Under the pieces are notes generated by a model, which had not been told where the DNA came from, did not search any database, and saw only the letters and a list, made by a program, of their open reading frames with translations. Position numbers and translations under genes: made by a program. This document shows positions 1 through 64,000 of a stretch of 64,000 nt of DNA, one piece after another. This stretch comes from Branchiostoma floridae (lineage: Eukaryota; Chordata; Leptocardii; Amphioxiformes; Branchiostomatidae), in assembly GCF_000003815.2 (NCBI RefSeq), contig NC_049992.1, forward strand, positions 3,963,769-4,027,768, in the 5' to 3' direction. The stretch's first letter is position 1, and every line of letters starts with the position of its first letter.

Positions 1-239
1 ATTGCAGGTAAAGACTCAAATCAAACTTTAGAACTTAACGTTATGTGCACACTGTCAGTATGTGATCACACATAGTACAACTACAGTAAGACACAGGCCT
101 TGAAGTTGACAACCTACAACGAGCAATGATTGACAGGGACACATGGTCTGCCACCACAACTCGAGACCGGATGCACTCGACTTCAGCAAACAAGTAAGCA
201 AGCAAGCATAGTGCTACACAGTATAAAAACTGTACGTAC

Positions 240-3200
240 ATGATCTGGCTGTGTGTTATCGCCCAGTTGCTGCCGTCTGCCTTGATGAAGCCTGCCACCA
301 TCACAAACAGGATCACACACAGGTTCAGTCCGGTGAACACGTTATTAAATCTGGTGGACTCTTTCACACCCAGGGCAAGTAGGGCTGGAGTAAACAAACA
401 AACAAACAGGATCACGCACAAGTTCAGTCCTGTGAACACGTTATTAAACCTGGTGGATTCCTTCACACCCAGGGCGAGTAGGGCTGCAGTAAACAAACAA
501 ACAAACAAACAAACAGGATCACACACAGGTTCAGTCCAGTGAACACGTTATTAAACCTGGTGGATTCCTTCACACCCAGGGCGAGTAGGGCTGCAGTAAA
601 CAAACAAACAAACAAACAAACAGGATCACACACAGGTTCAGCCCTGTAAACAGGTAATTAAACCTGGTGGACTCCTTCACACCCAGGGCAAGTAGGGCTG
701 TAGTAAACAAACAAACAAATAAACAGGATCACGCACAGGTTCAGCCCTGTAAACACGTTATTAAATCTGGTGGACTCTTTCACACCCAGGGCGAGTAGGG
801 CTGTAGTAAACAAACAAACAAATAAACAAACAAACAGGATCACACACAGGTTCAGCCCAGTAAACACGTTATTAAACCTGGTGGATTCCTTCACACCCAG
901 GGCAAGGAGGGCTGTAGTAAACAAACAAACAAACAAACAAACAAACAGGATCACACACAGGTTCAGCCCAGTGAACACGTTATTAAATCTGGTGGACTCC
1001 TTCACACCCAGGGCAAGTAGGGCTGCAGTAAACAAACAAATAAACAAACATGATCACACACAGGTTCAGCCCAGTAAACACGTTATTAAATCTGGTGGAC
1101 TCTTTCACACCCAGGGCGAGTAGGGCTGTAGTAAACAAACAAACAAACAAATAAACAAACAGGATCACGCACAGGTTCAGTCCAGTAAACACGTTATTAA
1201 ACCTGGTAGACTCTTTCACACCCAGGGCAAGTAGGGCTGCAATAAACAAACAAACAAACAAACAGGATCACACACAGGTTCAGCCCAGTGAACACGTTAT
1301 TAAACCTGGTGGATTCCTTCACACCCAGGGCAAGTAGGGCTGTAGTAAACAAACAAACAAATAAACAAACAAACAGGATCATGCACAGGTTCAGTCCAGT
1401 GAACACGTTATTAAACCTGGTGGACTCCTTCACACCCAGGGCAAGGAGGGCTGTAGTAAACAAACAAACAAATAAACAAACAAACAGGATCATGCACAGG
1501 TTCAGTCCAGTGAACACGTTATTAAACCTGGTGGATTCCTTCACACCCAGGGCAAGTAGGGCTGTAGTAAACAAACAAACAAATAAACAAACAAACAGGA
1601 TCATGCACAGGTTCAGGCCAGTGAACACGTTATTAAACCTGGTGGATTCCTTCCACCCAGGGCAAGTAGGGCTGTAGTAAACAAACAAACAAACAAATAA
1701 ACAAACAGGATCACGCAAGGTTCAGTCCTAGTGTAAACACTTTATTAAACCTGGTGGACTCTTTCACACCCAGGGCAAGTATATAGGGCTGCAGTAAATA
1801 AAGAAACAATCACTAATGCATTTATCTGGCATTGGAGATTTTTCTTCATGCAGATAAGCAAAGTCACTAACTAATAACCCCACATGTCAGTCAATTGCAC
1901 GGAATCCCCAAATCCCAAACCGGCTTCTACTGACTACTCCCATGGATTATGATATCTTACTGCTGTGTGATCATGACAACTCTGTGTGTTGCACTTTGGA
2001 CTAAATTGTTTCTTTCTCACAAAAACGCATGACTGGAAACCAAGAAGCTGGAACACCTGGTAAGATGTCCTGACATCTTGAGTAAGACTTACAGATTACC
2101 TGTAAGAACCAAGGTGAGTCCTAAGGAGAAGAAGTTGCCTGACATCTTGAGTAAGACTCAAAGATTACCTGTAAGGACCAAGGTGAATCCTAAGGAGAAG
2201 AAGTTGCTTGACATCTTGAGTATGACTGAAATATTACCTGTAAGAACCAAGGTGATTCCTAAGGAGAAGAAGTCGCCTGACATCTTGAGTAAGACCTAAA
2301 GATTACCTGTAAGGACCAGGGTGAGTCCTAAGGAGAAGAAGTCGCCTGACATCTTGAGTAACACTTAAAGATTACCTGTAAGAACCAAGGTGAGTCCTAA
2401 GGAGAAGAAGTTGCCTGACATCTTCAGTAAGAATTCAAGATTACCTGTAAGAACCAAGGTGAGTCCTAAGGAGAAGAAGTCACCTGACATCTTGAGTAAG
2501 ACTCAAAGATTACCTGTAAGGACCAAGGTGAGTCCTAAGGAAAAGAAGTCGTCTGACATCTTGAGTAAGACTTAAATCTTAGCTGTAAGGACCAAGGTGA
2601 GTCCTAAGGAGAAGAACTTGCCTGACATCTTGAGTAAGACTTAAATCTTACCTGTAAGGACCAAGGTGAGTCCTAAGGAGAAGAAGTCGTCTAACATCTT
2701 GAGTAAGACTTATAGATTACCTGTAAGGACCAAGGTGAGTTCTAAGGAGAAGAAGTCGCCTGACATCTTCAGTAAGACTTTAACTAAGATTACCTGTAAG
2801 AACCAAGGTGAGTCCTAAGGAGAAGAAGTCACCTAACATCTAGAGTAAGACTTACAGATTACCTGTAAGGACCAAGGTGAGTCCTAAGGAGAAGAAGTCA
2901 CCTAACATCTAGAGTAAGACTTACAGATTACCTGTAAGGACCAGGGTGAGTCCTAAGGAGAAGAAGTTGCCTGACATCTTGAGTAAGACTTAAATCTTAC
3001 CTGTAAGGACCAAGTGTGAGTCCTAAGGAGAAGAAGTCGCCTCACATCTTGAGTAACACTTAAAGATTACCTGTAAGGACCAAGGTGTGTCCTAAGGAGA
3101 AGAAGTCGCCTGACATCTTGAGTGAGACTTACAGATTACCTGTAAGGACCAAGGTGAGTCCTAAGGAGAAGAAGTCGCCTGACATCTTGAGTAAGACTGT

Positions 3201-4859
3201 AAGATTACCTGTAAGGACCAAGGTGAGTCCTAAGGAGAAGAAGTCGCCTGACATCTTGAGTATGACTAAAAGATTACCTGTAAGGACCAAGGTGAGTCCT
3301 AAGGAGAAGAAGTCGGGGTACTCGGCGAGACCAGACACGTGCATCGCCATGTGAGTCCGCGTCCAGTTCTCGATCCTGTTGCCGACCAGGGAGTCAAAAT
3401 TTGCGCTCCAGGCTCGAGCAACACTCGCCGTGCCTGTAGGATTGACATTTTACTTTAAGTCAATTGACAGGTCATTCATAGCAGAATAGCAGATTGACAA
3501 ATGATACTAGAGCAACTGATGATTAACAAGTTGGTTGACAGGTTCTGGTTATAACACAATTTCAGCCAATCATATGACAGTATGCCAATGATTGCCAAGT
3601 TTATGAAGGTTAGTAATTATAACAGAATAGCAGACCGACCAATGATGTGGCAGTATTGTTATACACTTAGACAACTGACACTTAAGTTGATTGACACCCA
3701 GTTCATATGTAATTTACTGTTACAGCACACTGACCGAATTTTGAACAATCATATGACAGTATGCTGATGATTGACAAGTTTATTGACAGGTTATTTATTA
3801 TATCAGAATACCAGACTGATCAATCATTGACAGTATTGTACAGGCAACTGACAAGTTGATTGACACCCAGGTTACAACAGACCAATGACAGGATTGAATT
3901 TCAGCCAATCATATGACAGTATGATGATTATTGACAGGTTATGACAGAATAGCAGGCTGACCAATGATGTGACAGTATGCTGATGATTGACAAGTTGATT
4001 GACAGGTTATAACAGAAGAGCAGACTGACCTATGACATACTCCAGGATCATATTCCAGCCAATGATGAAGGCCCACAGCTCCCCGACCGTCACGTAGCTG
4101 TAGACGTACGCCGAACCACTTTTCGGCACCCTCGCTCCGAACTCGGCATAACACAGGCCTGGGACAGAAGTTTTTTTTGTTTTTTTTTTAAAGACAATTT
4201 TTATAGATTTTCAAAGAAAAGATACACATACAGACACATGCATGGCACGTAAATCAAAAACAGAAAGACACACGAGACAGAAGTTGGTAAGTCTGGTTGC
4301 TTCAGGGTAAGGGTTAGGGTTCAGAGGTTCAATCATGCCTCATAATCAACATGGTGGCTTTTTAAATCTAGAAAATGACTTGTCTTCTAGTACACACAAA
4401 ATGTTCAGAATCACCCCCCCCCCCCCAACATCTTTCTACGTATGAAACTACTTTATGAAGTATCATATAACAAGGACAATTGAAAAATATTGATTGTCAT
4501 ACCTGCAAATGTATATAGCCACATATCAACTCATTCCCTAGTCTAGATTGTGATACCAATGTTTCAAGGTGGAGTTACTGTTATATGAACAAATGCCTGA
4601 CATGCCACCAACCTGCCAGAATTGACGCAATGGCTGCCACAAGGAACGACAACACGATCGACGGACCGGCCGTTTCCCTGGCAACGGTTCCCGTCAGGAC
4701 GTACACTCCCGCCCCGAGCGTGCTCCCGACACCGAGCAGCGTGAGGTCGAGCGTGTTCAGGCATCGTGCCAGCTGAGAGTCTTCCAGCGACGCAGCGTCC
4801 ACATACTTGCGGCGGAGCAAACGCCCGCCGAAGTTCCGCAAACAGCCGGCAACCGTCAT
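240..4859 (-). CDS. Cationic amino acid transporter (CAT/SLC7A family), 5' four coding exons
   Basis: Multi-exon gene read on the minus strand and truncated by the left window edge. Coding exons are 4613-4865 (ATG at 4857-4859), 4030-4158, 3278-3433 and about 240-384. The first three junctions are GT-AG in phase 1 and the frame closes through all four exons, giving about 225 residues of a protein normally near 600-700. Recognisable CAT sequence in order: [16 protein letters not shown] (first membrane helix of the APC fold), [50 protein letters not shown], then [14 protein letters not shown]. The family moves arginine, lysine or ornithine across the plasma membrane. The exact SLC7A1-4 subgroup is not decided. 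The last donor (near 236-240) is uncertain. Odd: both sides of the intron between the third and fourth exons are filled by arrays carrying copies of the exon edges. Confidence 0.9.
385..1800 (-). repeat. Minisatellite of acceptor plus exon, 14 copies counting the real exon edge
   Basis: Tandem array with unit lengths 99-117 bp, mostly differing by 4 bp steps of a TTTG run. Copies share the junction mark GGGCTG(T/C)AGTAAA, first at 382-384 (the real exon) and last at 1786-1788. Read on the minus strand, each unit is a (TTTG)n tract, an acceptor ending in TACAG or TGCAG, and then about 85 nt of SLC7A exon coding [18 protein letters not shown] and on to CVILF. The unit breaks where exon CTGTTTGTG meets intron (TTTG)n, so the duplication seam is a microhomology. 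The long open frames inside are by-products of the repeat. Confidence 0.92.
2058..3315 (-). repeat. 69-bp minisatellite of exon plus donor, about 18 copies
   Basis: Period is 69 bp (for example 2094 to 2163). On the minus strand each unit carries about 37 nt of exon coding [12 protein letters not shown], the donor ACAG|GTAATCT, and about 32 nt of intron. The authentic donor is the copy at 3276-3278, joined to the rest of the exon ([15 protein letters not shown]). Most copies keep an intact donor; the one near 2578 has lost GT. The 23-residue repeating frames on either strand are spurious consequences of 69 being a multiple of 3. Confidence 0.92.
3440..4029. repeat. Degenerate tandem repeat filling the SLC7A intron between the second and third coding exons
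   Basis: The intron is built almost wholly from degraded copies of a unit of roughly 60-70 bp. Recurring words are TTGACAGGTTAT, ACAGAATAGCAGACTGACC, CAATGATGTGACAGTATG and TGATGATTGACAAG. The copies reach the donor at 4028-4030, where CAGACTGACCTATGAC resembles the repeat word CAGACTGACCAATGAT. A copy also starts within a few bases of the acceptor at 3434. Whether the unit truly includes exon bases is unclear, because only about five could be exonic. Confidence 0.65.
4160..4612. other. Intron after the first SLC7A coding exon, no gene
   Basis: About 450 bp with a poly-T/poly-A stretch near 4171-4190, a short TTAGGG-like run at 4308-4321 and a poly-C tract near 4416-4428. No coding similarity or element end was recognised. 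Confidence 0.6.
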
Positions 4860-4865
4860 TGGCTC

Positions 4866-5560
4866 CTGTACAAACAGCCAGATTTGAATAATGTGAAATT
4901 TTCAAATGAACAGTGTTAGTGTGATTGTGCAGATTTGAATAAGTTGAAATGTTTAAAGGAACAGTGAATTTAGAGCTCGCAGACTCGTCGTCCGATCGAT
5001 TTTCGCCTAATGAGGGGGGTATTAGGAATGCAACTATTTCCCAGAGGAAGGCGACAATCATAGAAAAAGTATCAGGTATATATCAGGTGTATACAGTTTA
5101 GAACTTCATCAACCACTGTTAATAAAACAGATGTCGGTTCCAAACTGTGCAGATATAATGAAGTTGATCTTGACTAGAGAGAGTGCGGACAACCTGCAAG
5201 AGTCGACCTGTCAGTCTTCATGCAGTGATGGTTTAACAAAATAACAGTAAGTATAAACTGAAACGGAAGGCAGAAACCACTGCTGAGTCCTTCTGATGTT
5301 GTTACAACTGAGTAACAAACAACACAGAACTGAGCAGCTTCCCACTGATCCTGGATTTGTTGGCCCTCCTGCCACTTGAGGTCGCATAACAGTATTTATG
5401 GGCGACCCCCGTGGACAAAAGTAGATCGGGCACAAAATAGGGCATCGCAGTTCTTGAAAAGCCATAGAAATTTTTCTGTGCACGTCAGCGAGTCGGAAAC
5501 TGTGGTGGATAGTAGAGGAATACGTAAGTTTTGAGGCTGTATAACTTGGGTTACGATGTT
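4866..5560. other. Non-coding region upstream of the SLC7A start exon
   Basis: The acceptor TACAG for the start exon lies at 4866-4870 on the minus strand, so an upstream 5'UTR exon must exist, but I could not place it. A diverged duplication of about 55 bp (GATTTGAATAA, GTTGAAAT, GAACAGTG words) occupies 4882-4970. The rest shows no recognisable feature. Confidence 0.5.
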
Positions 5561-5569
5561 TCTTTGGTT

Positions 5570-5660
5570 GGGAGGAAATTCGTGCACGAATCCTGTTCCC
5601 GCTCCTTCTGTGTGTCGGCTGCAGTATGGTGACCTCCGCTGGGGCTCATTTCAAAGTGTT
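5570..5660 (+). repeat. Dispersed repeat, copy 1
   Basis: An ~85-bp stretch containing GAATCCTGTTCCCG and CAGTATGGTGACCTCCGCTG recurs inverted at 15115-15195 with scattered mismatches. No terminal repeats or coding sequence were seen, so the element class is unknown. Confidence 0.7.
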
Positions 5661-6640
5661 CTTTCTGGGAAAACGAGCAGACAATCTTTATGCTCATTTT
5701 CACATATTTTGTAGATTCAGACTGAGTACCCTGAACTCCGACATATCCAATTCTTGTTATAATTAGTTTTCCACCCTGCTAGTGCTATGTCTTTTGAGGC
5801 ATCTAACCTCCTCACTTCCTGGTCCTTAACCATGTAAATCCCCATAGGCGAAAATTTGTGTTCTGCTATCTTGAGAATGAGAGAGAGGACAGTCAGGTGA
5901 TCCCCTCCTTAATGAGTCCTTTGTAGGTCGTGTGATCAATAACCTAATGAGGACTCTCCTCGAGTGATTTTGCAATATCCTATCATATATCCTGAAGAAC
6001 ATGCACTCACAGTTTTCGTATAATCATATCTTTATCTTAACATTCTCTAATGCAGGCAGTTTCACACTGTGACAGGAAATGGAAGCTAGTAGACCGTAAC
6101 GATTTAACCTCCCCAACATCTGCTTAGAGATTACAGCCATATGGAACCTGGCTGTAGCCATATGGTAGCCTGACAAGTCTCTCAAGTTGCGGAAGTATCC
6201 GGAATAGAGACACACAAACACTTAAAGACTCTCCCCTGAAGTATGTAGAAGCCTCGAACTGTGCCAGATATCTATAGACAACAGTAAAACCGCCACAGAG
6301 GCTACAGCAAATAGTTCGGAACCTCCTGTCAAAAGAGTTGTGTCCGTCGATGTCACAACATAATTTATACCGCCATAGCTTTAGTACCGTTACCATAACG
6401 TTACCTACCCTGTCGCTAGCCCTAGACCGTCAGAAGTTCCTAAGTTTCAGCCGGCATGTCAACAGGTGTCCATGTCTGTACAGGCGGCCTCGTACGGGAG
6501 GGAAGTCTGAAGTTCGACCTGATATATTCACTGCCGCATGATTGGGGTCAATTGGGGTCAACTACTAGAGGGATTCTGCAATGCATGTAATATCCGCAGA
6601 GTGGCACTTCCTACCTACTCGCGACCCACTTCTTCACTGG
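5661..6640. other. Intergenic, no gene; one lone MITE terminus
   Basis: Nothing coding was recognised. At 6110-6134 the sequence CCAACATCTGCTTAGAGATTA matches the terminal inverted repeat of the TCTCCAAGCAGAT element family found elsewhere in the window, but no partner end was found nearby. Confidence 0.5.
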
Positions 6641-6795
6641 GCCGCGGGAAAAAGGACTTTTCGCGGTGGTTTTAAGTTCGCGGTAGCACCATGCACTGTA
6701 GTCTCTTACTGCCATGGAAAAATGTTCGCGGTGGTTTTAAGTTAACGAAAACCGCGAACATTTAAAACCACCGTGAAAGTTTCTGCATTTAAAGT
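6640..6795. repeat. Hairpin-forming interspersed repeat
   Basis: Contains TTCGCGGTGGTTTTAAGTT in two direct forms and an inverted form (AAAACCGCGAACATTTAAAACCACCG, broken by mismatches), so the right half can fold back. The CGCGGTGGTTTTAAGTTCGCG words look like a dispersed invertebrate repeat. No coding capacity. Confidence 0.6.
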
Positions 6796-6806
6796 ATAAT
6801 CTCTCC

Positions 6807-7009
6807 TAATCTCCAGGCAGATTTACCAGTGGCATAAGGTAGTATCAAAGCTGACCAAGCAGTAAAGCCGGACAAAGGGAGTCAGCAGGCCACATATTAC
6901 TACTACTGTAGTACTACTGTCAGTCAGTCTATATGCAGACTATGGCATTACGCAAGGACAATGACAATGTAGACTATATTATGCCACTGGTAAATCTGCC
7001 TGGAGATTA
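6807..7009. mobile_element. MITE, TCTCCAAGCAG family
   Basis: Terminal inverted repeats of about 30 bp, starting TAATCTCCAGGCAGATTTAC on the left and mirrored at 6979-7009. The interior carries AGTATCAAAGCTG, shared with the other copies. No coding capacity, and no clear target duplication at this copy. Confidence 0.85.
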
Positions 7010-7817
7010 ATGTTATACTCTCCAAGCAGAGGTTGTTGGGGGAAATTGTGACTGCTTAAATATCATATGATCTTATATGCCGCGCTTTTCGGCCGCCTGG
7101 TGAAAGTAGTTGGACGAAAGCCGACGTAATTGAGTTTTGACTTGATAGAAAACAGGTTTTTCACTAGGTCGGGTTTGGCCAAAGTTCCCGCCGTGACGTC
7201 ACAGATAACGTCACACAATGCAAGAAGGATTGCCCACCTGACAAGCCTGGTTACGTTAGCTTTAGCGTTAGCTGTCACGTGTTTGTACTTTGAACTTTCT
7301 GTCGCGTAATACAACAGACTATTGCGCGAGTGTTGACTTAAGTACTCGTGCGGATAGCTGGTGAATAGATATTGATTTAGTATAGAGTATTATGTAATGA
7401 AGTAGAGTTGGCGTTAACTAAAAATACCATACAATATTCCCAGCCAAAGAAATGAAATCGGTTGAGAGTAAGACATATCACTATATACATACATACATAT
7501 ATATTGTACACAGCAGAAACCGTTTAATTGCACACACCTTTTGCCAGCGCATTTCGTGCAATTAGCCGGATGGTGCAACAAAACGAAGTTATCCAGCTGA
7601 ACCGCACCACTACCGGATTTTGGGATTTCCAACAGAAGTTTGCGGTTGTCCGCTGTGCAATTAGCTCACTGGCTTCTACTGTATATTTCTTCTATATTTA
7701 GGCAGAGAGCTAGACTTCGACGTCCAAGAAGACATTAAGTGTAGAAGGGAAATATGATTGGAGACTTTGAAAGGTTTTGTTTCCTTCCAGTATTTGACTG
7801 ATGCTTCAACGTCTCTT

Positions 7818-7917
7818 NNNNNNNNNNNNNNNNNNNNNNNNNNNNNNNNNNNNNNNNNNNNNNNNNNNNNNNNNNNNNNNNNNNNNNNNNNNNNNNNNNN
7901 NNNNNNNNNNNNNNNNN
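7818..7917. other. Assembly gap of 100 N
   Basis: Exactly 100 undetermined bases, a placeholder length. Any protein frame crossing it is meaningless. Confidence 1.
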
Positions 7918-8106
7918 GATTTCCTGCTACGTTGTTCCAATGCCCTTATGAGTTAGTATCGCTCACTGTACTATTTTCCTGACTCATTGGGCAGCCACTG
8001 AAAACACGACTGAGATATACAGAAGAGTACAGTGGGGTCTGCTTTGCTTCTTTAATAAACCTCCAAGCAAATGTGGAGGGCAAAATGCTCCCATTCTGGC
8101 AAAGTC

Positions 8107-8282
8107 TAGTCTCCAAGCAGACCCAACGGTGCCTTAGAAATGGTATCAAAGCTGGCCAGGGACTTAGTATGGCACCAGGTGCCCGTTTGACTCCCTTAGC
8201 CGGCTATCTCCATTTGCCCGGCTATCTCCTTTGGCAGCTTTGATACTATCTCTAAGGCACCGTTGGGTCTGCTTGGAGACTA
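8107..8282. mobile_element. MITE, TCTCCAAGCAG family, with 9-bp target duplication
   Basis: Terminal inverted repeats start TAGTCTCCAAGCAGACCC and extend about 40 bp with AACGGTGCCTTAGA. It is flanked on both sides by GGCAAAGTC (8098-8106 and 8283-8291), a perfect 9-bp direct repeat. The interior shares GCCCGTTTGACTCCCTTAGC with the copy at 9297. Non-autonomous. Confidence 0.92.
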
Positions 8283-8289
8283 GGCAAAG

Positions 8290-9296
8290 TCCGCATACTG
8301 GCGTGCGCCGGGCGGTACACAAACACTGAAGTCGCAACATAACTTTATATATGCTAAACCGTGCTGAGTTTGCGCCCTCATAAATGAGCAAGTCATCCAA
8401 AGTCTATAATACTGACACGTTTCGTTACAGATTCCTCACTTTACTGGTGTCTTCACACGACTTTAAGTAAAGACCAGACGTTCGTATACCAGCGTGACTC
8501 GCCATTAAAAACCAGACGTTCGTATACCAGCGTGACTCGTCATTTCTTGTGGTTTTGTACCTTGGCCGGTCCCTTATCTGCATCACCGCTATAGCAGGAT
8601 CTACTATGGCGGGAGTTGACCCACATTTATCCGCCATGTTATATAGGGAATTGAAGAAGTTTATTTGCAAGTTCGTGCTCGAGGGCTAATTGCAAGTACA
8701 TGGTATACACATAGTGACAATGGACAGTCATAAACAATATTCTAATCTAATACTAGTGTTGGCTATTTCTAAACAGGTTGGGTTTGACTTCTTTTTTGGA
8801 AGCAGAGGGAGACGAAAAGCCCCACATTTTCTAAAATTTGTGGGTTCTGCGATTTCAAGAGAAAGGTGGCTTTCTGTTCGTCTGTCAATGTGGGGAAGTT
8901 GGGATATACTTTGTGACTTCTCTATATATATAGTAAATACGTTCGACACAATTTTCACGGTGGATGGTTTATGTTAGCCTCTACCAGGCGCCCCAGGTCG
9001 CTGTAAAAATAGTAGATATTGGCCAAACAGACAGAAAACACACCAGAGAAGTTGGTTTGCCGAGGAGAACTTTTTTTCCAATCTATACCTCCAGTCCAAG
9101 CCTTAAGTGTCAGAAAAAGATAGTATGTGTTGTGTGTGTGTGTGGATATGTGTGTGGGTATTTCTCTTTAGTTTAGAAATCTTCGCCAGACAAACCGTAC
9201 GTTAAACTCAGAAACTACAGCCGAGCTTCTATACAATAGTGACAAGATGTCCACCATGTCTTTATTATAAGAAAACATTCTGAAGCACGAACGCGA
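8290..9296. other. Intergenic, no gene seen
   Basis: Short direct duplication of CCAGACGTTCGTATACCAGC near 8470-8540 and a (GT)-rich run at 9127-9160. No exon with a recognisable protein was found on either strand. Confidence 0.55.
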
Positions 9297-9460
9297 TAGT
9301 CTCCAAGCAGACCCTACGGTGCCTTAGAAATAGTATCAAAGCTGGCAAGGCACCGGTGCCCGTTTGACTCCCTTAGCCGGCTATCTCCCTTTGGCCGGCT
9401 ATACTCCTTTGCCAGCTTTGATATTGTTTCCAAGGCACCGTAGGGTCTGCTTGGAGACTA
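9297..9460. mobile_element. MITE, TCTCCAAGCAG family, with 8-bp target duplication
   Basis: Terminal inverted repeats TAGTCTCCAAGCAGACCCTA and inverse. GAACGCGA flanks both ends (9289-9296 and 9461-9468). Strongly similar inside to the copy at 8107-8282, implying a common active source in the past. Confidence 0.92.
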
Positions 9461-9744
9461 GAACGCGACACTCAAAGAGTTTGCATACTGTAATGATTAA
9501 CTATTATAACCTCGGGGGCAGTGATACTGTACGTCAAGTGTAACAACGAAGACAACAATACTTAACACTACTCTGTACCTGGCGAATATGGAGGATAATA
9601 CCAGGGGAGTTTTGATACCAAAGGGTTTGTTGGAACTCCGGGGAAATGTTAAATGTTAAATGTAAGCGTTGACTGACTCTACTGGCCAGTTAGTCCTTTT
9701 TTTGTATGATCATTACTCCTGTAGGAAGGCCGCGTAGGGACTAA

Positions 9745-9905
9745 GTTAGCGCCAAGCAGAGGTCAGGCTCCGACTGTTTTTGACGTAGCTTTAAGCGTTT
9801 TCATCAGGCTTTCTATCTTGTACCGTTTTTTCATGTCTCTAGGCCAACTTGTATACGCCTGAAAACGTTTTAAAAACAGCCGTAGCCTAACCTCTGTTTG
9901 GAGAG
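9745..9905. mobile_element. MITE-like inverted-repeat element
   Basis: Left end CCAAGCAGAGGTCAGGCTCC, then GACTGTTTTTGACG. Right end AAAACAGCCGTAGCCTAACC, then TCTGTTTGG. The arms are inverted with mismatches. Another end of this type (CTCCAAGCAGAGGTTG) sits at 7019-7034. Non-coding. Confidence 0.7.
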
Positions 9906-10648
9906 TATCATATACTCACGTCTTCAAGATCCATGGTTTCCAGCGGATGTCCTCTCGGCATGTCTTACTCGCACAGCTGAGTTACCTGTGTGTTACAGGT
10001 GTGTACATGTGAGACTGAAGTGAGCCCACGTTAGACCCACCTCGCTCAGGTAACATCAGGTGTGTTGACTGTTTCATCATGTGAGACCAGAGAATGGCAG
10101 GGGTTACCTCAGGTCCATGGCCTATGTTGCAGACATTGTCGTGCGCTCTCTAGCGGAACCTCTACCCACGACAGCGTAGGACGTATGGGTGACGCTTGGA
10201 TCGGATTGGTCGGCAGCTGTTCGGTTCCCATGATGAAAGAGCAGACAGTATGCTATTATAGATTGTTCAAATAAACTATTAATAAAACTCTCAACTCTAC
10301 TCACTCTTCTTTCCCCTTGCTCAAATGAATTTGATTCAGTTCATTCAATACATGAATTCTATCGTATGGACCCTAACAGAGTGCAAGTAGGTATGGAATA
10401 ATAGATATTGGAAACTTTGAAGCCAATGCAAGGCCACAGTACATAACCTTGTTATTCATCATCTGGTACCTCGTTAGAATATTGTATATATACATTTGTG
10501 TATCTGTAGCTGTAGATAAGGCTTTACGAAAGTTTCTGTATTTTAGCCATGTCAGCAAAAGGACTCAAACAGCAGAGAATCATGACGACGACGTTCGTGA
10601 CAAACAAGCAAACAAACGCGGACGAACCAAGACCCACCACGCGCGTCG

Positions 10649-10672
10649 TGACGTCATCACGCCATGACGTCA
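10649..10672. promoter_or_regulatory. Two palindromic CRE sites upstream of the fibrinogen-domain gene
   Basis: TGACGTCA occurs at 10649-10656 and again at 10665-10672, 16 bp apart and about 75-100 bp before the ATG at 10747. This is the canonical full CRE bound by CREB/ATF bZIP dimers. Function here is inferred from position only; the transcription start is not mapped. Confidence 0.6.
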
Positions 10673-10746
10673 TCGTCGCCGTACCCCCTTTTGTCTAACG
10701 TCTCAGCTTGAGTTTTTAGGAGGACCATAAGGAACAGTGTACGAAG

Positions 10747-13700
10747 ATGTGTTTTGAAAGAACTTTGTATGCATTGTTAGTGTTGTTGCTAGTGTGCCAT
10801 CAAGGCTGGGCACAGGAACAGTGCTTCGCAGACGGAACAGCAGAAGAAGAGGAGGAATGCGACTCCACCTCACCTGGCAGGTCTCACCTGACCCCCCACG
10901 ATGATCCCGAACCTGTACCTGACACAGGTGTACCCACTGAGGAGACAGGTAAATGTCCGTGTAGCACCGTTAGATGTACATGTGAGCTATTAAAATCTAA
11001 CACAATACAAGTTACTCAGGTAGCTGCCATATGGAGAGGTTTTCATTCATGATTATCGTTCATGAAAGTCGGGCTTAAACTAACGTTATATCTTCAAATT
11101 AACAAAACTTCTCAAACCTAAAAGGACGAAAAGGTGCACAGATAACACATACTGTTTTCATGATCAGGAACCTTCGCAGGCGTTCGACATATCCAAATCT
11201 ATCAAAACATAAGTTTATTGACATGAAAAAAATTAAAGGATACATCAATGCAGTCCGCCAAAGTCTGTAGTGTACACAGACATTTCGTAGTCGACTAGTA
11301 TATCGTTCATTGTTAAACGTTAACATGTTGTTTTATGTGTAAACAATAGTAGCCTAAACGCACTCACCTTGTGATAAACGTAGGTCAATCTATTTGTATC
11401 TTCTTGTTTGTTGTAGGTATGCATTATACAGTAGATTAAAGTCACTGTACTTTTGTCTATAAAGATTGTGCGAAACATTGTGTTAGAAAACTAAATCGCA
11501 ACGTGATACCCATACAGGATCAGATGTTACTTTACACAATCTTAAACATTTTTATATGCTGAGCAAGGAGCTTACGTACATTAAGTCTGCACTTCCGTTC
11601 CCAGCCGCTAGAGACTGTGTGGAAGTTTACGAGCGCGGGTCCGTCACCAACGGTGTGTACGTCATCAAGCCGCTCTCGTACCCGGGCGACCCGTTCCCAG
11701 TGTACTGTGACATGGAGAATAAGAACGGCGGTTGGACGACAGTTCAGCGGCGACAGGACGGGACAGTGGGTGACGTCATGCATAGATTATTATGTGACAT
11801 CAACTAGACCACGTAATGACACATTGACGTACATTTCTTCTTGGCGTCTGTATGTCACTAGAAAGGCAACATTTAAGCGAAAATGCAGAATGCTTTCCTT
11901 TTGTCAAGTTACATTGAACACAATATTATACCACTAACGCTAGTTCACCTTTATCCGCGGGGTACCCTTTATCCGTTTAAAAGCAGTGTATTTAGGGATA
12001 TAAAATCGACGGACGATAGTTTCAAATTTCAATACATCCAAAATATTACTGATAAAAACCACCGTCCACGGTCTTGAGTATCCGGATTTCCATTAATATG
12101 CTGTTTAAAAAAATGAATATATGATGCCCCGAGGATAAAGGTAAACAAGTTTTATGATATTGGGCTCGCAAACTGTAAGATCTGCTTGTAGATTACTAGT
12201 ACCACTTATGACCCGCGCTGAAGTGTATAGGTGTCATAAAGCATGATCGGTTCCTATAACCATCAAATAAACCACCGAGTGAGCGACTTCAGCAAATCCG
12301 TTCCTGAGGGCTTTTAACCGGACCTGGTAGGAATGCACATTTGTGGCGCTCGTGCCTCTTTCTGAGACATAAAAGGAAAAAAAGTGACGTAACCTTACAT
12401 GTAGGAAACCCCGAAAACTACCTGAAGATCAAACTGAACATTAGCCACAACCCTGCTTGGAGATTTTTTTAAATTCTGATGGACAAATTTTCCAGGTGAA
12501 TTTAATATTATTTTAACCGAACTTGGGAGGAGTGCACATTTGTGGCCCTCGGCATATTGTGGCTCTTTCTGAGTAACAAACGAATTGAAAAAGTACGAAA
12601 CCCCGAAAAATACTAGAATATCAAGCTTCATATTAGCCGCAACCCTGCTTAAATTGAGATTAGTAATTCTGATTGGCAAATTTCCAGGTGGATTTCAACC
12701 GGACCTGGGAGGAGTACCAGCTTGGGTTCGGTGACCTTGAGGGTGAGTTCTGGCTGGGACTGGACAAGCTGCACGCGCTGACCAGCGTAGGGAAGTACAT
12801 CCTGCACCTGGACTTCACTGACTGGGAGGGGGGCCGCGCCTTCACGGAGTACAGCAGCTTCAGAGTGGGAGGGGAGAAGGAGGACTACACCTTACACCTG
12901 TCGGGGTACTTCACAGGTAGCACAGGTGGGGACGCCATGTTGCGTCCCGTGTCGCTGAGCGGCAAGAAGTTCTCTACGCGCGACAGGTGAGCTCTACGGT
13001 CACCTTTTAGGTCTACGTCACCTTTAATCTTTAGTCTTCAAGCAGATCCTACGGTAACAATAAGATAGTATAGAGGCTTCAGTCCTCTGCCAGCTTTTGA
13101 TACTATCTTATGGTACCGTTGGATATGCTGGGAGATTACGTCAAATTTCCAAAGCGGGGCCCGGCCGGACAGCTTTTGGGAACAGAAAGTAGGATACGAA
13201 AGTCGCCAAACTACACAAGACGTAAATAGAATAGTCGTGGGCATCATCTGTGTGTATCTGTACGCATATATTTCTATTTTCACTTCCACAGACAGCCCGG
13301 CCGGGCCCCGGTTTGGAAATGTGACGTTTTTAATGAGCCTTAGTATCGTAGTAGTACGACGGGTGCCCGTCACAGGTGATGCAGTGTACCATCCTGCTAA
13401 AACAAATAAAGTGAAAGTGAATGTGAAAGTATGGTGGTGTCAGAGGTGGTGGCGGCTGGTGGTACTACACGTAATGTTGGTATTGTTGGTAATGTTGGTA
13501 TTGTTGGTAATGTTGGTACCTTTGATACTGTGGTGCCGATGGTACTGATAACTGTTCCCTTCCCTCCAGGGATAATGACGAGTGCGGCTGTAACTGTGCG
13601 TAGAAGTTCGGAGGTGGCGGCTAGTGGTACTGTAGCATTGATGGTACTACGGTACGGTGGTACCAGTGATAATGTGTGGTACTGTTTTTTTCATAGTACA

Positions 13701-14247
13701 AGGATAATGACGAGTGCGGCTGTAACTGTGCGTAGAAGTTCGGAGGTGGCGGCTAGTGGTACGGTAGCATTGATGGTACTACGGTACGCGAAGAAGTTTG
13801 AAGTTGGTGGCTGGTGGTACTAGTATACTGTAGCATTGATTGTACTATGGTACGAGTGGTACTGACAGTGGTACTATTCCCCCCTCTGCAGGGATAATGA
13901 CGAGTGCGGTTGTAACTGCCCAGAGAAGTTCGAAGGTGGTGATTGCCGGTGGTACTTTTGTAATAATATTGATGGTACAGCGGTACCGACTGTATGGTGT
14001 TACCAGCGATAACGATGACTGTTTTCTCCCTTGTAGGGACAATGACGAGTGCGGCTGTAACTGCGCGGAGAAGTTCGGAGGTGGCGGTTGGTGGTACTGG
14101 CGATGCGGGGACTCGTACCTGAACGGGAAGTACCACAACTCCCACAAGTGCGAGACCAAGCAGGGCATCGTCTGGGGCCCCTGGAAACAGTCCTTCAAAC
14201 ACTCGCTCAAGGCAGTCAGCATGAAAATCAGACTTATAGACCTCTGA
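10747..14247 (+). CDS. Secreted fibrinogen-related protein (FReD, ficolin/angiopoietin-like), 290 aa
   Basis: Four exons: 10747-10948, 11605-11765, 12688-12986 and 14037-14247. They join in frame to 291 codons including TGA. Residues 1-22 are a signal peptide (MCFERTLYALLVLLLVCHQG). Residues 23-68 are an acidic, Ser/Thr/Pro-rich linker. From about 69 to the end is a fibrinogen C-terminal domain: ARDCVEVYERG, PVYCDMENKNGGW, TTVQRRQDGT, VDFNRTWEEYQLGFG, GEFWLGLDK, KFSTRDRDND (calcium-loop DxDND type) and WGPWKQSFKHSLK. Such domains bind acetylated or other glycans in lectin-type innate immunity or clotting-like roles. No collagen or coiled-coil stalk is present. Odd: the segment after the calcium loop (DNDECGCNCAEKF) carries extra cysteines compared with typical family members. 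The donor after exon 2 is a weak GTGGGT, chosen because it keeps frame and the DGT-VDF joint. Confidence 0.9.
11940..12149. mobile_element. MITE with TAGTTCACCTTTATCCGCGG ends, intron 2 of the FReD gene
   Basis: Left end TAGTTCACCTTTATCCGCGG, right end GCCCCGAGGATAAAGGTAAAC (mirrored with mismatches). The interior includes ACCGTCCACGGTCTTGAGTA. A second copy at 50542-50758 shares both ends and the interior. Non-coding. Confidence 0.8.
12290..12687 (+). repeat. Duplicated acceptor/exon edges upstream of FReD exon 3
   Basis: The start of exon 3 (AACCGGACCTGGGAGGAG) is preceded by two degraded copies: AACCGGACCTGGTAGGAATG at about 12316 and AACCGAACTTGGGAGGAGTG at about 12515. Both continue with GCACATTTGTGG, which is not in the real exon. 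The second copy keeps a TTTTCCAG acceptor at 12495. Spacing is about 180-200 bp. Words shared between units also include ATTAGCC(A/G)CAACCCTGCTT. Confidence 0.8.
13031..13136. mobile_element. MITE, TCTCCAAGCAG family, short copy
   Basis: TAGTCTTCAAGCAGATCCTA on the left, TGGATATGCTGGGAGATTA on the right, and the family word GATACTATCTTATGG inside. It lies in FReD intron 3. No target duplication recognised. Confidence 0.75.
13143..13324. mobile_element. MITE with GGGCCCGGCCGG terminal repeats
   Basis: Left arm ATTTCCAAAGCGGGGCCCGG with CCGG following; right arm CCGGCCGGGCCCCGGTTTGG followed by AAAT. A diverged copy lies at 56501-56763. Non-coding; within FReD intron 3. Confidence 0.8.
13425..14036 (+). 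repeat. Decoy copies of the acceptor and start of FReD exon 4
   Basis: The real exon edge at 14037 (GGACAATGACGAGTGCGGC) is preceded by copies starting at 13570, 13702 and 13892 (GGATAATGACGAGTGCGG), each followed by about 60 nt of exon-like sequence and GGTACTGTAGCATTGATGG-like intron. Copies 1 and 2 carry an in-frame TAG after TGTGCG. Copy 3 keeps a strong acceptor (CCCCCTCTGCAG) and stays open through about 40 codons. A short GTAATGTTGGTATTGTTG triplet array lies at 13471-13520. Confidence 0.88.
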
Positions 14248-14312
14248 CGTCACGGGGTGCCTGGAAACAGTCCTTCAAACACTCACATAAGGCAGTTAGA
14301 ATGATAATCATT

Positions 14313-14476
14313 ATCTCTAAGCAGATCATGAGGTGGCATAAGTTGGTATCATGAGCTGGGGAAGGAGTTTAGCCGGTAAACCGCGAAGCGGTGGCCAATG
14401 AACTCCTCTGCCGTCTAAACCCCTTCCCCAGCTTATGATACTATCTTATGCCACCGCAAGATCTGCTTGAAGATTA
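14313..14476. mobile_element. MITE, TCTCCAAGCAG family, long arms
   Basis: Left TCTCTAAGCAGATCATGAGG, then TGGCATAAG and AGCTGGGGAAGG. The right half mirrors it, including CCTTCCCCAGCT, CTTATGCCACC and AGATCTGCTTGAAGATTA. The arms are about 60 bp. Just downstream of the FReD stop, probably in its 3'UTR. Confidence 0.85.
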
Positions 14477-15110
14477 TAATAATTATTCTTATAGATCTCT
14501 GACGGATACTGTATCTGTATCTATATACCCGACATGAAGCGCCCGAAGACAGTTCGTTGTCAAATTTAAATGATTACTAAAGACTGTCAGCCCTATAGAC
14601 CTACGAATCACGTACATAAGAGGAATAACTTAGTTGTGGTTACATGGTGGTAATGCAATATATGGTGGTGACACTTGACGCAATGAAAGACAATGAAAGA
14701 TATACTGGACTAATAAACATATGGCAAACTCATTCCACATCGAACCTTACCATGGAAAACTTCATATTTCTCATTGATTTCGAAGGCACCCAGTTAATAC
14801 ACTGTCCTTGAACTTCAACTCGCTGCTGTAGTGTTCTACACTATTCATTACTGTCTACAATTGACATGCAATGCTTTAGGACATTGGATTGCCGGTAATG
14901 ACATATTTCCAATTCCAGGTGTTATTGTGTTATTTCAAAATGTAGGTGATCAGTGTCAAGTTTATCCCCAGTGTCAAGTAAATCCTCAGAACTTATATCA
15001 GGGTGCAAAAGTAATTAATAAGAATTGAATATGTTGAAGTTCAGGGTAGAATCTACAAAATATGTGAAAATGACCATAAATTTTGTCTGCTTGAATATTA
15101 ATTTTATAAG
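14477..15110. other. Downstream of the FReD gene, no further gene
   Basis: AATAAA at about 14709-14714 could serve as the polyadenylation signal of the FReD gene. The stretch 14936-15000 repeats CAGTGTCAAGT(T/A)(T/A)ATCC twice. No coding sequence recognised. Confidence 0.45.
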
Positions 15111-15114
15111 TCGC

Positions 15115-15200
15115 TTTGATTTGACCCCAGCGGAGGTCACCATACTGTAGCCGAAACACGGAAATTGCCGGGAACAGGATTCACGCGAAATTCCACCCAC
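15115..15200 (-). repeat. Dispersed repeat, copy 2
   Basis: Inverted relative of 5570-5660: CAGCGGAGGTCACCATACTG and CGGGAACAGGATTC are its complements. No terminal structure seen. Confidence 0.7.
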
Positions 15201-15899
15201 TCAACCAACGGACGTTTCCAAGTATTAAACGTCCTTCACCCAACCAACCAAACATCGTAATCCAAGTCACCGGCGGCGAGAGGGTCGGGGCAAAATTGCA
15301 AAATCACTTGGCAACGCGGACAAAAGCATAGCAGCCGTACCACTGTGGTTAGGTGTCCAATCGATGTAAATAATGTATCTCTGCCAAATATTTATGGATC
15401 TGCAGGCTCTTTTCCGTAAGGCGTAGGCAGGTCTTTTTAATTTCCTGTAATTTGTAGGGAAGCTATTTTGTTCTACGTACTCTGTTGTCAAGACTTGGCG
15501 TAAAGCGTTGCGGGCCTTTCGTTCTGAATTTAGCATAAAGCGTTGTCAGAACCCCCAATGCAGACCCTCATATTTCGTCTGACCCGTACACTTACCTCTT
15601 CCCTCATGACCACACTGACTTGAAGTGGCCTGATCTTATCTACAGAGACGTGATCTTATTAACACGTGATGATCTTGATCTTGCTTCACACGGAACCTCT
15701 ACCTGCTTCACTGACCTACTTCTACCACTGCGACAGCTTGTCGTGGCACCGAAGGACAAGTTTGGATCACAGATAGATCCGATACGACATTTATGGTTCT
15801 TCTATGTTGGCTGGATGTCGGTCGTGTGAAGCTCGGGGTGATTCGCCCTCGCTTTGGTAATAGTCACTTTGCTTGGGAATGAGTTAGTAGAGATTTGTA

Positions 15900-16110
15900 A
15901 AGCCCTGGTTACACATAGCCGAACATGGCCTCCCGACTCTCTCCCGACTATGGTTGGTAGTGATTCGGGACGTAGGTTGGCTGTAGTCGGCCGAATGTTT
16001 TGAAATTTTGAAAACATTCGGCTGTAGAATCTACACGGCAGGTCTAGAATGGGTTGGCTAGTGGTCCGCCCGCCGATGTTCGGCTAGTGTTCGGGAGTAA
16101 GCCAGGAGTC
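15900..16110. repeat. Imperfect palindromic element
   Basis: The centre is a hairpin: GCCGAATGTTTT, AAATTTTG, AAAACATTCGGC. The outer parts (CCCTGGTTACACATAGCCGA and TCGGCTAGTGTTCGGGAGTA) are imperfectly inverted. Likely a decayed MITE. No coding capacity. Confidence 0.5.
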
Positions 16111-16393
16111 ACATTTAAATCTTAACCACACCATAACCTTGCCCCCAGCCTACCCACAACTCACCAAATTAACTAAAAGCAACTGGAGTCGAAACGCGTT
16201 TGGCAAACAAAGGGAAAAGATTTATTCTCGTACTTTTCCACAGAAGCACGCCCATGATAAAGGTCAGTGGAACGGGCACTGAACATCATAACATATGATA
16301 ACAAACTAATCATGAATACAACTCTACGTAACCGCAAATACTACAGTTTATCTAAGATAAGGATATTGGAGGAGATAAGGGGTTGGCGGTGGG

Positions 16394-16671
16394 TCGAAAA
16401 CCGGGGAGCGAGTCTCCGTGCGCCTCGCTTCCCGCGGACGAAACACAGAATGAGAGCCCCGGTGTGGTGTGCGGAAGTGTGAAGAGGCAAGGACTGACAC
16501 GCGGTGACCACGTGGGAGGTCAGACAAAGACCGGAGACGGGGTTGTCGTAAATTAATAAAAATGACATCACTGACATTTTTCCACAATTAACTAAAAGCA
16601 ACTGGAGTCGAAACGCGTTTGGCAAACAAAGGGAAAAGATTTATTCTCGTACTTTTCCACAGAAGCACGCC
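16394..16671 (-). repeat. 3' junction of the split repeats (192-bp and 86-bp blocks abutting)
   Basis: 16394-16585 is identical by eye to 21241-21432, and 16586-16671 to 16167-16252. On the minus strand the junction reads TTTAGTTAATT then GTGGAAAAATG. In this class the abutted blocks are thought to template joining of the ends through a circular intermediate. Confidence 0.88.
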
Positions 16672-17017
16672 AAAAGTAAGGCCAAACCGTATCGGAAAAA
16701 AAAAGGAAGAAAATTTTAGGGAGGAAAAGAATTTCGGTTGGGAAAAGCAAGAGAACGCAGTGGAGAAAAAAGGAAAATAAAAGGACCCGCACACCACCCC
16801 TCTCTCCGTAAGATAAGATAAGCAAAAACATACATCGAGATTACGGGTGATAATTGCGAATCGTGTCACAAGCTATACAAACACTGTCATACTAACAATT
16901 ACATCGTGCACGGAGACTAGTAAAAACAACAGTCTTGAACTGAACAGTACTCAACGCTACATCTAGCAACTTAATGTGGAACATGGGTAGAAGCTTTGCG
17001 TACACGAGAGTGTGCTG

Positions 17018-18244
17018 TTACGGTGGTGGATAGCGTGTAGATCGGATACGTCTAATCATCTTAGTACATAGCTCCAAACGTTTCCGTAGTGGTACTTTTA
17101 GATACAGTAGGTAGGCTTGTGAGCGCCAATCGCCCTGAATCTTAATCAATTCTACCGGGACCCCGGAGCGAAAGGCGAACGTGGCCCCGCCCCGGCGACC
17201 GCTATGTAAAGAATACAACTGTGGGTTCAGACCCGCCTGAACTAACACACGTTTGAATGCGTTATCAAATACTGATTGCGACAATGGCACTACACGAGAA
17301 GAATAGCGAACTGTAAACACAGCGAGACCACTGTAATTAGCATTTAACCGTAGCATGTTTCGAAATGCCGCTACCGGACATAACGGGGAATTGGGAATAG
17401 CTAAGACTGGAATTGACAACACACGTTCGGCGCACTGTAAGGTTTTGGACCAGCGAATACGCACTAACAGAGAATCCCTATAAAGTGTGAAGTCGTGAAT
17501 CGTACATTGTTTGGAAGGATCGAACTTGCCTTTCGGTAGGAAATTGGATTTCCTTTGAAACGTGAAGAAACTGAGAAGAATCAGGGTCCACATCGTGGCG
17601 TGAAACGGGTCCATAAGATCTAAATGTTCATATATACGAAGCAGTATGTCCGGCGTGAATGGCGCGACCTGTCTCGGTGTGTGGCACAGACGCCTCTGGA
17701 GTCCTCTTTGTAACAGCGCAATGTCTGTAGACAGGAAAGCGTCCACGGTGTAGCCGAAGAGTACATGCAGCGTTTTAAGTCCACCCAGATAGTTCGCGAT
17801 CGACGCGGGGGCCTTGAAGGAGCGGGCAAGAAACTCCGCGAACGTTTCTAGCGTATCCACCGTGGCTGGGAACGGAGAAATCCAATAGAAGAAACAGAAG
17901 AGAAGGTACGTCCGGAGAATTGTCCGCAGATTAGACCACGTTCCTTCGGCAAACGCTGCCCATTTAGTCCGACTGGCTTGACCGCGAAGGCGTCGGAGAT
18001 CTCGGCGATGATCAATGTCTCGGGTACGATGCGCGTCACCTCGTAATCCGTGGTCGCGAGGCCGTCGCGGGGCCTTTGGCAGCTTCGTGTTCTGTCCGCG
18101 GAGACGACGCAGGTCTCGACGGTGTCGATATACGTGTACCGGAAGACGTCGCGAATATCGCCCTGCGATACAAAGGAACAAGAGAACAACGTTGAGACAA
18201 CGGGAAGGGTCAAGATTATAACTGACAGTCAAGCTCGAAATCAT
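17018..18244 (-). CDS. Retrotransposon tyrosine recombinase
   Basis: Up to 408 residues; the true start may be internal because the first ~95 residues are Arg-rich with a repeated RRDLRRLRGQ. The core-binding region spans about 95-190 (ANYLGGLKTLHVLFG). The catalytic domain has Arg231 (FTFQRKSNF), His347 and Arg350 (LHSGRRGGATFA), GDWRS near 371-375, and a nucleophile Tyr at 378 or 381 (QAYLLYL). All RHRY-type residues are present. It replaces the integrase of LTR elements, which fits the absence of LTRs. Confidence 0.9.
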   Translation of the reverse strand: MISSLTVSYNLDPSRCLNVVLLFLCIAGRYSRRLPVHVYRHRRDLRRLRGQNTKLPKAPRRPRDHGLRGDAHRTRDIDHRRDLRRLRGQASRTKWAAFAEGTWSNLRTILRTYLLFCFFYWISPFPATVDTLETFAEFLARSFKAPASIANYLGGLKTLHVLFGYTVDAFLSTDIALLQRGLQRRLCHTPRQVAPFTPDILLRIYEHLDLMDPFHATMWTLILLSFFTFQRKSNFLPKGKFDPSKQCTIHDFTLYRDSLLVRIRWSKTLQCAERVLSIPVLAIPNSPLCPVAAFRNMLRLNANYSGLAVFTVRYSSRVVPLSQSVFDNAFKRVLVQAGLNPQLYSLHSGRRGGATFAFRSGVPVELIKIQGDWRSQAYLLYLKVPLRKRLELCTKMIRRIRSTRYPPP

Positions 18245-19985
18245 CGCGGGAGATCGGAATTTCCACCGTGTTTACATCACGCGTCAACAACTCAAACTGC
18301 TGGCGATGTGTGTCCGAGAGATGCCAGCGCGACAGGTGGTCAGGAATACGGTTGTCTGTGCCCGCGATGTGTGAAGCGCGTAGCTCAAACCTGTGAACGG
18401 CAGCTAGGAACCACAGCTCTCGGGAACACTGCAGTAAGTCCGAATCACGCGAGCGACCGGAGTTCAGAACGTGTACACACGAGATATTATCACAGTATAC
18501 TAACACGGTCAAACCGGCCCAACGATGGCCCCATTTACGGGCCGCCACAACTATTGTCAGCATCTCCAAGACATGAATCTTGCGGGCACACTTACGAAGC
18601 ACGAAGTCAGGGAACATGGCATGGAAGAACTGACCATTGGAAATAGCGCCACAACCCGAGGAGCACGCGTCTGTTGCGACGATGTCGTCCGGTGCGGTGT
18701 AGACGGTAGACGCGATCAGCGAGACCCCGTTGAACTCGTGGAGGAAGCGGCGCCACCACTCCAAGTCCCGCCGAAAATCGCGAGATAATCGACATCGGTG
18801 GTGATTACAACGGAGTTTACGTAAGGACTCTAACAGACGTGAGACAAACAGCCGGCCGGGGGGAACACACGCAGAAACGAAGACAAGCTTGCCGACGAGG
18901 GACTGTAATTCACGTTTGGTTGCCTTCCTCTTCATTAGCCACTGCGCTACCAAGTTGGAGATTTCTTCAAGACGAAAAGACGGAACCCGGCGGACCATCT
19001 CAACGGTGTCAAATTCTATCCCGAGCCATGTCATGCAAGTTGAGGGTGGGATAGCCTTCTCAGGCGCCTCCTCGAGTCCTAATACGTTTATTGTTCTTTG
19101 TAAGCTGGCAAACGCCGCGGGAGCCAGAGGTGCGATCTCGGCGCCACCAAAGTCGTCGATATAATTTGTCACCGAATAACCTTTTTCACGCTCAATAAAA
19201 GTGATCGCGGACGTGGTTGATTGGCACATTACTGACGCAGACCGCAGACCAAAACAAACACGGGTGTCAATATACCAATTGTCTCGCCAACAATAACATA
19301 AATACCGATAATCCGCGGGATCCACAGGAAGTTGCCTATATGCCCTGCGCAGGTCAGTCTTAAACAACAAACAGCCTCGGCCCTTGTCTAAGATCATCTC
19401 AGTCATTGTATATACGGATGGATACACTAAACTAATTGGTTCGCCCAAAAAAGTGTTCTTTGGAATGGCGTCATTCACAGACTGCCCAGACGGGTAACTC
19501 AAATCCACAACGACGCGACGCGTGTCACTGTCACGTTTTGCTACCGTCTGCAGGGGTGCCGGGAAGACTGGAAACGGGAATGGGTTCGCACGAAATGGGC
19601 CACACATGGCGCCGTAGTGGAGTTCTTTGTCGATAAACAAGTCCACGTCTGCTTGGTAATCCAAAGCCGATCGGTGATTAGAATGATGCACATTTTGTGG
19701 GAAATTGTAATTTTCAGGATGAATGTTGATCGGCCAGCCGAATTCGAGAAAGTCGGGTAGTGAAGTGTTGGAGTAATTAGCTAACAAAGCCCGCCAGACC
19801 GGGATATTGAGTGACGTCTTGACCGGAATTCGCGCGCCGATATAATTAGGAACACCGGTCTGGGCCACAGCGGTATAGAGTTCAATAATGTCCTCCCCCG
19901 GTGCCAGTGGCACCCGGCTGTGAAGAGAAACCGGCGGCTCGCCTTGTGTTGTCACCAGGGGGCTGACGAAAGGATCTCGGGCCAT
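18216..19985 (-). CDS. Retrotransposon reverse transcriptase / RNase H
   Basis: 589 residues. RT core: LLFKTDLRRAYRQLP at about 207-220 (catalytic Asp), VCFGLRSASVMCQ near 243-255, and VTNYIDDFGGAE with YIDD at 275-278. RNase H: IVATDACSSGCG (Asp near 439), HVLEML (Glu near 474), VYCDN (Asp near 499) and IAGTDNRIPDHLSR near 540-553. All expected acidic residues are present and no stop interrupts the frame. It copies element RNA into DNA. The end overlaps the recombinase frame by 29 nt. Confidence 0.93.
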   Translation of the reverse strand: MARDPFVSPLVTTQGEPPVSLHSRVPLAPGEDIIELYTAVAQTGVPNYIGARIPVKTSLNIPVWRALLANYSNTSLPDFLEFGWPINIHPENYNFPQNVHHSNHRSALDYQADVDLFIDKELHYGAMCGPFRANPFPFPVFPAPLQTVAKRDSDTRRVVVDLSYPSGQSVNDAIPKNTFLGEPISLVYPSVYTMTEMILDKGRGCLLFKTDLRRAYRQLPVDPADYRYLCYCWRDNWYIDTRVCFGLRSASVMCQSTTSAITFIEREKGYSVTNYIDDFGGAEIAPLAPAAFASLQRTINVLGLEEAPEKAIPPSTCMTWLGIEFDTVEMVRRVPSFRLEEISNLVAQWLMKRKATKRELQSLVGKLVFVSACVPPGRLFVSRLLESLRKLRCNHHRCRLSRDFRRDLEWWRRFLHEFNGVSLIASTVYTAPDDIVATDACSSGCGAISNGQFFHAMFPDFVLRKCARKIHVLEMLTIVVAARKWGHRWAGLTVLVYCDNISCVHVLNSGRSRDSDLLQCSRELWFLAAVHRFELRASHIAGTDNRIPDHLSRWHLSDTHRQQFELLTRDVNTVEIPISRDDFELDCQL

Positions 19986-21210
19986 GTCGGTACTCAGTCT
20001 TGGGATGTTCCTCTTCCACGCGTCGGACTAAAAGACACATGCAACAGATATGCTTAACCTGTCCCCAGCGCGGGTCCCAGTGTTCCGGCCCCTGCTGACA
20101 GTTCCCGTGCTGGTACGCCTCGCACCAGCGTGGCCTGTTGGGGTCCCTAGCAGACGAGCGCGCTTGAGCCCGTGGCGCGGCGGGAGGGTGGGATACACCC
20201 GCCTGGGCGCGGTAGGACCGCTCCCTGGTATTGTCTATAGTCTCCTTAGAACTAGACCAGGAGATCGTGCCATTCTCCATAGCATACAACACAGAAGCAT
20301 GTGTCTCCCTCACAATGCCCCAATCGTAATAAGCGGCATCAAACATTAGATCCGATAAGTGTTCGAGTCTGATCCGGACAGACCGCTTGACGTGTTTTTT
20401 CTCCAAGAGATTTTTGACGAAGCCGTGCACAAACATGGATGTTGATAGATCGTCATACGTCACACACCCATCGCCCCCCTTGCCCTTGCCAGGGAAGTGG
20501 ACATGGTGGTGGGGCCACTCGATTTTTACCCGACTAGACGCGGAATCGTTAATGGTCTTGGTGCGACCGCTTTTCTTACCTCGGCGGCGGCGGCGTGGAG
20601 AAGATGAAGACCTTGAGTCCGAGCTGTACCGTCGACGGGCTGACCGGTGTCGGCGTCTGTGGCCTTTGTTGCTGCGACGGCGTCGGGAGCGGGAGCCGTC
20701 CGTTGACCGGGACCGGGACGTGGAGGATCTCGTTGTTGAGTCGGAGGAAGAACGCTTCCGTGACGAGACCGGTCGTTTCCCGAGAAGGTCGTCGATGTTT
20801 TTCAGGCGACGGCGTGAGCGGGCGGCGTCTGGAGACCGCGAGCGGGATGGGGACTGGCTTGTGTCCTTTCTGTCCTTCCGGCGAGAGGAGGAACGCTTCC
20901 TCGGTTTCTTACCGAAGATTTCATCCAGGGTTTTATCGACCCTGTCAGCAAGGTCGTCGTCTTCCCGCAAGTCCCTCGCGGTGGGGACCCGTTCCTCTTC
21001 GCTGGCTTCCGACCAGAGTCCTTTGGCCAGCTCCTTGGCCTTGCTGTCTCTCTTCAGCTTTTTCAGGGACCGGCGGACCCTCTCCTCAATGCTGTCCGAG
21101 TTGTTGTCTGAGCCCGGGGAGAAGCCCGCCGTACACTTGCCACGACCGTGCGGCCCTCGATGACCCTTGACTGGCAGCGTGCAGACTGAACAAACTTTGG
21201 GCTTCGCCAT
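19882..21210 (-). CDS. Retrotransposon gag-like protein
   Basis: About 442 residues from MAKPKVCSVC (ATG near 21210); an in-frame ATG at 21237 would add nine. The N-terminus has a CxxC...HxxxH...C arrangement (CSVCTLPVKGHRGPHGRGKC) that could bind zinc. The middle is strongly Arg/Ser-rich (RRRRSNKGHRRRHRSARRR). The C-terminal third has a second Cys/His cluster (WCEAYQHGNC, then WGQVKHICCMC). Nucleic-acid binding is inferred from these features. It overlaps the start of the RT frame by 104 nt in another frame, so RT is probably expressed by re-initiation or frameshift. Confidence 0.75.
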   Translation of the reverse strand: MAKPKVCSVCTLPVKGHRGPHGRGKCTAGFSPGSDNNSDSIEERVRRSLKKLKRDSKAKELAKGLWSEASEEERVPTARDLREDDDLADRVDKTLDEIFGKKPRKRSSSRRKDRKDTSQSPSRSRSPDAARSRRRLKNIDDLLGKRPVSSRKRSSSDSTTRSSTSRSRSTDGSRSRRRRSNKGHRRRHRSARRRYSSDSRSSSSPRRRRRGKKSGRTKTINDSASSRVKIEWPHHHVHFPGKGKGGDGCVTYDDLSTSMFVHGFVKNLLEKKHVKRSVRIRLEHLSDLMFDAAYYDWGIVRETHASVLYAMENGTISWSSSKETIDNTRERSYRAQAGVSHPPAAPRAQARSSARDPNRPRWCEAYQHGNCQQGPEHWDPRWGQVKHICCMCLLVRRVEEEHPKTEYRHGPRSFRQPPGDNTRRAAGFSSQPGATGTGGGHY

Positions 21211-21432
21211 CGCGGAAAGGGGGAAATCCCTGACCAAAACTCGAAAACCGGGGAGCGAGTCTCCGTGCGCCTCGCTTCCCGCGGACGAAACACAGAATGA
21301 GAGCCCCGGTGTGGTGTGCGGAAGTGTGAAGAGGCAAGGACTGACACGCGGTGACCACGTGGGAGGTCAGACAAAGACCGGAGACGGGGTTGTCGTAAAT
21401 TAATAAAAATGACATCACTGACATTTTTCCAC

Positions 21433-21951
21433 CAAGACCATAGACAACTACTGCCAACCTCTCACACTATGTTTGTCATCTTTAACACAACCACCTTTAA
21501 TGTTTAAACGTTTCAGCTGCAGTACTTTTATTTATACAATGAAAAAACACCATGAACTCATGACACATGTATTTGCAAAACTTAGCAACCTGAAAACTAA
21601 AATGAATACAAGAAAACAATCCAGACCAACTCACAAACTAAGCCAAAGTGTTCCATTGTTCAGGAAGGACCTTGAGTGAATATCCTTGACTACAAAATCC
21701 CTCCTAATGAAGTTGCTTGTACAATATTCCACAGTCTCTATGGCACCAAGGACGTTATACACAGACGTCCTTGATGGGACTGAATGATTCTCATTTAGCA
21801 TACTGTTCACAGATTATAGTGTAGTCGCTCGTTATGCACTAGTTAGGACCCTGAGTATGTCGGATCTTATTCAGATCTGCTGGATATTCCTTGGGCACAG
21901 CCTCAGGGATCATTGTTGCATCCCGCCACATCTCGCAAACTCTACCCTCTC
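21433..21951. other. No gene seen
   Basis: AT-rich flank of the retrotransposon; only short chance frames. It may be decayed LINE sequence continuous with 22210-22410, but no motif supports this. Confidence 0.4.
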
Positions 21952-22209
21952 TTAAGGCCCACTCGCACCGGACTTACCTCAAGCCTGCGTCACTGCGTCC
22001 CTGTTCAAAGATACTCAACGAATTTCGGAGATAAGGAACGAATCTTCTTACTTTTTGTGTATTTTGTCATCTTGTACGTCATACTTTTACGTATTACGCA
22101 ATATGTAAATTATACAAAAATCTGAGAATAAAAACAAAACAGTGACGCAGTGAACGAACCCCGCAGTGAACAAGTAGCTTGACGCAAGTCCGGTGAGAGT
22201 GGGCCTTAA
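21952..22209. mobile_element. TTAA-flanked MITE (piggyBac-like) inserted in a LINE fragment
   Basis: TTAAGGCCCACTCGCACCGG at the left and its inverse (CCGGTGAGAGTGGGCCTTAA) at the right, with a further inverted ...TCAAGC / GCTTGA... TTAA at both borders is the piggyBac target. 258 bp, non-coding. Confidence 0.82.
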
Positions 22210-22410
22210 GTGATGTATTAAGTATGTCCGTCAGGGGGTTGGAAAGTTCATCTGCGGATTCTTTAATGAGTTTTGGTGGCATTAGATTAGGACCAGGAGC
22301 CTTAGATGTTTTGACACGTTGTAGACAGTGGTACATGCTCCAAGGGTTGATTTTGGGTGGTTGATTGCTCAAATCTGATAGTTTTTCTCTAGTAAACGAG
22401 TTCAGCCCAT
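22210..22410 (-). pseudogene. LINE reverse-transcriptase fragment
   Basis: Minus-strand frame with SKAPGPNLMPPKLIKESADE then LSNPLTDILNTSL, the KAPGPDGI..LLK.....L...L...N.SL pattern preceding RT motif A of non-LTR elements. Truncated by the MITE on its 3' side and degraded beyond. Confidence 0.75.
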
Positions 22411-22534
22411 CTCACTTAAGAATGATGTAACCTTTCCACACACATCCTCAGGGTTAGTCGCTTTTTTCCTAGTACATAGTATACGTGTTGCCGAGCGGTG
22501 ATCTTGGCAGAAAGAACGTTAAAAATGCGTACGG

Positions 22535-22650
22535 TTAAGTGTAGGGGTATTGACCTAAAGAGCGTAGGGGTGTTGACCTTAAGAGCGTAGGGGTATCGGC
22601 CTTAAGAGGGTAAGGGTATCGGCCTAAAGAGCGTACGGGTATTCCTACTA
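22535..22650. repeat. Short tandem repeat, about 30-bp unit
   Basis: Four to five copies of AGCGTAGGGGTATCGGCCT-like units. They are flanked by a direct duplication of TACACAGTATACGTGTT-like sequence at about 22474 and 22652. Confidence 0.7.
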
Positions 22651-22659
22651 CACAGTATA

Positions 22660-23480
22660 CGTGTTCAGCTTATCAAGAATGATGTAATATTTACATAACA
22701 CCTCCCCGAAAATTTACCCATGTTACTTTCTCCACCAATCATGGAAGTGCGTTCACTCAGCACGCCTTAGCTATTTTCCTTAAAAGGCATCTTAAAGATG
22801 ATGGGCAGAAAATTTGCATATGTGCTGCTATAAATGTTAGACCAGCCACCGAACACACCAGAGCGCGCCTGTCCGGGAGAAGAAGTGACATTTCACACAC
22901 TGCTGCACTGCGTACAGGAAAACAGTAAGTTCCGTTCGTGTTTTTATTTTACTTTGACCCACAACACAAAGTCTGGAATAATTCTCCAGCAACAGTCCAA
23001 ACAAGTTTTGAGGCCATTTTCACAGATTTTTGCATGTCAACAACGTGGAAATTGGCCGAGTTTAGTGCCCGGTCATCGCCAAATGCTTTATCGCAACGAA
23101 AAATAGAAAAGGATCTGGTTAGACTGATGTCTACACTTGCACAAAATAGGAAATGTGAAGTCGATGTACGTATAGATTTCAGTCCATGAATTCTTGCAAA
23201 GTTTAGGTTCTTGTTTTGTTAGCGTATGGCTGCTACCAGCGGTAGGTCACTTTTCCTGATTTTGAAACAAAATGTGATTTTTTCTAATTTTGACATAAAA
23301 AATCTGACACACTAAGATGGTTCCCTGGTTCATTTTTCTGTCAACTTTCAGTCGGAGTTGTATGCTTCATATACTAATTGGTGTTGCTCTGACAATTATT
23401 CAGCCTTTGTCTGTTTATTTGAATAGTTCAGTGCAAATAACTAACTTGCAAGTTGTAGTTATCTGAAATCTAATCTTTGT
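22660..23480. other. No recognised gene upstream of the lectin
   Basis: A moderately GC-rich piece at 22834-22922 (MLDQPPNTPERACPGEE...) could be an exon ending at a donor (AACAG|TAAG is not GT, so unsupported). No family recognised. The remainder is AT-rich and presumably the lectin promoter region. Confidence 0.35.
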
Positions 23481-23502
23481 TCTTTTGTTATCCGGTGAAA
23501 AG

Positions 23503-25485
23503 ATGGCCGTCAGGCTCCTCCTTACCGTGGGGCTCGTGCTCCTGGTCGGACAAGGTTCGTATACGTTTTCGCATAGTGATTCGTGCGTTTTTCATAAAGT
23601 TCGTACGTTTTCGTGTAGTGATTCGTGCGTTTTTAATAAAGTTCGTACGTTTTCGTGTAGTGATTCGTGCGTTTTTCATAAAGTTCGTACGTTTTCGTGT
23701 AGTGATTCGTGCGTTTTTCATAAAGTTCGTACGTTTTCGTGTAGTGATTCGTGCGTTTTTCATAAAGTTCGTACGTTTTCGTGTAGTGATTCGTGCGTTT
23801 TTCATAAAGTTCGTACGTTTTCGTGCAGTGATTCGTGCGTTTTTTTCATAAAGTTCGTACGTTTTCGTGCAGTGATTCGTGAGTTTTGCATAAGATTCGT
23901 ACGAATCTCATAAAATTAGTGCAGATGCATAGGTCCAGGTAAGCGCCGTTGACTTGGGCAATTCTTTGTTGCAGCAACCTCTCTAAACATTCGATCGATC
24001 GCTTGTGATTACAATAGTCTACGGCTCAGCTGTAATACTGGACTGGCTCTCAACATCTTGTCTTCCATGTACGGCCGGATCACAATGGACGTTTGTCGCC
24101 ACAGCTCAATCCATACCACCGACTGCCGCACAGACAGCCTGAGTTTTGCCAGGTCCTTCTGTCAGGCGAGGCAAAGCTGCACGTTGTCCCACTTCCACCT
24201 AGTGCTCGGGGATCCTTGTCCATACACGCACAAGTATCTGGAAGTCGTGTACAACTGCCAGCGTAAATTTCTTTTGTACTTACGACAAAAAGCAGTTACT
24301 CAAGCAATTGCCACAGGATATGGTTTTGAAACGGTCAGACGTTTCATAGCATCCACTATCTTTCGTCAGTGTTGAAAGATAGTGGATGCTATCTGAAATG
24401 TCTGACCGTTTCAAAACCATATCTATTTGCTTGAGTAACTGCTTTTTGGCTTATCTTATTATCTGCACATCTATATTACCTCCATCGACGTATCTTCTGT
24501 ACTTGACACTCACATTACGCTTTGTTCATGTATGACGTGGCACGTACAACCATATAGCAAAGTTCTTTGGACACAACCAAGGAAAACTTACTTCCAACGT
24601 TTCGATGTCTGTCAGACACCATCATCAGGGTAGAATGACTGGAAACTACTTCTTGCTGCTACTTATAGCCGATGTAGGTGGCGCTGCAGCAGCAACAATG
24701 CCGTCCCAAAAGTTTTCCTTGGTTGTGTCTAAAGAACTTTGCTATATGAATAATTGCCAACCTGATGAAGTTATTTACGGAGGAGTGATACAACCAGCTA
24801 TGAAGCTGCTGCTCTATCTTTCCCACAATCTTCCATATTTGACGAAAAGTATTCGAATGAAACATAGGGGACTTGATATATGGTGAATCTGTTCAACTGT
24901 ATACATGTACTAACATTATTGTTAAAATTTTGTTTACAAAAAACATGAAACGAATATGTTAAAGTATATTTTGAATGATAATAACAGCTGTGTGTGTATA
25001 ATTTTGTGTAGCAAACTGCTTTTTATTAAGGAAATTTAAATCGATTCTTCTCGCCTTAGAAAAGTTTCGTATAATTCCCTTTCAGCTTACGCATATTTCG
25101 GACGTGGACTTGAAGACCACGAAGTCGACGACATGGCGCGGTAAGCTACTGTATAATCAAGATGGCTCATAGGAATAGCCTTGTCAGTATTTCTATGTCC
25201 AATATACACTAACCGTAATTCCATTTATCATATCACTGTGCTGTTAACCATGATATTCTGTTGTTCCAACAACGCTTCTATATAACGTTAACGTCCTTGG
25301 TTGTTCTGTATGTAGCCTTGTAGTATTGTTTCTCGGTAGCTGGTGCCATGCATTATACGTATACCTTGCACGATTGTCTGGCAATAAAATTCATTCATTC
25401 ATAAAATGTGCTTCCTATATAAACAACAGCCTTCTTCTTCAGAGTGGTGGAGGAATACCGCGGCCTCCTTGAGCTGCTGCAATAA
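23503..25485 (+). CDS. Small secreted SUEL-type (galactose/rhamnose-binding) lectin, 145 aa
   Basis: Exons 23503-23554, 23975-24262, 25086-25140 and 25443-25485 join in frame to 146 codons with TAA. Residues 1-17 form a signal peptide (MAVRLLLTVGLVLLVG). Exon 2 encodes one complete Gal_Lectin (SUEL) domain: ACDYNSLRLSC, SSMYGR (family YGR), SFCQARQSC and GDPCPYTHKYLEVVYNC (family DPCxxTYKYLxxxYxC). All eight usual cysteines are present. A short acidic tail (LEDHEVDDMARVVEEYRGLL) follows. Such lectins bind rhamnose or galactose on microbes or eggs; the single domain and signal peptide suggest a soluble protein. The stop codon lies inside AATAAA (25481-25486). The two small 3' exons rest on splice sites and frame alone. 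Confidence 0.85.
23555..23925 (+). repeat. 42-bp tandem repeat abutting the lectin exon 1 donor, about 8 copies
   Basis: Unit GTTCGTACGTTTTCGTGTAG plus TGATTCGTGCGTTTTTCATAAA. It begins exactly at the donor CAAG|GTTCGT at 23555. Successive copies differ by only one or two bases until the last two. Because 42 is a multiple of three, frames stay open on both strands; these are not proteins. Confidence 0.93.
24287..24448. mobile_element. Foldback MITE in lectin intron 2
   Basis: Arms of about 75 bp (AAAAAGCAGTTACTCAAGCA ... ATAGCATCCACTATCTTTC) mirrored almost perfectly around GTCAGTGTT. Non-coding. Confidence 0.88.
24551..24748. mobile_element. Second foldback element in lectin intron 2
   Basis: CATATAGCAAAGTTCTTTGG with ACACAACCAAGGAAAACTT at the left, inverted as TTTTCCTTGGTTGTGTC and AAAGAACTTTGCTATATG at the right. 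The interior is unrelated. Non-coding. Confidence 0.88.
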
Positions 25486-25487
25486 AC

Positions 25488-25567
25488 TTCCTTCCGTCCT
25501 TCCTTCCTGCCTTCCTTCCTTCTTCCCTTCCTCCCTCCCTCCCTACAACCCTGCCTCGCTCCCTTCC
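25488..25567. repeat. (CTTCC)n polypyrimidine tract
   Basis: Pure C/T-rich run of CTTCC and CCTCC units immediately after the lectin stop codon and leading into the palindrome arm. Confidence 0.9.
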
Positions 25568-25869
25568 TGCCTGCCTGCCTCCCTCCTTCCTTCTTTCCTT
25601 CCTTCCTTCAGGAAAAGTGTTCTCCAGATAAACCACAGTCCTGTGCTTGTTCCCCAGACTGGCAGAGGAAGCTCAGGACTCCAAGCTGCCCGTCGAGTAT
25701 GCTGAGGACATGCGTGGTTTTAGTCATGTCCTCAGCATACTCGACGGGCAGCTTGGAGTCCTGAGCTTCCTCTGCCAGTCTGGGGAACAAGCACAGGACT
25801 GTGGTTTATCTGGAGAACACTTTTCCTGAAGGAAGGAAGGAAAGAAGGAAGGAGGGAGGCAGGCAGGCA
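25568..25869. repeat. Large perfect palindrome, 145-bp arms and 12-bp spacer
   Basis: 25568-25712 is the reverse complement of 25725-25869, with spacer CGTGGTTTTAGT. No mismatch was found by eye. Arms run from a polypyrimidine stretch to GCTGAGGACATG. Identical 60-residue frames on the two strands (LAEEAQDSKLPVEYAEDM) are the same sequence seen twice. It could be a recent inverted duplication or an assembly fold-back. Confidence 0.92.
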
Positions 25870-28530
25870 TGGCTGTGCACCGAAACTTGTTCTAGCGGCT
25901 AGTCGCCGCTGATCTTTGAGGTCGCAGAGCCCGACTCCCGACTCCCGTTTATTTGCAAATGTAGCCTTTCCTTTACCTTGCGAGTGATTCTGACATTGTG
26001 GCTCCTGTGGTAGAATGCGTGCTGGGTTTATCACACAATTCCTTTCTTGTGATCATTTCTATTCTGCCCGTGCCTTCCATTAAATGGTTAAAAACATTCC
26101 CACAACTTAGACATCAAATTTGATCGAATTATTGCCTTTTAATTTTGTGAGGAACGTTTTGTCTTACATCGTCCACGTGCAAGAGGTAGCGCCATGTCAT
26201 GAGCAAGGAGGTCCCCTCTTTCAACCTCCTTGTCATGAGAGGCTCATTATCATAACTGTATTCTTAGGCGATCGCCCGAGCCTCGCTCAAATGTGACATG
26301 GACGTTTTCAGGCGAAATATACGCGTGACCCTCTGTCGAGCTTAAAATCGGCCGACCTTCCAGCGATCGTGAAGTACGCCCGAAGATCGTCGACAATGTG
26401 ACAGGGGTATCAACAACAATTTCCTGTTGATTGGTTTCGTCAACTGAAGGTTTGACCCTTTTCTTGTTGATTGTTTCCAACAGGACCCCGGATTGGCGAT
26501 GGCCTCACCGCATCCTGCGTGTGCGGAGCGCCACCCTGGCCTTCCAGCCGGGACTGCAGATCAGCTACATAGAGTTTAGCTGCTTTTTCCCTCATTTAAC
26601 CATAGCAAGGCTCGTGAGCGAGTTCCAATATTCAACATACAGTTTGGTCTTGTGATAATGAAGAGAAAATGAATATCAAAGTGCAAAAGTCAGTTTGGAG
26701 AGCATCAGTAATCTTTCAGGTATAAAAAAAAAGAAGAGCGAAAAATGTTAAATGTTTGATTGGTCATTATGTCTGCATTGCAGTTACTTGTATGATCATA
26801 ATATGTAAGTGGACATCACCATCTTTCTATTGGGCCTTCTCCAAAATTTGAATGAAGTCCTGTCAGCGTAAGCCCGAGGTATTCCATACCACATTTCAGG
26901 TCATTTTGATACAGTACCAGGGCACAGGAGGCCAAAATGTACATTTTGATCTGAAAATGGCCAAAATACTACATAGAGTAATTCCTTTGGCCTACGTGTA
27001 TATGGAAAAACAAATGGAACCAACGAAATGTCTCGTGGTATTTGTCCACTCTACAACCCCGCCAAATTTCAAGCCATTTGACTCCGAAATGAAATAAAGT
27101 CGAGGCCATATGACTAAATAGCAGAGGGAGAAAAAATAGGACATAAAATAATGTGTGGTAGATCTATGAAATAAAATATTAATCACAGTACAGCAGTCAA
27201 CTCATTTTAGTCAGGGGAAATCAGTAACTCTTCAGGTATAAACAATTAAGACAGAAACAGGTGTTTCATTGGTCATGAAATGTCTTAGAAATACAATTCT
27301 GATCATCATCTTTGTTCGGCAAATACCATGTGGGTGATACATTGTATTGTACATTTTCAAGAACAGAATATATGGACAGTGAACCTCAGTGTTGCGTCAA
27401 CATGGAAAGGCCACACCACATAACAGTTAATGTTAGCTCGTTGTTTGAAATCTGTCTCACAGCCTGTACAGTAGATGAAAGGGCTACCAAAACTTTGTCT
27501 CAAATCCAACCTCTTGAGGAGTTTCTGTAATCATTTCATTATTATTTTCAATCCATAACGAGTTCTTGAATCCTAAGTCTGAACCTTGCCTTTTCACAAG
27601 TTCGTGGCAACTCGAATGGAATCTTTATCTTTTCTTGTTCGACTTTTCATGACCAAAGGAGCCTGGAGATCAGGTCTTGAATTGCCTCTCTATGTAACCA
27701 AGATTCCTCGCAATAAAAGAAAATGCACGATGCAATAATTTGTCATTCTTGTTTCTTCACACGTAACAGAACTAGGGAGTGTACATGAACTTTCGAATTT
27801 CATACAGGGTAAAAATGAGGTCTGACAATTAGCCAGCTCTATATAGTGCTTGACAAAAGATAACGATGTGGCTGTCAACATTCAAATGGCTGAAAGTTTG
27901 TCTGATGTCATTTCTACATTTTCCTGTATATAGGGTATCTCTAGTACGTATAAGCAAGGAGCTTATCCCCTTGGTATAAGTCTCTTGTTGTAAGAAATTT
28001 TGAAGGCGTTGCTGAATTAAGCAAGGGACCTTTTATGTGATTACAAAATGAAAGATGTAAAACATCGTATTGTTTTGCCATTTTTCTCGAATAGGAAGAG
28101 GGGAAATCCATTGCACATGAAGTTAAGGGTATGGGATGGACAATCAATTTCACGTAAACTTTAGGGCAAGGCAGAGAGGGATCATTCATTTCATTTATTT
28201 GAGGCTGAAGTTCTAGGAGAAACCGACCATCCATTTCACGTAAAACTAGGGATGTGACCACCGGCGGACATTAAGAAAACGGTATAAAACAGAAAGCCCA
28301 ACAAAACGCATATAAAGAACCTCTACATGGACTCCGGAGAGTAAAGCAGATCCAGTGTGGCAGCCAGAAATTCCTTCCATCTGTGTTGTTACAATACCCC
28401 ACTCTGACTTGTTTCATCATGTTATCTATTATAACGTTATGTCACAACTATTATGATTACTACATGTAGTCAGGCTCATGTAGTATATTCCATTGAATGC
28501 CCACCTTCGAAGCTGAACACCGTCCTGAAG
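25870..28530. other. Intergenic region between lectin and CAMTA, no gene recognised
   Basis: 26483-26560 is GC-rich after a plausible acceptor (TTTCCAACAG) and reads PDWRWPHRILRVRSATLAFQ, but no family or donor was recognised. Blocks at 26690-26790 and 27205-27300 share TTCAGGTATAAA(C/A)AA and TTGGTCAT words and look like a diverged dispersed repeat. Confidence 0.4.
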
Positions 28531-28531
28531 T

Positions 28532-28672
28532 GATCTCCAAGCAGATGTTTGAGAAGGCTAAATCGTTACCTTTTACTGATGCTCTTTTCTGTGACTTAGG
28601 GGGTGGTTTGCCAGAGAAACGGGCAACTGGAAATCATTGTGATTTAGCGTACCCAACATCTGCTTGGAGATT
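28532..28672. mobile_element. MITE, TCTCCAAGCAG family, near the CAMTA promoter
   Basis: Left GATCTCCAAGCAGATGTTTG, right CCAACATCTGCTTGGAGATT; the inner arms GGCTAAATCGTTAC / GTGATTTAGCGTACC are imperfectly inverted. It lies 140 bp before the CAMTA start. Confidence 0.85.
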
Positions 28673-28744
28673 ATTCCGTAGACTACGAGAAAACACCCCT
28701 ATGTTATCCCAGAATGGTATCGCCTGATCTCGTCGTTTCTCGCG

Positions 28745-28818
28745 ACGTTCACTCCGAACAATCTGCGCATGCCCCGGATTCTGTTTGCGAAAATGGGGAA
28801 GATCACTGAAGATGGCGG
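28745..28818 (+). promoter_or_regulatory. CAMTA promoter-proximal sites: NRF1-like and YY1-like
   Basis: TGCGCATGC at 28764-28772 resembles the NRF1 core. AAGATGGCGG at 28810-28819 matches the YY1 consensus and contains the start ATG (28812-28814), an arrangement common in TATA-less animal genes. Factor binding is inferred from motif only. Confidence 0.5.
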
Positions 28819-31800
28819 TGAATAGCGAATCAGAAGGTAATCTTTCTCTTCTTTTCTAGCGATTTATGCCAGATCTTTTCCGGACACCGTTGTGAAAGGT
28901 ACGGCCTGTTCATAGCTTCCGTTTTCCGGTGTCAGAGAGTTCAGATCTGCCCGTTTGGGGACGGAACATGCGTTGTTGCCAGCCACGAGAGAAATCGCGG
29001 AGTCAGGCACTTTCGGCAACTACTTGTCGATTCCGCAAACACGAAGCCGGCGGAATGAATAATGACAAATCTGAATATTTACACCTCGTCCTGCCGATGT
29101 TCCAGGCGAGTAGGTAGGATAAAAATCAGTAGTTCGAGGTTTACGTGTTGTGAAACGGTTCACCCCATCGTGAACCGATCCACTCTGCTGACATGTTGAT
29201 ATTCACAACATAACATAGCCTTATTTTTCACCGCCTTATATAAGATGTTCCCGCCTTTCCCGTCCCTTCCTCAGGCGCCACGGAGAAGGACGACAAGGAC
29301 GGGGTGGCCCCCCGGCCCAGCAAACTGCCCGACAAGCTCCAGGCCCTGCCCAAACCGTCGGCCTTTCCTCGCGTCCGCCACAGATGGAACACGAACGAGG
29401 TGTGTGTGTGTGTCATTGTGTGTACGTTTGGGGGTGGGCGGGAAATCGTGACGAAAATAAAACACAAAACATCACACAACCTCCGCGTGAACTGTAGTCA
29501 CGGGACCAGGTTTATCTGTGCCGACCACAACAGGTGCCTTGTTAGGAAGGCTTCCAACGCTTTTGGGCCGCTAATGCCAGCACTGGTATTAATATGCTGC
29601 GCACATGTCCGTGGTAGCAGGTCGGGAATATAGACTAGAGAGATTCACGCTTTCCTGGTCTATTTAGGACAAACAATAGGTGATCAGGAGGATGATAAGT
29701 TTGTATAGATACACTGATGAGGGTTTGACACCATGTACTTCAGTGTATTGTGTTGTTACAGTTCAAATGAATACACATGAATCAAACAACTGGATAAATA
29801 TAATACAGGCGAGAGAGAATTTATCAGGATATTTGATAGATTTTGTATTACATAATGTTAATGTTATCATTTATTTATAACAAAACAATGTAGTACAAAA
29901 TAAAACAGATACATAGATGAAGCAACTGAAGAATTTATCAGGTTGCTTGATTTATTTATGTTACGTAAGTTTGTATAGATGCCCTTTTCACTATTGTGTT
30001 GAAAAGGTCAGGGAACAGGTATAAATAGATGAATGCAGAATCGAATGTTGATTTATGTATACAGATAATTTACAGACATACATGCACATGTACATACTAG
30101 TACATGGCAGTTGCAGATTTGTATGGGAAAATTTTTGAAGGAAAAAGATTCATCCTTCCATCCATTCATTCATTCATTCATCCATCCGAGTTCCATGTCT
30201 TTCATAAGTCTATCCCTCCATCCATCCATTTATCCCTCCATCCAGATTCCTTTCATAAGCCTATCCCTATATCCCTATATCCATTCATTCATTCATTCAT
30301 TTATCTATGCAGTCATGCTTCTTTCCGTCCATCTAACCATCCATTCATCCTTCCCCATCATCCCTCCATCCATCCCTCCATCCTTCCATCCATCCTTCTT
30401 TCTATTCATCCAGTATGATTTAATATATTATATTATGCAGTTCAAGCATTTGAACCAAATAATTGTGCATAATCATTGTCTCCCCTTGTGTTGTCATTGG
30501 ACAAAAAATCAATGGAATCAATCCACGAGCCCCTGGCATCCCTATTCCCCACATGTCTGCTATACTATAGGCTCTAACAACAAGGTGATTGACTGACAAT
30601 TTTATTCAATTTGTGCAGAAATTTATGTCTGATAAATGAGCCGTTGGGGTCCACTGAGACCACAGCACCTTTTGTGACACAAAGGGCACGAAAATTGGTG
30701 TCATGTTTTAGAGCTTGAAATTAATCGTAAGTTTGGGACCAGGTGTTTTTCAAGCACCTGTGTTTAGAGTACTGAAGTAGCACTTGAAATACTCACCTGC
30801 AAGTTTCAGAAATTTTTTCTAGGTATATTAACAACTTACAATTTTGCAGGATGGAAACAAAAATAGTGGAATCGGTATCATGGGTCACGATTAAGATAAT
30901 ACTGTAAATTCAGTTCCTGTATTAAGTGTTTTATTGTGTTTTAGAAGGGAAAACCAGGTTTTCGGTGGGTTCTGAATTCACAGTTTTGATGTACAAGGTT
31001 AAGTCATGCAAGGTAGACATATTCATAGGTCATAAATTAGGGATGGACAGAGTCGTCTCTGAAAAAATCACCCCAGACGTTTCATGATTTACTATCGCTT
31101 ATGTTATCCGATCGTATTTAGAATACAACAGCATCTGTATTTTTGCATAAAGTCTCTGCAAATTGCAAGTAGTAAAATTTACAATTTACAATTATATCAA
31201 GGGACCAAAAAAAATCCATCTCACGAGTCCTGGAATCACCGTCACAAATCCTGGCAGCCAGGAGAAGTGGAGGGGTTTATGGGCCAGATTTGGGTTGGAA
31301 ATGTGTTCGGTAGTGATATGGGTGATCAGGGGTCATCACCATGGTAACGGCACACAGGGATCGGTCGTCACCATGGTAACACTATCGGGTGGGTAATTTT
31401 CTCATTTCTGTCTGAAAATCTCTCCTTGGCATGCAACAAGGCTGGGAGTCTCCTCCCAAATACAAGCTAAGAAAGACTGAATGGGAATACAGATACATGT
31501 ACTAGTACATGCATGAGGTTTAGACAGGGACTACTCAATGCTTGGACAAAACTACATCAGTACATATACAGGGTTGGCACAGAGAAAGGCCACAAATTTA
31601 ATGTGAATTACACAATTGTTGTTTGCTAAAAGTCAGAGGCTTTTGAATTTGGATGTTCAATATGTTGAAGTCTCTGTGGTTGTGTTTTACAGGAAATCGC
31701 TGGCTTTTTGCTATGTTTTGACATCCATCAACAATGGCTGTCAACAACGCCCAAACTCAGGTGAGAAAATATATGTAGTACTCTTAACAAGTTACTAACA

Positions 31801-34800
31801 TAATTTGTAGGTTCATTATATCTGGGAAATTCCCCAAGGTCTTTTCCACTAACAGTAACACGATGAAGAGTGGACCACGGCTTAACATCCCGTCCTAAGG
31901 ACTGTAACACAGTCCAGTACTTAGCGTGCATGTTGGGTGAGTGACACAGCCGGAAACTCACAGTCACAGCTTCTACTTTTTCTAGCTAGTTCCAGAGACA
32001 GTGCCACTAACCACTAGACTAGGCTTGTCACCCCCAGTCTAGTTCCACAGCAGCAGGGATGTGTGAGCTATATAGTCATGGTTCATGTTGATGTTGTGAA
32101 AACATTGCACTGCACACAGCTGGCCGACCTCTGACCCCACAGACTAATTGGGGTGTCAGCTGCTGACCTCTGACCTCCTTGAGTGATGAGGATGACAGCC
32201 CCTGCCCTATCAGGTTTCAGTCACACCCCTTCCTGAGATGGGACTGAACTTGGTGTTGTTGACCTGCTGGTTTCTGTTGTTGTTGGGCATCAATTTTAGC
32301 CTGGTATCCAGCCGTAATATAGCGCTTGAGTCTCTTCTCTCCTCTTCGTAACTCTGCTGTCCAGGGCTGTAAATGGTCACTTCCCACAGAGGGGGCCGGC
32401 AGATGTTGGGTGGGCTGCAGCTGCTATAAGCAAGATTTGATCAGGCTAATTAGTGACTAGTTAGTGACCAGATCAGGCTTAGAAGACTAAGGTGGTTCGG
32501 ACATGTAGTAAGAAGACCACCAAACACATTAGTCCGCAAAGCATTCTATTGCGAATTGCGAAGAGGAGAGAAGAGACTCTGGAGTGGAGCTATATTACGG
32601 CTGGATACCAGGCTACATCAAATTACCCTGTGCTAGTTCTGGCTACTTGGTTCTTGGAACACTCAACAGCATAAAATGTGTCCCACCAAAATGTTACTTA
32701 TTCCCATAAGCTCACGTCTAGTTAAGTCTCTGATGTGTACTCTCCAAAGAGAAGTTTGGCTCCAGCTTTGTTTTTATGTGTTTTGGCATTTTATTAGGCT
32801 TCCTATAGTATTATCATAGTTCTGGTTTCAGCTTGAAGAGTACTTCATGTAAGCCTATCAGACCACATGTGTAGCTTCATGAGTCATGACACCCACTTCC
32901 AGGTTTTGGGACAGAAGCACAAAGCAGGAAATACATTAGCAACATGCAGCATGTCCTGTTACCAGTGACACAGTCCTACGTAATAGACTCAACTGTATTG
33001 ACATGGATAATTTTAGGCTTGCAAGAGATGAAGCGAAGCAATGAACAAACATGATTTTGCTCTTTAAAAATTTTTTTTTGTCTTCGACAGACCCCAGAGT
33101 GGGTCGATGATCCTCTACAACAGGAAGAAGGTGAAGTACAGAAAAGACGGCTACAGCTGGAAAAAACGCAAGGATGGCAAAACTACCAGAGAAGATCACA
33201 TGAAGCTCAAAGTACAGGGTGTAGAGGTAAGGTAGCCGAGGTAACAGACTTGGGGCATTCTGGTATTCAAATTGTAACATACGTCAATCTGGTATCCATG
33301 GCAACAGATCAGACTTACATCATTTTGGTATCCATGGGAACAGACTAATGTCTTATATTATTCTGGTATTTATGGACACGGACAATTTTTCTTGTATAAA
33401 ATATAGTAAGAGGTATACTTTTATTAGACATTTTGGTATCCATGGTAATGAACCCATATCACTACTGTAGATATGATATTCTGATATCCTTGACTATAGA
33501 TACATATGATTTTGGAACAGTATCTTATAGTATGGTAACAGACACCAACTCTGAAGAGGTAGCTTCTTTCTGTTATAAGATTGGGGGTCGTTTAGTGTAT
33601 GCATACAATGTACCGTACCATCATCAGGTTCATAAACATCTATGTATATTGACTACTGTTATTTCTCCATGTGTGTGCCTGTATGTCTGTTATGTGAATT
33701 CCTCAGTCATACACAGGTATACAGGTACAAATGTACACAGGTGTTTGTGTAGGTTGTACACATGTATCTCCCCCCACAGTGCCTGTATGGCTCAATGGCT
33801 ATAATGTACATTCCTCTATCATTGTACAGGTACATGTACAGGTGTATACAGGACCAAGTATACAGGTATACAGGTACGGGTGTATGCATATGATGACTGT
33901 TGTTGTTATATCCCCTCCACAGTGCCTGTATGGCTGCTATGTGCATTCCTCTATCGTGCCAACATTCCACAGAAGATGCTACTGGTTGTTGCAGGTATGT
34001 TTGCTCTGTTTCTACACACTGTACATTTACTAATGAGTTCATACCTCTTGTGTTTGTTGTGTAGATCCAGTTAAAGTGTTGGTATACTACCTGAGGCCAC
34101 ACAAATTTATTTTCTTGGTTGGTTCAAACATTTTAGAATAAAGATGAAAATAGAAGGTTGAAATGAAAGATTGCATCTGAGTCTTCATACATGTCACCAC
34201 ACTCCCTGAAACTGTGTATACCAAGGTACAGCCCTCAGTTTTTTTTTAAACCAGCGATGCAACAAATAAAATTGTTTTACCCTGATCATGTTTTAATGTT
34301 TGCTTGTTTGTGTAGAACCCAGATAATGTGTTGGTACACTACCTGAATGCTTGTTTTTTTGTTTGTTTATTTAGAACCCAGATATCGTGTTGTTACACTG
34401 CCTGATAATTTGTTTGTTTATTTCTGTTGTTTGTTTGTTTGCTTGTTTAGAACCCAGATATCGTGTTGGTACATATCTGACCATGTGTTTGTTTGTTTGT
34501 TTGTTTGCTTGATTAGAACCCAGATATCGTGTTGGTACACTACCTGAATGTGCCGACTACTGAGGACTCCAAACCCTCCATCCCCCCAACCATTCCCCTC
34601 CGCATCGACTCACAAGAATGGACAAAGGACGAACTCCTCAAGCAGCTCAAGCCCATGTGTGAGTTATCAAGTGTTCTTTAAAACTATCCACCAAAGATGC
34701 CCCGACTGTGCTTGGTGATAACAAATTCCACTCTACGATACATTTGTAGTTCTGGGAAAGTACTACATGTAGTTAAACAATAAACCTGCCATATATGATA

Positions 34801-37800
34801 ATGCGAGTTCATTCAAGATAGACTACTTAAAATTTGGTTCTAATGTGTTGGTTGTATGAGTCCAAACAGATTCAGAAGTGAGATAAAGAAGATTATATGA
34901 TGATGGAACAGCTTTTGTGACAGTTTATTTTGTTGAAAAAAAAACAACAGTTTTCTAGATAAATGACTTATTCCTGTGTTGATGTTAAAATTTTGTATTT
35001 TTGCTCTTCAGTTGCAGGAGTCAAGGTCGGAAGTAACAACGACGTGGTGAGTACATATTATGGGCTATGTTGCATATTATGGGCTATGTTGCATATTATG
35101 GGCTATGTCACATATTATGGGCTATGTTGCACATTATGGGCTATCATATTACTGGGCTATGTCATCAAAATTGCAGTGAGGGCTAAATCCTGTGCATTAT
35201 GGACTTCATTGCATATCATAATTGCAGTTATATCACATACATTAGGGGGTATATCACAAGACAGTATGGGCTATGTCATATGCATTATGAGTCATGATAT
35301 AACTTATGTTTGTGAAAGTTCAGTTCCCACATGTACAATGTACTTTCTGCATGTGAAAGTCAGTTAGGCTGCAAGAGGGGTCAAAGTATAAGTTATGATT
35401 TCAAAGGGTTTGAAAAATCTGAATAGTTCATCTTACCAAAGGTTGTTATTGTTGAGGCTTAGTGTGTATTTATTTGTTTTGCACACTCACATCCGTTTTG
35501 GGGTTTCCAGAGGATGTCATCCATACAAATTACAATAAAATCAGCTTGACCTTAGTGTATTTATTTGTTTCCCCCGTCCAGAGCGAGACGATTGAGGCAG
35601 TTGTGGAGAAGCTACTGGACAACAAGGCGCCCAAACCCCAGCCTAAGACAGTCACGCACGCCTGCGTCTGTGCTAAGGATGGGGCCGGACCCAAGCAGAA
35701 GTGTGGTCACACTCCCCACCGAATCATCTCGCCCAAGGTCGAGAGTACGCGTTCCGAGATAGACAGTCCTGCGGGCATGGGCGCCGACGTGGTGACCCCC
35801 GACCTCCCGCCGCCCCAGCCCACCGCGCCGACCGTGGTGAACATGATCGGGAAAGTTCCCAACGGACTTGCGACGCGGAATGGCGCGGTGGTTAGCCTGA
35901 ACGGCCTGGCGGGCCCGGGTACAGGCGGCGTTCAGAACGGGATGTTCTCTAGCGGCATCGCGGTGACGGGGATTAGCACGAGTGGTTCGATAGTCAGCGC
36001 AAATCTCTTGTGTGGAGTTCCCGTGCTGCCTGGGTATGCTACAGAGGACCAGCTTTCTACATCCGTCGTCGCCGCCCCCCTCCCCACTGGGATGGTTTCG
36101 ATGGTCCCCCAGTCTTCGCACAACGTCGCCATTTCCACCACGGATGGAGGCAGCGCCATGGTGTTCCAGCACGCGACCGCCACGCAGCCGAACAGCGTCC
36201 CCATGGTTCTAAATGGCATCGCGTCGTCAGCACAGGGTTGGTCCGTGAAGGTTGAAAACGAACTTCCGCCCGCTAGCGCCGCGGCAAACTCGCACAGCCC
36301 AAGCATGAACCACGCCATCAACACAAGATTTCTCTCGTCGCAAGGCTCGTTCGACCTCCCACCATCATCCATGCTGACCATCTACGAGTCCAACGCGCTG
36401 GCGGGCCAGGCTCTTGTCGGCCATGCTCTACCGGGCCAGACGATGGCCGACGCGGCCCCCGTGAGTCGCTACAGTCTGAACCTGGACACGATCCACGGGG
36501 AGGGTCACGCCATGACGGCCCCATCCACCCCCAGTAGGGCGCCGCGCAGCTTCACTGGCGGGGGATACAGCCGCAAGATGGCGCTCGACGCCAAGGGCTT
36601 CGTCAAGCGCAGCAAGAGCCTGGACGAGCAGGTTCTCCAGACGGGTAACCATGGTAACCACGCCCCTCCGAACGGGTTTGTCCTCGAGGGGGCAGGCGTG
36701 GCTCAGGGGGGAGACCGGCAGCTACTCTTTGCTCAGGACATGACAAGTGCAATAGGGGGGGAGGCGGTAGGGGGGTTGAACACTGGCAGTTTCGGAGAAG
36801 GGCTAAACCATCCCTACCCCCCTCCCGACTACAAGACCGCGGTGGCGATGAATGCAGCAGGGACCCGCGACGCCATAGGGTCTCCCACTGTAGTTTCGAG
36901 CGGAGGGGACGGTCAGCTGACCTCACCCCTGAGTGAGACCAACGAGTTTGGTTGTCGTGACATCCTCCTCAGCGGCAGTAGCGTGATCCCGACGGGTCTG
37001 TCGCACGCAAACGGACACCTCTCGCCCCCGCAGAACCTGACCCTTAACCTCAGCTCACTCTCCTCCAACCAGGCGCTCGACAACCTGGACCTGAACACCC
37101 CCACCTCCGACGTGGACCTGTCCAATTTCGACGCGTTCGATAACATCATGTTGGACACACAGCTGTCGGACCTGCTGCCGGAGCTGGAGAACACGGATTC
37201 CAACGACCGTAGCGTCGACCACGGCAACGACCCTTCCGAGAACGGAACGTACGGGCGCTGCGAGAGGTCGGCCCAGAGAAACGAGCTGGTCTGCATCACG
37301 GACTTCTCACCCGAATGGTCGTACCCCGAGGTTTGTTTGTTTCATTTGTTCAGATCTTTACCTTGCATCTGGTACACCTGCCTTAGAAGTTGACCTACCC
37401 AAAGTCACAAGACAGTCAATGACATATACTGAGTCTCCTATTAACTTTGGACATGCACCTACCCGGAACGCAACATTAGAACATAACCTATATCCAAAAT
37501 GCAAAGGACACATATTATAACTAGTATCAAAACATGCAACTTGGACACTTTTTTGCTCTGGGTTGATTAAGATTTTAAATGTGATTTTCTCCTTGATTCT
37601 CAGCCTTAGGGTCTTTGGGTTAAACCATGTCACACTGTAAATTGTAAATTTAACCCCAAGCTATTATCGAGCTTTTATACGATACGGTGTTTTAAAGCTT
37701 AAAGCTCAATATTTGTACACTAACGTTTTAAGCAGTAAGGGAACTTTGATGCTGTCAGTTACCATACAAGCCTTTATGCGTCGCTGTGTTCTTGATCGCC

Positions 37801-40800
37801 GTATCTAAAATAACTACGGTGCACCTTTCGGATTCGATGCCCGGTACGTCCCGATAGCGTACTTACCCACGGGTGAATGTACAGTACAGTTGGACAAAAG
37901 CACTCACACAGATCTTTCTTAAAAAGGTATGAGCTACACAGATCTTTCTTTAAAAAGTATGAGGCTATATACGTTTTAGCATTCGTTAACTTTATAATGA
38001 TATACTATATATTAGATTTTTTTTTTTTAAATTCTGTAACAACTAAATTTGAACTTTCTTACAACGAAATTTCCTCCCATATTAAAGTAGACTGTCCCAT
38101 TGACCGCCGCCATCTTTATTCTAAACATAACATCGTAATGGCAGTCAAAATCCGACGCAAACTGGCCGATTTCGGCACAAAATCGCGCTAGTTATCATCA
38201 AAAATCGATGAAAACCTCAATGTTGAAAATGATGCGGTCGTTATGGGTCCGAATTTAGGCCGGTCGCGGTCGCGTTGGCCAGGTGGTCGTTGAGAAAAGG
38301 TCGCTTAATGCTTACGTCAATGGGAAAAAAAATCGGGACCGAGAAAAAGCGGTCGAAATGGCCAGGTGGTCGCTGAGAAGAGGTGGTCGCTTGGGCAGGT
38401 TTGACTGTATAATTTTCAGGGTTGCTTGGGTTAAACCATTGTCTATTTGCAGGGAGGAGTGAAGATCCTGGTGACAGGCCCGTGGCACTCCAGCACCACG
38501 GTGTACAGCTGTGTGTTTGGGTTGAACCATGTATATTTGCAGGGGGTTTGGTTTAAACCATTATGTATTTGCAGGGGGGAGTGAAGATCCTGGTGACAGG
38601 CCCGTGGCACTCCAGCACCACGGCTGTGTGTTTGGGTTAAACCATGTATATTTGCAGGGGTGTTTGTATTAAACCATTATATATTTGCAGGGAGGAGTGA
38701 AGATCCTGGTGACAGGCCCATGGCACTCCAGCACCACGGCTGTGTGTTTGGGTTAAACCATGTATATTTGCAGGGGTGTTTGGATTAAACCATTATATAT
38801 TTGCAGGGAGGAGTGAAGATCCTGGTGACAGGCCCGTGGCACTCCAGCACCACGGCATACAGCTGTGTGTTTGGGTTAAACCATTATATATTTGCAGGGG
38901 TGTTTGGGTTAAACCATTATATATTTGCAGGGGGGAGTGAAGATCCTGGTGACAGGCCCGTGGCACTCCAGCACCACAGCGTACAGCTGTGTGTTTGATG
39001 ACATCAGCGTCCCTGCCAGCCTGGTGCAGAGTGGGGTCCTCAGATGTTACTGTCCAGGTCAGCACAAAAATGTTGTTTATTTTAGTTGGATCTATATTAG
39101 TATAACAGTGGGGTCTAGGGGTGGCTACCGGTAAAACTGTTTGCTTTTCATGTTGGAGCAGTCTGAGGAAACCAAACTTGTTCAAAATCAGTGGAACGGA
39201 TTTCGGATCAATTAGAAAATGAACAGATTATATCAGCAGGCAGTCCTACGTTTGGGGGCTTATAGTCTGTGTAACACAAACTCCGCTGTCCAGGGCTGTA
39301 ACTGGCCCCTCCCCGGCGGATGTTTGGCGGGCTGCTATAAGCGAGATTTAATCAGGCTAGGGGGCTTAGTGGTGCAATAAAATAACAAGTATCAGTGTTT
39401 GGTAACTGTGGGGTGTTTCCCCAGAGCCCAGAGGTCATGCTACTGATCCTTTACCCTGGGAAAAGGCACTTAATAGGACTTTCCTCACTCCACCTAGGTG
39501 TAAAAATGGGTACTATAAGTAGTATAACAATGACATGACATTGTTTAATTCTATGCAGCCCATGAGACTGGCCTGGTGACCCTTCAGGTCGCGGCGGGCG
39601 GGGTGCCCATCTCCAAGTCTGTCGTGTTTGAGTACCGGACGCGCAGCGTTCTACAGAGCGCCGGCTCACAGCGAGAGTGGCTCTCCCTGGACGGTTTGTT
39701 TACACACACCTATTTCTTTGTCAGTCAAAATTTCAGATTTTTGCAATAATGCTGGACATGAAAATAACTCTGAGGAGGAACTCTATAACTTTGTCACTTA
39801 TAGAATTCATGCTACCGGAAAGGAATGCAGGATGTTAAGCTATGGTTCACTGTTCATTGTACTTGTGGAAAAGAGCCAACATGTGTAATATGCCAAAGTG
39901 GGTTTACAATGGCTATACAGATACAGATACAGGGGAATTAGCCTGCCTTCTCTGTCCCAACCAGTGGAAGAGAACACTTTCTTTAAGAAGGTTTGAGATG
40001 ACTTTCACTGTTTATTTCAGAGCGCCAGTTTAAGATCTCCATCCTGGAGAGATTGGAGCAGCTGGAGAACCGGCTGGGTACCAGGAGGGGGGCGGGGCAA
40101 CAGGACAGCTCTGGACAGGTGAGCATGTGTCTCTCTTGAAGGCTTGTCTTTCTTCTTCTCAGTACCTTCTAGGGTGGTATGGGATCACTCTAGGAATGTT
40201 GCATTGCAAAGTTTTGTTGACTTAGAGAATTTAAGGACAATCTTCTGTCTCTTTATATAACTGTTGATGATAATGATAATATGTCTTTGGTGGGGTGCTG
40301 CATAGTACATATACATGAAAATGTTTATAAGATTATATGCAGTATAGTTATCCACTGTAATGAGGAATTCAAGTATTACTAAGTGAAGTAATGGCAAATG
40401 GATCGACAGGGCCTGTCAATAGTGTCATTGACATGTTGGCAAAGCTAATGTTTTTTTGATTGATTGATTGATTAACAGGCTTCTTGCCATTCCTGGAGCA
40501 TTGACCCGTTGATGTGTGTCAATTTAAGTCAGATGTCATGAATTGATTGGTTGAATGATTTGTTGAATGATTGATTGATTGATTGATTGACAGGGATCTG
40601 GCCAGGGTACCCAGCATTCCCTGGAGGACCGTCTGATCGCGGTGTGCTCCCAGCTGATGACTCGCACCTGGATCAAGCCGGAGGCTGCACTTCCCACCTG
40701 CTCCGCTAGGGGGATGACTCTGCTGCACCTGGCAGCCGCACTGGGCTACAGAAGACTGGCCGAGAAGCTCATGGTCTGGAGGTGAGTAGGGGTGTATTTG

Positions 40801-43800
40801 GTTGTACTTGTACTTTCTGTAGGGCTTTATGGAAAAAAAAATGTACCAAAGCAAACACTGAAATGGTTGGGACTCCATCAGCCTCCTTCGTAGAGTAGAT
40901 CTGCCTACTGCAGCTTCATTGTTTATTCCATGAACAAGGCTGACAGAGTCCCAACTTGTTTAGTGTTCCAGGTTACTAGGTAAGTTATACTTTGTTCAAT
41001 GAAACATGAACATTAACCCAGTGAACACAGATAAACTTTCTTGCTAAGCTGTAGGGCTTTACTTAACCTAACCATACATTTTACTTTAGAGCTATGTATC
41101 ACTGCCTGTGCAGCACATTGCTGTTCTAATATTTTCCTTGTCATCACTGCAGGAGCCAGAGTTCCAGTGTGGTCCTGGAGGTGGAGGTGGACCCACTCAA
41201 TGTTGACCACTTCAACTGCACACCACTGGTAAGGGCATAGGTCATAGTGCAACTGCACACCACTGGTAAGGGCATAGGTCATAGTGCAACTGCACACCAC
41301 TGGTAAGGGCATAGGTCATAGTGCAACTGCACACCACTGGTAAGGGCATAGGTCATAGTGCAACTGCACACCACTGGTAAGGGCATAGGTCATAGTTCCA
41401 CTGCACACCACTGGTAAGGGCAAAGGTCATAGTGCAACTGCACACCACAGGTAAGGGCAAAGGTCATTATTCAACTGCACACCACTGGTAATAAGGGCAT
41501 AGGTTATAGTTGAACTGCACACCACTGGGAAGGGCATAGGTCATTATTGTTTAACTGCACACAGCTGGTAAAGACATAGATCATAGCTCAACTAAGCACC
41601 ACTAGTCATAAGTCAAGGTTTACTAGTGCACAGCCAATAGGATTATAGTTTATAGATTATTGTGCAACTGTACACCAGTTGGTGAGAGACATTCTCTCCC
41701 TTTGACGTCACAAACTGTAATTGTAGATGGTAATTCTGGTTAAATAGTTGGAAATACAGCACTAGCATGTGTGTTCCCTTGGTCTAAGATGTTTAGGACT
41801 ACAACTTGCTAGCCGCCATGCTAGATAGAAACGCTTGGTCAGACATTGTTAATGGCACCTCATATGAGGATGAACTGAACTGACAATTTTTAACAGTCTA
41901 TCCTGTTGCTCTGCAGATGTGGGCCTGTGCCATGGGCCACACCGACACAGCGTACTTCCTGTGCCAGTGGAACCGCGCCGCCCTGACCGTCCCGGACTCC
42001 CTGGGCCGCCTCCCCGCGTCCTTGGCCCGGGCCCGCGGCCACCCCCGCATCGCAGAGGAGCTGGAACTGACCCAACAGGAAGGTCACCTCCCGAGCTTCA
42101 AGCCTCCGCCCGTCCACGCCTCTCCGTTCTCGCCCAGGGGCCTCTCGCTGCCGCTGGGCGCTGGACTCCGGCTGTCCCCGCTTGACCCCGAACACTCTCC
42201 GTCATCCGCCTGCTCCACCCTCAGCTCAGCCTCCCCCAACTCCAGCAACCTCTCACCCAACCAGGAGGCAGCGCAGCGCAAGAGCGCCCCCAGGCTCTCT
42301 CAGGAGGAACTGCACCTCCTTCTGCAGAGGTCCATCTCCCGGATGAACCCCAACATCTTGAACTCCAGCACAAACGTCTTAAACCCCGGCAGCAACGTCT
42401 TAAACTCTAGCACCAATGTCTTAAACCCTAGCAGTAGCATCTTAAACCCTAGCAGCAGCATCTTAAATCCTGGAACCAGCCTCTTAGACCCCAGCCTGGT
42501 GAAGATGGAGACAGAAGAGGCCATGCACACGGATCAGCCGACCTTGTCAGACACCCTGCGAGCCAGGAACCTGCGACAGGCACAAGCCACTGGTAAGGAC
42601 ATAGTTCAACTGTACACCACTAGTAAGGTTATAGGTCATAGTTCAACTGTACACCACTAGTAAGTGCGTAGGTTCAACTGTGCACTACTAAATAAGGGCA
42701 TTGTTCACAAGTCAACTGTACACCAGGACTGATAAGGGCATACTTTTACTAGATTTACAGGGCTGGTAATAGTGAATACATAATCATATATGTTACCTAT
42801 TCTGAATGTTATACTTTAGCATTACCAGTACTGCATGATATGTATCGTTTGAGACCCTTCTGTAAACCGGACCCCAATGTCCACAAGGCCCTTTTTTTCT
42901 GAATGAAATTGGATCCAACTGTTACTTAGATAAATCATGGATTATTGACCTGTACTTGGCTTGTTTGAGCATAGACTAAAAGCGAATTAAAGGTCTTTTG
43001 TTGATAAAACCCTCTTAAAACAGAGGCCATGCAGTACAGTGATGGTGGGTACGATAAAGATTTGGACTCAGCGGAGCTCCCACCATCTCCCCAACACGAC
43101 TCCATCCTATTGCTGGCCGAGCGGATTGTGTCGGCACTCCCGCCTCGATTCGTGGACGATCAGGAGATGTCTGATGAAGACTACTCCTTCCTGGACCACA
43201 CCTACCGAGACGTGACCACGCCAGGTGAGAATCACCTGTAACACACCTGTACAGTGTATACTCACCTGCATACATACATACCTGTACACTCACCTGTAGT
43301 TAGTAATGATCAGGAGATGTCTGATGAAGACTACTCCTTCCTGGACCACACCTACCGAGACGTGACCAGGCCAGGTGAGAATCACTTTTAACACACCTGT
43401 ACAGTGTATACTCACCTGCATACATACGTACCTGTACACTCATCTGTAGTTAGTAATGATCAGGAGATGTCTGATGAGGACTACTCCTTCCTGGACCACA
43501 CCTACCGAAACGTGACCACGCCAGGTGAGAATCACGTGTAACACCTGTACAGCTTACCTGTACAGTATATACTCACCTGCATACATCCATGTACCTGTGC
43601 ACACACCTGTAGCTTGTAAGTTAGCTTGAATTGTCTGTAGTTTGTGGTGCACAGTCAGAAGTTCTTTTGTGGAGTTTTTGTGCACCTCTGTAGTCTGTAG
43701 TTGATGTATAGTTTGTATTGCCTCTTTTTATTTTTAATAATTACACCTTGGTCTCTGGTTTCTAGTGCATTAACTTATATGCATGACAAAATTTAATGTA

Positions 43801-46800
43801 GTTTGTGTTACACCTCTGTATTATGTAATGTACCTCAGACAGTACATGTGTATGTTATGTACCTCAGTCTGCAGTATGTAATGTAAGTTTGCAGTACATG
43901 TATGTAATGTACCTCTGCAGTTTGTAGTGCACTTCTGTATTTTGTAATCTCTAATGCATTTCTAGTTTTTAAAGCACCTGAGAGTCTGTAGTTCGTAATA
44001 TCTGGTGTAAGAGAAAACCAAGAATTTTTTACTCTCCCCCCAGGATCAGTGGACAGTCCCGTTGACCTGGACAGCCCGGATGACCTGCTGGAAGACTTTG
44101 CCATTGACCCCCACGACCCCCCGCCGACCCGGGAGGAGTGGTGCGAGTTCCTGAACGCCTCCGGGCGGGTGACAGAGGAACTGCAGAGCCTCACACTCAC
44201 AGGTAAGGAACCATACAGAACGCCTCCAGGCGGGTGACAGAGGAACTGCAGAGCCTCACACTCACAGGTAAGGAACCATACAGAACGCCTCCAGGCGGGT
44301 GACAGAGGAACTGCAGAGCCTCACCCCCAGCTTTGCAGTTTCTGTTTTCGGTAACATTTTTTTCTAATGCTGAGCTTACAAAACTTTCGACATTGTTTCT
44401 CTATTTATTATTCTTCTGTTATCATGTTATCTGAATATTTAGGAGGTATTCCTTTGACTGGTACATATTGGATAGGGTTAATTTGCCTGAGACAATTTGC
44501 AGTTTCTGCCACACTCATTGCTCCACTACATTTACAGTGGTGTTGCCTCAATGTGCAGCCATTAAACAACATTTTTTACTCAATGTTCCTGTAACCATGG
44601 TGATGTGTTCCCCTGCAGACCAGGAACAGAAGAAGCTGTACCAAGCAGCGGCCGTCATACAGAACGCCTTCCGCCAGTACAAGGTGCATCTAACTTTCAC
44701 TTACATCTGTTACTGTTACATTAATGTCTTAAAGTTAGTGTCATACAGATTATCTTCAGTAAGCCAGGTCAGTCTTCACTTTCATCTCCAATGCCCTATG
44801 TCTTAGTGTCACTAGTACTGTGAACGTCTTCTGCCAGCGTATACATGTATACTGCAAGAAAAATGTTCTATATTCTTTTGAATAACAGTACTTTATTCAC
44901 AAATACATGTTTTTCAAGAGCCAACAGCTTGATGATCATCTGTCATCTCCTTCAGGGCAAAAACGACTGGTTCACTGCAGCCAGGTGTCATTGCTAGCAT
45001 TGAAGTCTCAAAGTTTAACATAAAGTACTGTAACAGTTACAAAACTGCGTACTATATTCTTAAGCAACCTTTATTATCCTATATTGACTTACGATGTTTC
45101 ATGTTTGGAACAGACTGTGACCTGGAAATGTCTCTGGCTGCTTTGTTTGTGTTAACTCTACAATTTTGTTAATACTTTACATTACTTAACTGTTTGTTGT
45201 TTTGTTTCCTGCAGAGTCGCCGGCAGCGTCGGCTGCGTGAGATCGAGGCTGCGATACTGATCCAGAACTACTACAGACGAGTGAGACAAACTTACTTAGT
45301 AATACTAACTAACAAAAAGTAACAAACTTTCTACAGTGTAAGTAACCAAGAAAGTACAGATGCAAGAGACCAACTTACATTGCCAAGTTCTACTATTTTT
45401 TTTCTATATACAGATCTAGAAGAACAGTTTTTTTCATTCATTTTTAGACCTCAGATTTTTTTTAATATAAAAATAGATAAGGCTCTAGTTTCTTACATGA
45501 TGTTCGAAAGCAACTGCAGACATTCTTTGGATAGACGTGCATGTTTCTTGCAAAATTCATTACCCTCCCTATGAAAAAATGCTGTCTTATCCTTGTTGGC
45601 TGTTGGTTCAGTCATAGCTTGCTTGGAAATTCTACAACTCAAATCAAAATTGTATGATAAGCTACGATAAATGTGACTGCAAGCATTGTAATTGAAGTTT
45701 CCCTTCCCAGTATGCCATGTTCAAGAAGATGAATAGGGCGGCCATCTTGATCCAGAGCCGGTTCCGACGCTACTACGAGCAGAAGAGGTTCCGCCAGCTG
45801 TACCGCGCCGCTGTACTCATCCAGAGCTACTTCCGATCCTTTCGCGAACACGAGAGATTCCGGCAGTACCGGCGCGCCGCCATCATTATACAGAAACGGT
45901 TCAGGTGGGTGTTTGGTATAGGTGTCTTGGTTTGTAACTGTGTGTAGTAGCAGTAGTCCACTGTGTCCCTCTATAGTTACACTGTGTGTAACTGTGTACT
46001 ATTTGCATGTATGTGAGACTGTGTGACTGTGTGCATGAGTGTGTGTGTATTAGTGTGAATGCATGTGTGTGTGTGCGTATATTTGTACACGTGTTTGCAT
46101 GCGTGTATGTACATTTGTATGTGTGTGAGTGTGTTTCTCTGCATCTTTGCCATGCATTTGTGTGTCTCTGTGTGTGTGCATGCATGTGAAGGTGAGTTAT
46201 TTGGATGTATCTTTGTTGCAGCTTATGTTAAGAGAAACTGTAACAGTTGTAGTTTGTATTGATAGTACATCAATATTTGTATTGATAGTCTATAGCTGGC
46301 CGAGTAGTATAGGCTTATTTTTGACTTTTGCCATTCTCTGACCTTCATGTCCCCACAGAGGTCACTGCCAACGGAAGAGGCGTCTTCAGGAGATCATGCA
46401 GCAGTACAGACAGAGGTGAGCATCTTAAAGGAACTATTCACAATGTCTTAGATGGACAGTTTACAGTCTTGTAACTCCTATAGTACAGACAGTGTACAAA
46501 TAGTGTCTCAAAAATCCCTTCACAGTATTAAAACGGTTCAGACAAACTTAAAGAAAGTTACTGTAGGAATTTAAAAAAAGGATTGTACAGACAGAACCAG
46601 AACGGGAAAGACTCACACCTTTGTGACACCTACAGAGTACACCTGAAGTCTAACACTGTTTTTTATTGGTTTGACTCTCAGACAGCAAACTGACAGCAGT
46701 AGTAGTCATTTGGTTCACATTTTTCTTATTGTAAACTTTACCCTACAATACATTCAACTTAAAAAAGACCTCATGTGTGTTACTGGTAACAGACTTAATA

Positions 46801-49800
46801 ATATGCTGGAAGGCGTGAGAACAGTTTATGCCTTAAAAAAAGTTTTTATTCATCTTATTTTTGTGACGATTCTTTTATTTATGTTAGAATTGCTCTAATT
46901 GGTTCCATCATTGCATGAGGGTATGACTCACAGTGATGCATGTTATTATTAAATTTGTGCACATAGTTTGGTGATGATTGCACATATTTTGATAACAAGT
47001 GCACATAGTTCAATGACAGGTGCACGTAATCTGATGACAGGTGCACGTAGTAGACATGACAGGAGCACATAGTTTGATGATTTGTTTGATGACTGGCTGA
47101 TTTTGCTGCCGTTGTGCCCATGTAGGCCATGCATGCTCTCAGCCTTGCTTAGATTTTGGGAACAAAAAAGGATGTGACATTCAAAATCATGGTAATCAAC
47201 ACTGTTTTGTTGTTTTTGTTTGCTTATCTCTCTCTCATTCTGTCACTCACAAAGTTCACATGTACAAATGTAGCCTGGCACCCCACCTCACTACATGTAC
47301 CGTTTACATTTTGTAGCCTGGCACCCCAGTCTCACCACAGTTATATATTAGCCACCTTTAGCATGCAGCAGTAGCTTACCACTGTTAGTGTTCATGTGTT
47401 CAGATTCAGTTTTATTACTGATTGGCATGGCATGAGACATTTACGTAAAACAAGACATATGAACATTGATACATGATTACATAGTTTTCTAAGATTTTAG
47501 CAAGGTAGAAGATATGATGCAGCCATGGTAAAAGTAACAAACAATACTGACTGAAAAACTTCACCTCCCATTACATTACCAGGCAATTACAAAGGAACCA
47601 TCAGCTGCCATTGTTCAGTTGGGACAATGTTTTGGTTTGGTTTAAAATTGCATCAACTGAGTTTGCAGAACTGATGTTTGTAATTTACCAATAGTCTAAC
47701 AATTAAACCTGCCATCAGTTATTTATTTTTTTAAAGTTAAGATAACACCATATTACTAAGCTAAGCTCTGCCTGTGCCATGGTACCACACATACCCCGCC
47801 TTGCCATGTTGCCATGGCAACCCCAGCCCCGCCCAATACCTTGTTACCATGCCAACCATGGTATGTAAAAGTAGAGAAGATGAAGAGAAGATGGCTACAT
47901 GTAATAACTGTGCAGGCTGGGATGCAGGCTCCAATACAAGCAGTCTTGTAACGTCTCTTCCAACTTGGTCTGTTAACTAATCCTTGCTAAAAAATGTTTC
48001 TCTACTAACATTTACTAAACAAATTTTGAATGTGCAGTTTGTTTTCCTCAATGCCTGTCACATTGAGTGTCTGTCCATTGACTTTGACAGGGTTGGACAA
48101 GTCCACTAGCCCAATTGTCCCGGGCAAGTGAATGTGCTGATTGGATAAGTGCTTGTCTTACCCCACTTGTCCGATTGGGCAAATAAGATTTTTCCATGAG
48201 TGAGATTTTGATGTACTTGTTACTTTTCCCTGTCATGGCATCAATCATTGGTCAACACAGGAAAAGAGAGCCAATGATAAAAGAATTCCATTGATGGAAG
48301 TGCAAATACATAAAAAAATGTTCTTTAAATTTTGGGCAAGTCAAAAGTTGGTTTGGGCAAGTAAATCTTTTACACAAAATTTTACTGTAAATCTTGTATG
48401 TGCTTGCCCAATAGGACAAGACTTAGAAATAAGACAAGAATTTTAGAAAACTTGTTCAACCCTGCTTTGACCTGTCTTCCTGTTCTACTGCTGTAACGAC
48501 AACAACTCTTGCTGCTCGGGGAACATAGAGACACTAAACTGTGTCATGTTGTATGTTTGATCTTCACCACTGTATTTTGTGTTCTCTCTGCTGCCTTAAG
48601 TGTGCTCTGGGACTATAGAAGTGTTTTCCTGGTGAGTTTTAATGTGCTGACACATCTCCTATCAGTGCTGATACGTCTCCTATCGCATATAGTAACTCCA
48701 GTTTTCGTGAGTTTTAATGTGCTGACCTCAGTGCTGATTTGTCTCCTATCGCATTTGTAACTCCAGTTTTCCCGTTCTTGGGCTGAGCTTCTCGTGGTCC
48801 ACAGTGTTCTCTTGACAAGAAACCAGGTCCTTTTGAAAACAATGTACAGTTACTAAATGTGGGTGACCTGTACACCTGTAAGAGGGTTACCATCCTTTTC
48901 AGATATAGATACACAAAAAATTACGCTCCCACATTCTAGATCTCTTATAATAGCAAACAAAAAAAAAGTTGGACGTTTTTTCTGCCCTTTGGCTACAACA
49001 ATGACAGTCACAACTTTGGACGTACATTTTGTATGACTTAGCAGACACATGCTGGAGTTTTGGGCCAATCTTGTGCAAATCTTTTTCATTATACTGAAAG
49101 GAAGCCAGGCTTTGGTACAGAATCACAAGACATTCCTGATCAAAATTTCTGCCATGTATGCTCCCTGTCTTTGCAAACAACTGCGTCTCATCTACCTGTA
49201 CATGTACCAAGTCAACATGTTGTGGTATCGGACCGGAGTTTCTTTTACGATTTCGGAGGTTGGCGGACAGCCTCAGGCCGAAGGGCTACAATTCCGCTAG
49301 TAAACGTAGGACGCGAAACTTAGTCAATATGGTGGAAAGCTGTTTACTGCCTCTTTCCGACAAACCTATTGGTATCGTCTGTTGCCTCTTTATTTTGGGT
49401 AGAATATGTAGTAAAATTTTAATTTGGGACCCGAAAACTATCATTTTTTAACACTTTTTTGATCGAAGCTGCTTGGAAAAAACGAATTTTCCCAGGATAA
49501 CGGCCTACGTGGTAGAGAAGCTAAATTCTTCATGTTTGTGTAAAATGAAAATAAAAAAATTCCATGTGATAACTTTTTTGCAATCTCCGATGACGTCATT
49601 TCTTCGAAATCGCGTGAAAAACGATGCTATTTGGGTCATCAGGTGAAAAAACCGCATCACCGTTGCAGCGGACTAATACAAAAATGGTTTCGCTGGCCGA
49701 CCAACTATTCCTCGCACAAAATCAATACAACCCACGGGCTTTTCAGGAAATACGACAAATCTATGCTCAGCTTTAACGATCACCAAGCAATAGGGAGCAA

Positions 49801-50239
49801 AAGTTAGGGAGACAACAGCGCGCTTCCGGCCTATTACACCACCCTTCCGCCAACTCCGGTCAGATTTGAACTCCGACCCGGAGCCTTGTGTCTGTATCTG
49901 ATGCCTGTTCACAAACTTATCCAGCTGCTTGTGTAATGAGTAACCTTTGTTTGATCGTGTATCTTATCTGGATGTCTAACCTTCATTGATAATGTTTTAA
50001 ACTGTTCACCAAACATTCATGTTAACCGTCTTCACACTTTACTGTCAATTGTATACATTATTGAAAACACCAAGCATATCACATATCGATAATCAATCAT
50101 GGCAATCATAGCTTGTCTGCACACGTGTCTATTTCCATAGCAACGGTCTCCACGGTAACTAACCCTGTGTTCTGTGCGCAGACTGCTGGAGCAGAGCTCC
50201 CCGGTTGGCTGGATTACGCCCCTTACTGAGTGCATGTGA
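28812..50239 (+). CDS. CAMTA: Calmodulin-binding transcription activator (CAMTA), complete, 21 coding exons
   Basis: Exons: 28812-28836, 29275-29399, 31693-31760, 33091-33226, 33923-33994, 34517-34658, 35012-35046, 35582-37330, 38931-39057, 39559-39693, 40021-40118, 40594-40781, 41153-41228, 41917-42592, 43024-43224, 44044-44202, 44619-44683, 45215-45280, 45711-45904, 46359-46415, 50182-50239. Every junction is GT-AG and the frame closes to about 1,483 codons. Domain order is that of animal CAMTAs: CG-1 DNA-binding domain, acidic activation region, TIG/IPT fold, ankyrin repeats, IQ motifs. The family binds CGCG-type DNA in the nucleus and responds to calmodulin and calcium. Vertebrates have CAMTA1 and CAMTA2; this looks like a single pre-duplication gene. 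The N-terminus is short (start at MAVNSESE). Eight introns carry splice-junction or junction-abutting tandem arrays. Confidence 0.93.
29275..35046 (+). CDS. CAMTA: CAMTA exons 2-7, CG-1 DNA-binding domain
   Basis: Residues about 9-201. Exon 2 ends RVRHRWNTNE, exon 3 reads EIAGFLLCFDIHQQWLSTTP, exon 4 carries SGSMILYNRKKVKYRKDG and the basic, nuclear-localisation-like KKRKDGKTTREDHMKLKV, exon 5 is CLYGCYVHSSIVPTFHRRCY, exon 6 begins NPDIVLVHYLNVP, and exon 7 is a 35-nt microexon (FAGVKVGSNNDV). This is the most conserved part of the family and is intact. Introns before exons 5 and 6 hold decoy copies of those exon starts; the intron after exon 7 starts with a 23-bp array. Confidence 0.93.
30146..30412. 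repeat. (TCCA)n/(ATTC)n simple repeat in CAMTA intron 2
   Basis: Mixed CCATCCATTCATTCATTC units for about 270 bp. The predicted Ser/His/Pro-rich frames are artefacts of this composition. Confidence 0.92.
32299..32617. mobile_element. Inverted-repeat element with LINE 3' fragment in CAMTA intron 3
   Basis: AGCCTGGTATCCAGCCGTAA and TCTCTTCTCTCCTCTTCG at 32299-32349 recur inverted at 32560-32614. Inside, 32478-32570 reads RLRWFGHVVRRPPNTLVRKA, the C-terminal motif of non-LTR reverse transcriptases. The stretch CTGTCCAGGGCTGTAAATGG ... GCTATAAGCAAGATTTGATC recurs at 39288-39358. It could be a folded-back LINE copy. Confidence 0.7.
33675..33922 (+). repeat. Decoy copies of the CAMTA exon 5 acceptor and exon start
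   Basis: The real exon start at 33923 (TGCCTGTATGGCTGCTATGT) is preceded by a copy at 33780 with its own CCCCACAG acceptor (TGCCTGTATGGCTCAATGGC) and a more decayed copy at 33675 (TGCCTGTATGTCTGTTATGT). Each continues with GAATTCCTC or CATTCCTCTATCA-like sequence and then ACAGGTATACAGGTAC-type intron. Confidence 0.85.
34304..34516 (+). repeat. Decoy copies of the CAMTA exon 6 acceptor and exon start
   Basis: Three units before the real acceptor at 34516: acceptors end at 34315, 34374 and 34450, each followed by AACCCAGATA(A/T)(T/C)GTGTTG and 10-20 more exon bases, then a (TTTG)n tract. Spacing is 59, 76 and 66 bp. All three decoys keep TAG acceptors behind pyrimidine-rich tracts. In decoy 3 the in-frame TGA follows nine codons. 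Confidence 0.93.
35047..35165 (+). repeat. 23-bp tandem repeat starting at the CAMTA exon 7 donor
   Basis: After GACGTG|GTGAGTAC come about six copies of ATATTATGGGCTATGTTGC. The array abuts the donor but its unit does not visibly contain exon bases. Later fragments (TATGGGCTATGTCATA near 35265) show it once extended further. Confidence 0.85.
35582..37330 (+). CDS. CAMTA: CAMTA exon 8, large central activation region
   Basis: 1,749 nt, 583 codons, residues about 202-784. It begins SETIEAVVEKLL, then ACVCAKDGAGPKQKCGHTPH (a Cys/His cluster typical of CAMTA after CG-1) and RIISPKVE. The body is Gly/Ala/Ser/Pro-rich low complexity with high third-position GC. Near the end is an acidic-hydrophobic stretch (DLSNFDAFDNIMLDTQLSDL) corresponding to the activation segment of vertebrate CAMTAs. 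The exon ends VCITDFSPEWSYPE, the lead-in of the TIG domain. The frame runs open into the preceding intron, so the start is set by the CCGTCCAG acceptor. Confidence 0.92.
37331..38400. other. CAMTA intron 8, 5' part with a transposon-like repeat
   Basis: 38215-38410 contains two copies of GGCCAGGTGGTCG(T/C)TGAGAA and ends GGGCAGGTTTGACTGTA, which looks like the terminus of an interspersed element. 38090-38150 carries GACCGCCGCCATCTTTATTC. No coding capacity recognised. Confidence 0.5.
38405..38930 (+). repeat. Four decoy copies of the CAMTA TIG exon start
   Basis: Acceptors end at 38453, 38574, 38690 and 38806 before the real one at 38930. Each has TATATTTGCAG or TCTATTTGCAG, then about 55-70 nt of exon 9 (GGAGTGAAGATCCTGGTGAC and on to TGTGTGTTTG). 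The unit (116-124 bp) seams where exon TGTGTGTTTG meets intron GGTGTTTGGGTTAAACC. A second nested repeat of GGGTTAAACCAT and TATATTTGCAG lies within units. Unit lengths are not multiples of three, so use of a decoy would shift frame. Confidence 0.95.
38931..39693 (+). CDS. CAMTA: CAMTA exons 9-10, TIG/IPT domain
   Basis: Exon 9 reads GGVKILVTGPWHSSTTAYSC, then FDDISVPASLVQSGVLRCYC; exon 10 AHETGLVTLQVAAGG, then SKSVVFEYRTRS and REWLSLD. This immunoglobulin-like fold follows the SPEWSYPE lead-in of exon 8 and is close to the vertebrate sequence throughout. It is implicated in dimerisation or non-specific DNA contacts. Phase 1 junction between the two exons. Confidence 0.93.
39275..39361 (+). 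repeat. Dispersed repeat shared with intron 3
   Basis: CCGCTGTCCAGGGCTGTAAC, CGGATGTTTGGCGGGCTGC and TATAAGCGAGATTTAATCAG match 32356-32452 with mismatches and a gap. Confidence 0.75.
40021..42592 (+). CDS. CAMTA: CAMTA exons 11-14, ankyrin repeats and variable linker
   Basis: Exon 11 gives a short coiled segment (RQFKISILERLEQLENRLG). Ankyrin repeats: RGMTLLHLAAALGYRRLAEK (exon 12), CTPL | MWACAMGHTDTAYFLCQW (exons 13-14) and LGRLPASLARARGHPRIAEE (exon 14). After them is a Ser/Pro-rich linker with an in-frame minisatellite at about 42348-42500, eight units of the form (V/I)LN(S/P)(S/G)(S/T)(N/S), and an acidic end (MHTDQPTLSDTLRARNLRQA). The repeat is probably disordered. Ankyrin repeats mediate protein contacts. 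Confidence 0.92.
41229..41590 (+). repeat. 37-bp minisatellite of exon 13 end plus donor, about 10 copies
   Basis: The unit carries the end of exon 13 (AACTGCACACCACTG) and the donor GTAAGGGCATAGGTCATAGTG. Real donor after 41228; copies end at 41265, 41302, 41339, 41376, 41413, 41450 (CCACAG|GTAAGG), about 41487, 41527 (donor lost, GGA) and about 41572. The first five units are nearly identical, decaying with distance from the exon. Confidence 0.95.
42593..42745 (+). repeat. Donor-type minisatellite after CAMTA exon 14, same family as intron 13
   Basis: After GCCACTG|GTAAGGACATAG come three to four units of GTTCAACTGTACACCACTAG followed by TAAGG-type words and ATAGGTCATAG. This is the intron-13 array unit with GCACACC changed to GTACACC and the copied donor CTG|GT changed to CTA|GT. 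Exon 14 itself ends CAAGCCACTG, sharing only CCACTG|GTAAGG with exon 13. Confidence 0.88.
43024..44202 (+). CDS. CAMTA: CAMTA exons 15-16, acidic linker
   Basis: Exon 15 reads EAMQYSDGGYDKDLDSAELP, then SILLLAERIVSALPPRFVDD (matching the LAEHIIEATPDRI segment of vertebrate CAMTA) and EMSDEDYSFLDHTYRDVT. Exon 16 reads GSVDSPVDLDSPDDLLEDF, then REEWCEFLNASGRVTEELQS (matching the AADWSEFLSAS region). Both exons begin and end in phase 1. The donors of both are tandemly duplicated downstream. Confidence 0.9.
43225..43600 (+). repeat. 150-bp duplication of exon 15 end plus donor, 3 copies in total
   Basis: Junctions CCAG|GTGAGAATCAC at 43224, 43374 and 43524, exactly 150 bp apart. Each copy carries about 62 nt of exon (GATCAGGAGATGTCTGATGA...) and TGTACAGTGTATACTCACCTG-type intron. 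In copies 2 and 3, CACCTGTAG or CATCTGTAG precedes the exon piece and could serve as an acceptor, giving 75-nt cassettes 43300-43374 and 43450-43524 in frame. Confidence 0.93.
44203..44330 (+). repeat. 65-bp duplication of exon 16 end plus donor
   Basis: GAACGCCTCC(G/A)GGCGGGTGA ... CTCACAG|GTAAGGAACC is repeated; donors follow 44202 and 44267, and a third partial copy loses the donor (CTCACCCCCAG). Copies are nearly identical, so the duplication is recent. Confidence 0.93.
44619..46415 (+). CDS. CAMTA: CAMTA exons 17-20, IQ-motif region
   Basis: Five IQ-like motifs in series: AAVIQNAFRQYK, AAILIQNYYRR, AAILIQSRFRRYYEQKRFR, AAVLIQSYFRSFREHERFR and AAIIIQKRFRGHCQRKRR. Exons 17-19 start or end between or within motifs (junction phases 0, 0, 0 and 2). 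This basic helical region binds calmodulin in the family. The frame would meet TGA at 46416-46418 if the exon 20 donor (CAGAG|GTGAGC) were not used, giving an alternative C-terminus ending QQYRQR. Confidence 0.92.
46005..46200. repeat. (GT)-rich low-complexity stretch in intron 19
   Basis: Imperfect TG/TGTA/CATG repeats over about 190 bp. Cys/Val-rich frames here are artefacts. Confidence 0.85.
46955..47090. repeat. Short tandem repeat in CAMTA intron 20
   Basis: Five to six units of about 25-27 bp built on GTGCACATAGTT(T/C)GATGACAG; decayed. Confidence 0.75.
48088..48464. mobile_element. TIR element, CAGGGTTGGACAAGT family, copy 1
   Basis: Starts CAGGGTTGGACAAGTCCACT and ends AAACTTGTTCAACCCTG. 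It is flanked by CTTTGA on both sides (48082-48087 and 48465-48470). The interior has GGGCAAGT-type sub-repeats on both strands. Non-autonomous; within CAMTA intron 20. Confidence 0.88.
50182..50239 (+). CDS. CAMTA: Candidate last coding exon of CAMTA
   Basis: Acceptor CTGTGTTCTGTGCGCAG at 50165-50181. The phase-2 join with exon 20 gives RQR-LLEQSSPVGWITPLTE then CM and TGA at 50237-50239. Supported only by splice site and frame; the 3.8-kb intron before it is longer than most here. If wrong, translation would stop at 46418. Confidence 0.5.
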
Positions 50240-51400
50240 CTGGAATCAGCTGATCTTGTGATGATCATGTGACCTGCATGGGCTGATCATGTGACTGACA
50301 CGTGGACCAATCAGGCAGCAGCATGAGAAGATGCCAAGTTTGTGTGTGTAGAAAACGTGGACACAGCTTATAAATGCAGTATTACCTGAATCCCTCACAG
50401 GGAAAATGCTTTAAGTTTCCTTACTCCCTGTTTTGTTTTGTTTAACTCAATCTTGGAAGATGTATTGTAACAAACTTACATTCCATTGACTTAAACCGTT
50501 TGTGTTACTGGCATCCAAGCAAGGCAGCTAGACAAGTAATGCTAGTTCCCCTTTATCCGTGGGGTAACTTATATCTGCTGTTTTTGAAAACGGTGCGTAG
50601 GGATTTCAAGTAGACGGAAGGTGGTTTCAAATTACACTATTTGAAAATATATTGAAAATATTGCAAGTAAAAACCTCCGTCCATGGGCTTGATATCCCTG
50701 AATACCCTGTTTTAACAAACAACGGATATAGGTTACCCCACGGATAAAGGTCAACTAGTGTTACTTCTGAGATATTCTTCAAGAGAATTTGCTTCAGACT
50801 AGAAGCAGTTAAAGTTATCAGGGCTGAATGTTGACAGTTGCCTTAGCCCTGACCTCTGACCCCTGGGGTCACACCAGGCAGGCCCTGGATGGATGACCTT
50901 GACCTTTGGGGATGACCTCCATCCCAGAAGTGTTGCCAAAAATTGTTCGGTCACTTGAAGGGGAAAAAAGCTTCAAAATCATGTTAGATACGATTTCATG
51001 GCAAAAGAGATGCAGATCTAGAAAGAGAGAGAGAGCAACTCTAAACAGGTCATGGGTCAAGAGTGCAAAGGTCATAAGCAAGGGGAGTGTTCCTGACTAC
51101 AGGTTGTTGGTAGCGATGCTGTCGGCTCCAGCTAACATTCTGGTATCATTCAGGTGCAACACGCGTTTGGAAATGTCCGAAATTTCCCTTGCAATTGATG
51201 TACAAAATTACCGTTCACAGTTAAGAAGAAATGCTGTAATTATCTATATCTAGCAACCTTCACAACTCCCCTTTGCACTGTGACCTGTGACCCTGCCACT
51301 GGTAGCACCGTGCCAATGATCCCTACATCAGGCACCTTGTAAATACAACGCACTTCGCAGCACAGACTTCACCACTCTACCAGTATGCACTGCTGGCCAC
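50240..51400. other. Probable CAMTA 3'UTR and downstream
   Basis: No further exon recognised. Contains the MITE at 50542-50758. AATAAA at 52431-52436 is a possible distal polyadenylation signal. Extent is inferred only. Confidence 0.35.
50542..50758. mobile_element. MITE with CTAGTTCCCCTTTATCCGTG ends
   Basis: CTAGTTCCCCTTTATCCGTG then GGGTAAC at the left; GTTACCCCACGGATAAAGGT then CAACTAG at the right. A relative lies at 11940-12149. Confidence 0.9.
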
Positions 51401-52290
51401 TGAACAGTGTCCATGGTACCAGTAGTCCCTACCAACTATAACTTAATGGTACTTATTCTTCCCACTATAATGTACTGTGGTACCTCTAAGCCCTCACAAT
51501 AACCTACAACACAATGGTACCTCTTTCCCATTATGACTAATATTCAGTGGTACACTTTTATTTGTACCATGTACTCCCCACTATAACATACAATCATAAT
51601 GGTACATTGTGTATCTCCTCCCCTCTATATTGTACATTGGTACCTCCAACTATAATGTATGGTGGTACTTCTTTAATACTCCACACTATAACAACTATAA
51701 TGGTACCTCCTACTCCCCACTATAGCATACAATGGTACTTCTTGCAACTATAACATATAATGGTACCTCTTACTCCTATTCCCCCACTATCATTATGGTA
51801 CCTTCTACTCCACTATAAGATACTGTGTAACAATCATTACAGGGATAAACAAGTCCACTAGCCCTATTGTCCAGGGCAAGTGAAAGTGCTGTTCAGGCAA
51901 GTGCATGTCCTACCCCACTTGTCCGATCGGGCAAGTAAGATTTTTCCATTGATTTTAGTGCAATTTTGATATACTTGTTACTTTTTACCGTCATGACATC
52001 AAGCAATTGTCTACAGAGAATTCCATTGCTGGAAGTGAAAATGCATATACTAGTAACAGTGACATTTGAATTTTGGGCAAGTGAAAAATTGGTTCAGGCA
52101 AGTACATTTTTTATGTGCTTGCCCGATAGGACAAGTGGATTTTAGAAAACTTGTTCAACCCTGCATTATGGTACCTACTACCCCCACTATACCATAAAGC
52201 GGTACATACTTCTTACAACTATAACACAATGTGGTACCCACTACTCCCACTATAAGATAGTGGTACCTGCTAAACTATAACCTACGGTGA
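51400..52290. repeat. Degenerate CACTATAA...GGTACCTC repeat field
   Basis: More than 20 irregular units of 30-45 bp with the words CCACTATAAC, ATGGTACCTC and TACTCCCC, interrupted by the TIR element at 51840-52163. Confidence 0.8.
51840..52163. mobile_element. TIR element, CAGGGTTGGACAAGT family, copy 2
   Basis: CAGGGATAAACAAGTCCACT to AAACTTGTTCAACCCTG, flanked by CATTA on both sides. The interior matches copy 1 (GGGCAAGTGAAAGTGCTG, TGCTTGCCCGATAGGACAAG). Confidence 0.88.
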
Positions 52291-53466
52291 CAATCACTAT
52301 ATCTTACCCAGGAAACTCGCGGTCCCTGATTGTAAATATGGCATATGGACCGAGTTGAGACTCTACATGTAAACGATACGAAGGATAAAGATAGACTGTA
52401 TGACTGGTGGTTTATCAACCATGATCAGCAGAATAAATATTTAGAAGATGCAAAGATATTTAGAGCAAAGAGATGATGTAAAATGTTGTTGAAACTTACA
52501 CTGTGGTATAATTATGTGTGACAGATGTTTAGCTAGAGTTTAGATCCTGTAAGTCACTGAATGTTGCTTTTGTCGTATAGTTTTGTACACTATTTTGTTG
52601 AGAAAAGGCTTTGTACATATTTTGCCCCAAAGAGTACCAAATTTATGTGCACATTCTTCTTTTTTTACAGTGCTGGGGAGAAATGTCCAGCATAAGAGTT
52701 GCTCGCTGACCCACTAGGGCAGTCAGCAGTGCCTCCTTGCAGCTGAAGGAAGTACTGCAGTTAGACATTGTAACAAACTGTCACATCAGTTGTTCAGCGT
52801 CTTTTTCTTTTGCTTCCCTTCATTTTTTATGAGTAGGTATAAAGGAGGTGCAAGGCAATGTCAAGATGTTCTTACAATGTAAGAAAGTTTGAGCATATCT
52901 AATATGGCCACAATGTTCTGAAGATTTCATGTCCCTCTCTTTCTGTACGCAAAGTAAAGCACTTACCAACAAGCTTTTTTTTTTTAAATGTTCTGAATCA
53001 GATCCTTCTCAACTTGAAATGACCAGAAGCCCAAGTCATGTGACTTAAGCAATGAAAGCTTGTTGGTACTTAACTTGTGTACAAAGATTGATTTTCAACT
53101 CTTTATAATGTCATTTGGTGTCATATATGAAATTTCATGGACTATTATTTGTAGCAAACACAATCGCCGTTGCTGTTTGAATGTTTTCCGTGTCCTGGCC
53201 ATAAGTGTGTTCCATACAGAGTTGGCCAGACGCCCTGGACTTTGTTGCTGGTTAGGATATTTCCCAAGTTACCTCAATATTTCTTTGACTCATTTTTATT
53301 TTAAACTTCCTCTGTTAGTGAGGTACCATACAGCAATAGTGTGTCGTATTTAAAAAGTAGTTTATGATATGTCAATGGTTTTATAAGTAGAGCCTATCAT
53401 AATCAAGTCATTGTCAACTAGCCTTACGGTAGTATTAAGTTTGTAGAGACATAAGCGGGGATAAGT

Positions 53467-53625
53467 TAATCTCCAAGCAGATCCTACGGTAGCATCAAAA
53501 GCTGGCAGAGGAGTGAAGCCGGCTTAGGAGTGTGTTTGGCTACCGGGCAAATGTACACCTCTTGGCTACCTATCTCCTGGCCAGTTTGGTACTATTATGT
53601 CATTGTAGGATCTGCTTGTAGATTA
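53467..53625. mobile_element. MITE, TCTCCAAGCAG family, with 9-bp target duplication
   Basis: TAATCTCCAAGCAGATCCTA ... TAGGATCTGCTTGTAGATTA, flanked by GGGATAAGT at 53458-53466 and 53626-53634. The interior carries TCAAAAGCTGGCAGAGGAG, as in other copies. Confidence 0.92.
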
Positions 53626-53689
53626 GGGATAAGTGAGTGTCAAATGTTATAAAGATACAGGTCATATTCTAGGCAAGGTTAACATTTGG

Positions 53690-53880
53690 CTGCACACGTT
53701 TGCTGGCAATATGGCCTCATACTGGTGTTAGTGCAGCCAGGTGTAATATGGCCTCACATAAATGTTTGTGGGCCATATGGCCTCATACTGATGTTTGCAG
53801 GCAAATGTTACATGGCCTCACACAGATGTTTGTAGGCAGTATGGCCTCATACTGATGTTTGCAGAAAAGTGTAACATAAA
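53690..53880. repeat. Tandem repeat with TATGGCCTCATACTGATGTT unit
   Basis: About six units of 30-36 bp alternating ATGGCCTCATACTGATGTTT and ATGGCCTCACA(C/T)A. No coding sequence. Confidence 0.85.
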
Positions 53881-54119
53881 TAGGACTTTGGGTGTAGACT
53901 TTACTTATTTATACTAGTAGTCAGCATAGTGTAAGATTTTTCAATACTTAGCAATGATTTTGCGTTTAACTTAAATGTTGTTTATCTGACGTATGTGCAA
54001 TATCTTAGTGTATGTTTTTGCCCTGACTTGTGTTAACCTCCTGCTTACTGAGGTACCATTTGGAACCAAGGATTTGTTGGTTGTATGTGAGGCAGTAGGG
54101 AATGGGTTAAACAGTTTAG

Positions 54120-54310
54120 GATGCCCTGATGCCTCACTTAACTCCAAGCAGATGTTAGGATCCAGCTTTTCTTTTCTACTATTGTGTTTTTATGTTATGT
54201 AATGGTTTGCCTACTACTAATCTCAAAGCAGATAGAGGAGGTGAAGTGTTTAAAAAATGCAAGACTAGAAAAGAGGAGTAAAGGGTCCTTACATCTGCTT
54301 GGAGAAAAAT
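54120..54310. mobile_element. MITE remnants of the TCTCCAAGCAG family
   Basis: CTCCAAGCAGATGTTAGGAT at 54141, TAATCTCAAAGCAGATAGAG at 54219 and CTTACATCTGCTTGGAGAA at 54290-54308. These probably represent one or two nested, damaged copies. Confidence 0.6.
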
Positions 54311-54537
54311 GCCCTTGCCAGTGTTGCAGGGTTTGGCAGACCATGTTTCTGGTAGGATGTTCGGCATTCCTAACATACATGTATGCCTCTTGTTTTGCAG
54401 TAAAAGTTGAGTAATTACAGATCCTGATTTAAAATGGTATAATTTTCTTGTTCCGTCAGTCTCCATCAACATGAGCTAATGGTTTGCTTTGATGCTCAGT
54501 TGTTGTTTTTTTGTTTGTGTTTTTTATTGTAATCATT

Positions 54538-55021
54538 AGGGGTGGGTACTGGTACATCCCACTGGCACAGAATCAGCTTTCTTTTGTTGGTGCAAAAATT
54601 CCTGACCTCAAAAAAGTGAACCGGATTTGGGACGGATTAGAAATTACCAGATGAAATCAACTTGTGTTCAAGCATTTTATGGCTTGCAGGTCCAAGAAAA
54701 TAAGACCAAAAGTGAAATTGTGTAGAATTTTAAACCGGACCTCAAAAAAGCGGACCGCATTTTGGACGGATTAGAAATGACCAGATTGATTAAATCGACT
54801 GGTGTTCAAGCATTTTATGGCTTACCATTCCAAGAAAATAAGACCAAAAGTGAAATTGAGTAGAATTTTAAACCGCCAGTGGTATGTATACTACATGCAA
54901 CATATTCCTGTGTAGCATGTGGACTATTAATTGTTTTGAGCATCTCCCATTCACATGCTTTCACAATCAAGTTCAGGTCCAGACCTATACCTCAACTTTC
55001 TGTACCGGTACCCACGCCTAG
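54538..55021. mobile_element. Inverted-ended repeat with an internal tandem duplication
   Basis: Left GGGGTGGGTACTGGTAC, right GTACCGGTACCCACGCCTA. Inside, about 135 bp is duplicated (54602-54736 and 54737-54870): ACGGATTAGAAAT(T/G)ACCAGAT, TTCAAGCATTTTATGGCTT and AAGACCAAAAGTGAAATTG. Non-coding. Confidence 0.75.
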
Positions 55022-55029
55022 TAACAATT

Positions 55030-56500
55030 GTTTTTATATTAAAGTGACAACAATTTTAGCCTTGCTGTATTATATGTATAAGGGAGGTAGAGATAATTTT
55101 GTTATACATTATGCAGACTCCTGAAATATGCGATAGGCCATAATGCGATTCTGTAGTTGGCTTCTTCTGTACTGGGGGATGGTTCACACACTGTGCCACC
55201 AACCTCTTTGTACTGTACTGTTGCACTGAGATATCAAGCAAAGCCAAGACAAATTGAGACGTTTTTGTTGTCTTTTATTTTCTTAACTTCGAAAAGCAAT
55301 GAGGGTAATAGTAGAAAACTGTAAACAAATATATAAACATAATGTGAGTTTTACATAGATTAACATTTTTGCCTCTTAGCAATATACTGTGTGGCCAAAG
55401 AATTCTAAAACATTTCAATTTTCTCGTGTCAAGAATGTTATGTTGTTGTCAGTTTTGATGGCACTATGATCAAATATATTCTTTAGCATGATAGTCAGGG
55501 TCGAGCTGAAGTAGGTTCAATGTGTACATTCTATGTTGTACTGTATTTTCTAGCCACACCACATACATGTACTATCTTGTACAAAAACCAACTGGAATAG
55601 AAGAACAAAAAGTCAACTGTCATGTAATTTTTTTTTCATCTGTTCTTTGGATTGAAATGGAACTTTTTGTCCGATGGCGCTGCAGATATAGCAAGTATTA
55701 TGATGATAGATCCTGTTACAAACCCCCTCGCACTGGTCACACGTAGGAACCAGCATGAACCATTAAAGACCACTTTCCCAAGTCTGTTGTCATCTCTGCT
55801 GTGTGTGCGACAACTGCTGTCTGTAATTTATACTATAGCCACCTTAGCAAGTTTTACAAGGCCACACCAATTTAAGTAATTGGCTCTCGGAATTGCCACC
55901 TCCTACTTTTCTAAAAAGTACAGAAATTACACCTTCCATTCGTGATCAGCAAACTTTTACCAAGTACAAAGTTATTGAACAGCTTTCGCCTGCAATGTAG
56001 GTAACCATATCATTCATTGTAGTACAAGTTTTCATTCATGGACATAAATATAATAAACTGCTTTTGATAATTTAAAAAAAACTAACAGGTGCAGCTACTT
56101 AACAGTGGTAGCGATTGCTTTCTTGAGGCTGAGAACTTATTCATATGTTACTATTTCCATGTCTTAGACCACAAGGGCTGGGCGCACAAAGCAAAAGAAA
56201 TGTAAATAAAAAAAGTCATTCAATCATTCATTCTTACTCATTATATTTTGTATCAACCCTTATCTTTACCAATCTTTTGCAAATTTTTTCAAATATCCTT
56301 TTTGGCCATCACTCCATATCGAATTCCAAGGTCCAATCAATTACTAGTAAATTGGTATGGCCTGATCTACGTAGCTGGCACACAACAAAACCTGTTACAA
56401 CGAGAACTGACATGCACATTATAAATAGTACATGTAAAGAGTATCCCACCCCAAAAGCCCGACTTACAAATGTATATAGCCTGCAAATGCTACGCGTAAT
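55030..56500. other. Intergenic, no gene recognised
   Basis: AT-rich sequence with short chance frames only, between the CAMTA downstream region and the zinc-finger gene. Confidence 0.45.
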
Positions 56501-56763
56501 GGTCAAATTTCCAAACCTAGGCCCGGCCAGGATGACAAAAACAAAAAATAGAAGTGAAGAAGAATTCTTCTTCAATGTTAACGATACCTGGATGTCTAAT
56601 CTTCACAAACGTAAAAAATTGATGTGTTCACCACAGAATCTACACAAATTATGCTCATGACTAATTTAGTAATTATTTCTTTTGTTTTGTTGTCTTTTAT
56701 GTTATAGTATGCTTTTCATTTCAAAAAGCTGCCTGGCTGGGCCCCAGTATGAAAGTGTGACCT
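56501..56763. mobile_element. MITE, GGGCCCGGCC family, diverged copy
   Basis: GTCAAATTTCCAAACCTAGG then CCCGGCCAGG at the left; GCCTGGCTGGGCCCCAGTAT then GAAAGTGTGACC at the right. Related to 13143-13324. Confidence 0.65.
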
Positions 56764-57134
56764 TGGCTATAAGCAGGCAATGACATTATCATATACAACT
56801 GGACTTGACCATGAGTAGGACACGGACAAAACTGTTTTGAGTCAGGCATTATATCAAGATTCATTGTTTACCCAACGTCACCTACAATATGATTCAAGTA
56901 ACTTATGTGGTCCACTTTTGTATCTTTGTACTGTCTCAATATTGGCTAAGCCCTGAAACAAACAATAAACAAAATAAATCTAGTACTAGGTTTATTCCCA
57001 GTAACAATAGTCACGCTCAGCCGGTCACTACTATTGCAAGGTTTCCTCTACTGTATGAATTCTTGCAAGTTGGGACAGACAAGACCTTGTAGCCGTATGT
57101 CCACACTCCCCACACATTAACACTCCCTACACAT

Positions 57135-58448
57135 TTAGGGTTTCTCACTAGGGTGTTTAGCTTGAAGGTGTTTGTCCAAACAGGATTTCTGTGCAGCAGA
57201 ATACTCACACTGGCTACAGCTGTAAGGTTTTTCCCCTGTATGAGTTTTCATGTGTTGAGATAGGTGAGACTTTTTCACAGCCCTGTATCCACATTCCTCA
57301 CACTTAAAAGGTTTCTCTCCTGTGTGAGTTTTTAAGTGCTGTGATAGGTGAGACTTTTGCGTTGCCTTGTACCCACACTCCCCACACATGAAGGGTTTCT
57401 CACTGGTGTGTTTTGCAAGATGGTGTTCATCCAAACAAAATTTCCGTGCTGCAGAGTAGTCACACAGGTCACACTTGTGGGGCCTTTCCCCGGTATGAGT
57501 TCTCATATGTCGGGATAAGTGAGACTTAAGAGCTGCCCTGTATCCACATTCCTCACACTTAAAAGGTTTCTCTCCAGTGTGAGTTTTTATGTGTGCAGAA
57601 AGGTTAGACCTTATCGCGGTCTTGTACCCACATTCCTCACACACAAAGGGTTTCTCACTGGTGTGTTTCGCGAGACGGTGTTGATCCAAACAGGATTTCA
57701 GCGCTGCAGAATAGTCACACTGGTCACACTTATAGGGCCTTTCCCCGGTATGAGTTCTCATATGACCGGATAAGTGAGACTTTTGAGTTGCTCTGTATCC
57801 ACATTCCTCGCATACATAGAGTTTGTCTCCAGTATGTTTAGCGAGACGGTGTTGATCCAAACAGGATTTCAGCGCTGCAGAATAGTCACACTGGTCACAC
57901 TTATAGGGCCTTTCCCCGGTATGAGTTCTCATATGACCGGATAAGTGAGACTTTTGAGTTGCTCTGTATCCACATTCCTCGCATACATAGAGTTTGTCTC
58001 CAGTATGTTTAGCGAGACGGTGTTGATCCAAACAGGATTTCAGCGCTGCAGAATAGTCACACTGGTCACACTTGTGGGGCCTTTCTCCTGTATGAGTTCT
58101 CATATGCTTGGATAGGTCAGACTTTTGAGTTGCTCTGTATCCACATTCATCACATACGTAGGGTTTCTCCCCAGTGTGAGTTTTCATATGCTCAGAAAGG
58201 TGAGACTTTCTCGCTGTCTTGTATCCACATTCCTCACACATGTATGGTTTCTCACAAGTGTGTTTCGCGAGACAGTGTTCATCCAAACAGGATTTCAGCC
58301 CTGCAGAGTAGTCACACTGGTCACACTTGTAGGGCCTTTCTCCTGTATGAGTTCTCAAATGTCGGGATAAGCTGTTCTTGCGAGCTGTCCTGTATCCACA
58401 CTCCCCACATATGTAAGTTTTCTTTTCAGTGTGTTTTGGTTCTTCCAT
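57135..58448 (-). CDS. C2H2 zinc-finger protein, 15 fingers, 437 aa
   Basis: Start ATG at 58446-58448 (MEEPKHTEKK), just inside an exon whose acceptor CCTAACAG lies at about 58465; a 5'UTR exon must lie upstream. Fifteen fingers with TGE(K/R)P-type linkers fill the protein. Two classes recur in a loose alternation: CGY(R/K)A..KSHLS.H(M/L)(K/R)TH with HX3H, and CDYSA..KSCLD.H.LAKH with HX4H. DNA binding is the expected role; no KRAB, SCAN or BTB domain is seen. Odd: the finger pairs 6-7 and 8-9 are identical in protein and apparently in DNA (171-bp unit), showing recent duplication or conversion. No orthologue can be named. Confidence 0.92.
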   Translation of the reverse strand: MEEPKHTEKKTYICGECGYRTARKNSLSRHLRTHTGERPYKCDQCDYSAGLKSCLDEHCLAKHTCEKPYMCEECGYKTARKSHLSEHMKTHTGEKPYVCDECGYRATQKSDLSKHMRTHTGERPHKCDQCDYSAALKSCLDQHRLAKHTGDKLYVCEECGYRATQKSHLSGHMRTHTGERPYKCDQCDYSAALKSCLDQHRLAKHTGDKLYVCEECGYRATQKSHLSGHMRTHTGERPYKCDQCDYSAALKSCLDQHRLAKHTSEKPFVCEECGYKTAIRSNLSAHIKTHTGEKPFKCEECGYRAALKSHLSRHMRTHTGERPHKCDLCDYSAARKFCLDEHHLAKHTSEKPFMCGECGYKATQKSHLSQHLKTHTGEKPFKCEECGYRAVKKSHLSQHMKTHTGEKPYSCSQCEYSAAQKSCLDKHLQAKHPSEKP

Positions 58449-58465
58449 CTTTGGATTAAATCTGT

Positions 58466-59400
58466 TAGGAAACAAAGATATTAGTTGAAGTGTGACTAAA
58501 CACATGGGAACATTGTCAGCTATAGCTCAGTTTTCTTGACCTGTTAAGTAATTGTGCACGACCATGAAATACTTCATGTTTGGGACTGCATCACCCAGTT
58601 CCAGTGCACTGTGAACCAGTCAGTATTGCCCTGACGAAGACGACAGATGGTCATCAAGATGTTGCCTCTCAATAAGTTCCATGGTCGTGCACAAAGAACA
58701 TTTTGATTGAGTATTTAACAACCTGATGAAATTATTCACTGTTCCAATGTATTGCTCAGTAGAAGGTCTGGATTGCATGACATCGCCCCAGAGGCGTTGC
58801 GAAAAATAGCAAAAGCACGCGCCCAAATGAACTTTGCTTTGTTGTGCTAACTTTATATCGTACTTACAGTTAATTACTGAGTTTTTGGAACAGATATGAA
58901 TCTCCTGATGATCTACATAGCTCAGAGGACGTTATAAGCTGATCATCAGAACTGTGGCTGCACAAAATACTGTGAGATTGAGAACTTTGCTATAAAAAAC
59001 GACACACGTCGCAACTTCGCAAGCAACAGATTCGATTTCTATAGAACGAGAGCTCCTGGAGTTATGACACAAATAATGTCTATGCATCCTCAAGGTATCA
59101 AAGAAGCCACCTATTGCTCTTTATAACACTTCAGCATTAATTTAGACATCTAATTTTTCCAAAAATTCCTAAAGTTACCTTGAGTTACCTGACATCTCGA
59201 TTCCCAAAAACTGTCACGGGCATATAGCAGTATCCATCCGCGACCAACATCAGTAGTGGTTCGGGCACAAAGTAGTTCATTACGGTTGTTCGGAACAGTC
59301 CACCAGGTCTTTGTTCTCAGTTATTATAAGAATTTAGAAAAAATATTTCCGGAGAGGACAAAAGATATTCGAGAGCTAAATAATACGGCTTTTACCCGGC
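58466..59400. promoter_or_regulatory. Shared upstream region of the zinc-finger and DNAJC16-like genes
   Basis: The two genes diverge from here: the zinc-finger coding exon ends at 58465 on the minus strand and the J protein starts at 59627 on the plus strand. A bidirectional promoter is possible. The zinc-finger 5'UTR exon was not located. Confidence 0.4.
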
Positions 59401-59410
59401 TAGATTCCCA

Positions 59411-59564
59411 GAAACGAGAGCGTTCCCGTACCCAGAGTACAGTGATACAAAGCCTGAGAACGAGAGCGTTCCCGTAACCAGGGTACCGTGATACAAACCC
59501 TGAGAACGAGAGCGTTCTCGTACACAGGACACCGTGGTACAGGATCCTGGGAACGAGAGCGTTC
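59411..59564. promoter_or_regulatory. Four palindromic GAACGAGAGCGTTC boxes at 46-47-bp spacing
   Basis: Boxes at 59411-59426 (GAAACGAGAGCGTTCC, one-base insertion), 59458-59471, 59504-59517 and 59551-59564. Each is GAACG-AGAG-CGTTC, with inverted halves. Spacers share CGTA(C/A)CCAG, AGTACAGTGATACAAA and CCTGAGAAC. The array ends 62 bp before the J-protein ATG, so it is a candidate regulatory cluster; no known factor is assigned. Confidence 0.6.
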
Positions 59565-59626
59565 CGCCATACATTCGTACACAGTGCACAGTCAGCTCAG
59601 CTGTAGTGCATAGCTAGCTGGTATAA

Positions 59627-61695
59627 ATGAAGATCCCGGTAGTGTTTGTAAGCGTGACGCTCCTGTCCCTGCTCGGCTGCTGTCTCGGGATGGACCCGTA
59701 CAGGGTGCTCGGCGTGGACCGGTCGGCGGACGAACGGGAAGTCAAGAAGGCGTACCGCCGGCTGTCCAGGGAGTGGTGAGCCGATATCGATAGGAAAAAT
59801 TATCTAACGTTAGCAACATAGCGGTACCGAAGAACGTTACTGGACGGGTTCAATATTCGATACTTCCGGCTTCTCTGGTATTTATTTCCCCTGCATGATT
59901 GTGTACATATTGTCATTGTGTTGGATAATTGCTATGGTTTATTTATAACAAAACACGAGCACGAAAATATTGCTATGTTTTGTATTGAGGGTGGGAGGGG
60001 GGCGACATGCGTGCTGAAGGTATGAGGAAGCGAATCTCCAAGCAGATGTTAGGGTGAAAGATCTTCACGTTGTTTACTGTTGTTGTTGTTATTGTTATTG
60101 TTTAGGCATCCTGACAAGAACAAGGACCCCGGAGCAGAGCAGAAGTTTATAGAGATTAATCAGGCATATGAGGTGAGTATACAAGTGATCACTGTTTTTG
60201 TTTACATTTGAAGAGGGGAGGGGAGGTGTGCTCTAGTACTAGTACTGGTTACCAGGACTTCAACAGATTAGATTACTGTGTAATATTTAAATAAGCAGAT
60301 CGAATAAGCCCTTTCACAGAGATCAGAATGCATGTGCGGCGACAGGAATTCTATCTAAAGTAATATGTCAAAGGGTAGGCCCCCAAAAGAAAACAGTCCT
60401 CACCTGGACCATTGTTTCGATTTGCATAACAAAATGCAGACAGGCTTTGTTTACTTTTTTTGGGCCTTACCCTTTGACATATTACCTAGAATTCCTGTTG
60501 CCACACGTGTTCTGATCTCTTTGAAAGGGCTTATTACAGATTCTGATAATTTGTCTTCCACCTGCTTAATGTGCATCATCATGATCACTTCTATAGTAGA
60601 TTGATGTGAGGGGGAGGGGGCACACATGGCTCTATTCTGGCTGTATTCAGCGTGCAAAATACCCACTTGCACACTTGCACATTGCAACCACTTTTTGCTT
60701 GGTGCAACTTACTTCTAAACTCAGGTTGCACAGGGCACAACTTTGATTTTGAGCCTCAGAACTCGATTTTGTTGTCAATTTACTTGGAATAAATAAATGG
60801 AACGAGGCAGCTCCGTTTCATAGCAGCCAAACATGTCAATTATAATTACAGATTTCTTGGCAGAACGACATTTTTAATAGTGAATTCTAGGCGGTGCAAC
60901 TTGAAATTCAGTTGTGCAACCTAGTTTTTGCCCCAGGTTGCACACTGTTCAACCAGGCTCAGAAAAGTATTTTGTACACATAACACCGTCACAAACTCAG
61001 AGGGAAAGCTGTGTGTACAGCAAGAAATCTGCTAATGTTCCAAACAACTTTTCCTGGTCATGTGACCTAAACTCTACATCACTCCCAGTCCCAGCCCTCC
61101 GACAACTTAATGTATTCTAATACTATTACTAAATAGAGTCTTTATAGACATTCACTACCTTTTGTCAGTGACACTGAGCAGATCTTTTGAAGAGCCTTGC
61201 TATTCGGTCTCCACCTCCTTTGCATATCAATTCAAAGTTAGGATATGAAACCTGCTCTTCAAAAGATCCCCTCAGTGCCATTGCAGAAAATTATTGGATG
61301 CTACCTGAAATATCTGGGAAAATCATCAAATCATGCCCAGTTACTTGAGAACCTGATACTTGGCCTATTTTAATGCCTGGATGTCTTAAATCTCCATCGG
61401 TGATAGATTGATTCATGTTTTCATTGTTAACTCACTGTGGCCACAGGTGCTGTCAGACACAGAGAAAAGGTCCAACTATGACAACTACGGGGACCCCGAC
61501 TACCGCGGCCCGCTCAACTTCGGCTCGCGCGACGGTTTCCGCGACAACGGCTTCGGCGGGGGGTTCGGACACCCCTTCCACTTCTTCAACCAGCGGGACC
61601 CATTCAGGACGTTCCATTTCCACTATGGGAACCAGGAGTACCGAGAGTCATTCAGGGACAAGGCGCAGGAAATGCTGGTCACACTGAACAAGTAG
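59627..61695 (+). CDS. DNAJC16: DNAJC16-like J-domain protein, 5' exons
   Basis: Exons 59627-59775, 60106-60172 and 61447 to 61691 or 61695. Residues 1-20 are a signal peptide (MKIPVVFVSVTLLSLLGCCL). The J domain follows at once: MDPYRVLGVDRSADEREVKK, REW-HPDKNKDPGAEQKF (HPD motif at the exon 1-2 joint), then VLSDTEKRSNYDNYGD. The signal peptide plus DPYRVLGV and REWHPDKNKDPGAE match DNAJC16, an ER-membrane J protein with a thioredoxin-like domain. That domain is absent here. The third exon either splices at AACAA|GTAGGA to exons beyond the window or ends at TAG 61693-61695, giving a 153-residue short form. The region after the J domain is Gly/Phe/His-rich. Confidence 0.8.
60303..60535. mobile_element. 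Inverted-repeat element in DNAJC16 intron 2
   Basis: AATAAGCCCTTTCACAGAGA at the left and CTCTTTGAAAGGGCTTATT at the right; inner arms GACAGGAATTCTATCTAAAG / ACCTAGAATTCCTGTTG and ATATGTCAAAGGGTA / TACCCTTTGACATAT. Non-coding. Confidence 0.88.
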
Positions 61696-61699
61696 GAAC

Positions 61700-62206
61700 A
61701 GACTTTGTCTTTTTTATAAATCATTCGTTTTATATATTCATTTTCCAAATACAGCGTACACATATAGAAACCTAATGCTGAAAGGACATGTGAAACACAG
61801 AAAACGATAAGAAGAATGTATGGCAGTTTGCACATTTGGTCACACTGACTTTGTTTTTTTCTATTTTAGATCAATGAGACATATTAGATAAACATACAAC
61901 AGACAAAAAGTGTGGCAATGAAAATTATTGCCATGGCGACGGTTTTATTGTTTATAAGTACTAGAGATTGTTGTTATTAATGGGTTTTAATAGTTGTATT
62001 CCATTCGCCTGGCGATTAATGTTCAGAGAGCATTGCTGTCAAAAGGTATTCTCTTGTGAGTTGAGGGTGAAATAATAATGTAAATGCTTCTCATCGATTT
62101 TACAAAACAGACCCTCATTTACATAAATCATATCAGTTGATCATCTTCTCTAGCTTACCACAATGACATTAAAGCATTATCTCATTAATTATGTGTCACG
62201 GTGGCA
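61700..62206. other. Downstream of the J-protein exon, no gene
   Basis: AT-rich, no coding sequence; either the next DNAJC16 intron or its 3' flank. Confidence 0.45.
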
Positions 62207-64000
62207 GGGAGTGAGTCAAGTAGAATCAGGACAGAGGCATGATGTTGCGGAGATGATAACCGTTTATTCAGGACAATCTGGGCACGTCCTACCCTGTCGG
62301 CGTCTCTAGCTCGAATCCCCTGCCCTCACACGTGTCCCTTCCCAAACCCCTGTACATCTGCTCCCAATTACTCGGGTGACACTCCCCACACCAGGGGTGA
62401 TCACAGAGTGATCACGATGTCACCTCGTGACACCTCACCCCTCATTTTTTTTAACAATTTCCACATTGTTGACAGCAGGCATCAGTGTTAATTACAAGAA
62501 TCACCGCTTTTTTTTTTTTTTACTAATTCTTCTACAATACAACGATCAATTCATAATGAAAAGGTAAGGGAACAACAACATACTCGTACATAATCAAAAA
62601 CAGGTCGACGATAGTCCGACATACACAAAAACAGCAACAAAAACACAACAATTTACAACAGAAGTTCATCAATGGTTGCAAGGTGTCTTGCTCCAACTTC
62701 CTCCTCGGCGGCCGGCTTGCGCACTTCCGGGTGTGTCCCGGAACCACAGGGAAACGGCAGGAACTCCTCTGCCCGTCGGGAAGAGGCTTGTCTTGTCCAC
62801 AGAGGCCTCCCGGCTAGATGCTCCCACGACGACGACTCCTATACGACGTCGGGCCCTCGGGACATCGTTGTCCGCCGAGTTGACTGTAGAATCTCACCTG
62901 TAGAGGTTGGGGTTGGACAGGACACGCAAAGCAACCACTGACGCACACACACCGGTCTCCTAACCTCGACACCTCAACTACGTCTCAACTCATCTCCTCT
63001 GCTCTCTCCTCTACGACACTCTACGTCTCCTCAATACATAAACACAACATACCGTATACAGACTTAACGACAACTACAAGAAACGCCGGACATATCTGAC
63101 CTTCCATGGAAACAAACGAGATTTAAAAAATAAACGAACTACACATTACTATCCTGGGGAGTAAAACCCATATGTCCTATCCGCTGCCGGCCTTCATGTG
63201 CCCGGATTTTCCCGCTACCCGGTAGAATCCGCCGAAGTATGGCTTTCCTGGACACACTACAGCTTCAGCCCCTCCCCCCACTTACTATCAGACCCACCCG
63301 CTTTCAATATAAGTTCAACTGTACGCTTGTATATCTATAACAGTTCTATCTCTATCTGTCTATCTTACATCTAAACTGACCCATCTGGTGACTCCCCCCC
63401 ACTGACTTCCGCCACGTCCACATGATACTCGCTGCTCAGCTAATCTATACCGTATTCCTGATAGCACTGACATAAATTATCTAACGTTGGTTGCCTACAT
63501 TCTAACAAATCTAAAACTACTACAACAAAGCTGAACAAAGTAAGTAACAGAACTAGGCCGGTGTGCACGGTGCGCCAATGATACTATGCGAGCCCACCGA
63601 CCTTCCTCCTGTGTCTCTCTCTGCCCGGCCGGGCGCTCTTCCTCCGGTCACCGCCGCGTGGCCGTCCTGCCCTTGCCCTGCTGCCGCGCCGGCCGTGTGG
63701 CCGTACTCCACTCCCCTCGCCGCAGCTATAGGCCATTACTGTCGCGGTCATCATGATCACAGATCACTCCGAGTCAGTCTGCATCTCTCGGACGCCTCCC
63801 CTCCTGCTTCCTCTCGCTCGCCTCGGCCACCGACACTCCCTCGCCGCCTTGCCCCTAGCTGGTCAACCCTGCGGGCTCGGTACTCCGGGCCGGCGCTCTC
63901 TGAGTCGAAGTCAGCCTGCGTCTCTGTACACTCCCGTTTGCCTCTGTCCCGTCCGTTGAACCTGACTCACCCCAGCCGTACTACCAGATGTCACGGTGGC
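62207..64000 (-). mobile_element. LTR-like element, minus strand, cut by the window end
   Basis: TGTCACGGTGGC occurs at about 62205 and again as the last 12 bases (63989-64000). On the minus strand both read GCCACCGTGACA, as the end of an LTR would. Minus-strand AATAAA lies near 62262-62270. A purine tract GTGGGGGGAGGGGC followed by TGAAGCTG on the minus strand near 63262-63285 could be the polypurine tract and LTR start. The interior is GC-rich with no protein domain found. A 3' LTR of about 1.06 kb plus leader is a guess. Confidence 0.4.

What the first reader, a model, noticed from the sequence alone, without database searches (positions are those of the whole stretch)
240..44330. Splice junctions are tandemly duplicated in about a dozen introns of four genes
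In SLC7A, FReD and CAMTA introns, the exon edge with its splice site is repeated in the adjoining intron; the lectin intron 1 and CAMTA intron 7 arrays abut a donor without visible exon bases. Acceptor arrays lie upstream of the exon (SLC7A, FReD exons 3 and 4, CAMTA exons 5, 6, 9). Donor arrays lie downstream (SLC7A, CAMTA exons 13, 14, 15, 16). Generic minisatellites would not target exon edges. In several cases the seam is a short match between exon and intron, for example CTGTTTGTG with (TTTG)n and TGTGTGTTTG with GGTGTTTG, which suggests replication slippage or microhomology-mediated duplication. I recall 'mirage' minisatellites of this kind at the lancelet Adh locus; the density across one 64-kb window may still be undescribed.
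Basis: partly seen in the sequence, partly recalled or inferred. Interest (0 to 1): 0.92.

Follow-up and report, generated by a model that had tools for sequence, protein, structure and literature searches.

The report
Lancelet splice-junction repeat arrays (mirages)
In this stretch of what is probably lancelet DNA, ends of exons with their splice sites have been copied in tandem into the neighbouring introns, making rows of decoy splice sites; the phenomenon already has a name, but this stretch is unusually rich in it and one array suggests that copies descend from the working exon.

Summary
Of 56 modelled splice edges in four genes, 10 (9 introns of SLC7A, FReD, CAMTA) have a local copy with at least 16 exon bases (p<1e-6 each); one SLC7A intron holds 18 donor and 14 acceptor copies. 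These are 'mirages', described in amphioxus Adh3, globin and PGBD5 genes (PMC3087553, PMC3902484). The window is rich: 10/56 edges against 4/267 around fetched myosin, ABC and kinesin exons (Fisher p=7e-6). Targeting of exon edges is not shown: 8 junction-spanning duplications against 1.6 expected here (post hoc), 2 against 1.6 outside once two whole-exon duplications are set aside. Of 48 decoy choices tested, 45 bring a stop codon, so decoys must be skipped. In the SLC7A acceptor array, variants shared by copies are 10 synonymous to 1 nonsynonymous (neutral 30%, p=5e-5), single-copy variants 3 to 4, as if copies were seeded through the selected exon; the SLC7A donor array does not show this. 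The CAMTA exon-13 donor array has a homologue at the exon-14 donor. Best reading: tandem duplication across splice edges, tolerated through exon definition, in a local hotspot.

The parts
303..1788 (-). SLC7A exon D acceptor array: 13 decoy copies (units 99-117 bp, about 82 exon nt each) upstream of the real acceptor at 384/385
240..384 (-). SLC7A exon D
2069..3315 (-). SLC7A exon C donor array: 18 copies counting the real donor (3277/3278), 17 with GT and one with CT; 69-bp unit with about 38 exon nt
3278..3433 (-). SLC7A exon C
3478..4035 (-). SLC7A exon B donor: degenerate array starting at the donor (6 exon nt)
   Evidence: p=0.0084, weak
12291..12650 (+). FReD exon 3 acceptor: decayed copies (one best match; a second seen by eye and as a 192-bp repeat)
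   Evidence: p=5e-7
13567..13960 (+). FReD exon 4 acceptor: three decoy copies, two with an in-frame TAG
23562..23903 (+). SUEL-lectin intron 1: 42-bp array, 8 copies, starting just after the donor; no exon copy
33768..33830 (+). CAMTA exon 5 acceptor: one decoy
34064..34510 (+). CAMTA exon 6 acceptor: four decoys, most in a TTTG-rich array
35053..35144 (+). CAMTA intron 7: 19-bp array starting just after the donor; no exon copy
38412..38930 (+). CAMTA exon 9 acceptor array: four decoys
41211..41603 (+). CAMTA exon 13 donor array: 37-bp unit, about 10 copies, 16-18 nt of ankyrin-coding exon in each
42572..42788 (+). CAMTA exon 14 donor: degenerate array homologous to the exon 13 array
43158..43619 (+). 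CAMTA exon 15 donor array: 150-bp unit, real donor plus two decoys
44153..44324 (+). CAMTA exon 16 donor array: 65-bp unit, one full decoy and a partial third copy

Best explanation
The arrays are mirages: tandem duplications whose unit happens to span a splice edge. Step 1 (inferred): slippage or unequal exchange duplicates 37-150 bp across an edge; this locus has an elevated rate of such events. Step 2 (inferred from splicing knowledge): the duplication is tolerated because exon definition pairs the exon-proximal donor or acceptor with the other end of its short exon, so the extra sites stay in the intron. Step 3 (supported mainly by one array here): new copies keep descending from, or being converted by, the working exon end, then drift freely; such an array stores the exon's past synonymous states. 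Step 4 (one case here, direction inferred): a copy can come to lie at another splice edge, as at CAMTA exon 14. No function of the arrays is required.
For: 10 of 56 edges carry copies. The window is rich in tandem clusters of all kinds: 36 in 64 kb (0.56/kb) against 34 in 215.7 kb (0.158/kb). 45 of 48 decoy choices tested, from 8 of the 10 edges, bring a stop codon; only SLC7A donors 2 and 3 and acceptor -1 stay open. Position rather than strength marks the real site: two SLC7A donor decoys (10.2 against 7.8) and all four CAMTA 6 acceptor decoys (4.5-6.4 against 3.1) score above it. In the SLC7A acceptor array shared variants are 10 S:1 N (p=4.9e-5) and one-copy variants 3 S:4 N, as expected if shared states passed through the selected exon and private ones did not. 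Kinesin C2:31967915: shared 4 S:0 N, single 3 S:1 N. Summed by hand over the nine arrays: shared 20 S:7 N, single 17 S:23 N. The exon part is less diverse than the intron part in 4 of 6 arrays. The exon 13 array aligns to the sequence after the exon 14 donor at score 164 against a maximum of 44 in 200 shuffles. PMC3087553 reports globin RT-PCR and Adh3 data that mirages do not disturb splicing.
Against: I saw the synonymous pattern by eye before testing it, and the p is uncorrected; three of the ten shared S states are sites where the real exon differs from most copies. The SLC7A donor array is neutral (shared 2 S:1 N, single 1 S:5 N), and CAMTA 6, 9, 13 and 16 and FReD 4 each have one shared N; the signal rests mostly on one acceptor array and the kinesin. 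SLC7A acceptor copies show no gradient of identity to the exon with distance (74-79 of 82), so simple growth from the exon end is not enough. Exon and intron parts are about equally diverse in SLC7A D and CAMTA 13. Splicing was not measured here.
Confidence: 0.62

Rival explanations
1. Exon edges are true hotspots: a process tied to transcription or splicing (R-loops, nucleosome edge, pyrimidine tract slippage) breaks or slips DNA at splice sites.
For: Window: 8 junction-spanning duplications against 1.62 expected, 0 of 1719 rotations as high. Genome pattern: CAGGTAAGT pairs at offset 34-64 give 298 matches against 8 for the reversed motif, with singles 6660 against 4814.
Against: Outside sample 2 against 1.59 expected without whole-exon duplications; window chosen post hoc; any-copy null P=0.24. 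Of the 100 listed pattern rows (of 298) 70 lie in 31 loci with the 50/51-bp spacing of an interspersed family (letters were shown for only the first 27 rows); without them 6 loci against 1 control locus in the same span, p=0.13. An exon copy decays more slowly, which alone can inflate the count up to about twofold (inference).
Confidence: 0.25
2. The copies are functional alternative exon ends, kept by selection on the protein.
For: Shared variants in the SLC7A acceptor array are mostly synonymous; three decoys would add 23, 46 or 33 residues in frame.
Against: 45 of 48 decoy choices tested bring stops; unit lengths do not keep frame; one-copy variants are neutral; two of three FReD exon 4 decoys carry TAG.
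Confidence: 0.06
3. Assembly artefact: collapsed or falsely expanded repeats.
For: One assembly only.
Against: Most SLC7A copies differ from each other; mirages at other loci were checked with trace or resequencing data in PMC3087553 and PMC3902484 (passages read).
Confidence: 0.05

Closest known systems
Amphioxus 'mirages' (Adh3, Canestro 2002, not held, known to me from recall and from its citation in PMC3087553; globins BflGb6 and BflGb9, PMC3087553; PGBD5, PMC3902484)
   Same: Minisatellite-like tandem duplication of intron/exon boundaries, donor or acceptor side, units about 10-160 bp, many copies with splice signals.
   Different: Here 9 introns of three genes within 44 kb, one intron with both a donor and an acceptor array, and one array with a homologue at another exon's donor.
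Intron gain by tandem duplication (Rogers model and the mirage-based model of Fig. 7, as told in section 16 of PMC3087553)
   Same: Duplicated AG/GT sites that could define new intron borders.
   Different: No gained intron is shown here; a 12-nt match between exon 14 tail and exon 15 head is reached by 7.5% of shuffles.
Ordinary intronic minisatellites
   Same: Tandem units, length variation between units, exchange along the array.
   Different: Units contain coding sequence and a splice site.

Membership tests
Amphioxus mirage | Tandem repeat whose unit spans an exon/intron boundary | tested here: met
   10 of 56 edges, p<1e-6
Amphioxus mirage | Host is a cephalochordate | tested here: inconclusive
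   Genome of 513 Mb in 431 contigs fits Branchiostoma floridae by recall; contigs are unnamed
Amphioxus mirage | Repeats do not disturb normal splicing | not testable with these tools
   No RNA data; 45 of 48 decoy choices tested would bring stops
Amphioxus mirage | Copy number varies between alleles or cells | not testable with these tools
   No second haplotype found with a 71-bp probe
Intron gain by tandem duplication | A new intron bounded by duplicated exon sequence | tested here: inconclusive
   Exon 13-type array at the exon 14 donor; exon 14/15 match not significant; no other species to compare

The most novel reading that the evidence does not exclude
In lancelets a working exon end is a continuing donor of sequence: it reseeds the decoy array beside it, so that the array archives the exon's past synonymous states, and array copies can be carried to another edge of the same gene and supply its splice donor (CAMTA exon 13 to exon 14), a direct route by which splice borders are replaced.
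Probability: 0.25. Interest if true: 0.7.

Novelty: new member of a known kind. Interest (0 to 1): 0.42.

Why it matters
Mirages are a natural experiment on how the spliceosome picks one of many near-identical sites and on how splice borders are gained. Here 17 donors with GT and 14 acceptors lie in one intron, and the arrays allow selected and neutral descent of the same coding sequence to be compared side by side. The phenomenon itself is not new.

Tried and rejected
A full genome-wide enrichment scan was not possible: the genome gives no file and letters are limited. The HMM tables for Fibrinogen_C, AA_permease_2 and Pkinase held mostly single long open matches or few rows and were not screened systematically for mirages; the kinesin table gave one by eye. 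Genome pattern counts for tandem donors looked 37-fold above control, but 31 of the 37 loci among the 100 listed rows have the 50/51-bp spacing of an interspersed family (family membership of rows shown without letters rests on spacing alone); the remaining 6 against 1 is not significant. A second haplotype was sought with one 71-bp probe and not found. Homology of introns 13 and 14 beyond the arrays: score 36, shuffled maximum 40, rejected. In one search the CAMTA 13 and FReD 4 splice scores were set in the wrong register and are not used. Papers: what searches listed (searches list only a part) holds no genome-wide survey of mirages; Canestro 2002 is not held. PMC2206037 passages mention tandem repeats in the huntingtin scaffolds, not splice-edge copies.

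Of the 134 kinesin rows 58 were used; the decoy rows at C2:31967610 and 31967761 were left out of the exon list. Together 157 exons gave 273 edges (motif score at least 3), 267 testable. L001-L008 and L069-L072 were not used. CAMTA 5 and FReD 3 are not in the S/N tally, and FReD not.
Full report
Setting. The window is C14:3963769-4027768 of a 513-Mb genome in 431 contigs, which by recall fits Branchiostoma floridae. I modelled 56 splice edges; the joined 20 CAMTA exons are open in frame.

Observation. Each edge (40 exon + 12 intron bases) was aligned to up to 900 bp of its own intron against 400 shuffles. Ten of 56 edges have p<1e-6 with 16-40 exon bases copied. The SLC7A C-D intron begins with 18 donor copies counting the real one (69-bp unit, 17 with GT) and ends with 14 acceptor copies counting the real one (99-117 bp units). 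By a matrix built from these 56 edges, most copies in SLC7A C and D and CAMTA 5, 9, 15 and 16 score about as the real site; two SLC7A donor decoys score above it (10.2 against 7.8), and in CAMTA 6 the real acceptor scores lowest of five. Four further edges are weak and two arrays only abut a donor.

Is it more than chance? The copies are. Their placement at edges is less clear. Because the exon must continue from one copy only, the null I hold fair is the chance that a point lies in the terminal copy of an array. In the window 8 of 56 edges pass an ungapped test (at least 12 exon and 6 intron bases) against 2.3-2.4% per point (9, 7 and 6 of 56 at other cut-offs), 1.62 expected (p=2.9e-4), 0 of 1719 rotations as high; with the any-copy null P=0.24. 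In 215.7 kb around 157 myosin, ABC and kinesin exons the same test gives 4 of 273 (5 at one other cut-off); two of the 4 are whole-exon duplications in an ABC cluster on C13, leaving 2 against 1.59 expected. With the gapped test the window has 10 of 56 and the sample 4 of 267 (2 without that cluster), Fisher p=7e-6 with the 4. So the window is a cluster; targeting is not shown. The sample edges were placed by motif and may be some bases off, myosin paralogues are not independent, and three families are not a random draw of genes.

What the decoys would do. Using a decoy changes the protein: 45 of 48 choices tested, from 8 of the 10 edges, bring a stop; SLC7A donors 2 and 3 and acceptor -1 would add 23, 46 and 33 residues. 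Decoys must be skipped or their transcripts lost. PMC3087553 (section 16 read) says that Adh3 and globin data suggest mirages do not disturb splicing. Exon definition is my inferred reason: only the exon-proximal site is near the other end of the short exon.

Descent of copies. In the SLC7A acceptor array (13 copies) variants shared by two or more copies are 10 synonymous to 1 nonsynonymous, neutral expectation 30%, p=4.9e-5; variants of one copy are 3 to 4. I saw this by eye first, so the p is not corrected; three of the ten are sites where the real exon differs from most copies. Translation of the copies cannot explain it (stops, frames). The simple reading is that shared states arose in, or passed through, the selected exon and private ones did not. 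The donor array of the same intron is neutral. Over nine arrays (summed by hand) shared variants are 20 S:7 N and single ones 17 S:23 N. Exon parts are less diverse than intron parts in 4 of 6 arrays and not in SLC7A D and CAMTA 13. Identity to the exon shows no gradient with distance, so exchange along the array is needed.

A shared unit. The CAMTA exon 13 donor array is homologous to the sequence after the exon 14 donor (score 164, maximum of 200 shuffles 44; 176 with the exon 14 tail), and this is the only match among 14 arrays that is not a simple TTTG repeat and stands clear of the rest. The unit contains the ankyrin-coding end of exon 13 (...FNCTPL), so the direction exon 13 to exon 14 is likely (inference). 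Homology beyond the arrays is not significant.

Genome-wide hints. CAGGTAAGT occurs 6660 times against 4814 for its reversal and is paired at offset 34-64 in 298 against 8 cases, but 31 of the 37 loci among the 100 listed pairs have the spacing of one interspersed family; the rest, 6 loci against 1, gives p=0.13. Among the first 100 listed single sites, groups on C1 near 222, 547 and 1448 kb look like further donor arrays; they were not read.

Known or new. The kind is known: mirages (PMC3087553: abstract, passages and section 16 read; PMC3902484: passages read). The kinesin at C2:31967915 (two acceptor decoys) and a myosin donor at C9:19886285 (36-bp copy, 86 bp apart) I did not see in the passages that I read. 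New here, as far as the listed searches show, are the counts, the synonymous pattern and the shared unit.

Noticed in passing
G000:C2:31967610-31968130 (L077): Kinesin exon with two acceptor-side mirage copies 151-154 bp apart, visible already in the HMM table; variants against the real exon 7 synonymous to 1 nonsynonymous.
   Followed up: yes
G000:C13:3143301-3160164 (within L039-L062): Repeated whole exons (about 110 aa) of an ABC transporter membrane domain, 0.5-2.4 kb apart, about 78-89% identical in the long matches: tandem exon or gene duplication.
   Followed up: partly
31 of 37 listed loci on C1-C5, e.g. G000:C3:7451737 and 7453215: Interspersed repeat with a 51-bp sub-unit that contains the donor motif CAGGTAAGT, often on opposite strands 1-1.5 kb apart, as in the inverted ends of a mobile element (rows without letters assigned by spacing).
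   Followed up: partly
G000:C1:222125-222439, C1:547434-547844, C1:1448264-1448468: Regularly spaced CAGGTAAGT sites (32-36 and 83, 134, and 98 bp), possible further donor mirages; not read.
   Followed up: no
window 17018-21366: Long open frames on the minus strand that look like a retroelement with reverse transcriptase and tyrosine recombinase (by eye and recall, not tested).
   Followed up: no
window 57135-58526: C2H2-type zinc-finger open frame of 463 aa on the minus strand with repeated finger units (by eye).
   Followed up: no
window about 24275-24450 and about 25600-25860: Two large inverted repeats near the lectin gene, seen by eye.
   Followed up: no
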